From: Mesostigma viride
Taxonomy: Eukaryota > Streptophyta > Mesostigmatophyceae > Mesostigmatales > Mesostigmataceae
DNA length: 64,000 nucleotides
Assembly (NCBI GenBank): GCA_009746045.1
Contig: RPFO01000026.1
Location: forward strand, 2,416,047 to 2,480,046
Reading direction: 5' to 3'
Shown one piece after another: positions 1-64,000 of this stretch (the stretch's first letter is position 1; every line of letters begins with the position of its first letter). The translations under genes were made by a program, and so were the position numbers. The notes under the pieces were generated by a model, which had not been told where the DNA came from, searched no databases, and worked only from the letters and a program-made list of their open reading frames with translations.

Positions 1-107
1 CGATGCCAACCGATCCTAACAGTCTCGGCCCTTGTTCCCAGGTTGTGATCTTGGGCTTGATGGCATGGTAGTACATCTACAAGACTCGGTGAAAGGCGTA
101 GACATCA

Positions 108-152
108 TCTGCTTCTATCTCGCTGCACACTTTGTACGTCTCGAATAGTACC
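108..152 (-). repeat. Exon-edge echo of the coiled-coil gene's last visible exon
   Basis: On the minus strand this repeats the last ~30 coding bases (ETYKVRSEMEA, here FETYKVCSEIEA) of the exon ending at 218. It lies about 70 bp downstream of the real 5' splice site. It is a diverged copy rather than a second exon, since its donor has decayed. Confidence 0.6.
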
Positions 153-217
153 AGCAGCTGCACCCACCAAAATTGCGCAAGCATCAATAGTCACCAAACA
201 TTAGAGCACCCACCCAC

Positions 218-3200
218 CTGCTTCCATCTCGCTGCGCACTTTGTACGTCTCGTACTGCACCAGCACCTCCGACTCCTCCGCCACCGTGCCCAGCTGGCGC
301 CGCAGCTCCGCGTTCTCCGCCTCCATCTCCCGCAGACGGCGCTCGAGAGCAGTGCTCAACTCCACCGCGACCTGGCACAGTGGGAGAAGGTCATGGGATT
401 TTAAAATCTAAGGGTAAGGGCGCGTGGCCACATCCGGTACCGCGTGCCCTCCCAGGTTGGCCACGACCGACTACGCCGGTGCGCCGGCTGCCAAAGTACG
501 GCTGCGATTCATGCAACAAGACATGGAGGACTTGAATGGGTGGTGGGGAAGGGGCCTGGGGCGTTGATGGTGCCACGGCATGATGTAGACTGTGGCTTGC
601 GACTCTGCTCAGCAGGCACCCGGTACAGGGGATGATGATTGACACTGTGGCTTCATGATCCCCATTGTGGCGTATCTAAATGTGCCGTCATCTAAATTTG
701 CCTTCAACTGCCATCTTGAACAGTTGCAGAGGCCTCCGATATGGGGGTTGCTGACCCTGAGCTCGATCGATGGGCCTAGTCAGAGGATGATTATTGTCCC
801 GGAGCAACTGGCACTGCAAGGGGGTTCTTGGAAGGTGTGCGAGACATTCATCACCGCCTGAAGGGATGCCACTTGGGCGGCATCGTAAGGTGTCGCACGA
901 ACTAGCGCATGCTTTCACCGCCGACGCTCCCATCCTTTCCCCAGCCCGATCCCACAACCTGCTCCCACCCTCCGAGTTCCCCTTGCTGTTATCGCAGCCA
1001 TGTTCTAGTATACCTCAAGCATGGAGCGCAAAGGGCCGATCATCAGGCTGGCAGGGCCACTACCGGAATGCATTCCGGGTAATGTACTTATGACGTGTGA
1101 GGTGGACCAGCCAGCGGTGAATGGGTCCTTTGCTGTTACCCCCCAAGGCCTTGGGGGACTGGCCCCAAGCAAACCGAGGCATTATCAATAGAAAATAGAT
1201 TAGGATGAATGTATGCTTCCAGTCACCTGGCTGTGACTACCACCACCATCTCGCTGCCTGGCCATCGCAGACCAATGCCCTGTGACGCACCTCTGCATGT
1301 GATTTGTTGAGGGAGTGCTCGCCCCCCGGGCTCTCCCTGTTGCCTCGCTGGTGCGGAGCTGGACTGGTGCCTGCATCCTCAACATCATCATCGAGAGAGA
1401 GGCAAGAATGAGGCGATGTTATATGCACTTTACTGTATCTATAGTACTATATATATAGTAGAGAAAGTTAGTCCTATGCAGTGTATCTATAGTACTGTAT
1501 ATATAGTAGAACATGTTAGTCCTATGCAGTGTATCGATAGTACCGTATATATAGTAGAACATGTAAGTCCTATGCAGTGATATGGCTGGCTGGGGAAGGC
1601 AGAGATATGTATTTGTATTATTATGTGAGACACCGCTCATGCCTTTCCCAAGACCATACAAGATGAACACAGAATCCAAGAGGCTGTGTTGAGACTGTCG
1701 TGAGATGACACGATCCAAGAGGCTGCGTTGAGAGGGGCGTGAGACGACACGATCCAAGACGCTGCGTTGAGACGGGCGTGAGACGACACGATCCAAGAGG
1801 CTGCGTTGAGACGGGCGTGAGACCACACGATCCAAGAGGCTGCGTTGAGACTAGCGTGAGACGACATGATGACGATGCTATGACTACGCAGCTTATAGAT
1901 AGAGAAAACCTGACGTTAGACAGTAAAGCATCTCTCATTATAGTACAAGAACTCACCGGCATTCCACGTGGCTGCCCGCTGGGGTTGGGCCGTGCGGTTC
2001 ACCTCTGCTTGCCGCGCCATCTCCTCTTGGTGCCTGCGTGACGGGGGCCATGTAACACAGCAAAGCATCGTCACTGCGGTAATTGGATCTGCAATCACTA
2101 ACTCGGCACAGACCTCGTGGGGCTTACAAACTGGATCTCAGCTACAGGCAACGTTACCAGCCGGCCATGTTACGCTCGGCCAGCCACTGGATGTAGGCAA
2201 CAAAAACAGCCGGCAATATGGGCGCTGCCTTTCCTCACTCTGGCATTTCGCTCGATGCAATCATACAAATAGTCTCATAGGGATAAAAAAGAGGGTTATA
2301 ATATGGTCGGGGTTGGGGGTTGGGGGCAGGGGTGTCCTGAAGTCCCATGAGAGGGATGGCATTTGTGTGTGGGGGGGAATGCGGTTCAACCTTTACCAGG
2401 AAGTGGAGCCCGGTATCCCCGCAACCAGGAGTCGTGCATGTTCTCTCGCATGGCCTTGTCCAGTCTGTCTGTGGACAACCCATTAATAGCTTAGTGAGGC
2501 CACCGCTGTGGGTGCCCACTGTAGTGACCACGATGTGCCCACTATAGTGACCGGGAGGGTGCCCACTTGCTGCGGTCTTTTTCCCTCTTTCGAAGGGGTC
2601 GTCTTGCGATCATGTTGATGCCAGCACTTATAAAAGGGAACGGCACGCAGGGGGATGCCAACACTGATGACTGATGCTTCCCACAAGCAGGCACGCCTAG
2701 AGCAGACACCGCTCTCACGCATATAGCATGCTTCCCTCTCACTCATATAGCATGAAAGTCATGGTGTATATATGCCTGCGATAATGCGCTCCCTCTCACT
2801 AATCTCACGAAAACATGGAACATTTAGACATGTGGGCTGCCTCCCACCCTTCGGCACAGACTGGAGATACCTGCGGGCGATGCGCTCTTTCTCCTTCATG
2901 TGGTTGAGCTGGATGCGGCTCAGCAGCTGCTGGTACCAGGTGCCGCCCAGAGGGCCACTCCCCCCCAGGGTCCCCAGGACTATCGGCGGGGAGTACGGCA
3001 CGCTTGCTGTGGGGCCGTGCTGGTGCCGAGGATCCGTGCCCGGCGTCCACGCGGCAGCGTCAGACGAGCGCGCAGTACCGGCCTCTGTCCCTTGAGCAGG
3101 GGCAAGCCAGGGAGGGGGAAATGATCAAATAGTTAAATGGTCGATGTTAATGGCACTAATGGGGCACGTGAGGCCTGCACTCTGCACTCTGCAGCCATCA

Positions 3201-6200
3201 ATGTTAGGGTTAATGCTCCGCGACTCCCCAACAAGACTACGTGACTAATTAATTAATTAATATTTATTTATTAATCAAGGCTAATGGGACAAATGGGGCA
3301 CATGGAGGGCAGCAGCCATGGGTCCCACGGGTATGGCATCACCGTGACCAATGACAGCCGCTACACCGTGGTGCAGAGTGCACCATTCGAGCCACGCAGC
3401 TTTTTGCTAGTCGACGGCGGGATGATTGAGCAAGTCTCCAAATCGTTGCCACGAGGGAACACGCATGCCCGCGGGCAAATTTACACTTGTCAAGAAGCCA
3501 TGCACTTGACATTCCCATGGATGGGCACCTTGGCTGCAGCGCACACAATTTCATGCCACCTATGGGAATGGCAGCGAAGGGCGGGAGAAAAGCACGTACC
3601 GCCTATGGACTTGGACGCCTGGTACGGAGACGGCTTGCTGAGTCCATCCCCTTGGAGGGGGGATAGGGCGGGGGTCAAGGGGGTGGCTGGCTGGCGTTGG
3701 TCGCGCCGTTGGGAGTGGGAGCTCTGCTTGGCATCGTGCTGGCAAACGCAGAAAGGGGCGCGCACCACATCCGGCCAAAGATCCAAGCATGTGTCATGCT
3801 TGGTCTCGTGCTCACAAAAGGGAGCCATGGAAAGTTTATGCATCTCACTTCGGGTCGAGATGCACGAATGTGCCTCAGCCCTCACCTCAGCACACGTTAC
3901 CAAAGACACCAGCAGCAGCCCATCAGCCCCCACAACCATGAACTGTTGCATGCTCACAGAAATAGAGACAAGTCTTCAGCGTGCTGCCCCCTGACTTGAG
4001 AACACAAGCTTAACGGTTTGACAGCTGAATAGCTTAATAGAAGTAGTTGAATGGCCTCCTAGCTTAATGGCTAAATGGCTTGGCAAGGTAATTATCCTTA
4101 CTTGTAGCCTACAACACCGAGTGTGAACAACACTGTCTATGGAATCAGCACTGTTGTCCGTGCAAGATTGGACGGTTGAGCTAACAGCTGCATTGATAGC
4201 TAACTGCTGCTACAGAGTAGATGGAAGGTCGAGCTATCAGCTGCACTAACAAACCTAACTAGCTGTGCTAACCATGCCGTACCTCCTCACACAGCTCCGA
4301 CAGCTCGTTGCGATGGCGCAGCTCTAGCATCTGCACCGCCTCTGTGTACCTGGGCATCATGGGCGGGGGATGAGGGCAACATGGTTTGCCACTTGCCAGC
4401 AGTCAGCCCAGAAGACAATAGCCAAGAAGCAGCCAAGAAGCAGCCAAGAAGCAGCCAAGAAGCAGCCAAGAAGCAGCCAAGAAGCAGCCAAGAAGCAGCC
4501 AAGAAGCAGCCAAGAAGCAGCCAAGAAGCAGCCAAGAAGCAGCCAAGAGGCAGCCAAGAAGCAGCCAAGAAGCAGCCAAGAAGCAGCCAAGAGGCAGCCA
4601 AGAAGCAGCCAAGAAGCAGCCAAGAAGCAGCCAAGAGGCAGCCAAGAAGCAGCCAAGAAGCAGCCAAGAAGCAGCCAAGAGACAGGGGCCATGAGTCACG
4701 AACCCTTCAGTGACATGAAACCAAAGACATTTGAAGGTTAGAATTTTGAAGGAAAGAATTTCGAAAACTGCATGGCGAGACCAGAAGCTCGTATGGCGTT
4801 ACCAAACGGCTTCAACGTCTCCCGTCTCCTAGGGTTGGGGTGCCACCAATTGCCCCCTCTCTGAGCCTGTCCAACACACGCGCGATGAATCCAATCAGAA
4901 ACTTGCCCCCGCTCATATCAACTTTGCAACTTTTCCCCACCCACCCACCCCCGTTCCTTCCCCCTTCCGGCGCCCTCCCCCCCCTCCTTCCCGGCCCCTA
5001 CATCCATCCCACCCGGATGCCCACACGCAATTCGAGAACAGTGAATCCCACCACACGCGCATGGCCAGATCTTTGGGCCGGTGGTGAGTCAGCGTTACTC
5101 TTGAAAAGATGTGAGGCGACATCAAAGAGCCAGTGACGCGTGCCAGCATCACATGGTTCGTGAGTACTCTTGACAGGATATGAGGCGACATCAAAGAGTC
5201 AGTGATGTGTGCCAGCATCAAAGAGTCATTGACGTGTGCCAGCATAAAAGAGCCAGTGATGTGCGCCAGCATCAAAAAGACAGTGGCATGTGCCAGCATC
5301 AAGTGGTGGCACAAATGGGTACCCACCTGTCCCTCATCTGCTCCAGGTGGGTGGTCAGCGCCTGCTCGTGTGCCTGCATCGCGTCCAGCTTGGCTTGCAC
5401 CGCCTGCGTTACGGGGAGCACCCAGGCCATAGGCAACATGACAGGTTCTTGCCGTGGGATGTTCGTAAAAAAAATGACGCAATTCTTGAAACATTACCCC
5501 CCGCAGGAAAATCACCCACAGTTAATCGCCCACGATTTTTTGCTTCCCGAATGCGGTCGATCACCACACCCTCCCTACGCTGCCGCAATAACTATCACCA
5601 ACAGAACGTGGTGACTTGTGACGTGAAGCATGGCTGCACGAGCCGCCTCGCCCAAGAGGCCTAAGAGGCGGCCTTGTGCGGCCTACTTGCAGGCCACACA
5701 TGTGGAGCATTTTGATACAGGCCCGAGCCAGACAATGGAAGAGGAGCCGCCCGCCGCAAGCACAAGTGGAGTGGTAAGACATACAAGTGGCCACACACAC
5801 ACACACTAATTCCACACACACCACATGCCACCCACCTTGAGCTCCTCCGTTGCTTTCTCACGGGCGCTCCGCTCCGACTGGGCCAGCGCCCGGGCGTCTT
5901 CCAGCTCCTTTCCTTTGGCATCCAGCTCACGAGCCAGCTTGCTGCTGCCGTTGGCCACCTGCTCCTGCGACTCTTGCAGCCGCTTCAACTCGAGGGAGAC
6001 GCCTGTGGGGAGGGGATGCGGGGGTATCGTGCATGGCAGAGAGGAAACTTTGAGAAAAGGGACTTTTCCGTTGTCAATTTTTTTTTTGGGGGGGGGGGAG
6101 CTTGTAGCCACGTGGCCACATGGCCAATGAAACAATGTCGTGCCCCGTGTGTGGCATGCGTGGCATCAGTCTCAACAAACTTGTTTCTAGACCGGCGCCA

Positions 6201-9200
6201 CATGCGAAGCAAGAAATACATGCAGCCACTGGAGTGGATGAGCTACGCGGAGACAAACTGAGTAGAGACTGAGGTCTGAACGAGGACAGGGAGATAGAAT
6301 AGACTGCATGTGTGCTCCTAACAGAACGGCTTGCCTTGCTTGGTGGCTACGATTGAGGTCCATCAGAGGACCATTGGAGATAGAAATTTAAGGTATGCCT
6401 GGTTCTCATGAGTCTACGTGCCTTCCAGGCGCTGCGTCGCTTGGGACAGCTCTTGTTGTAGCCTTGCCTCGCTTTCCTTTGCACGCGACAGCCGCGCTTG
6501 CAACGCTCGCTTCTCCCCCTGCCACATGTCCCACGCCGCAGCACCCTCCTGCGCGCAAGCATGCGATTGATGGATTCCAGGAGCACCGTACGGGTGAGCG
6601 TGGGGATACCATGGTGAGAAAGAATCGGCACACATGAAAATCCATGCAGAGCGGATCCTGCCGAATGGATGCGCCATGGGAATGTGTGAAAGAGGCGTAG
6701 CCATGATCAAGAAGAGAACAGTTTTGGTCTTCGGGTAACATCAATGAGGAAACCAGCGCAGACAACCAACGTGTTCAGTCAGCAAAGGATACAAGTATAA
6801 ACGCAGATAGGCAGGCGGATAACGGTTGTCTGCATTGGAGGGTACAGCCCATGATGGCACCTGACAACACACCATACACCGCATAAAAGATGAAAACAAG
6901 CCAACGAACCGCATGGGCAAACGCCAAAAAAATGTCTCATGGCCTGGATCTGGTTCTGCTGGATCTGGTTCACAACTGGCGTGTTTATGTGGGAGTGCCA
7001 GGGTCGCAACCGGCAACTTCCTGGGCTGACGCTAGCTGCTGGGGCAAGCATGGGGGAAATGTCTGACTGACAGAAGCAGAACGGCGGCAGAGACCTGCCT
7101 TTCCGCTTGGTTCATGAGGGAGAGATGCCATGGGAAGCTAAAGGAGAAGCCGCGTGGCCATGCACGGCAAAGGGAGGTGGTGGTGGCTTTGAAACTATAC
7201 TTGGAGAGACGAGATGAGTCTGGACCCACATTAATTATCTAATTAAGTTGGACTTCATCATCTAATTAACTTTAACAGGCAAGGGCCAGCTCCTTACCAT
7301 GGGAACAAACAAGGGCTGACATAGCTCACCAGCCCCTCCCGAAACAGACTGCTGCCGTCATCCTCCCACGTATCCGAGAGCAGCGCCGTGCCGTCTGCAC
7401 CTGCCACATCACCACCACCGTCGACTCTGGCCTTGAGGTGGTTGGTAGCCTGCACGGGCTGCCGCATCAGCCGCTGGAATTGGGCCTCTGAATGAACGAG
7501 GTGGATGAGCAGTGCATGCCAAGCATCCATAATATAGAAGAAAAGAGAGTCGTGATGAGGATTTGCAGAACCAGTCTGTGGGGAGAGCGGCCAGCAGAGG
7601 AGGTCATGTCAGGCAGACGGCATATTCCTCGTAGACCAGGAACACCAAGACCCCACGAGGCCAGCTGGGGGTCGCTCTGGGGTGTGTGCCAAAGAGCAAG
7701 GCTGACACAGTAAACCATAGGGGTGAGGCAGGAAGGTAGGCAGGAGTGGCGCAGGGGGTGCCCAGCCAAAAAGGCTACCCTGATTAGCACGGGTCGCCCC
7801 AGCGCTTGCTGTTAGGTTTCCATGATGCATTTGGTAATTGTGATTGCAATTGCATTATAACCATGTAGTGCCCCTGCAAATGCCCACAGAGCTCCCTAGG
7901 GACCACCACAGCGCACATTTAGGGGCCACGGCATGTAGGGACTGCCAGGATGCATATAACATGTCTTATACCTATAGACTGCCATAGTGCACATACGGTG
8001 ACCAAAACTATAGTGCCACCACGCACGCATTTGTGGGCTGCTTACACTGCACCAATACCCACGTGCCACCACTGCCCCTATCTACCTATACTGTGCACGC
8101 ACTGTGCATGCACCCATGGACGACAGCGACGCCTACCTGGTGTCAACACCAATGCTCCGCGACCAACACTTTCACAATCCAACCCTTATACTTGCCTTGC
8201 AAGGCACTAGTATTCTGTACTAGACCCATTGGTCACGATACTGGTCACGACAACGCTTGGGCGGCTGCCTTACAAAGCCGCAGACGAAGCACCCACCCAG
8301 GGACTGCCGTAATGTCTGTTCTGTGCCCATACCTGGCAATTCACTGCGACAAAAGCACACACTGGACTGGACTGCCACCATGACTGTACTCTGTGCGCAC
8401 CTCATAAATGCCAGCCTCTGCCAGCACGCACGCACCGATGGACTGCCACTGTGTGTCGTCTGCCAGCACATGCGCGTGCTTGCCCCGCAGCACAGCCGCC
8501 AGCTGGCGCGCGTGCCGCTCCATCTCATCCGCTTGTGCTTGCGTCTGCGTGAGCCGCGCGTCCAGCGCCGCGTGGCTGGCTCGCAGCCGCGCGTTGAGCG
8601 CTTGGATCAGGCGCTGCTCTTCTGCCGCCTGGTTGGCGGGTGAACGAGGGGAAAATACGGGGAGGGCGGTTGGGGGTGCAAAGGTGAGAAATACGGGGAG
8701 GGGGGGATGACCGGGGGGAGAACTACGTGAAAAAAGGGGAGAAGGAAGGCAGGAAGGCAGGAAGGACAGGGAGAAGAAAGGGGAGAAGTTAAGGAAGCAG
8801 GGGAGTAGTAAGGCTGGTGGGAGCGGGCGTGAGACGGGATGACACGACGGGGCACGAGGCAGTTACGATCCAACCGCTGATCTATTGCGGACTGCAAGGG
8901 CCAGCGGGATGCCAGGGGAAGGCAGCGGGGAGAAGTAAGGGTGAAGAGGGGGGGGGGGGGGGGGGCATAACGCGGGATAGACGAGGGGTGTAAGGCAGGG
9001 GTGTGCATCAGGCCATTACAAAAATGAAAACAAGTGGGATCTACCGTAAGACTTTCTCCATGCCACGATAAAGAGGCCACAGAACACAACACAACACAAC
9101 AGAGCCGTGCACAACTCTCTGTCGTCTGTCCTCCCCCCAGCCCCCTGCAATACGCCCTCCCCTCTCCCGGTAACGGCCACCACCGGTAGGCACCGAAGCC

Positions 9201-10977
9201 CCCCTGCACCGATGTTCAGGATTAACTGATGTTCAAGAAGTCACCTACTGGTTTCCCTTTACCTCCCAACTCGATGGACCAACACCTGATCTAACTGGCA
9301 GACTAGCCAACTACCTGTCAATCTCTGCTTAACCAATTACTGCCTAGACTTTTCACCCCCCTACTATGGAATTCCACCCCCCACTTATCTGCCTTGTAAC
9401 CACTCTCGGCGCACACACACGCACGCACACACAAATATATATATATATATATATATATAATTTTTTTTAAAACACACACACTCTCTCTCTCTGTCTCTCT
9501 CGGCACGCACTGGCTGGCAGCACGCCTTCTGCTCCGCCAGATTGAGCCTGTTGCCCAACTAGTATCCAGTACACAGGTCTAATAATTTATTATTTGACAT
9601 GGATGATAGCATACCTTCTGCTCCGCCAGCAGAAGCTTGTTGTCGCGGATTCCCTGCAGGCTGTGTAGCACGTCGTCGCGCCGGCCACACAGTGCGGCCA
9701 GCATGCGGTGGAGCAAGAGCAGGCGCTTGCGGGAAGTGGGGCCGCCTGCGCTTGCCTGGTGGGGCCAAGGGGCCAAGGGGATGAGGCGACAAGGGGACAA
9801 AGGGAGAAGGGGACAACGGCACAAGGGGACAGGGGGACGAGGGGACGAGGGGATGAGGGGCCAAGGGGACAAAGAGATAAGGGGCGGAGGGGCCGAGGGG
9901 GCGAGGGGCCGAGGGGCGGAGGGGCGGAGGGGCGGAGGGCCGAGGGGCCGATGGGCCGATGGGCCGATGGGCCGATGGGCCGATGGGCCGATGGGCCGAG
10001 GGGCCGAGGGGCCGAGGGGCCGAGGGGATGAGGGGGCGAGGGGACAAAGGGATGAGGGGACAAGCGAGGGGACAAAAGAGTGGACAAGAGAGAGGACAAA
10101 GAAAGGAGATGCAAGGGTATGCCAGTCGCCCATCCAATCCATACAACAGTGGTCCATCCACCCCGTAAGCATAGTTTACTAAAAAGATTCATTGAGAATG
10201 ATGAGCTATAGCCATGAGACCGGTCATGAAGCGTGAACTAGTAACAGCCCTATCAAGTTTACTATGTATTGGCTCACTCCATCCCAGACCACTTACCTGC
10301 ATCCCATGCAGGACCCGTCAGATGTCAATAGCCAGCGACCTGAACTGGTTTCGCGGTTGCTACAGTACGTCGGCACCAACTTCTGTTTCATGCGAAAACC
10401 CTAGGTTGCATCAACTGCCAAAGAAACTTTCTAGGGCGCGTCTTAAATGGCTTGCTATAGGGCATAAGAAGTCAGTTAAAAGAATAAGCTGCGTGAACTT
10501 AACTATTACTCTTCCCCTTCAAGACACGTATCGTGGCTTTTATTCATGCAACGGTTAACAATTACCCTGGACCTGTCACATTATTTTGGCGGTAGGAGTG
10601 CATGCCCAAAGCCGTCGACGAGGAAAGAAGGGTATGCTTACCGCCGGAGTAAACATGGACTCAATGTAATCAGACGGGTCTGTCAGGCCATCGTCTCGTG
10701 GTGTGAATTCTTGCGAGGGGCTGCTGCCGGATTCGGCATTGTTGTTCCCTTGCCGCTCCGGAAACGAGAAACTGTCGGTAGCCCAGTGCCCACGATCCTC
10801 TGGCCGCGAAGGATAACCATTTCCATTACGCGATCCACTGGAAGTCGACGAGCTGTCCCGCTTATCTCCTAGCCAAGGGGACGCGGACTCGGAGTGGATG
10901 TCGGAATAGCTGGGCATCCACGGATATTCCCCATTGAAACTTTTGTGATGGTTAACATGAGCGAATTCTGAATTCAT
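218..10977 (-). CDS. Multi-exon coiled-coil protein of unknown function (3' end beyond window)
   Basis: I do not recognise the family. Twelve exons can be placed. Phase-consistent from the ATG at 10977: 10977-10642, 9755-9615, 8628-8436, 7487-7330, 6548-6422, 6002-5836, 5403-5327, 4349-4283 (422 codons). Then about 3090-2871 (acceptor unsure), 2033-1957, 1363-1291 and 371-218; phase breaks before the third-last-but-one (3090-2871) and before the last exon, so at least one small exon is missing. The first exon is Ser/Gly/Asn-rich and probably disordered. Most later exons are Glu/Gln/Arg/Leu/Ala-rich heptad-like helices, for example ALTTHLEQMRDR and AENAELRRQLG. This indicates a long coiled coil, perhaps a structural or tethering protein, but no catalytic motif is visible. 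The donor at 6421 is GC rather than GT, required by phase. Introns carry several minisatellites. The exon pattern is well supported; the product name is not. Confidence 0.7.
1420..1580. repeat. Minisatellite, about 58 bp x 3
   Basis: Three tandem units each contain an AT-rich palindrome-like core (CTATAGTACTATATATATAG) followed by a GTCCTATGCAGTG segment. It lies in an intron of the coiled-coil gene. Confidence 0.8.
1672..1866. repeat. Minisatellite, about 39 bp x 5
   Basis: Five tandem copies of a unit containing GATCCAAGAGGCTGCGTTGA and GACGGGCGTGAGACGACAC. It is intronic in the coiled-coil gene. Open frames through it are repeat artefacts. Confidence 0.85.
4424..4682. repeat. 11-bp minisatellite (AGCCAAGAAGC)n
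   Basis: About 23 near-perfect 11-bp units; the only variation is GAAGC versus GAGGC. Because 11 is not a multiple of three and the unit lacks stops, all frames stay open, giving spurious repetitive peptides. It lies in the intron just upstream (minus sense) of the exon at 4349-4283. Confidence 0.9.
5095..5312. repeat. Minisatellite, about 27 bp, GTGCCAGCATCAAAGAGTCA type
   Basis: At least six degenerate copies of a unit reading roughly CAGTGATGTGTGCCAGCATC. It ends next to the 5' splice site of the exon 5403-5327. Intronic. Confidence 0.75.
9409..9459. repeat. Dinucleotide repeats (AC)n then (TA)n
   Basis: An alternating CA/CG stretch is followed by about 12 TA units and a T/A-rich stretch. 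Intronic in the coiled-coil gene. Confidence 0.9.
9762..10090. repeat. G-rich minisatellite of GGGGCC / GGGACAAG units
   Basis: Degenerate tandem units such as GGGGCCGAGGGGCC, GATGGGCCGATGGGCC and GGGGACAAGGG fill the intron directly upstream (minus sense) of the exon 9755-9615. Open frames on both strands are artefacts of the repeat. The G-run spacing could favour G-quadruplexes. Confidence 0.85.
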
Positions 10978-12141
10978 CTGGGCTCCACCGAGCTCGGCCC
11001 CACGCTTATCGCTTCTCCGTATTAAGGATTCCGCAGGCTATGTGCATTGTTCTAACTACATCATGTGGAAAATCATAGACGAAGAAGCAATTCACCTAGT
11101 TATGGCCATGACGAACTCGGTATTAATTCATGATTCAATTCATGATTCAAGTTTCGGTATTTTTTTCAATCAACGTTGGAGTCGGGAGATTGTTTGAAAT
11201 CCATGGACCAACAGCCATATTTGATATTCTACGTGGACAGTCGGATACGTAATGCTGGTCGCCCATGTTTAGAATGCCAGAAGTTTGTCGTCCGTGTTAC
11301 CTAAACCCACACTCCCAGTCTCCGACACTCGGCGTGTAATGACTACTGAGTAGGTAATCACTAGACGCTAATCAGTAATCACGTATGTACGTCATGCAGC
11401 TGCCTAATGCCTATGCCCGGGGGCCGGGCCCCCGGCTATTCCTCTGCTGTTCTTAGGGATTAGGTACCGGATTAAGAACTGGGGATTAGGAATTAGGCGT
11501 TAGGGATCAGGGATTAGGGAAGCTATTATTAGCAATTAGGTATTATTGACCAGGTGGGTTCAGTTTTATGTCAGTTCAATTCTGAGTGTTAGGTAACGAC
11601 GTAACATGATAATGGACTAACAATGGCAAGCTTTTCTCGCGAAATGCCGAAATCAGAAATGGCAGCCGAGGCCCAGAAACGTTACCGGGATGCATCACCG
11701 GGATGCATTATGTATGCAACGCATGTGCATTGTGCAACCGGGAAATATTAGACCAGCACGTGTTGTAGACCAACACGTCCGCCGGCCTGTTAAAGTAAAA
11801 ATTTATAGCGCACGTCCACGTGGGTATTTGACGCAAGTGGAAAGGCAAAGGACATGGAAAACTATCGTTACTAGCAAATTAAAACCACCACTTGCAATGC
11901 ATGACAAACTTAAGGCATCTCCGTGGAGAAGCAAAGAACGCAATAGTCGGGACAATAACACATATAGCAGTAACACAGTTGGTATCTTAAACCAGCGGGG
12001 GGATTATGTTCGCGCGAGATAGAGCAGCGGTATAGCTATTGCCATATTTTGTAAGAAAGCGTAGGCCAGCTTCTCGTTCCAGAAGGATAAATGCACCGTA
12101 TTGTCGACCATCCTCTACGATAATCTGATTGTGAAATTACA
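10978..12141. other. Intergenic region between the coiled-coil gene and ICMT
   Basis: This is probably a divergent promoter region, since the coiled-coil gene starts leftwards at 10977 and ICMT rightwards at 12142. At 11455-11545 it has an irregular run of GGATTAGG/GATTAGGGA words, loosely telomere-like. No gene or clear TATA box was seen. Confidence 0.5.
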
Positions 12142-15100
12142 ATGGAGCCTTTTATCATCTTTCTAGGATTCGTCATTTTCTACCATGTCTCAGAAGGGGC
12201 GTTGGCGTTCATTTACAACCGCGACGATTTCTCTATGGGCTGTACGTATGCGAACGGCACTGTGACATTCCATTCATTTTTTTTATCGAGAAGTCTATTC
12301 TAAAAATCCAACCTCGTTATATGTATGCCAGACTTGAGGTGTTAGCCGAATATTCTATATGCATGGTTCCTTATGATGGTTGATTATTTGTGTTGGCCTG
12401 TCTTGCTGTGCCCCTGCAGCCTTCCTCTTCAGCAGGGAGTACCTGATTGCCATGGGCTGCGCCTGCCTAGAATACTGGCTAGAGCGAGCGTTTTGTCCCG
12501 GCCTCAAATCCGGCGCCATGTGCAGCATATGCTCCATCACAGGCATCCTTATGGTGGTTACCGGGGAGCTGATGCGCAAGACGGCGATGATCACAGCTCG
12601 CCGCAATTTCACGCACTCGATCAAACACACACGCCGTGCGGACCACCGGCTGGTTACCGAAGGCATTTACAGGCAAGTAGCTTCGCTGGCCAATTTGCTT
12701 GGGAAATCGGCCAACAGTTAGCCCAATTAATTATTATTTTTTGAAAAGTATAAGAAGGCTTGTCATCAATACTGGGACAACAGGAAAGTCATAGACTATG
12801 GCAGAAGGGAGAGCCCTGGGGTTGACTCTGGAATCTGCACATATTGCGTGATGCACATACTCTGGAATCTGCACATATTGCGTGATGCACATACTTTACT
12901 TTTTTTGGCAATACGTTGTACTGGGCTGTTCATCCGTCAGTTCCGATGCCTCTGTAGCAGTCCAGTCTTTGGTCTGCACATAGGCGTGTTCAACTCCACG
13001 CTCTTGTTTGGTTGACGTCAAGGCTCAGCCACCTTTGAACTAGCTCCCATTTGAACTCCCATTTGAATTGTTCGTTAATGCATGTTTTGTGTTTGTGTGT
13101 TAGGATCCGCGCGTTTGACCCCCGTGTGTGTTCATATGTTGGATAGCTATAACACCAGTGGAGCTCCCACTCAGGTGGACACCATCGTGTTGTTGTGCAC
13201 GTCTTGGATGTCATGGCCTCCCGAGCCAGCGAACTGTGCTAGTTGCAGGGGACCTAGCGCCTACACGGCGTCGTTACTCCTGCACTTCACCTGCTTCATG
13301 AAGTTCTGCTTGCAGTTTTTGGACCGAGTGCCTTTCCCTGTCCTCATGTCTGTCTGCAGGAGCAAACCAATTGGGAAAGACTGAATTTTTTTAAAAAAAA
13401 TGTATTCGTGGTGAAAATAGAAAGAGCCCTCTCCTCAAAGTTCAACCATCTGTACAGCCCCAAAATGTTTCACCTAGTTCTCCCTAGATCTGAATCTCGA
13501 AGCAGATGCCTGCTGATGCCATCAATTAACAGCGCTACTTGATTACAAGCACTTGATTAAGAACGCGATCGGTCACAAACGTCGCTTGATCTAAGTCGGT
13601 GCAGCGATGGAGAACCACGTTTCTGACTCGACTAGCATGCCAATTATACCAGCATGCCTCCCATCATACCAGCATGCCTCCAGTTGTACTATTATGGCTC
13701 CAGTTATACTAGTATGCCTCCAATCATACTAGTATGCCTCCAATGATACTGTCAGGCCCCCAATTTTACTACCATGCCTCCAGTTATACTAGTACGTCTC
13801 CAGCTGTACTAGCATGCCTCCAGTTACACTAGCATCCCTCGTCTACTTCTTTCCTGTATTCGTTTACTTCTTGCGTTATCACTCATATATTTTCAACTAT
13901 ACATGTGCCCTTCAATTGTACGTGTGCCCTGTCACACTCCCCCAGGTACATCCGCCACCCGGGGTACCTCGGCTGGTTCATCTGGAGCGTGGGGACGCAA
14001 GTATTACTGTGCAACCCCATTTGCATCCCCGCGTTCACGTACGTGAGCTGGAGCTTCTTTGCGACGCGCATCCCGTATCCTTCTTGCCCATGTTATACTC
14101 CCTTTATCCCTAAATCCTTTTTGCCAAGTTTGCATTTACCGCGTCGCATTTACCTTGTTTCATATATCGTGTTCCTTGTATTTTCCCTGTGCATGCATTT
14201 CTATCTTTTTCCCATGTCAAACATCCAGTATCGTTCTTGCCCGCATTGTCCTTATGTCCTCGCTGTCTTGTTTCCGTTTGTACTCGTTATCCTTTGTGCC
14301 CACATTGCGTATAGTAGTTGTTGTGTGTAGCATAGTTAACGCATCTGGTGAACACATTCCCTTTCGTCCTCCTTGCACGCATTGCTCATCCCGTATGCTT
14401 CTGGCACACGTGCTGCGTATGTTAGTCAGCATAATTATGTTCCTTATGTTTTCACTCATATCCTTTTGCCACGCGTGTCTGGTCCGTGTTTCAATCGTAC
14501 GTAGCATTAATTTTTTTACTGTTCATTTGTATTTTATTGTTTGTACTCGTCTGTTTGTCCTCATGGCACACATATCGCAAGCGATGCGTGCATGCGACCC
14601 TGCTGGCTAGGTTGCTGCAAGGAGCAACTCACTGCAAGGTTGCTCTACTTATTCTTCTTGCCCACACTGTTTTCTTTCTACTTGCTCATGTCTGGCTCGT
14701 TTCCCACGTTGCTAGAGCGATTGTTTACTTCATGTCCCCCATGGTCCGTCATCCCCATTGTTTAGTCCTTGCTGGCTCGTTCACACACCTAAACACACAC
14801 GCACGCATCCACCACCCACCTGCCCACCCACCCACCCACCCACCCACCCACCCACTCACCCACCCACCCACCCACCCACCCACCCACCCACTCACCCACC
14901 CACCCACCCACCCACCCACCCACCCACCCACCCACCCACCCACCCACCCACCCCGCCCGCCCGCCGCCGCCCGCCCGCCCGCCCGCCCGCCCGCCCGCCC
15001 GCCCGCCCGCCCGCCCGCCCGCCCGCCCGCCGCCCGCCCGCCCGCCCGCCCGCCGCCCGCCCGCCCGCCGCCCGCCGCCCGCCCGCCCGCCGCCCGCCCG

Positions 15101-16333
15101 CCCGCCGCCCGCCGCCCGCCCGCCCGCCCGCCCGCCCGCCCGCCCGCCGCCCGCCCGCCCGCCCGCCGCCCGCCGCCCGCCCGCCCGCCCGCCCGCCCGC
15201 CCGCCCGCCCGCCCGCCGCCCGCCCGCCGCCCGCCCTCCCGCCCGCCCTCCCGCCCGCCCGCCCGCCCGCCCGCCCGCCCGCCCGCCCGCCTGCCCGCCC
15301 GCCCGCCCGCCCGCCCGCCCGCCCGCCCGCCCGCCGCCCGCCCGCCCGCCCGCCGCCGCCGCCCGCCCGCCGCCCGCCCGCCGCCCGCCCGCCCACCCAC
15401 CCCCCACTCACTCACTCACTCACTCACTCACTCACTCACTCACTCACTCACTCACTCACTCACTCACTCACTCACTCACTCACTCACTCACTCACTCACT
15501 CACTCACTCACTCACTCACTCACTCACTCACTCACTCACTCACTCACTCACTCACTCACTCACTCACTCACTCACTCACTCACTCACTCACTCACTCACT
15601 CACTCACTCACTCACTCACTCACTCACTCACTCACTCACTCACTCACTCACCCACCCACCCACCTACCCACCCACGCACCCACCAGCCCACCCACTCACT
15701 CGGACCATGGTGCAGTCAATGGACCCGGAGTCAGCGATGTCACTCCATACATGCAACCAAATGCTCATAGTCTACTTGCACAATCAGTGTTACGGTTTGT
15801 ACGTTCATGCCAGTACTGCTGTTTCATGGGTCTCGCATGATTTCTGGGTATATTTCATGTGGACAAACAGAGAACTGAACATCCAAATAATACTTTGGGG
15901 CAGGCAAGATATAAACATGCTCGCCCGTGGTGTGCAGAAACACGGTGCTGTTTCCTTTCTTAGTCCTAGCAAGTTTGCCAGCCTTTCTACACTCCTTGTG
16001 TATTATTGCAAGCGGTGTCTTTATAGAATCACACGTACCAATAACTGTTCACTTGTGTGTTGATTTATGTTCCGCATTCGCTTAGTTCTCCACCAACTTC
16101 ATAATATATTCATGTATCTGCCTCGTCATGTGCACGGAAGTTTGATGTCTGCCGACAGAACATCGCCAACGATGATGCCCTTGACTTTTAACGATACTGC
16201 GTGGAACCGTAACTTGCACCTAATCATTCAAGGATTGAACAGGTATGAGGAGGATCTGTTGATATCCTTTTTTGGTGAACGATACAGGGATTATGCAAGG
16301 CGTGTCCCCACGTGGATTCCATTTATAAGATGA
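12142..16333 (+). CDS. ICMT: Protein-S-isoprenylcysteine O-methyltransferase (Ste14/ICMT family)
   Basis: Catalyses the last CAAX-processing step: S-adenosylmethionine-dependent carboxyl methylation of prenylated C-terminal cysteines of Ras/Rho-like proteins, in the ER membrane. Exons 12142-12241, 12420-12672, 13946-14074 and 16243-16333 sum to 573 bp, giving 190 aa, at the short end of the family. The protein starts MEPFIIFLGF and has several hydrophobic segments. The signature YRYIRHPGYLGWF lies at residues 119-129, with WSVGTQ just after. The C-terminus YEEDLLISFFG...RVPTWIPFIR matches the conserved ICMT tail. Intron 2 must use a GC donor (AG|GCAAGT at 12673) to keep phase. Intron 3 (2168 bp) holds a large compound microsatellite. 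All key family motifs are present, so the gene looks functional. Confidence 0.94.
12824..12899. repeat. Tandem duplication, about 38 bp x 2
   Basis: Two adjacent identical copies of ACTCTGGAATCTGCACATAT plus the following bases, in ICMT intron 2. A recent duplication. Confidence 0.85.
13622..13836. repeat. Minisatellite, about 20 bp (ACTAGTATGCCTCCAATCAT)n
   Basis: About ten degenerate units with the theme TACTAGCATGCCTCCAGTTA, in ICMT intron 2, ending about 110 bp before exon 3. Confidence 0.85.
14817..15694. repeat. Compound microsatellite (CCCA)n - (CCCG/CCG)n - (CACT)n
   Basis: Three blocks fill ICMT intron 3: CCCA to about 14952, CCCG with scattered CCG triplets to about 15390, and nearly perfect CACT from about 15405 to 15650, followed by CCCA again. 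All are one-base changes of a CCCN tetramer, suggesting one array that mutated and re-expanded. Very long Pro/His/Thr or Gly/Arg frames here are artefacts. Confidence 0.95.
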
Positions 16334-19300
16334 CACTGATCAAGTTGAAGCATAGTTCTCAGGCAAGCTGTCTTTGATATATAATACAAGTAGCACCTCC
16401 ATAAAATACTGGAAGTTACACATTTCTCACTTGACGATCACTATTTTGGTGATACGAACTGTGCAGATCAGTGTTTCGATTGGTGGCACTGGCCTGGAAT
16501 GACGCCAAATGGTAAAATGTGGTGATTCCACCTTTCTTGACAAGGCCCTCAAAACACTACAACGTGGCCATGCTACATTTGCGCGCTTGTCTTGCCACAA
16601 AATGGCCATGCTTGCACTGGTCGCAAGTAGATGAGATGCTACGATCGGCAGCTAGTGCCAGCTGAGTGTTTGGCAGGCCCTCCGCCGTGTGTCCAGAAGT
16701 ATCCCGAGGATGTGCATAGGTTGCTCGAAAGCCATAATTTCAATGCATAAGGCTACACATTTCCATGTCCATTCATATTCATCATCCTGAACGACTAGAA
16801 AACGCAGAAAAGATAACGGCAGGCTCGAGCTACCAAGGTCCGGATTCTCCCGATTTCTGGCCTGCGCTGGTCGTCTCCCAGCTTGATAGTTGCTCGATCG
16901 AGTTCCTGACATGTAGCTCTGCGCTGGCCTGTTTGGGGGGCATTTCCCTGCATGGACTGATGCATGCGGCGCAAGCTCATCTTGCACAGAGTTAATGCGT
17001 TGAGCGGTGCCGCGCCGGACCGGCAGACACGCCGTCTTGAAGTAAATTATTGCACATGCTGAATACTCCCCGCCCTGTCGGCCACATGCGGCGGTGCCGA
17101 TCGATCGGCTAGAAGCCGGCCGCAATATTCATGCAAGGCATATATCAAGGAGACAACCAGCGCAGGCCAGAAATCGGGAGAATCCGGACCATGGTAGCTC
17201 GAGCCTGCCGTTATCTTGTCCGCGTTTTCAAGCTAGTCGTTCAGGATGATGAATATGAATGGAGATGGAAATGTGTAGCCTTGTGCATTGAAATTATGGC
17301 TTGCTTACGTGTAGAGCGACTAGATGACCTAAACGGTGGGGCCGGAAACAGCTTGCTTGATATCAGGGCGTGTGTTTTGAGCCTAACTGGCCGGGAGTGT
17401 CTAGTATATATTCTGAGTATATATAGACGAAGGCGCAAGCAAATGGCACCACAATGAGCCACGGCCTAGCTAGAATTTGATTATCAAGGATACAACCAGC
17501 GCAGGCCAGAAATCGGGATTATGCACATACAGCAAATTCCTTTTATTCGTTACCCCGATATTCACAGTCTCCTTTCCCACACAGCAAAATATGGTGTTGT
17601 TCTTTCTCAGTTACATCGTTTTTCCCGTCTTTGTTCTTATCGTGTTGATTTCGGGGAAATGGGTATATTTTATTAGCCAATTATGGACCAAAGAGGTGAG
17701 AGGGGAAATGAGTATCAGCGAATCCTAATGAATTATCGTGTTGATTTCATCACGACTCTTGTTGAGCTCTTGCAGCGTTTATTGGTCAAAGACTATGACC
17801 GAGCCATTATGCTCCGTCAAGTCCGATGTTTTTTGCAACGTCACCCACATCTGTTCGGTGCTGCCCCTTGGCACAAGCTCTACAAACAGGTCGTGGACCG
17901 GCTGGATCGCATAGTATCTCCGCACATCTGAACCCTGTGATGCCAGATCTCCTTTGCGGCCGTTCCGAGCTTGGCACTGGATTCGTTGTCCACATCGTCG
18001 CGTCGCTGCCGCAACACGATGTTTTCTGGCATCCGCGGGCTTTTGGTTCCCGCCGCACATTTGAAAGTGCTGTCCTCCGGCTTTTTGCCTTTGCACCGTG
18101 TGCAGTTCTTGGACGTTTGGAATCATGGCATGGCTAACGTGATGACTGACTAGCTAGACCTTTTCAGTGGTTTTCCATTTGCGGGTATTTCCTCGTAAAT
18201 GGTGGGAGAGCGATCGCAGCAACTGGTGCTCACCACTAGACACTCCCGGCCAGCTAGGCTAGAAACACACGCCCTGATCAAGCATGCTGTTTCCGGCCCC
18301 ACCGTCTAGGTCATCTAGTCGCTCCACACGTAAGCCAGCCATAATTTCAATGCACAAGGATACACATTTCCATCACCATTCATCTTCATCATCCTGAACG
18401 ACTCGAAAACGCGGAAAAGATAACGGCAGGCTCGAGCTACCATGGTCCGGATTCTCCCGATTTCTGGCCTGCGCTGGTTGTCTCTTTGATACTTGCCAAT
18501 CACAGGGCGCATGAGCACTCTCTGTGTGCATGCATGCACACATGATTGATGTGCGCATAGGGGGGGGATTTCGATCTGGCCTGCGCTGGTTGTCTCCTTG
18601 ATAACTAAGCCAGCTTTGTCAATGCACCAGCAGGCACAACGATACTGGATCTGGACGAAACATGTACTGAGACTGCATGCGACGTTATATTGATATTTTT
18701 AAATTGTATTTATTATACCACGATTCTCACAGTATTACTCCTACATTTGGTCAAACATGGAGACTATACGGCTATACTTTTTTATTTTGGCGTGCCTACT
18801 TGTGGCCGGATACCACTACGCCCAAGACCTTTGATCCTTGCATGATTACTCTGGTCATTGTCTTTGATTCGCGTGGCTGCAAGAATCTTGTCAGTCGTTT
18901 TGTGTAATCACATATGTACATGTTGCAGCCGTGTCTGGACAGGATTTCCTTTTCCGCCAAGCTATTCCCACTTCTTCCTGGTGTCTTTCAGGACTCCCTG
19001 AAGCATGGCTTCTCCAGCGCTTGATGGCCAACCGGGTCGCTGACATCAGCCCCTGTGCCACACTTGTTGTATTGCCTGCCCACCTCTGTGTATGATACAC
19101 AGCGTTGGGCGATCTCGGCAAAAAGGCCGTACACATGTATGGCGAAATGACGACCAGGCTGGCTGGTTCTGTAGGGGCGACCAATTCATGTCTGCAGACC
19201 GTGCATTCATTCCGCGGCCCGGGCCACACTTGCGGAGTATTGATGCAAACTTGACGCTTGCATCTGTAGCGGGGGAATAATGCCTCAGGGCTCAGAGCCA

Positions 19301-19583
19301 TGCCTCGAGCCATACCTCGAGCACACACAATGGAGCGTGGGCAGTATAAATCACATGTCAACCGACTGGGGTCGATCGCCACTGCGATGCACTCCATCAG
19401 CCGGCAACGACCACGGGGGCACTCGATCACACGAAGATGTTGGTCATGAGCTGCTTCTAGAAATAGGTAGCCTTGCGAGGCGTTAGTTAACCCTCACATG
19501 GGCTGCTTTGCCCTCACACCAACTGGCTTCAACATGCCCTCATACCAGCTGCTGTGCTCTCACGTGAGCTGCATCGTGCACCC
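16334..19583. other. Repeat-rich intergenic region between ICMT and MCM2 (tail to tail)
   Basis: It holds copies of an interspersed element (16712-16889, 17143-17405, 18235-18490 and short pieces) and no gene I can support. Open frames at 17683-17931 (+, 82 codons) and 18891-19430 (-, 179 codons) match nothing I recognise and have no flanking exon evidence. The MCM2 3' flank at 19491-19583 carries a short tandem repeat. Confidence 0.5.
17143..18490. mobile_element. Long inverted repeat (arms about 260 bp) around an 830-bp centre; probable non-autonomous transposon
   Basis: Arm 17143-17405 is the near-perfect reverse complement of 18235-18490. The outer end begins TATCAAGGAGACAACCAGCG. A third partial arm lies at 16712-16889. 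Short pieces of the same end occur at 17485-17520, 18573-18606, 20098-20150 and 29268-29296 in both orientations. The centre codes for nothing recognised. Repeated copies with a shared terminus argue for a foldback/MITE-like family; the superfamily is unknown. Confidence 0.65.

Positions 19584-19606
<23 letters not shown>
19491..19606 (-). repeat. Tandem copies of the MCM2 stop-codon region in its 3' flank
   Basis: The minus-strand sequence around the last codons and stop (CAGCTGGTGTGAGGG) recurs about four times downstream at roughly 24-bp spacing, for example at 19491, 19511, 19536 and 19558, with decay. This shows that the boundary duplications seen in introns also happen at the end of the coding region. 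Confidence 0.7.
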
Positions 19607-30963
<11,357 letters not shown>

Positions 30964-31100
30964 TCTTGGAAAGACACCGAAAAGCCAATTACCGAAATCT
31001 GAGCGTCCACAGCCACCGCTGATCTAACACGCCTGCGGCTAACACCTACGAGGACCAACCGTGCTATGGCGCACCTTTCCCGGGTTTGTGGCTTTCACTA

Positions 31101-31170
31101 GTTTTCCCGCGAGCGCAATTTTGGCGCCCATTAGCGCGCACGGCCAGTTTTGGCGCCCAGTTTGGCGGGT
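31101..31170. promoter_or_regulatory. Cluster of four E2F-like sites upstream of MCM2
   Basis: TTTCCCGC (31102-31109), TTTTGGCGCC (31119-31128), TTTTGGCGCC (31148-31157) and TTTGGCGGG (31161-31169) all match the E2F/DP consensus TTTSSCGC or its palindrome. They lie 140-210 bp upstream of the MCM2 ATG (30963) in the gap shared with the divergent PPR gene (ATG 31738). MCM genes are classic E2F targets at G1/S in animals and plants; control of MCM2 here is inferred. A further TTTTTGGCGCC lies at 31792-31802, inside the proposed first PPR exon. Confidence 0.75.
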
Positions 31171-31737
31171 TGTGGCAAAACGGTCCCGTTCTCCAGGGAT
31201 GCGAGTAGTCATTTTGGGGCGCAGGAGTCGAACCTAGCTGCTTGCGCACACGGTGTGGATGACAGTCACGTACGGCAAACGTATTGACATCATGTCAGAA
31301 AATGTCAGGCACGACGGTCTAGTTACCGCAGTGGCGCGCCGGATTCTTGAGATGCTTCTGCCTCTGCCAGACTGCCACGCCAACCAACCCTGGCTGTAGC
31401 CTTACGTCCGTACTATTATAACTTTTTCTATTGGTCACAACAAGAGTTGATGAACGATAGTCCTCGCGCGCCGCGTCCTGGGCCTCAAAACCGCAGAACG
31501 GATAAACCTTGAAACAGTCACCTGACGGCTGACAGAATGGAGCTGGCAGATGCCTGGCTTGGAGGCTTGGAGCTCGACCAAGGGGCCAAGTCGGTGCTCG
31601 CGCTGCTCGACACGCCATTGTTGTCCGTCAACTTTATCTCTATTAGACCACGAGACTGTGGCGCACATACATTGGAACCGGTTGGCCAAAAATGAGATAG
31701 GCAGGGCCGCATTTTCCTTCAGCGTGGCGACGCGAAG

Positions 31738-34700
31738 ATGATTTGCAGCCAGACTAGCCCTTGTAGTGGAGCGCATGTCGTTTTGGAGGTCATTTTTGGC
31801 GCCTCTGCCCCACAGCGGAGGCGTCACGTGACGACATTGACCGAGGCATGGCTGCCACCGGCACGCCTGCTGGGCGCGCGTGATAATTGCACAGAGCTAC
31901 GCACGAGCATGATGGTACAGCGTAGCGGTCACGGTGCACGCGCGTCCTCCGGGGATGCACAGATGAACTCAATTCCGGCTACTCTGGCGACGAGAAGGCC
32001 AGAAAATGCGGTCCTGCCGTTGGAGAGAACTGCGAGTGACAACGATGGCGGCGTCCAACAAAACCTCGCTCGTCCCGCACGTCGAAACATTCTTGAAACA
32101 CCTCAACAAACTAGACGAGAACCAGGCAGGCAGGTCGACGGTGTCCAATGGGAAGATCAGGGAGAGCTCCCGTCGGATACTCGCCGTATCATCTCGGGGC
32201 ACCGCACCTCCCTAGTGGGACGGGCACGGGCGAGAGCCTCGGAGTTCGGTGCTTTGAAAGCGGAGGAGCTCAGGAGCCGGCTAGATGCAGCTCTGCGCAG
32301 GGATGGTGACGCGCTGGATGCGGTGGCAGTTTTGTTTGCTTTGATAGATTCCGGGAAAAAGCCTGCCGCCTCTCCTGCTTCGAAATTAATAGCCTGTAAG
32401 TGTGAGCACTGCTCCATTCACCCAGGCGTACTTTTTGTCATAGCGTTTCACTGCATCCCAACTCTCGACGCCATAAGGACGTGAAATCGTGTGAACGTAC
32501 CCAGCAAGGATTGGCCAGCACCTAACTTTGTGTTGGTTTGGCATTTATTGTATGCATCACAGAGAGCACGCACATCTAAATCGGTTCTGCTCATAATTGA
32601 AGGCTTGGTTCCAGCCTGGCTTACCATGAGGATGCCCTGCCACGCATCAGCCAAGAGCCTGCTCAAAGGCAGCCACAATGACCCGTTCTTGTTACACTGA
32701 CCCATGCCTGCTACACTGACCCATGCCAGCTGTAGTGACCCCTGCCTGCTGCTGAGCAGGTGGCCCTGCCACCCTGGTTATGACACTAATCATTTCCCCG
32801 CAGGCACCTCTGTTCCTTCTCCCTCCGCGGAATCCGTTATGACAGCTCGCTCACGCTACCTCCCGTGGCACATGCATGTATAATCACGCCTCTAGTCCCA
32901 CGCCCCTCTCGCCATCCTATTGTCCCATCGCTCCCCCTCCCCCCCTCGGGCCCACTGCCATCCCCTGGCTCGTGCGCATGCGCACAGATAGTCAGTAGTA
33001 ACATTATGCTAGCAGATAAAGTAGATCTATCGCCCAACGCGCTTCCCATTATCCACCAGCCTCAGCTTTCATGCTTCCGCCCTCCTGCTCTCCCCCCCCC
33101 CCTGCCCGCTTCGCCCTTTCCCTTTCCCACCCCCCCCCGCCCTTCCCCCCCCATCTCAACCCCCACAAAAAATCCACCCTCCCCCCCCAATGCAGTGCTC
33201 TGTGGCCAAGGGTTTGCCGTCGATGCCTACGACATCTACGCCACTTGCACACGCCATGGGATATCCCTCCTCCCCTACGCGCCCGAACGGCTCACCCAAG
33301 CGCTCGCAAAGTGCGGGGAGACCCGCCGGGCGCTTGAGCTCCATGCTGCCGCCCGCAACGCCGGCTCCCCTCCCAACCCAGCCATCTACTGCTCCCTCAT
33401 ATCTGCGCTGGGAAAGGAGGAGGGCACCGCGGGCCCGCAGCAGGCGATGGAGTTATGGCGGGAGGCGCTCGCGAGGGGGGTGGTGCCTGACCTCCCCCTG
33501 TGGAACAGCACGCTGGTGGCCGCGGTCTCACTGGGTCCCTGGGACGTAGTGGAGGGCATTCTGGAGGACATGCGGGCTGCGGGCGTACCGCTTGGCGTGC
33601 GCACATTCAACATCCTCATCAAGGGGTGAGTTGTCAGTTATCACTACTTTGTTTGTGTACGCATTCCATCATGTAATTGTTCAACTTCCTCATCAAGGGG
33701 CGAGTTATTAGTACATTGTTTGTTAAGGTATTCTAGTGTACTATAGTCCAACATCCTCATCATGGGTAAGTTATTAGTGCATTGTTTGTTTAGGTATTCT
33801 AGTGTACTGTCGTCCAACATCCTCATCATGGGTGAGCTATTAGTGCATTGTTTGTTTAGGTATTCTAGTTTACTTGTTGGACATCGCCATCAAAGGGTGA
33901 GCGGGTATTTAAGGAAAAAACAAAACACTACCTCTTTCAGACAAAGGGCTTCGAATGGTGTGGTTGAGCCCCGTTTGATGGCAATGTTGTGGCGGAGCCC
34001 CTTTTCATCCCAATGGTCTGGTTGGTGGAGCCCCTGTTTATCCCAATGGTCTGGTTGGGCCCCGTTCGATCGCGTGGTGCTGTCGCCGGGGTTGCAGTAG
34101 CGGAACTTTTCGAATTCCGCAAATATGATGAAGAACTATGTCCGGCATAGCGAGGAGCAGGGGAAGGGGGCAGATGCGCAAGGCATGCCTCTACCACGTG
34201 TAAGGCTTCGCATGGCAACCCCTGCTAGATGTGTCGGTTCCTGCCTACTATGTTGGTTTCACGGTCTCCATGTTGCCTAGGAGTCTCCCCCCCCACCACA
34301 TTTTAAACACCCCCACTCCAACCTGCCCCATACACCCCCCCCCCGTCCCTCTCTCTACCCGACAGCTACGGTCTCCACACATCGACCTTTCTTCCTGCCC
34401 TTGATGTCGGCCTTTCCCCCCGCCCCATCTTTTCCCTCCCTTCTACTCCCCCCAGCCATGGCAACCACAACCAATATCTTACCACTCACACACCTTAATA
34501 CCCCCTTCTGCCCCCCCCCCCCCGCTCCTCACAAAAAAAAAGAAATATCTACCCCTCGTCTACCCCCCCTTTTGTTCACCCCAGCTACGGCCTCCACCTG
34601 AAGTCTGACCCGCCCACGCCTGGACACCCCCCACCCCTCAACTCTCTATCGACTTCCTTGCTCCCCCCGTTTTATCATTCCCCCAGCTACGGCATCCATG

Positions 34701-37700
34701 GGCGTGCAGAGGACGCGCGGACTGTCCTCTCGCGCATGCGCCGCTGCCGTGTGTCGCCCAGCAGCGCCACGTACAGCTCGCTGGTGGTCGCGTTTGTACG
34801 GTTGGGGCTGATGCCTCAAGCGGAGGGGGTGCTGCGACAGGCGCGCGTGATGGGGGCGCCGCCCGACGTGAAGACGTACACCGCGCTCATCAAGGTGAGG
34901 GGAGGCGGGGGATCCGAGGAGAAGAAAAGGGGAGGGAGGCAAGGGGTAGGATGTACACCGCACGCATGGTGGTGAGGAAGAGTGGTGGAAGGGTGAGAGA
35001 AGGGGAGCTAGGGGGTTACATGAACACCGAAGACATGCAGGTGAGGCTTGGGAAGGGAGGGGCCGGCAGTTTGTTGTAAGCCTCCACTGCGCATCGAGTG
35101 AGGTGAGATGGGGAGCAAGGGAGGGAGGGGTTGGACAGCAGATGATGAGAGGGGGGAGACCTACACCACGCTCATGCCGGTGGAGTGGTTATGAGAAAGG
35201 AGAGGGGGGGTCATAAGGTGAGGGGGAGGATTCTTAGGTGAGGACAGGGGGGGCTAAACCCTACATGAGATCGGCGAGGTGAGGGGGGGCTTAACTCGCA
35301 CTACTACGAGCAAAGGTGAGGGAAGGGAGGCCTGAACCCTGAGTGAGGAAAGACGAAGAGTGGGGGGGCTAAACCCTACTCTGCACTTACGTAGGGGGGC
35401 GGGGTATCGTGTGGGTGGATGGGGGGAAAGCCGGTGGGGTAACCCATTACATTTCCAGCTGGTTGTTGTGGGGGCGTGGGAGGCAGGAATTCGCGTCAAA
35501 AGGGGGGCATTGTTGAGGATGATTGAGAAGGGAGCGGCTTTTTCCAGCCTGCCGCTGAACGTGCGCATGGTTCCATGCCTGCAATAGAGGTATGATTTCA
35601 ACGCGCCTGCATTGAAGCCGGTCAGCAAGAGTTGCTTTGCTTTCCACGCGGTTGCTACATGCTGAGCCATCCAGTTACTAAATATCCCTTGCCCCTCACG
35701 CCACTATCTGGGAACACCCGTGCGGGGGTGGATGCAGGGCTACTGCGACGGCGACATGCTGGCGGATGCCACCGCCACGCTGCAGAAGATGCGCGAGGAG
35801 GGGATCACCCCCAACGAGGTGGGTACGCGGTCACGAGTGTGCTAGAAGGCTCATGGGTTCATAGGGTGTGCATGATGGTCACCCGCAAGGAAGTGGGCAC
35901 GTGGCTATTTGTGTGCTTGAAGGCATGTGCATGGGAAAGGTATATCTAAGGTATGCACAGTGGTCCAGATGGTCATTTCGATTCATCCTGCTCTCATGCG
36001 TGTGTGTATGCATGGTGCCAGCGGTTTTGCTACATAAGCGTATGCATGGTGGTTGAGCGCTTTCACAACAGCGCTTTCAACTCGGCACTCGTAAGGTATC
36101 CGTATGGTCCCGTCTGCCCCCCCCCCCGCCCCCCCCTCCTCTGCCCCCTCTGTTGTCTCTCTCCTCATCAGGCAGGTGTCTTCCATAATCACACTGTCTG
36201 CGTTTCGGATGCAGGCTGAACACGTCAAGTTCATGGTGTGCTCGCCTCACTGTCTTCCCCTCTTCATTTCCCCTACGCCAGGTGTCGTACACGACAGTGA
36301 TCGACGCGTGCACGCGCTCGCTCAACCTGTCGGCGGCCAAAAAGGTGCTGTCCCAGATGGTGGCGGCCGGCGTGGCGCCCAACGCGGTCACGTACAATGC
36401 GCTGCTGCGGGGCTACTCGCAGTGCATGCAGGTGCGAATTTCGAATCACGGGTTACTTTTTTATTACGGGTAGTAGTGGGAGAGAAAGGAAGATAGTCGC
36501 ATGCAGATGTGTGGCGATAAGGTGAACCATAGAATATTAGAATAGAATATGCTAGTATATTATTGTAGATAGAAGGCGTAACATAGAATTAGGATGAACG
36601 GGGAGAACTCATGGATTGGTGAGCAAGGACGAGCAGTGCATGCAGTTTTATGGAACCAAGAGAGGAAAGGGACGTATGTGCGAGGGTAGGACAGTCAATG
36701 ACGAATGTGAACGAGCTGGGTACACCGTTTTTTTTTTTTTTGGGGGGGGGGGGGGGGGGGATCTCTTTGGACAGTTGAATCGTCCATCTACCAATTTCCA
36801 TTTACTTAAGTTTAATGCGCCTCATATGTAGGATTCAGATGTAGTGTGGCCACCCTGCAGGTTTCACATCAACCCAAACATATGTGGATGTCTGGTCTGT
36901 GCCGGTTGCCTCAGTGATGTCCTGATTTGGCACGCCGCAAAGGTGAAAACCATTTGCGTTCAGTGCCGGTCCGCGGAAAACGCGGAAAAACGCGGTCTGC
37001 AAATGAATCCAGGCCGGAATCGAACTGGGGACCTCAGTGATATGTATGGCTGGGTCGCTCTATTTTCTGCTGCTAGCTGCACGACGGGAAGGAGCTGGTG
37101 ACCAAGGTATTATGTCCAGTAGTATGTCTTGCCGCCTCACCACAAATATTACTACACGGTTGGGTGGCTTCCTGTCATCAGCTGCGCGACGTGAAGGAGC
37201 TGGTGGCCAAGATGAAGGAGCGCGGAGTGGCCCCCACGCCCGCCACGTACAACACGCTGATCGACGCTTGCATCCGGCACCAGGACAGTGTGGGCGCGAT
37301 GGCGGCATACGAGGAGATGCGGCGCGAGGGGATTGCACCGACTGCTGTCACGTACACCACGCTCATCAAGGTGGGGGGGTGGGGAAGCTTTGAATGATAG
37401 GCATGCCCCACAATGTGAGGGGATTGCACCGACCGCCGCCATGTTCACCACGCTCATCAAGGTGAGGTGTCAGTTACACCATCCTCATCAAGGTGAGGGA
37501 GGAGGGAGAGCCAGAAGCTTGGTGACGGACTCCTCCAGTGCATCGCTGAGGAAGTGCCCCAGGCTCTGGCAGTGCCCGTAGTGGGGAGTGGGCAGGTAAA
37601 GCCTGCGCCACCCTCATCAAGGTTACAGGGTGGTGCCTATGGCTATCTCCAACACCCTGCTTGTCAAGGTGAGAGGGGTGTGGAGGAGAGAGATTCAACC

Positions 37701-40076
37701 TAGAAGGGATAGTCCTGCACCGTGCTCGTCGAGGTGAGCAGTAAGACGGGGAGCAGCAGCACGTCTTCTTCATAGTGGAGAGTCAAATGGATAAGAGGGG
37801 GAATTCAGCACTTGGCGCGCACCAAATTTGGAACCAAATTTGGAGTGTGCAGTTCAGCTGAGACGTCCCCCACCCCTGGATATACTGATAGCATGCGTAG
37901 AGATTTAGAGATGTTAGGTTGCGCATGAAGTCCTCGCTTTGTTCTAATGATAATCCCTACTCGTGTGCATTTGCGTGCCTGTATGTGCCTGTGCTAATCT
38001 GTGTGCTATTCTGTGCGCTTGTCTGTGTGTGCCTGTCTGTGTGTCCCTGTATGTGCCTGTGCTTGTCTGTGTGCCTGTATGTGTGCTTGTCTGTGTGCCT
38101 GTATGTGTGCTTGTCTGTGTGCCTGTATGTGTGTGCCTGTATGTGTGCTTGTCTGTGTGCATGTATGTGTGCTTGTCTGTGTGCCTGTATGTGTGTGCCT
38201 GTGTTTCTGCTCGTGGAGACTAGCAGTGCTACTGCCTGGACCGCCAACCGGGCGCAGCGCTGCGGATCTTCCGTGCGATGGAGGAGGACGGGCGCGTGCG
38301 CGTGGACGCGGCCGCCTACAACGCTCTCATCCACTGGTGGGTTGTGCCTCTACAGTAAAGGGTGTAGAGTAGAGTGCTCTCAACAATCCAGAATAAAATG
38401 TGTTCGAATCAGTATCGTACCAAATCTTTCACTCTAGTAGACAAGGGCGTCCAGGCTACTGACCATGCCATGCCGCCTAGCACACGCTCATCCACCACTT
38501 TGAATCCGGTATGGTACCAAAGTATTTAACTGCTGGGTGATGCCAGTAAGGTGTACCAATGCCCTGTTATGCTACAGTGCTGTTATTGCGGTTAAGCCAT
38601 AGGCACTCCTCTACTTAACCTGAATAAATATTCTGCTACATCACCACGCCCTAGTGGTCTACAAGTGTTTGCTGCCGTAGAATACTAGCCCATCGTTCAC
38701 GGTGTTCTATGAAACTATACGTACCCAGCAAGCTGGTGGCCACGTCCGCTCTCCCTGTGGCAAAGTCTGATAAGTAGCTGAAAGACATTTCCACTCGTCT
38801 TCCAGCCGCCTGCAAGCCATGGCTGATCAAGGAAACTTTCGGTGCTGCTGGCCGTGCAACCCCATCTCCCACCCTTACCCGAGACCCACCCGCCCATGCC
38901 CCACACCCTACCCTACCATCTACATGCCCCATGCCAACACCATCAATGCGGTTTCCTCCACCCCACGCTTTCTTTGGCTACTCCGTCCCCCTGTTCCCCC
39001 TTTCCCCTGCTGCCTCCCCTTTCTAACTCTCCCCGCCACCTTAACCTAACGCACCTGCCCCCTGCCCCCTCGCCCCCCCCTCTTCCCACCGCCTCTCTCC
39101 TCGGTCCCCGCCACCTCTCTTTCTCCCTCTCCTATGTCGCCTTCACCACGACAAACAACGTGTGACCCAAACCAACCCGGACGGAAACAACTCTGTACGA
39201 AAACAGCTTTGCGTGCGCAGGCATGATGGCGGACGCGGCGGGTGTGCTCTCCTCCATGCGCCGCGCGCGCGTACCTCCCTCGCGCGCCACCTACGGCGCG
39301 CTCATCTCCGGCTACGGCCGCACAGGGGAGATCGATGCCGCGATGGCCCTCTACGAGGAGATGAGTGGGATTGGGGGACAGGTGGCGCCGGACGAGCGAG
39401 TATACGACATGCTGGTGGACGGGTGCGTGCGGGCGGAGCGCTTCTGCCTCGCGATGGCGCTGGTGGAGCGCATGCAGGAGCTCGGGGTCTCGCCCGACAA
39501 GGTCAAGTACAAGAAGATGGTGCGTGGCTGTCAATACATGCCTATGTAATACTAGTATGTAGTCATGATAGTCATATGTCCCTTCCTACCTCGCCATGAT
39601 AGCCATTTTCCCAACAAGACCAAGTACAAGAAGATGGTGCGTGGAGTACATGAGTGGGTATCTACTAAAACATTTAGTCTTCATGGTATAGGATTTGGCT
39701 GAGCGGCTGTCTTAGCTAATGTAGATGCTGGGCTAAGCTAAGCTGCTTTCGTGCTCATGCATATGCTCAGAAGTCTGCCTCGGTTCTTGCTGGCCGTGCA
39801 TGCGCCTCCTCACCATTTTTGCGTGTTCCGCCTGTCATCCGCCCCAAATGTCTCCCTCCCCAAACCTGCTTCTGAAAGTAATCTTCTTCCCAAATCTCCG
39901 TCCCAAATGACCTCCGCGTGTGGCTGCAGTTTGTGCAGAAATACCCCAAGCGCAGCATGTTCAAGGCGAGCAGCCCCAAGAGCAACGTCGCGTTCGAGCG
40001 GTTCAAGTTCTGGCTGGGGCTGCGCAACTCCTACTATGATTCTGATTTCGATTGGAGGGATTGCCTCGAGAGCTAG
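31738..40076 (+). CDS. Pentatricopeptide repeat (P-class) protein, probably organellar RNA-binding; HCF152-like
   Basis: Nine exons: 31738-32395, 33196-33625, 34687-34894, 35738-35818, 36282-36431, 37182-37370, 38227-38336, 39207-39519, 39930-40076; total 2286 bp, 761 aa, phases all fit. After a ~220-residue low-complexity, Arg-rich N-terminus (which may contain an organelle transit peptide) come about a dozen 35-residue PPR motifs, such as VTYTTLIK, ATYNTLIDAC and ATYGALISGYGRTGEIDAAM. Such proteins bind single-stranded organellar RNA to protect, process or activate transcripts. There is no SMR or DYW domain. The tail AFERFKFWLGLRNSYYDSD recalls plant HCF152 (plastid psbH-petB RNA processing) from memory, so orthology is tentative. 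The start is uncertain: later in-frame ATGs occur, for example near 31909 and 31963. Divergent from MCM2. Introns hold many copies of exon ends. Confidence 0.93.
33626..33900 (+). repeat. Four echoes of PPR exon 2 end with donor
   Basis: The junction AACATCCTCATCAAGG|GGTGAG (true donor 33626) recurs at about 33681, 33751, 33811 and 33876 (CATCCTCATCATGGGTGAG and similar). The units are 60-70 bp and also share TTATTAGTGCATTGTTTG, so exon edge and intron start were duplicated together. Confidence 0.85.
34359..34602 (+). repeat. Echoes of PPR exon 3 start with acceptor
   Basis: The true exon start CCCAG|CTACGGCATCCATGGG (34687) is preceded by CCGACAGCTACGGTCTCCAC (34359), CCCAGCCATGGCAACCAC (34451) and CCCCAGCTACGGCCTCCACC (34578). 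Each keeps a pyrimidine-rich tract and AG. Confidence 0.75.
36921..37036 (-). mobile_element. tRNA-related SINE copy
   Basis: Reads on the minus strand GGTCCCCAGTTCGATTCCGG (RNA polymerase III B-box-like) followed by a shared 3' region ending with CACCTTTGCGG. It is nearly identical over about 115 bp to 43555-43672 in the opposite orientation, apart from a small internal duplication (GTTTTTCCGC). In PPR intron 5. Confidence 0.7.
37072..37106 (+). repeat. Echo of PPR exon 6 start
   Basis: AGCTGCACGACGGGAAGGAG and the following CTGGTGACCAAGG copy the true start CAG|CTGCGCGACGTGAAGGAG CTGGTGGCCAAG (37182). It sits 110 bp upstream, beside the SINE copy. Confidence 0.75.
37371..37740 (+). repeat. 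Five echoes of PPR exon 6 end with donor
   Basis: The junction CACCACGCTCATCAAG|GTG (37370) recurs at about 37441, 37474, 37609, 37649 and 37711 with increasing divergence (for example ACCATCCTCATCAAGGTGAG and ACCGTGCTCGTCGAGGTGAG). Most keep a strong GTGAG donor. Confidence 0.85.
37975..38215. repeat. TG-rich minisatellite (GTGCCTGTATGTGTGCTTGTCT)n
   Basis: About ten 20-24 bp units with GTGCCTGTATGTGTGCTTGTCT theme, in PPR intron 6 immediately before exon 7. Confidence 0.9.
39611..39645 (+). repeat. Echo of PPR exon 8 end with donor
   Basis: CAAGTACAAGAAGATGGTGC repeats the exon 8 end and donor (AAGAAGATG|GTGCGT at 39519) about 115 bp downstream. Confidence 0.8.
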
Positions 40077-40810
40077 AGCTTCTGCAGTTACGAGTGGGAA
40101 AAAACTGAATGTGTTTCAAATGGTTCGCCCTTGCCAAGCCTAGTTCTACTTGTGCCTGCCTTGGCCGCCATTGATGTCTATGACGGAGGGGCAGCTGTCC
40201 TACGGGGTAGTTGGGTGGCGCTCGCATCAGTTTTGGAAACAATGAAGGTTCCAGCCACAAACTCACTTAACAAAGATCGAAGCTGATATTGTGGTTGCAC
40301 TAGTTTTGGAAAGGCGGCGTGGTCACAACCACTAGAACTGGTATTTATGTCCTTGGACCGGTGGTTGGTGACTTTTCTCAAGCACGTCTTGTGTGCCATG
40401 CTTTCATAAGATGTTGGCTCACAGCTGCAAACAACGAAGCAGTGTGTTTAAATAAGTTAACATTGTACTTGAATTTATTTTCTATTAACCGTGAACTCCA
40501 GGGTAATCAGACTCTCCACTCCGTACATCAAAGAAACCCTGACAGTGGCAATGACGCAAATGTGGCATTCTTGTTGCTGGCGGCGTACGTAAGTCTGCCG
40601 GGGCCATTAGTTAATTAATTAATTAGACTCGATCGTGCTCCCGTAATTGGGAGTCACGGAGCATTAACCCCGATGGATGGATGGATGCAATCAATCCTAC
40701 CGGTCTCTCTACAACATCAAGCCAACTCTAATCTAAGCTCTCTACCCTAGGGGACCTGTCTGGCGTGCTTCCCGCGTGTTTGCACACGCTGGCGTTTCCC
40801 CGCGGGAGGG
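40077..40810. other. PPR 3' flank and start of transposon zone
   Basis: No gene seen. 40607-40715 is one copy of a repeat also present at 49997-50096 (TTAATTAATTA, then GTGCTCCCG...GGGAGTCACGGAGC and ATTAACCCCGATGGATGG). Confidence 0.5.
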
Positions 40811-43271
40811 GATGGATGGATGGATGGATGGATGGATGGATGGATGGATGGATGGATGGATGGATGGATGGATGGATGGATGGATGGATGGATGGATGGA
40901 TGGATGGATGGATGGATGGATGGATGGATGGATGGATGGATGGATGGATGGATGGATGGATGGATGGATGGATGGATGGATGGATGGATGGATGGATGGA
41001 TGGATGGATGGATGGATGGATGGATGGATGGATGGATGGATGGATGGATGGATGGATGGATGGATGGATGGATGGATGGATGGATGGATGGATGGATGGA
41101 TGGATGGATGGATGGATGGATGGATGGATGGATGGATGGATGGATGGATGGATGGATGGATGGATGGATGGATGGATGGATGGATGGATGGATGGATGGA
41201 TGGATGGATGGATGGATGGATGGATGGATGGATGGATGGATGGATGGATGGATGGATGGATGGATGGATGGATGGATGGATGGATGGATGGATGGATGGA
41301 TGGATGGATGGATGGATGGATGGATGGATGGATGGATGGATGGATGGATGGATGGATGGATGGATGGATGGATGGATGGATGGATGGATGGATGGATGGA
41401 TGGATGGATGGATGGATGGATGGATGGATGGATGGATGGATGGATGGATGGATGGATGGATGGATGGATGGATGGATGGATGGATGGATGGATGGATGGA
41501 TGGATGGATGGATGGATGGATGGATGGATGGATGGATGGATGGATGGATGGATGGATGGATGGATGGATGGATGGATGGATGGATGGATGGATGGATGGA
41601 TGGATGGATGGATGGATGGATGGATGGATGGATGGATGGATGGATGGATGGATGGATGGATGGATGGATGGATGGATGGATGGATGGATGGATGGATGGA
41701 TGGATGGATGGATGGATGGATGGATGGATGGATGGATGGATGGATGGATGGATGGATGGATGGATGGATGGATGGATGGATGGATGGATGGATGGATGGA
41801 TGGATGGATGGATGGATGGATGGATGGATGGATGGATGGATGGATGGATGGATGGATGGATGGATGGATGGATGGATGGATGGATGGATGGATGGATGGA
41901 TGGATGGATGGATGGATGGATGGATGGATGGATGGATGGATGGATGGATGGATGGATGGATGGATGGATGGATGGATGGATGGATGGATGGATGGATGGA
42001 TGGATGGATGGATGGATGGATGGATGGATGGATGGATGGATGGATGGATGGATGGATGGATGGATGGATGGATGGATGGATGGATGGATGGATGGATGGA
42101 TGGATGGATGGATGGATGGATGGATGGATGGATGGATGGATGGATGGATGGATGGATGGATGGATGGATGGATGGATGGATGGATGGATGGATGGATGGA
42201 TGGATGGATGGATGGATGGATGGATGGATGGATGGATGGATGGATGGATGGATGGATGGATGGATGGATGGATGGATGGATGGATGGATGGATGGATGGA
42301 TGGATGGATGGATGGATGGATGGATGGATGGATGGATGGATGGATGGATGGATGGATGGATGGATGGATGGATGGATGGATGGATGGATGGATGGATGGA
42401 TGGATGGATGGATGGATGGATGGATGGATGGATGGATGGATGGATGGATGGATGGATGGATGGATGGATGGATGGATGGATGGATGGATGGATGGATGGA
42501 TGGATGGATGGATGGATGGATGGATGGATGGATGGATGGATGGATGGATGGATGGATGGATGGATGGATGGATGGATGGATGGATGGATGGATGGATGGA
42601 TGGATGGATGGATGGATGGATGGATGGATGGATGGATGGATGGATGGATGGATGGATGGATGGATGGATGGATGGATGGATGGATGGATGGATGGATGGA
42701 TGGATGGATGGATGGATGGATGGATGGATGGATGGATGGATGGATGGATGGATGGATGGATGGATGGATGGATGGATGGATGGATGGATGGATGGATGGA
42801 TGGATGGATGGATGGATGGATGGATGGATGGATGGATGGATGGATGGATGGATGGATGGATGGATGGATGGATGGATGGATGGATGGATGGATGGATGGA
42901 TGGATGGATGGATGGATGGATGGATGGATGGATGGATGGATGGATGGATGGATGGATGGATGGATGGATGGATGGATGGATGGATGGATGGATGGATGGA
43001 TGGATGGATGGATGGATGGATGGATGGATGGATGGATGGATGGATGGATGGATGGATGGATGGATGGATGGATGGATGGATGGATGGATGGATGGATGGA
43101 TGGATGGATGGATGGATGGATGGATGGATGGATGGATGGATGGATGGATGGATGGATGGATGGATGGATGGATGGATGGATGGATGGATGGATGGATGGA
43201 TGGATGGATGGATGGATGGATGGATGGATGGATGGATGGATGGATGGATGGATGGATGGATGGATGGATGG
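40811..43271. repeat. Perfect tetranucleotide satellite (GATG)n, about 2.46 kb
   Basis: Roughly 615 uninterrupted GATG units with no visible variant. No frame on either strand has a stop, so 820-867 codon open frames (Asp-Gly-Trp-Met or His-Pro-Ser-Ile) are artefacts. The short GATGGATGGATG in the neighbouring interspersed repeat (40672-40686) is a plausible seed. Assembly length should be treated with caution. Confidence 0.97.
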
Positions 43272-43554
43272 CCGGAGCTACCCAATAAAAGTCTGCACAA
43301 ATCTCGGTTTAGCCGAGAGTCCGGGCGTTCGGAATGAATAAACATGTGTTAACGTTTCGAGACTGAACAAGTCTTGAGTGGACACGTGTGTAGTACTCCT
43401 ACACACACAGATCTTGAATGATTTATATAGTACAAAATCCGACAGGCTTGCATCACTCCCCGGAAAGGAGAACTTTTGCGGATGACTGTAGGTGTCAGTT
43501 GGCGATGCCTTAGGATCCGGAGACGTCCGTCCTATATAGTCAGCAAAAATTGGT

Positions 43555-43672
43555 GCGAGAGGTCCCCAGTTCGATTCCGGCCTGGATTCATTTGCAGATC
43601 GCGTTTTCCGCGGACCGGCACTGAACGCAAATGGTTGTCACCTTTGCGGAGTGCCAAATCAGAATGTGGTAA
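43555..43672 (+). mobile_element. tRNA-related SINE copy
   Basis: B-box-like GGTCCCCAGTTCGATTCCGG at 43561-43580 followed by a 3' region ending CACCTTTGCGG, nearly identical to the minus-strand copy at 36921-37036. It lies in the upstream part of a frame whose C-terminal portion follows at 43676. Confidence 0.7.
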
Positions 43673-43675
43673 CAA

Positions 43676-43937
43676 GTCGAAACACCATGGAAATACCAAG
43701 CATGGTGCCGCATTCCCAAAAGGGTACCTAGGGAAACATGTCACGAACTACATCCAGATGTTGCTGGACGACCTAGTGGTCCCAGCCCAGTTTGAATACC
43801 GCATCCACTCTCTCTCCTTTCTTTGGACTGCCATGCAGAACAAGAAGCGGTGGCAGAAGATTAATGTCAAGGCTCACACGCCCGACCCTGTGGGCAAGCC
43901 ACCTCCCCCCAAGAGGAGGAGGCGTTTTGATGAGTAG
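43676..43937 (+). pseudogene. C-terminal fragment of an unrecognised, probably transposon-encoded protein
   Basis: An open frame of about 87 codons ends at TAG 43935-43937. It has ordinary protein-like composition (KHVTNYIQMLLDDLVVPAQF, FLWTAMQNKKRWQKI) and a basic tail, PPPKRRRRFDE, resembling a nuclear localisation signal. A (TTGAA)n run follows 80 bp later. Its 5' part is a SINE, so it is truncated. Probably the 3' end of a mobile-element gene; function unknown. Confidence 0.4.
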
Positions 43938-44015
43938 TGTACTAGTTAGGATTTTTCTAGACTAGATAGATTAGCGTTAGGTTAGTTCGATTACGCGGCC
44001 CCCTCCACTCCACCA

Positions 44016-44042
44016 TTGAATTGAATTGAATTGAATTGAATT
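44016..44042. repeat. (TTGAA)n microsatellite at the left edge of the TGTCGCG element
   Basis: Five TTGAA units. Its last nine bases (AATTGAATT) equal the nine bases right of the composite element (49932-49940), a possible target-site duplication, although the repeat makes this ambiguous. Confidence 0.7.
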
Positions 44043-45123
44043 TGTCGCGTTTGCGTGCCATATCATCCTGGACTGGTCATTACCGCTACTTGGAATGCAT
44101 CCACTATCAGCAGTAATCATGTGTGAGATATGCCACCTTAAAATGAGAATGAAAGGTGCGGTCCTTTATGGCACCGCCACCTTCATGACAGGCAATCCGG
44201 CCCAACCAGCCGATTCTTGAGACCATGCTTTATCATTAAAGCAACCAAAAGACATTTCAATTCCAATGAGATACATGACGAATTACAAAGAGTGTCGAGT
44301 TGTAATGTTGTAGTTATAAGAGCAGCTGTGAGGTCCCTTGGTTGACGCCACTGCAGGCCCCTTGTGGCGGCAGTGCGCGTGTGTTCCCGACCTAGTTCCT
44401 ACTGGCATTCTTGCCAACGACGACCAGGGTGCCCGAAGGCCCTGTCCCTTGTCTCGTTCTCAGTCTTACACACATTCTTAACAAAACCAATACATTGTCA
44501 TATCCGTCAGTCCATCCTCATGGCAACTGACTGCATGCAACCACTCACGGGGGCTGCTCCGGGCTGCTCGAACTATTTCACCCCATGAAGACAACAAACC
44601 AGTTGTGAGGGAGAGAAACGGACGAACAACGACCACCATGGTTCGTTGCTCATCCTTCTATACTGCTCAAAGCTCAAGCCTGGCGGCTGGCGCCACTAGC
44701 GCCACTTTAGACATCAGCCAATCATAACATTGTCTAATTTCCGACAAGCTAAACTTCAAGCTTTATCTGTCAAGCGAACACAAATATACAAGGGCAAATC
44801 TGTCGGCTATGCCAGGCACCGCCTGGGGCTTCCTTGCATTTGTGTCTGGTGTCCCACGTTGAAATCCTGAAATTGCACATCTGCTCAGTGCCTCGCCGGC
44901 TTGCTGCGTACCAGCATTCGGCAAACTGCCCTTGTGACGAATGTCAGTGAAATTCAGGTCCGCCCAAAAGTTCCGTCAGCAAATTCAGCGGACTTGGCGC
45001 GTGAGTACAATTGAGATCCGCGGCGTCAGTACCGGGCCGCGGTATAGCAACCCGCACAAGGCTGCGGACGTCAGAATTACGCTAAAATCTGAATTGCGGA
45101 CGTGATAGATCACGGACGCGACA
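44043..45123. mobile_element. TGTCGCG-ended element, short (internally deleted) copy, 1081 bp
   Basis: Starts TGTCGCGT and ends ACGCGACA (8-bp terminal inverted repeats). Its first 96 bp equal 45126-45221, and its remaining ~986 bp equal 48947-49931 with a single one-base indel (a G run at about 44550). It therefore equals the neighbouring element minus a 3.7 kb middle. No coding capacity recognised. TG...CA ends would also fit an LTR, but the arrangement fits a DNA transposon deletion derivative better. Confidence 0.75.
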
Positions 45124-46429
45124 GCTGTCGCGTTTGCGTGCCATATCATCCTGGACTGGTCATTACCGCTACTTGGAATGCATCCACTATCAGCAGTAAT
45201 CATGTGTGAGATATGCCACCTCCCCCCCCACTATTTAGCTCACAACAACGGGAGAGCAAAAAGTGAAAGAAAGGCATCTCACACGAAAGAAGGAAGCCCA
45301 AAGAGGGCGCACTCTGGGCTCCAACACAGCTAAAAAGCGGTGAAAAAGGGGTGAATTTTTCACCCCTTTTTCACCCCCGCTAAAAAGGGGTGAAAATTTT
45401 TTCACCCCTTTTTCACCCCTTTTTAGCGGTTAATTTTGCGGCTAATCACCGGCAAATTTTTGGGGGTGAATTTTTCACCCCTTTTTCACCGGTGAAAAAG
45501 GGGTAAAAAAAAGGGGTGAAAAAGGGGTGAATTTTTCACCCCTTTTTCACCGGTTTTTCACCCCTTTTTCACCGGTGAAAAAGGGGTGAAAAAATATTCA
45601 CCCCCTGTTCACAGATTTTATATATGAATTGATTAATTGTATGTATGAATTAATTACAATCATGTTGATGATCATCATGATCATGGCCAAGCGTAGGTTA
45701 GTGTAGGTTAGATAGACCGTAGGGGTTTACCATTCCACTTGGGGTTTATGCTACGTGATGGCCCACACATGGCCGGACTGATGTTTTCTCTTTCCTAGGG
45801 AAATTTCCAGCACGTTAATTTAATTTAATTTTAATCATGATCATCATGATCATCATGAACTTGTTCATGCAATGCCAATTTCATTAAAAGTGACCATAAA
45901 GATCAACGAATACGATGCAAGAATCACACACTTGCTAGCTAGACTTAAAAAATGCATTGCAGATAGTGAAGGAAATCAAGCTCATCATGGTATAACCGAT
46001 GCGCGGTGGGCGTCATCATGATGTAGAATAAGTAACTAACTCTATCTAGGTAGAATGGTCTCCAAGCTTTTTCTATGTGTCCTGCCCGATGCTTGATGGC
46101 TCATAAGCTTCTTGCAAAAGATCACTTCTTCAGTGCATCTGCAACCGCCATTCAACGGATGACACATCCACATCGCAACAAGCAAGCTTCAAATTAGTAC
46201 ACCATTTAAGTGACACAACAGGTAAGGGAACCCATGGATTAATTAAGCGAGCAAGTCAATCACGGCTCATTAAATTCACGAGCAAGCATGCAAGGAAGCA
46301 AGGCCGGACTAACCCAGGAAGCAAGGGACAAATGGAATGCAGCAAGCAACCACGCGAGGCAGCAAGGACTAATCAACAAGTTAGTTGTCTCACTTAACAG
46401 GGGTCTGTTTCAATTCATGAAGTTCTCTA

Positions 46430-46860
46430 GCATGCAGGGAAGCAACGGCCTAACCAAGTAGGCAAGGTCGTATCAAAGGAAGCAAGGGAGTAATTATATT
46501 CAGCAACTGCAAGTGTGCAAGGAAGAGTGGCTTACAAAGGAAGCAAGGGCCTAAAAAAGGAAGCAAGGGACTAATTAGATTCAGCAAGCAAGCAATTGCA
46601 AGCATGCAAGGAAGAGTGGCTAACAAAGGAAGCAAGGGCCTAACAAAGGAAGCAAGGTTCAACAAGCAAGTATAATTGCAAGCATTCAAGGAAGAGAGAG
46701 GCTAACAAAGGAAGCAAGGGCCTAGCAAAGGAAGCAAGGACCTAGCAAAGGAAGCAAGGGCCTAACAAAGGAAGCAAGCGCCTAAGAAAGGAAGCAAGGG
46801 ACTGAATTAAATTCAGCAAGCAAGTAATGGCAAGCATTCAAGGAAGAGAGTGGCTAACAA
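46430..46860. repeat. AAGGAAGCAAGGGCCTAACA tandem repeat
   Basis: Over a dozen ~20-bp units inside the CACTA-like element, with longer higher-order units containing CAAGCATTCAAGGAAGAG. Confidence 0.85.
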
Positions 46861-46867
46861 AGGGTAA

Positions 46868-47285
46868 TTATTAACATGCGACAGTTGCTATGTTGCAGGT
46901 AACAGTTACTACGTGACAGTTACTACAAGGCAGTTGCATTGTGACAGTTGTAATATGGCAATCGCATTGTTACATTTGCTATGTGAGCATTACTACGTCG
47001 CACTTGCATTGTGACAGTTGCTATATTGCATGTGACAGTGGTAACGTGACAGTCGCATCGTGACAGTTGCTACGTGACAGTTGGGTAGTAGAACGTTGCC
47101 TTGTGACAGTTGCTATGTTGCGAGAAACAGTTGCTACGTGACAGTTACTACAAGGCAGTTGCATTGTGACAGGTGTAATATGGCAGCCGCATTGTGACAG
47201 TTGCTACGTGAGTATTACTACCTGACACTTGCATTGTGACAGTTGCTGTATTGCACGTGACAGGTGTAATGTCACAGTCCCTACG
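46868..47285. repeat. GTGACAGTTGCTACGTGACAG-type tandem repeat
   Basis: Many 18-24 bp degenerate units (CATTGTGACAGTTG, TACGTGACAGTTAC) inside the CACTA-like element. Confidence 0.85.
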
Positions 47286-49936
47286 TGGTTGGTGATGGTG
47301 GCCATGTTACAGTGGGTCAACTGTGAAATCCATTGACAGGAGATCATTACAAACGGACGCGCCTGCCGAAAATGTCCAGTGGCCCCAAAAGCAGAAACGC
47401 AAATAGCGGCAAAAGTGCCGCCAAACAGAAGTCCAGGCTTTTGCCGCTTCAGTGGAAGATAAAGGCACTCACGTCGACACCGACGCGGCAAACAGTTGTT
47501 GCTGCCTGCCTGCCCTCCAACTCTGCTCCGCTCGCTTGCCTGGCCAACGGGGACGAAACGCAAGCTCGGGAAACGTCCAGGGCGAAACAGCGTAAAGGCC
47601 AAGGCGTCAAACACCTCACAGCCACATAGCAAACGATACACAGTTAACCGTCAACAGTTAGCCGTAGCTGCAAAAAGCGAGGAAAGTTGGGAAGAGCTGC
47701 TCGTTTGAAAAGAAGCGTGTCGGTCCCGTAAACCCCCAAGCCATCGGTTTGCAGGTTGCGACCATATCAACACGGCGGAAGAGATTATCGCCTCGCCGCT
47801 TCTTTGAGGCGCCTTTTTACCTTGCCTGGAAGACGTGGGTGAAAGGCAGGCACAGCAAAAGCAAGACGGGTATAACACATGGCGAAAACGAAAGGCAGGC
47901 GCAACACTGACACATTCGTCCGTTGCTGCCCGTGAAAAGGAAAAAAAGGCATTCGCGACTTCAGGCACCATACTTAGGGAATAACTGGGATGTTCGCAGC
48001 TTTACATAACACTGAAAACCCATGCTTGCAAAACAGGCGCCCCGTTATCCCCTTCATAGCTGGAAAGGGTAAGTCCGAGCGCAGGCAACGGTAAGATACA
48101 GGATTTTGAATTCCCGCAGCCGGTTAGTGAAAGCACTGGGCGTCGTCGGCCCGCCAGCGTCCCCGGCCCCGGTGCCTAACCCCGTTACCCGTTGTAGGCA
48201 ACTAGGCATCTAGCGTCTCCCCAACCTCGCGCCGAATTCAGCACACTGGGTAGTTCACGCCATTCCGAGGCCGCCACGCGCCTCTTCCGGCCAGACCGCA
48301 AAATGCCCCACCCCCGCTCCAGTGTCTACTTGCATTCGAGCAAGCTCGCAAAAACACCGGGGGTGAAAAACAGGGTAAAAAATAATTCACCTGATACCCC
48401 CCAAGAAAAAAAAATTACCCTATGGGGGTGAATATTTTTTCACCCCTTTTTCACCGGTGAAAAAGGGGTGAATTTTTCACCCCTTTTTCACCCCCTTTTC
48501 ACCCCTTTTTATCCGGGGGGCTAAAAATTTTACCCCATGGTGAAAAAGGGGTGAAAAATTCACCCCCCGAGAAAAAAAATTCACCCCTTTTTCACCCCTT
48601 TTTAACCAGGGGGCTAAAAATTCACCGCTTTTTCTCGTTTTTCACCCCTTTTTCACCGCTTTTTAGCTGTGTTGGAGCCCAGAGTGGCGTCATTCCAGGC
48701 AGCAGCAAAAAGGAAAAAAAAAATCCAGCTGCTCCAAGATGCTTTTCCAGGATCAGCAACAACCTTAACATGCATGCTTTTAAAGGCTTAGCAATAACCG
48801 CTTCAATGGCTTTTTACCGGGAAAAGCCTAACCTCTTCAGATGCTTTTGAAGGCTAAGCAATAACCTCTTCCTTGTGCTTCCCTGGGTGAAGCAGGAGGA
48901 ACATCCAGGCTGGCCGGACTGAACCCATCATGGGTTGTTTGTCCGTTTAAAATGAGAATGAAAGGTGCGGTCCTTTATGGCACCGCCACCTTCATGACAG
49001 GCAATCCGGCCCAACCAGCCGATTCTTGAGACCATGCTTTATCATTAAAGCAACCAAAAGACATTTCAATTCCAATGAGATACATGACGAATTACAAAGA
49101 GTGTCGAGTTGTAATGTTGTAGTTATAAGAGCAGCTGTGAGGTCCCTTGGTTGACGCCACTGCAGGCCCCTTGTGGCGGCAGTGCGCGTGTGTTCCCGAC
49201 CTAGTTCCTACTGGCATTCTTGCCAACGACGACCAGGGTGCCCGAAGGCCCTGTCCCTTGTCTCGTTCTCAGTCTTACACACATTCTTAACAAAACCAAT
49301 ACATTGTCATATCCGTCAGTCCATCCTCATGGCAACTGACTGCATGCAACCACTCACGGGGCTGCTCCGGGCTGCTCGAACTATTTCACCCCATGAAGAC
49401 AACAAACCAGTTGTGAGGGAGAGAAACGGACGAACAACGACCACCATGGTTCGTTGCTCATCCTTCTATACTGCTCAAAGCTCAAGCCTGGCGGCTGGCG
49501 CCACTAGCGCCACTTTAGACATCAGCCAATCATAACATTGTCTAATTTCCGACAAGCTAAACTTCAAGCTTTATCTGTCAAGCGAACACAAATATACAAG
49601 GGCAAATCTGTCGGCTATGCCAGGCACCGCCTGGGGCTTCCTTGCATTTGTGTCTGGTGTCCCACGTTGAAATCCTGAAATTGCACATCTGCTCAGTGCC
49701 TCGCCGGCTTGCTGCGTACCAGCATTCGGCAAACTGCCCTTGTGACGAATGTCAGTGAAATTCAGGTCCGCCCAAAAGTTCCGTCAGCAAATTCAGCGGA
49801 CTTGGCGCGTGAGTACAATTGAGATCCGCGGCGTCAGTACCGGGCCGCGGTATAGCAACCCGCACAAGGCTGCGGACGTCAGAATTACGCTAAAATCTGA
49901 ATTGCGGACGTGATAGATCACGGACGCGACAAATTG

Positions 49937-50873
49937 AATTGTAACATAACTCCGTTGGGAGTATATGTAGCACATAGCCCTTGAGAGGGGGCATATTAAT
50001 TAATTAATTAAAATTTAGACTCGTGCTCCCGTTGGGGAGTCACGGAGCATTAACCCCGATGGATGGATGGATGGGTGCAAACATTCCTACCGGTCTAATC
50101 TATCTACATTGGCTACATACTACATCTATCTAACAACATGATTTTAACTACAACAGGGGGCATATGGCCTATCATACATCCTAAGTAGCTACTTCCTGCA
50201 AGGGTGGGGATGTAAAGGACCCTTGCTCTAGGTGCACCAGGGCACGTGCATCCCCATGATCTTCAAGCTATGCCCAGCGAAGGGGGAGCCTGTCGTGGGG
50301 GGGAAGATCAGCATAGCTATACAAAGAAGCTTGGGCATGGCGTCTCAGCAGAGAGTCACTCCCTGCATGGGCACAACATAACTAAATAAAGCTAGGCATC
50401 ATCTGGAGTGTAGCTCATCATAGGCACACATGTACATGATTAAAAAAAGCGCGTGGCTTAGCTGGGATAGGGCCTCTAGGAGGCGTACATGTACATGGCC
50501 ACGGTCTATCTATTCTACACTACTACTGCTGTATTCCCCTAAGCTGGGGCGTCGATCTGGAGTCGCTGGGGCCGCGTGGGTCGCCTGCCAGGGCTTGTGG
50601 CCGACGTAGATGGCCGCCCCCTTCCAGTACACCGGCTGCCCCGCCTTGGTCTGCCGGAGCTGGAGGTAGGTCGGCCATAGCTCCCGTCGCCGTTAAATTT
50701 GCTGCGCCAGGGTCAAGTCGTTATCAAGGGTGAAGAGAGTCTTCTCGAGCCGCTTGCGGCGTCTGAGAAAAGAAATCTTGTCCGCCGGGGTCTTAAAGGT
50801 GAGAAGGAGCGCACTCCACCATCCATCAAGGAATATGTGCTACATGATCTCCCAACGGAGGCATGTTATAATT
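49937..50873. mobile_element. Element with ~44-bp imperfect terminal inverted repeats
   Basis: 49937-49980 (AATTGTAACATAACTCCGTT...) is the imperfect reverse complement of 50831-50873 (...CAACGGAGGCATGTTATAAT), roughly 85% alike. Inside are the interspersed repeat 49997-50096 and a short coding remnant (50510-50695). It abuts the right end of the TGTCGCG element. Confidence 0.55.
50510..50695 (-). pseudogene. L1-type ORF1 C-terminal domain remnant
   Basis: Minus-strand frame reading RRRELWPTYLQLRQTKAGQP then VYWKGAAIYVGHKPW resembles the RR-x-LWP...L-x-x-G...L-x-V pattern of L1 ORF1 C-terminal domains. An in-frame stop lies directly upstream and the rest is missing, so it is a fossil. Assignment is by pattern memory only. 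Confidence 0.4.
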
Positions 50874-51398
50874 TGTTATTATTTTTTTTTAATGGTGCCG
50901 CAGCAGACCCGAGTCTTGTCGTAGTAATATGTATGCCGGTTTCCAGGTTTTCCGCATGAAAGTTGGGTGAGAAACTGGAAAAAACTACGTTTCCTTTGCC
51001 CCAGGACCTCAACAAACTCGTAGAAACCTAATTATCAACCTTTGAACGCATCATCATGGTCGTGCCACCCAACAGCCACTGAAATTCGCGCGAAAACTGG
51101 CGAGATTTACCTGCCGCCATCGCCGTCGTCTTCACCCTGCCGCCATCGCCGTCGTCTTCACCTTCGTCCCGCGGAAATGCCTGATTTCAGTGGTACATAT
51201 TTGTTTGCAGCTGTCACAAAAAAAAATACCAAAAATACCAGGATTTTTTCTTGAATTCTATGAGATGTTTCTGACCTGTGTTGAAGGTTTCAGACCAAAA
51301 ATCGCATGTTTTATAGGCTTGCCACGTGTCAGATTACAACGTGATACATCGCGTTCTAACCCTACAACGCGACGTATCGCGTTGTAAAAAAACACGGG

Positions 51399-51655
51399 TT
51401 AGGGGTGTCCCTCCCAGTCCGGCCAGGTCTGGGTGGGAGGAGCATCGCTGGCCGGGCCAGCAGATGCCGGCTGGGCAGCGATCTCCTTCACCGCCTGGGC
51501 GGTGAGGCCTGCGGTGTCGTGCAAGCACTCAAGGGCGGTGGCGGTGGCTTGGAGGCGCTGGTCGAGGTCTGAGAAGCTGGGCCTTGATGTCGGCAGTGGA
51601 GGCGGAAATGGCAGTGGTCCAGGTGGAGGCGGCGGTGGTGGAAAGGTGGGGTAGC
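51399..51655 (-). pseudogene. Coiled-coil fragment, possibly the N-terminal part of the same ORF1
   Basis: Minus-strand peptide SDLDQRLQATATALECLHDT continues as AGLTAQAVKEIAAQ and ends WPDWEGHP-stop at 51399. The preceding part (AASTWTTAISASTADIKAQ) is in another frame, indicating a frameshift. Codon composition is coding-like. Order relative to the 50510-50695 fragment fits an L1 ORF1 (coiled coil first, then C-terminal domain). Confidence 0.4.
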
Positions 51656-51659
51656 TCAG

Positions 51660-52213
51660 CTAACCTAGCTATAGCGGCTACCCTTCCATCTCACTATAAA
51701 GAAACTTTGTTCAGAGAACAAGGATTGACTACTTTAATGAAATATGCCCCTGCGCCTGTTTACACTGTTCTCTGGCACCGAACGGGGGCACTCTGACTAA
51801 TCCGCCAAAGAATGACTGGGACCGGTTGGTATTTTGCTTTCTTTGCTGGCCATTACTTGGGTGAAAGCACTTGAGGCTCAGAGTATTCTCTGGCATGCTC
51901 AGTTTGCAGGGAAGTGCACACTCGCATGAAAATTTACTACATGAGTACAAAGTCTAGAACACAACCTTACATGCTGGAGAGTTCCCGATCTCCCTACATA
52001 TCTGCTGGTCACATCCGAGGCATCCTTATGCCCAGCATTACCACTAGATTTTTCCGAATGTTCAAACAAACTAGTCCCTCTCTTGACATAAACAAGAAAG
52101 TGCAGCTCAAGCCGGTTAGCCTCACCGCCCCATGCCACAAGTAGCTGTCTAGCACCAGTTTCCACTAAGCTAACACGCTTGCGGGAAGACTATGAAATGT
52201 GATCATGACACGC
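51660..52213. other. Gap before the carboxypeptidase 3' end
   Basis: I see no gene, clear repeat or RNA here. The region contains the 3' flank of the minus-strand carboxypeptidase gene. Confidence 0.5.
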
Positions 52214-55200
52214 CTAGGTCGTGGACATGGGCCGCGGTGCCTTGGTCCCTATTCGCTGGCGCCCGTAGAAGCACTCCAGGCTGTGGTTGTCGCCCACGTA
52301 GCGCCAGTGCCACGGCTCATACATGATCCCGTACTCGTTGTCCTTGGGGAAGGACATCTCAAAATGGAACCTGTTGGAATATGGGTTGGGAAGGAGGGTG
52401 GGGGAGGGGGGCGCATACGTAGGCAGATGCGAATGACGACTTCAGAAAAGAATGACGAAAGCGAGTGAGGGAGGGCCTCTTCTTGGGCAGCCATGCTAAA
52501 CACATTTTCGCACTGCACAGCGACCCATATGCTGCTTCAATGGCTTGCACGAGTGTGGGATGTGTGCAAGCTCTCATTCCCACTGCCCACCACAATGGCA
52601 CTTGAGAGACGATGGATTTAACCTTCTCCACTCTGCCTCGATTCAATGCGCCAACTTGCGCTGGCACTTGTGATTTGCAATAAGAACGTCTCGCCACAAA
52701 ACCTCCGATGACAGACAGATAAAGGTCATGATCTGCGTTGTATTGCAAGCATCACCACCTTTAAATATCACGCATGCTCCTGCTGGATGCCCTGAACAGC
52801 GACCCCTAGTCAACCCGCGTCACTCCAGCCCGGATCCCCAATGCTTGCATCCGCATGCTCACCTTCCCGCGTTCTTCTTCAGCCACCGGTATGCAGGGGT
52901 TTCGTCAAACTCTGGCATCCATCGAAAAGGCAACGAGAACAAAACATGCACCAGAGATATCAATTGTCAGGATCGGGGGCACCGTTTTGACCGGTAATCA
53001 CGCTGCACCCCGTGACTAAGATGAAGGTGCAAATTACGTCGCGGGAGAAACGAGCTGGAACTGATCATGCGGAGCATTACATGGGCTAGGCTGCTGTGAT
53101 ACCTGCTACTGCCGGGCGGTGACCAAACCGCAGCGCAAGGAGTGAATTAGCCCAAGGAGTGAATTGACAAGTGCCGGGGGCTTCCTACAAAAAAGAATTG
53201 CCCTTGAGAAAAATCGCTCCATGTGGTGAGTGTACATGATGAGTGTACACAAAAGGTGAGTGCACACGGCAGAGATGCATCCATGTTGGGTACAATGTTC
53301 CCTGTGTGGCATTGGGTGTTTGTCAGGCATCCCTAATCGGCAGTACAACAAGGTCAGCATCAAGTTCACACAGCATTCGAGGCAACGCCAATCCATCACA
53401 TTGGCAAGGGTGCCGTGCCTTCGCTCTGCGCCAGCACCGGCGCTCCCTTGCCTGGCCATCAGGGCACAACTCCACGCATAGGCCCATGACTGCATGGCTA
53501 TTTTCTACACGATTTCTGCAAGGGGTATGGAAAGCTTTATCCTCTCCCATGCCCATCGCACCGTTTGTGAACGTTCCAAACAAAGAAGACTTCATAATTC
53601 TGATTGGAGACACACTCCCAAAGCCTACCACGAGGACACCTCATTGAAGTGCGAACACCTTTGCCGCATGCATTGGGATAAGACCACATGTGGCTGTGCG
53701 CCGGCATGACACATACCCCATTCCAAGTGGGTCCCCGCAGCACGGCCGTCACCCACGTCGATGGCGTAGCCGGTGTGGTGCTCCGAGTAGCCGGGGGGTG
53801 CCGACACCTACATATAGGGAAGCCAGGGCATTCCATTCTTTAGTAGATTGCCGGCTTTAGGCAGGTGTTTTATGATGTCCTTTGTAGACGCTTTGATGTA
53901 TCTCACAACTTCTATTTGTTGAATGACAGGTAGCGCAGATCACATCTTGCATGTCTCTCAGCAGGGCACGACAAAGTACCTGTTTCACAACTGGAGGTTC
54001 ATATTATTACAATGCAAGGATAGAGAAATAATCGCCAATGCCTGACGATGATGGAAACTGTGCAGCTAATCATGCTTCCACTATCTATCCACTCAACTGA
54101 CAGGTTGACTTTACATTTTGAGCTGGGATCTGAGAAAAGCATAATTGCGCTGCCGCCTGCCAACATCTCAAGTACATTGAATTTGCTACAATTTTCAAAC
54201 TCCTTCCTTCCCTGCCATTTCTCATTCCTCCCCTCATGCACCTTAACCCATAGTCCGGAAACAGTTCGATATATCGAACTGTTTGACCCCCGGTGGCGCG
54301 GCGCTCAATTCCAGGAGCGCCGCGCCACCCGTGACGGATGTCAGTGGTCCGGTGGGTCTGGGAACACTTAGGGACGAAGGTGATGCATAGGTTTGGGGGT
54401 AATATTCGCCATAGCCTGGTAAATACAACGTGTATTGAGACAGTATCACGTGACTTTGGCGGGAAATTTTCACTCGCGCGCGCGCGTAACGAGATATGGC
54501 TGCTAGCGTGCCGTTATCAAGGAAATTTTGCGTCTCGCGGCTTGTAATGGTTCAGAATGTTGCTCAGAATGATGATGCGTGATTTTCGTAGGTCAGGGGT
54601 GGCCAGATGTATAGCATTGGTAAAATACAGGTAGGACATTACTGCTTTCTTGGTCGTCAGTACCAGATGAGTAATGGCATGCCATATTTCGATTTTCTTC
54701 TTATGGCCCGGCAGTCTGCGCCAGCCCGAGCACCCAGTTTTGGTACGGGACATCCGCAGCAGCGTCCCTGTGAATTCGGATGCGTTTATAGGTCATCTTT
54801 GCACAGAACATCAACCTGGTAATCATGTCGGATGCATGCATTATGCGGCTATGGCGGCCTATGCCTGGAAAGCATTAGCCAGTGTGAGATATGAGGGTCC
54901 CGGCCAGCAGAACCCGGAAAGGTCGTGATCAAGCCAGGTACGGCAACGTGTTTGCATGTCGTTTGCACGGGAATCTGTCGTTTATACATCCATTTTACAC
55001 GAGTGTATCAGTGCCTCTTGCAGCAGGTTTCCATGCCTGCTGTATGAGTGCTATTAGCCCCAAATCTGCTCAGTTTGTGGTGTTTCTTTGGAGGATGCCA
55101 TTCCATTAGTGCTGGTTTAGCACTTCTTTGTTTCCCAGCACTTTTTATAGTCCTATGTGGCTGTATACAATGCATAAGTGTGTGGCATTTCATGGATGGC

Positions 55201-58200
55201 TGCTTACGCGCGCGTAACCCACACACGTAAGTGAGCGCATTATATAGGTCAGATGGGCTATCCGTGCGGTCTGACCCAAGGAAAGCATGGTGGCACTATC
55301 TATTGAGATTGTCCAACCCCAGAATAATTTTTTAGAACCCTCCCTGCAGGGGTAAACTACTAAGGGGATTTCCCTTGCCTGAAAATGATCGTCTTTTGTC
55401 CAACTTTGGCAGTAAATATCTTGCAAAGCACTGAATGGACTTGAGATATTATTGCATTTTCTGAAAGCCCTTGAAGTGTAGATACTCCTAGCACCTTGGT
55501 TGGGGGTATTTGGAGTTGTGGCCTATGAGTTATGATTTTTTCCATTTTCAGGGGTCTGAAAATGCCAAAAACCCATTCCCGGACTATGGGTTAAGTCACG
55601 ACAGATACCCTCGTGATCCATGGACCTCCTCTCCCCCCTTCCCCCCCTGCACCGCCCCGGCCAACCAATACACCCACATAACACAAAACACGCGCACACG
55701 CGCATCCCGACGAGACTCGCCACTACCCCGTATGACACACATATTGACATCCCGAATGCCACTGTTTGGCCCTACCCCCCTGCATCTCAGTGCACTTAAC
55801 AAATGCATGTCCCCAATACGTTGATTTCCAGCACATCTTCCCCCTCCCCCCCCCCCTTTCACCGATGGATATGACCCACCTCGGCGCGCTGGTGCGCCAT
55901 CTGAGCGCGCTCGGCCTTGATGTCAAAGAAGACGCGCTCCTGGTCCGCCACCGAGCGGAAACTGAGCGGGTGGGGGGGGGGAGGGGGGCAGTTGCCAGGA
56001 TAGCACACAGGTGTGAGGCAGATGCCATCGTCATGCGTGAGGCAGATGCCATCGTTATGCGCGAAGCAGATGCAAGCACAGGGTGTGGGAAGACGCAGGC
56101 ATAATGTGTGACAGGGAAGCAAAGAGGTCGCAGCAACCGGGAAATAGTCGAGCCGTCTGTCCAGCCATCGGGATAGAAAGTACGTGCAACCGAAACAGTA
56201 CTTGTTGGAGAGACAGCGGCTGCTGTGCAATGAGTGCAACTAGGCATGATGACAATGCAATTGGATGGGGGAAGTGCAAGCGCCCACGCTTTTCTGACTG
56301 CATGCACAACGTGCCCGTAAGCATGGCCACAACATTCCCACCACACTCTACAGTTGGCGTCACCCTGGCTGTTCTGTTTTACGTTGTTGTAGGCTCTTTG
56401 GCCGTACTGGTGAGGTATCTGATGCCACGCATCCGATGACCAAATTTACCCCAGTCTATAACACCCCAGCACCCCAATTTACGAGCACTGGGGGAATGCG
56501 TACAAATCAACACATGGCTCAGCTAACTAACTGCCCTTAGCATCCTATTTGCCACTGGCGCACAGGCTTACCCGGATAAGGGAACCAGGTACACGCCGTC
56601 CCAGTCGGCCGCTTCTTGCATGGACAGGAAAGATGCAGCTGCGGCGCAGCGCAGCTTCACGCTGTTTTGCAGAACGTTACGTGTGCCGGCATCAACAGGA
56701 TAAGGAGCAAAGCATCGGCAGGTTACTAGGTGCGTTTCGTCCATTGTCATTGCAGATATTATAAAAGCACGTAGACTGCAGAAATCTCCTTGATATCTTG
56801 GGTGATATATCCTGCCATAAACTAGAATAGTAGGGACCGACCCTATCAATCCGGAATTGCCCTGGGAGGGGATAAGTGCTTGGCACGACAAACGCAGCGA
56901 CGCTTCAGGCAGATACAGGTGAGATGCCAAAAGAGTGGCCCGGCAGGGCATCAAAAAGGTTCATATGAACTATCATCTGTGTACTAAGCAGAGCTGCTTC
57001 TTGAGTAGACATGTTGGCCGGGCCACCCAGCCATCTGCGTGTGTACAAGTTCTCTGGCATCAGGACAGTCCCATAGACAGCCGTGCTCGCCTAGATCTGA
57101 AGCCTCGAGTGGATGGCCAGGGCATCTGGTCAGATTCGTTCACATTCGAGCATATGAGATTTCTCCGGGGCCATGGGGGTGCTGATGTAGATACGAGCAT
57201 AATTACTGCACCTTCGTCCAAGGTCTGAGGAAGGACATCTACTTGGCTTGCGAATGCCTTGCTTCATCTTTCAGCACGGCTTGCATTTGCATACATACAC
57301 TGGAACACCCTTGGCTGCATTGTGAGCGTTGCTGCACAGGGGTCCGAGGCATGCGCGATTTGTTCAAACATTTACAGCCATCATCATGTCATGTCTGGTC
57401 GTGACCTTCAACTGCTAGTTCCCCAGCGTGACGCGTACTACTTGCTTCGTTGGCATACTTGCTGTGAGACGTGCTCACCTGCCATCTGCTAGCACAGGCG
57501 CCAGGTCCCACTCCGGTGCCTCGGTTGTACGGAAATGGCCCAGGAGCTGGTTTTGGGTTGGGCAAGCGGCCAGGCACCGATTGTAGCATGGTAGCAAGGG
57601 CATGCCAATGGACAGAAAGGCAACACGGCCGTCAGCTTTCCTCATGGTTATACAGAATCTGCATGGGTCCCTTGGCTTTTCTGCCACCCCCTTCACAGAT
57701 ATGCATGCATTGAACTATGGGTATGCCTTCTGCAAACCATGCCTATGTGTCCAGCATATGGGGCCAGCACACGAACGTACAAGTGCATGCACCTGCAATC
57801 TGCTTGCATGCATACGAACAAAGCACGTGTAGCTGCCGCTTCATGTGTTCATTGTGCAGGTAAGCGAGCGCACAAACATGCCCTATTTTTTAGCATCAGT
57901 GTACCTGGCAGGTTAGCGAGATACTGACCACTTGAAATCCACCATTGGTAGTCAGGTCTACACTACCTGCTGTCAAACCTCATGTCACAGTCCATATCAA
58001 TCTCAATTCCTACCTATTTGGAAATAACGTCCAGGGAACTACATCCCTTTGCAGATAAGAAAAATAAGCAATATCACAACATAACCCGTTCTACGGCTAA
58101 ACAGACATCCCTCTCCCAAGAGCAACCCGACAGAGCGCCACTGCTCCAGGAGGCACCTAGCTGGCGCTTATGTAGCTGATCCCCCATTGTAGTTCAAACT

Positions 58201-60759
58201 CGCCAGCCAGCCTGTACCATGCATGCATAAAGTCAAACCATGGCACTGAAAACACGAGACTCAATCACATCTGGATTGACTTGAAATAGTCCGCTTTCTA
58301 CCGCCCACCCGGCCGCTCCCACCTATAATGTTAGAATTCCAACCGTAGGCTCACCTGGTCTGGCTGCGACGGCAAGGCAGCGGCGGCGTTGGACATGGCC
58401 GCGGACACCGCGCTGGAGACTGTCTCCCGCACACCTGGTGGTGGTGGGGACCCATGTTAGATGGTGTACACACACATCGACGGCAGGGGTTAGAGGCACC
58501 TAGCAACAAGGATGGCGCGCTGGACACCGTCTCCCGCACGCCTGGCCGTGAGAACCCAAGGATATCAAAGGCATCAGCGAGGCACGAGGAGGCACGGGGC
58601 GTGGCGTGAGGCAAGCGTGGAGTGAGGCAAGCAAACCATTCACTGTATCAACCATGAAATGCTCTGTATGCCGCAGACGTCAACGCTGTCCATGTCATAG
58701 CGGGAGTCCTTGTATATAAATATTGGTATTCACGGCACGACTAGGATTCGGATGTCCTTGTATATAAATATTGGTATTCACGGCACGACAAGGATTCAGA
58801 TGTCCTTGCATATAAATATTGGTATTCACGGCACGACTAGGATTCAGATGTCCTTGTATATAAATATTGGTATTCACGGCACGACTAGGATTCAGATGTC
58901 CTTGTATATAAATATTGGTATTCACGGCACGACTAGGATTCAGATGTCCTTGTGTATAAATATTGGTATTCACGGCACGACTAGGATTCAGATGTCCTTG
59001 TATATAAATATTGTTATTCACGGCACGACTAGGATTCAGATGCAACATGTCTGGCTGAATGAGTGCTCATGGGCGACAAAGTAAACTGTTTTATTGATCT
59101 AGGACACTAGGGTTCGCAAGGGCCATTCTCATGTATATGAGGTGTGTATGAGGGGCTGGATTTCATAGTTCGGGCAGTGCCATGCATCCCATCAAAATGA
59201 TGCGCCCACCATTGCCAGCTCTGTAGTAGTTTAGTAGGGAATAACTATTTAGCTGCTTAGTAGCGACCATGGAATAATGGAGCCAATACGCCATCACGGA
59301 CAACCCCACGTACCCCCGTTGACGTGATGCACCCGCCACGCGCCGACGCACGCCGCCACGCCTGCTAGCGCGCAGACACCCGCCACCGCGGTGGCGCGCA
59401 GCCGCATCCGGCCGGGGTTGGCCGATTCCTTTTGAGGGCGGATCCGGACGGCCTCGCGGACCGACTGGGGGGAGAAGGTGGAGCACGGAGGCAGGGCCAG
59501 TTCAAAGGGGGCCGGGCGAATGACTTAGTTACGAGATTTGCCTAGTTGGGAGGTCAAGAAGCAAAAGGGCGATAACGAAGATAGGAGGGCATTCAGGTTA
59601 GATGACTTTAAGTAGGGTAATATGGGCCCAGCATATGTGTGGTTTGTATTCATGGGGTGATACGAATGGGCATGTGCCAGACGGCAGCTGCATTCCTGGA
59701 CCTAGTAATCACGTCCATAAGAGTAAGCACCTGGCAGTCACCTTGAGCATGTTTGATGATGGCAACGGAAAATGATGTGCAACGGCAGTGCAACGACTCA
59801 GTAGAAGATCTTGAACTTGTGCACTGCAAGGTTAAAAAATGTGCCATGATCATGTGCCAAACTATGTATGCCAAAGGCGGGCCGGGTTTGGTTGTGTGCT
59901 ATCAAGTGTCTGCAACCTGTCTGATTACAAAAATGTTGTTGCATGGTGCGATCTACGTGGTGTTAAGCAAATCATTACGTGTCACGCATGCGGTGTGCAG
60001 ATGTGTGCATCAGTAACATAACCTGCCAGCATGAGCGGAAAAGCACGGCTGACAAACAGCTGTAAAACGGAAAGAGACTCCACTGGAGGGAAGCCTGACT
60101 GATTGGCTTCCCAGCGACAACATGTTGAGTGTCTACTGTAATCGCACCTGTTTGAAATCCTGCAACACCTCCAAAAGTCTACTGCCTGTAAACCAGATCG
60201 TGCCGCGTTGTACTAGCCACCGAAATAGCTGGTTGGCAATCTTGCCATGGAGGCTAATAAAAAAACAATTCCAGGAGGAAAGGGCACTGGGTGCTGGGAA
60301 GAAAGAGGTAATCAAGGGGCATCGGTATCAATGACCGATGGGTTGGTGAGTCACAGAAAATGTCTGCATGTTGACATGTTGCTTTTAGAACTATTGTTGG
60401 AAGGAAACTACGAAATCAAACATATACTACATCTGATGTCCAAAAATGCAGCAGAGAGTAGGGATATCTAGGGTAGGGATATCTACAACAACAAATGCCA
60501 TATAAATAGGACTTGTGATTGCATCCAACTATGCAGCAATCAACCATTTTGAAAACTATCAGGAATGGGAATTGCATCCATGAGGGGCCCACCTTGCGGA
60601 CTGGTCGGGTAAGGATGGGAGGCTGACAAGCTGCTGACGTGATAGTCTACGTACCGGGCCTAATCCCTACAACATCCATGCATCTACCCATGCCATCCTG
60701 ACCTCGGCCTCGATGACGGCGTTAACGCTTCCCACGATATCGCGCTCCGGGGGGGGCAT
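52214..60759 (-). CDS. D-alanyl-D-alanine carboxypeptidase, VanY/peptidase M15B family, with membrane anchor
   Basis: Zinc carboxypeptidase family that trims terminal D-Ala from peptidoglycan peptides. Nine exons: 60759-60703, 59464-59314, 58434-58355, 57546-57479, 56661-56572, 55961-55880, 53807-53717, 52911-52863, 52370-52214; 825 bp, 274 aa, all phases consistent. One hydrophobic segment, residues 43-62 (ATAVAGVCALAGVAACVGAW), predicts a membrane anchor. Then LLGHFRTTEAPEWDL, a helix ending in VPLSGFRSVADQERVFFDIK, the zinc motif SEHHTGYAID (H186, D193), and EPWHWRYVG (E241 general base, H244 ligand). All catalytic residues are intact. The frame is open upstream of the chosen ATG, so a longer N-terminus (transit peptide?) is possible. 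The family is bacterial/cyanobacterial; spliceosomal introns prove a resident nuclear gene. Inference: a role in plastid peptidoglycan. Confidence 0.93.
56014..56078. repeat. 23-bp tandem repeat x 3 (GAGGCAGATGCCATCGTCAT)
   Basis: Three near-perfect units in intron 5 of the carboxypeptidase gene, just upstream (minus sense) of exon 6. Confidence 0.8.
58515..58552 (-). repeat. Echo of carboxypeptidase exon 3 start with acceptor
   Basis: Minus-strand CCAGGCGTGCGGGAGACGGT GTCCAGCGCG copies CCAG|GTGTGCGGGAGACAGT CTCCAGCGCG, the true acceptor and exon 3 start at 58434, about 115 bp upstream in gene sense. Confidence 0.8.
58706..59041. repeat. 48-bp minisatellite x 7
   Basis: Seven nearly identical units containing CCTTGTATATAAATATTGGT and ATTCACGGCACGACTAGGAT. 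Each holds a TATATAAATA, TATA-like by chance or otherwise. Because 48 is a multiple of three, a 120-codon repetitive frame stays open; it is an artefact. In intron 2 of the carboxypeptidase gene. Confidence 0.92.
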
Positions 60760-61690
60760 GATTTCTTCACCGGCGGCTATGACCGAGCATGGTCGAAGAC
60801 GGCGACCTCGTCTTCTAGCAGGAGGCTGAAAATCCCTCGCTGCTATGGGTTCCGTAGTACCAAGGTGTCGTGATCGAGGCGCAATCCGCCTCCCAGGCTC
60901 ACGGCAACACATTGGCAAGCAGACGTCGGCTGCAGTTGATACACCATGGGGAGAGCGAAGAGCATCAACGATGCATGCACACGTGGTGCCAGTGCATATG
61001 TCAATCTGCGCAGTGGCCAGGCACGCTGAACAGGTTTTGGGAAAACAAAAACCGATGCCACATGGTGGAATTGCATGCATATTGAACGGCCCGGAGCACA
61101 CTTACATCCAGCAACAGGCATTGCACGCGCCTTCATCGCACATACGACGGTCACTGCCATGTCGTCAACTTGGAAAATTCGTGAAAACAAGGATTACTAA
61201 CGGGCGTATCACTTTGCAGCCCCCACTAATTCACTGCCTGCGCGGCTGCCCCTTTCAAATGCAGCCGATTTCAAATGATTGAAAAAAAAACAACAGGCTA
61301 CACCGAAATTCGCATAATAACGTCGATATGTCCTTCAGAATGGCCCCGACTCGACGCCGAATGTCAAACTATAGGCCAGTCGAGGGGTCGACGTTTCCGC
61401 GGGGGTGATGGCGTCCGGGGTTTTCAACCGGCGGGGAATCCACCATCGCCACCTGGAATGCCGAAGTCAGTGAAGGTCTAGTTCCAGCACATCGATCGAT
61501 CACGCTCAATGGATTGCTCCCGCGTCAGAAAACGCGCGGGCGACTTGGCTCCCGCAGTCCCGCCCGTTTACGTCGGGTCCATTTCGAACGGTACGTTAAG
61601 TTAATCGTGGTCTCCACAAGTTAAGGTTCTAGAAAAAACGTGGTCGCTGTGGCGGACTACAGTAGAACACGCGAAACTTGGGAAGCAGGC
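60760..61690. other. Upstream region of the carboxypeptidase gene
   Basis: The minus-strand frame of exon 1 stays open to 61101 with an ATG there, so part may be 5' coding or 5' UTR. The Cys/Arg-rich translation does not look like a conserved protein. Nothing else recognised. Confidence 0.4.
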
Positions 61691-61691
61691 T

Positions 61692-61920
61692 TGTGAGTCT
61701 AGGGCTGGGACATCCGCCGCATACCGCACACGAACATGTTCGGGCGAATACCGAACATGTGCGGTGTTCGGGTCGCATAAAATGTTCGGCCGAACATGTG
61801 CTGTTCGGGTTCGGGTCGCCCTGGAAACTTACCGAACATGTTCGTGTCCGTGTTCGGGTCACCCTGGGAACCGGGCGAACATGTTCGCCTTTGACCCGGT
61901 ACCGAACATTTACATACTTT
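61692..61920 (+). mobile_element. hAT-like transposon end with clustered CGAACATGTTCG palindromes
   Basis: CTAGGGCTGGGACATCCG resembles plant hAT termini. It is followed by at least four CGAACATGTTCG-like palindromes and GTTCGGGT words (about 61729, 61752, 61790, 61831, 61876), typical of hAT subterminal repeats. The matching right end was not found, so this is a fragment or a short MITE. It precedes a broken reverse-transcriptase frame. Confidence 0.5.
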
Positions 61921-62173
61921 TCGGTTGTTGTTATTGTTTTCAGCCGAATTTTTCAGTACCAAACCGCAGAACTTTTTACTTATCATTCATTTCAGTACCA
62001 GCCAATGATGAACAAGATAACAAAGTACGAATGTTTATTTCTATCGGTTTCAGTAGTTCAGGAGACAGCTAGCATTTTGCTTTCTTTTGTGACAGTTCAA
62101 TTCAGTTGTCCTCGATGGTGTCCGTATCCTACTCATAAGTGTATCGTTATGAATTGTTCGTGTTCGATGCAAT

Positions 62174-63142
62174 GTGCTCAAGTCCACGGGACTGCATATC
62201 GGCAAAACCAACACCCTACGCTACGCCCTCCCCAACCTGGCTGTGACCTGGGTCAAGCCGGGGGATCACCACCTTTTGCACAATTGTCCCATCGGATGCA
62301 CACCCGAGGGACGCTTGGCTGAACAACGTTCTTTCATGTATGATGAAACCAACCACGTGGGCAAGCTTGCAGGCGTTCTCCTTACCGCAGGGCGCTGGGG
62401 GGCCGTCCACCGCATGAGCCTACGAGGGCGAACCCTGATCGTCAACCAACTGTTGTTCTCTAAGGTCTTGTATTATTGCCAAGCACACCCACCCAATGAT
62501 GCCACCACACAGCTCATCCAACGCCTTGGCAGCAATTTTGTCTGGAAACAGACAGGCTTAATCTCCCACACGGTACACGGATGGATCAACAGAGAGATGT
62601 CCTTCATGTCATGGGTGCACGGGGGCCTCGGGCTCCACAACATACAATGGCGTCTGTGGTCGCTGTATGCTAAACAAGTGATATCCGTTTTTATGGGCGT
62701 TAACACACACCCTGGCTGCATGCTTGCACGTGAAACGCTAGCCTCTCTTTCCACCCATGCTAGTGGCACCTCGTGGCAACTGGGGGCGGGCATACTGGGC
62801 AGCACCCTTATTTCGTACAAAGGACTCCCATGGTACTGGCAGCGCATATGGACAGGTTACAATAAGCTCAAGCCGGGTCGCCTAGTCTTTCCTACTACTC
62901 GAGAGGAGGTGGCGCGGCAGCCACTCTTTTTTAATGACTTAATCACAGACGCTACTAACAAGCCCCTCGGCGCTCTCCACGGACACAACCCGTATGATGG
63001 CTTTCTGCGCGCGTCACCGCCGATTGTCAGGGTGCTGGACCTCTACCTGGGGCACGGCGCTACGTATCGACGGCTCAGCTACGACGAGGTCAGCACTTGG
63101 GTCTCCCACATGCCCTCCCTGCAAGCGTGGCAAACCTTATAA
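62174..63142 (+). pseudogene. Non-LTR retrotransposon (L1-like) reverse transcriptase, C-terminal part
   Basis: About 320 codons. It shows the post-catalytic RT/thumb pattern of L1-type elements: KLAGVLLTAGRWGAVHRMSL, then RGRTLIVNQLLFSKVLYY, and FVWKQ...MSFMSWVHGGLGL (the W...GGLGL motif). The catalytic palm (YADD) is missing upstream, where hAT-like sequence lies. It ends at TAA 63140-63142, but the next frame continues the protein, so a frameshift near 63130 is likely. Dead copy. Confidence 0.8.
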
Positions 63143-63170
63143 GTGCGATACCAGCTGCGTGGCATGCATT

Positions 63171-64000
63171 ATGACTGCCCCACGCAAGCCAATTATAACC
63201 GGCGACTGGGTTAGCTTCTACGCCGACGGAGTCACGCCTGCGTGCAAGGGTTTAGTCGTGACGGTTCTGCCACATGATGGGCTCCAACTACAACTGCTGG
63301 AAGCTATTTCTGGCCACAATGGGTGTCTGTATCAACTATCCACCTTATATGCGTACACGCCATCTTCCCAGTGTCACCGCATACGCGTAGTCCCATGGTC
63401 TGTGCCAAGATCTTGCATGATCCAGCCGGACCCATTATCCCCGGTTGAGAGCATTACATGGCTACACGTGGGCAACACACGGCTCGATCTACTACATCTG
63501 GACCCGGTTGAATTTGGATGGGTCTTAACCAAGGGGGACATCAGAACCAGCAAATGTATCTTTGAGTACACCGCAGATTGGGGTTATGATATCTTGTTGC
63601 ATACGTACCATCAGCCCCATCCGGGCCGAGCCCGCTGGGGAATACATTGGCCGGGCTACACTTGGGTTAAGATGATTACCCTGGCGGTAGACCACCCTCT
63701 CGTGGACCGCAGGGCCACTGATGTACAACATCTTTTGATGCATAGGGCGATAGGGGTCTGCGCTACGCTCCACGAGCGTTTTGGTCATGATGCATCATGC
63801 CTGTGCACGCACCCTAGTGAAACCATTGAGCACAGGTTCTTTTCTGTAATCTCCCAGGGGTTTGGACGTGGCTCATTAACATCTGGGCCGCATGGACGGC
63901 ATCGCCACCCAATCTCCCAATTAGCGTGCGTACCATCATTTTCGGTATTGCTGGCACACCAGGGACCGAGCTTTCAGTTTCCCAAGCAGAATGGATATGG
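63171..64000 (+). pseudogene. Downstream continuation of the L1-like ORF2 with zf-RVT-like zinc knuckle (runs off window)
   Basis: Open from ATG 63171 (and from about 63130 in frame) to the window end with no stop. Near 63730-63850 it reads DVQHLLMHRAIGVCATLHER and CLCTHPSETIEHRFF, like the zf-RVT pattern C-x-C...E-T-x-x-H found after the RT in plant-type LINEs. The frame differs from the preceding RT segment by one shift. Confidence 0.6.

Follow-up and report, generated by a model that had tools for sequence, protein, structure and literature searches.

Introns of Mesostigma viride contain copies of the adjoining exon edge together with its splice site, and these echoes are present in just over half of the introns tested. 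In 11 genes, a junction-spanning echo on the same strand was found in 46 of 84 introns, compared to about 0.3 when introns of other genes were used and 2 for the reverse complement. An earlier note on the window (the whole stretch of 64,000 nucleotides analysed) had proposed a preference of such copies for the adjoining exon and for the same strand, which is confirmed here, and their presence in nearly every intron, which overstates their frequency. Short tandem duplication, occurring frequently in Mesostigma introns, is the likely source of the echoes, which look like its visible fringe at exon edges.

Gene models and junction test

The 84 introns belong to MCM2-7, one PPR gene and CCT2/3/5/7, located on nine contigs. 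Exon models were obtained with a purpose-written splice-aware protein aligner, which recovered the MCM2 exons. Over 897 aa, the reconstructed MCM2 protein and P0001, a Mesvir1 protein from Mesostigma viride, show 100% identity. In the PPR model, the frame is ambiguous across intron 7 and the donor of intron 1 was one base off in the tests. The MCM3-7 models, on five other contigs, cover the cores only; MCM2 and PDB homologues served as queries (MCM2 protein alone for MCM6) and uncertain introns were excluded ahead of counting. MCM4 12914-13525 corresponds to two introns, merged after the aligner had split them around an empty exon, and MCM5 13260-13540 is supported by one of two alignments. 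The four CCT genes were modelled later as a second set and subjected to the same junction test. The gene names MCM6, CCT4, CCT8 and MCM8 are labels assigned in the present analysis.

A junction-spanning echo was defined as a same-strand copy across the adjoining exon/intron junction with a score of 30 or more. Controls included the reverse complement, introns of other genes (with their splice sites, and without introns of the same gene) and shuffles. The satellite intron MCM5 10691 was included in the 50-intron test, the opposite-intron control, the gap series and the 58-intron count. It was excluded from the stop-codon test, from the codon-mismatch, echo-position, unit-coverage and nearest-echo analyses and from the masked window counts.

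Echoes are specific to the adjoining intron

In the first set (MCM2-7 and PPR), 33/58 introns carried a junction-spanning copy (other-gene null 0.1, reverse complement 2). The same was observed for 13/26 introns of the CCT set (null 0.2, reverse complement 0), at 11/26 donors and 2/26 acceptors. The total of 93 junction-spanning echoes is distributed over 51 junctions, with at least one echo in each of the 11 modelled genes. MCM5 has the fewest, with one junction after removal of the satellite intron and no junction-spanning echo at its acceptors (0/9). Most copies differ from their source by 10-28%, weak echoes are short (25-40 nt), and both number and position vary freely from intron to intron.

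In the 50-intron test, 17/50 exons matched their own downstream intron with their last 50 nt at an empirical p<=0.02, where 1 is expected, and 10/50 matched their own upstream intron with their first 50 nt at p<=0.02. Mean match scores reached 21.5 for exon ends and 19.3 for exon starts, whereas the reverse complement, other-gene introns and shuffles remained at background level (15.0-16.2). Echoes are therefore more frequent than in shuffled sequence, as had been proposed. The proposed orientation rule, with donor echoes downstream and acceptor echoes upstream, is true by construction within adjoining introns. More can be learned about location from strand, from exon depth and from the intron across the exon, and the effect proved limited to exon edges and, for the most part, to the intron of the same side. 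With the intron across the exon, exon starts matched the downstream intron in 2/36 cases and exon ends the upstream intron in 1/36 (p<=0.01). Within introns, 57/63 echoes of the first seven genes and 28/30 of the CCT set are located in the half beside the parent edge.

Introns could have been born by tandem duplication of AGGT-containing exon segments, leaving the echoes as birth remains, and MCM2 intron 26048-25654 does begin with a copy of the start of the next exon. However, the required layout was observed in 3/116 comparisons at p<=0.01, where about 1 is expected, and the location of 57/63 echoes beside the parent edge makes this origin hardly credible. As for chance similarity, splice-consensus matches or assembly error, the shortness of the weak echoes could point in this direction. 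Nevertheless, other-gene introns yielded next to nothing in either set although they include splice sites, as did the reverse complement, and the divergence of most copies is unlike that of assembly duplicates, leaving this explanation a practically negligible probability for the set as a whole. A mobile element is also disfavoured, since the copies are not common to other genes.

Echoes in the window

The genes as modelled, the echoes and the local repeats of the window are the following.

19584..30777, reverse strand: model of the MCM2 gene with 14 exons; its coding sequence starts further upstream, outside the model
28578..28613, reverse strand: donor echo, MCM2 intron 28765-28147, covering -31..+5, identity 0.86
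28203..28246, reverse strand: acceptor echo, same intron, -36..+12, identity 0.77
27587..27622, reverse strand: donor echo, MCM2 intron 27687-27266, -24..+13, identity 0.78
27475..27510, reverse strand: second donor echo, same intron, -27..+9, identity 0.86
27339..27392, reverse strand: acceptor echo, same intron, -32..+24, identity 0.73
26001..26033, reverse strand: copy of the next exon's start, 15 nt past the donor of MCM2 intron 26048-25654, identity 0.79, p=0.005
24869..24902, reverse strand: acceptor echo, MCM2 intron 25480-24694, identity 0.76
22468..22529, reverse strand: donor echo, MCM2 intron 22606-21775, -30..+31, identity 0.73
22307-22353 and 22229-22251, reverse strand: more donor-echo copies, same intron
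21546..21659, reverse strand: tandem array of a 28-32 bp unit across the donor of MCM2 intron 21648-21401
21061..21129, reverse strand: long donor echo, MCM2 intron 21217-20699, identity 0.80, score 53
20802..20871, reverse strand: acceptor echo, same intron, -11..+60, identity 0.72
19854..20270, reverse strand: four junction-spanning donor echoes in the last MCM2 intron (20232-20270, 20024-20053, 19897-19952, 19854-19875)
19480..19584, reverse strand: 3'-flank copies of the region around the MCM2 stop codon, a non-splice coding edge (low coordinate approximate)
31858..40075, forward strand: PPR gene as modelled, 9 exons (8 introns)
33680..33864, forward strand: three donor echoes in a 66-bp array, PPR intron 33626-34686
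34546..34596, forward strand: acceptor echo, same intron, identity 0.79
34950..35188, forward strand: two donor echoes (34950-35007, 35157-35188), PPR intron 34895-35737
35879..35924, forward strand: donor echo, PPR intron 35819-36281
37075..37106, forward strand: acceptor echo, PPR intron 36432-37181, identity 0.91
37417..37684, forward strand: three scored donor echoes, PPR intron 37371-38226, identity 0.88, 0.80 and 0.74 with distance
39610..39644, forward strand: donor echo, PPR intron 39520-39929, identity 0.91
14066..14090, forward strand: inferred ICMT exon end and donor, matched at about 14222-14242 and at 14384-14410
58409..58545, forward strand: local direct repeat (58409-58438 / 58516-58545), putative VanY region
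109..252, forward strand: local direct repeat (109-153 / 218-252), putative coiled-coil gene region
9510..9642, forward strand: local direct repeat (9510-9554 / 9600-9642), putative coiled-coil gene region

The long echo at 21061..21129 comprises at least 60 nt of exon plus the donor, the query being cut at 60. The copy at 26001..26033 has a layout that resembles intron gain.

Echoes had been claimed in all five genes of the window. Exon edges are supported by a gene model for MCM2 (13 introns) and PPR (8 introns). The two ICMT echoes proposed around 14222 and 14380 were both matched, from an exon (a Pfam ICMT match) whose end is itself inferred. Those of the putative VanY (58515) and coiled-coil (108, 9524) genes hold as local repeats, whose position at exon edges is putative. 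At each of these five places (about 108, 9524, 14222, 14380 and 58515), the same-strand local match exceeded all null draws (45-55 each). For MCM2, the count of at least 10 of 14 introns was too high by a strict criterion, which retained 8 of the 13 tested (intron 1 is outside the set).

Copies fade with depth in exons and persist throughout introns

Windows with a local partner were counted in the 11 genes, with simple repeats masked and the MCM5 satellite intron removed. On the donor side, partners were found for 39/72 windows straddling the junction, 30/75 at the exon edge, 11/75 at -45..-16 and 7/228 beyond, and for 137/834 intron windows. On the acceptor side, the counts were 9/231 deep in the exon, 11/76 at the edge, 17/69 straddling and 143/861 in the intron. 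Local direct duplicates are thus present in the interior of introns, in 16% of 30-nt windows (partner within 250 nt on one side).

The same contrast was observed on the downstream side in a gap series, which counts simple repeats and the MCM5 satellite. Exon windows with partners fell from 16/44 at gap 0 to 2/42 at gap 40 and 0/26 at gap 100 or more. Intron windows held 33-36% partners at every gap (97/270 at gap 0, 68/202 at gap 100 or more). Since exon copies fade with depth and intron windows do not, copying seems to depend on the source being continuous with the intron, which is also a requirement of tandem duplication. A process that copies nearby DNA at a distance regardless of its source is disfavoured, as exon interiors are hardly copied. 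A biological restriction of the exon part to about 30 nt was considered and set aside, this value resulting partly from the 40-base intron mask and the 60-base exon query cut.

In seven random loci, local duplicates were found in 38/537 windows on the same strand and in 16 as reverse complement (two further loci consist of N sequence and were left out), compared to 206/853 intron windows, or 108/667 without MCM5. The duplication rate therefore varies across the genome, and the low number of duplicates at random loci may be due to transposon content. In addition, the MCM2 stop codon region recurs in the 3' flank (p=0.002 for -25..+25, p=0.020 for the last 50 coding nt), indicating that a splice site is not required for echoes. 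The PPR stop codon showed no echo in the same test.

The earlier idea that introns grow from their edges is therefore only part of the picture, interior duplicates being found on both sides. It is nonetheless in line with the position of the best copies: the nearest echo is the best-scoring one at 14/21 multi-echo junctions (8.4 expected, p=0.006), at 10/14 without members of one array (p=0.02) and at 4/7 in the CCT genes alone, which is consistent with addition at the edge.

Donors and acceptors differ

Echoes had been described on both the donor and the acceptor side. Both kinds occur, but unequally, at 35/84 donors and 16/84 acceptors (p=0.0023; 34 and 17 by a recount leaving out satellite intron MCM5 10691). 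Compared to intron windows (137/834), donor-straddling windows with partners were 3.3 times more frequent (39/72, p=5e-12) and donor exon-edge windows 2.4 times (30/75). The 1.5-fold excess of acceptor-straddling windows was not significant (17/69 versus 143/861, p=0.10). An excess at donors was again observed in the CCT genes (11/24 versus 62/350 intron windows, p=0.002).

These figures could suggest that donors are duplication hotspots, where the exon-end/donor segment is copied into the downstream intron by some process linked to the 5' splice site; speculatively, the template for repair would be nascent RNA that U1 snRNP retains at the polymerase. Some near-identical copies are indeed short, spaced and centred on the junction. 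However, the donor excess is concentrated in low-scoring, presumably old, echoes and was not seen at scores of 44 or more (2/43 donors versus 25/906 introns, few cases). Moreover, duplicates also occur in intron interiors and at a stop codon, and acceptor echoes would need another source. We therefore consider such a process improbable as the origin of the echoes. There remains a small chance that splice donors are true hotspots at which a process tied to transcription or splicing re-inserts the exon-end/donor segment. Introns would then grow mostly at the 5' splice site, the nearest echo would be the newest and a row of echoes would be a dated record of growth.

Part of the excess probably reflects the longer survival of copies next to a constrained exon, because it resides in low-scoring echoes, the few high-scoring ones being no more frequent at donors than within introns. 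Edge echoes persist longer than pairs of intron copies, and slower decay alone predicts, by our own estimate, a 1.4-2 times donor excess, the observed one being somewhat higher. Part of the imbalance between donors and acceptors may result from a splicing filter, a second acceptor upstream being presumably more dangerous than a second donor downstream. Slower loss beside exons together with removal of upstream decoy acceptors may be sufficient to account for the imbalance.

Mismatches point to decay of intron copies beside a constrained exon

For the best echo at each of the 51 junctions, mismatch was 0.131, 0.133 and 0.238 at codon positions 1, 2 and 3, respectively, and 0.188 on the intron side, giving a third-position ratio of 1.80 (bootstrap 1.34-2.53). 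The ratio was lower, 1.42 (1.07-1.85), with all 63 echoes of the first seven genes. In the CCT set, mismatches were 0.094, 0.118 and 0.210. With an exon that accepts synonymous change only and a freely drifting copy, changes of a single lineage accumulate at positions 1 and 2 and those of both lineages at position 3, so that the ratio is expected to be at most about 2. The third-position excess supports the proposal that the coding copy is held by selection while the intron copy decays.

Alternatively, gene conversion could maintain the similarity of echoes to their exon, provided that it is tolerated solely from exon to intron. The longer persistence of edge echoes would fit, and one exon beside many copies is an available conversion donor. 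Nevertheless, conversion is blind to codon position, and mismatches of 0.13 at positions 1 and 2 and 0.24 at position 3 correspond to free drift; we find conversion quite improbable.

GT or AG is retained in 49/63 echoes and, by a simple score, 19/44 donor echoes are at or above the median real donor. Decoy splice sites, as proposed in the earlier note, thus exist in these introns, as judged from their letters. Such sites might be functional, in alternative or stepwise (recursive) splicing, and maintained by selection. In addition to the retained letters and good scores, the CCT3 copies are in frame and open, and splice-site letters mismatch less than the intron side (0.12 versus 0.19). However, 0.12 is the drift expectation for one copy, close to the 0.13 of codon positions 1 and 2, and gives no sign that decoy sites are kept or purged. 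Echo numbers and places also differ freely between introns, and the first donors are those used in the Mesvir1 protein model that matches MCM2. Maintenance for function therefore appears very improbable.

Arrays and young copies

The donor of CCT3 is crossed by an array of ten consecutive copies of a 48-bp unit, which combines 31 nt of exon with 17 nt of intron. The exon parts of the nine intron copies are mutually identical and differ from the real exon at two sites. The unit corresponds to 16 codons, and two units read in frame without a stop.

We further searched 257 kb (226 kb after masking) for near-identical local pairs (0.93 or more). A contiguous tandem pair was found in 21 clusters, 9 of which overrun by 1-3 nt, a hint in the sequence of microhomology. 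Another 25 clusters are spaced (20 nt or more) and not contiguous, for which a later insertion or deletion must be assumed under tandem duplication. Of the near echoes, 6/20 could be aligned to at least 80% of a complete tandem unit. The gene regions C887 and C1641 are nearly identical, with a mismatch of 2.0% over 8,013 aligned bases, and differ by 15 indels of 5 nt or more, for which gain is not distinguishable from loss; an adjacent copy is present at 6/15, one of them a simple TAAT repeat. Together with the junction-spanning same-strand copies and the CCT3 array, these adjacent-copy indels support tandem duplication across the boundary, as initially proposed.

DISCUSSION

Taken together, these results lead us to infer a pathway in which a segment of about 15-100 bp would be duplicated beside itself. 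Where the duplication crosses an exon edge, an extra exon end and splice site would be placed in the intron, the outer copy remaining exon under coding selection while the intron copy drifts. The latter may be amplified into arrays or be displaced by later duplications and insertions, so that copies now spaced would have started as adjacent ones. The same duplication would occur inside introns, where neither copy is constrained, and edge echoes would therefore be recognisable longer than intron-intron pairs. Loss would probably be more frequent for copies that cross the acceptor, since an intact AG is likely to be used when it lies upstream of the real one.

Short local direct duplications, called doublets, were reportedly described in other genomes by Thomas et al. 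in 2004, and Messer and Arndt are said to have described short insertions as tandem duplications in 2007. The Mesostigma echoes resemble both in being short, local, on the same strand and tandem or slightly spaced. They differ from doublets by their apparent density, the 16% of 30-nt intron windows being a figure from Mesostigma alone, and by the exon edge, which acts as a one-sided decay clock.

Tandem duplication is among the accepted mechanisms of intron gain (PMC3443670). In the potato RdRp gene, one tandem duplication across an intron-exon boundary made a new intron (Ma et al. 2016, PMC4974935). As in Mesostigma, the duplicated unit crosses the exon-intron boundary and takes splicing signals along. 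The potato case is one recent event resulting in a new intron, whereas the Mesostigma copies are inside existing introns (46/84) and, judging from sequence, apparently unused. Intron gain by short internal gene duplication (including Gao and Lynch 2009; PMC3443670) also generates extra splice sites, but in Mesostigma the birth layout (3/116) is not clearly enriched and echoes lie beside the parent edge. Introner elements, the subject of PMC9860276, likewise place repeated sequence with splice sites inside introns; they form one family over many genes, in contrast to the Mesostigma copies, which are at chance level in introns of other genes.

The Mesostigma viride NIES-296 genome is 441.8 Mb in size, with 24,431 annotated genes, a mean intron of 1,142 bp and repetitive elements representing 30.1% of intron space (PMC6947507); the consulted parts of this genome paper do not mention exon-edge copies. 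Single boundary-crossing tandem duplications are already known, while an incomplete literature search provided no description of exon-edge copying in the majority of genes of any one genome.

The lengthening of introns is usually attributed to transposons. In Mesostigma, a second route can be read base by base, with the exon as a fixed reference and each echo as a small clock for duplication, decay and splicing tolerance. The echoes could help to explain the long introns of this unicellular relative of land plants. They are also predicted to include many good decoy splice sites, which the Mesostigma splicing machinery would have to ignore and which expose gene finders to a risk of false exon ends. 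Finally, the imbalance between donors and acceptors constitutes a natural test of which duplicated splice site cells use.

Satellite and tandem repeats

A short satellite fills the MCM5 intron at 10691-12236 (coordinates on the reversed 20-kb locus assembled from the fetched loci L017, L015 and L016). The repeat unit of this satellite is similar to the exon end, up to the exon position 18 nt from the junction (-18). Short-unit arrays are also present in the window. Two ICMT exons are separated by long four-base arrays of CACC, GCCC and CACT (14794-15701), the telomere-like repeat GTTTAGG/TTTAGGG occurs roughly four times in an MCM2 intron (28410-28438), and at 40810-43271 the unit GGAT is repeated about 615 times, with 100% matches. 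A longer tandem repeat, with an offset of about 970 bp and an identity of mostly 94-98%, was observed at locus L032.

Near-identical regions and open frames

The gene regions of contigs C887 (loci L037 and L045) and C1641 (L038 and L044) are near-identical, with 2.0% mismatch over 8,013 aligned bases; they may represent haplotypes or a segmental duplication of recent origin. An additional segment of 3.1 kb, with CTCCGT at both of its edges, is present in C1641 compared to C887.

In the window, an open frame of 329 aa (62153-63142), for which no Pfam match was found, is reminiscent of the stretch that follows a LINE reverse transcriptase. At locus L022 (C2022:4957015-4957659), an MCM-family match lies inside a 663-aa open frame; this locus therefore apparently has few or no introns, in contrast to MCM2-7.
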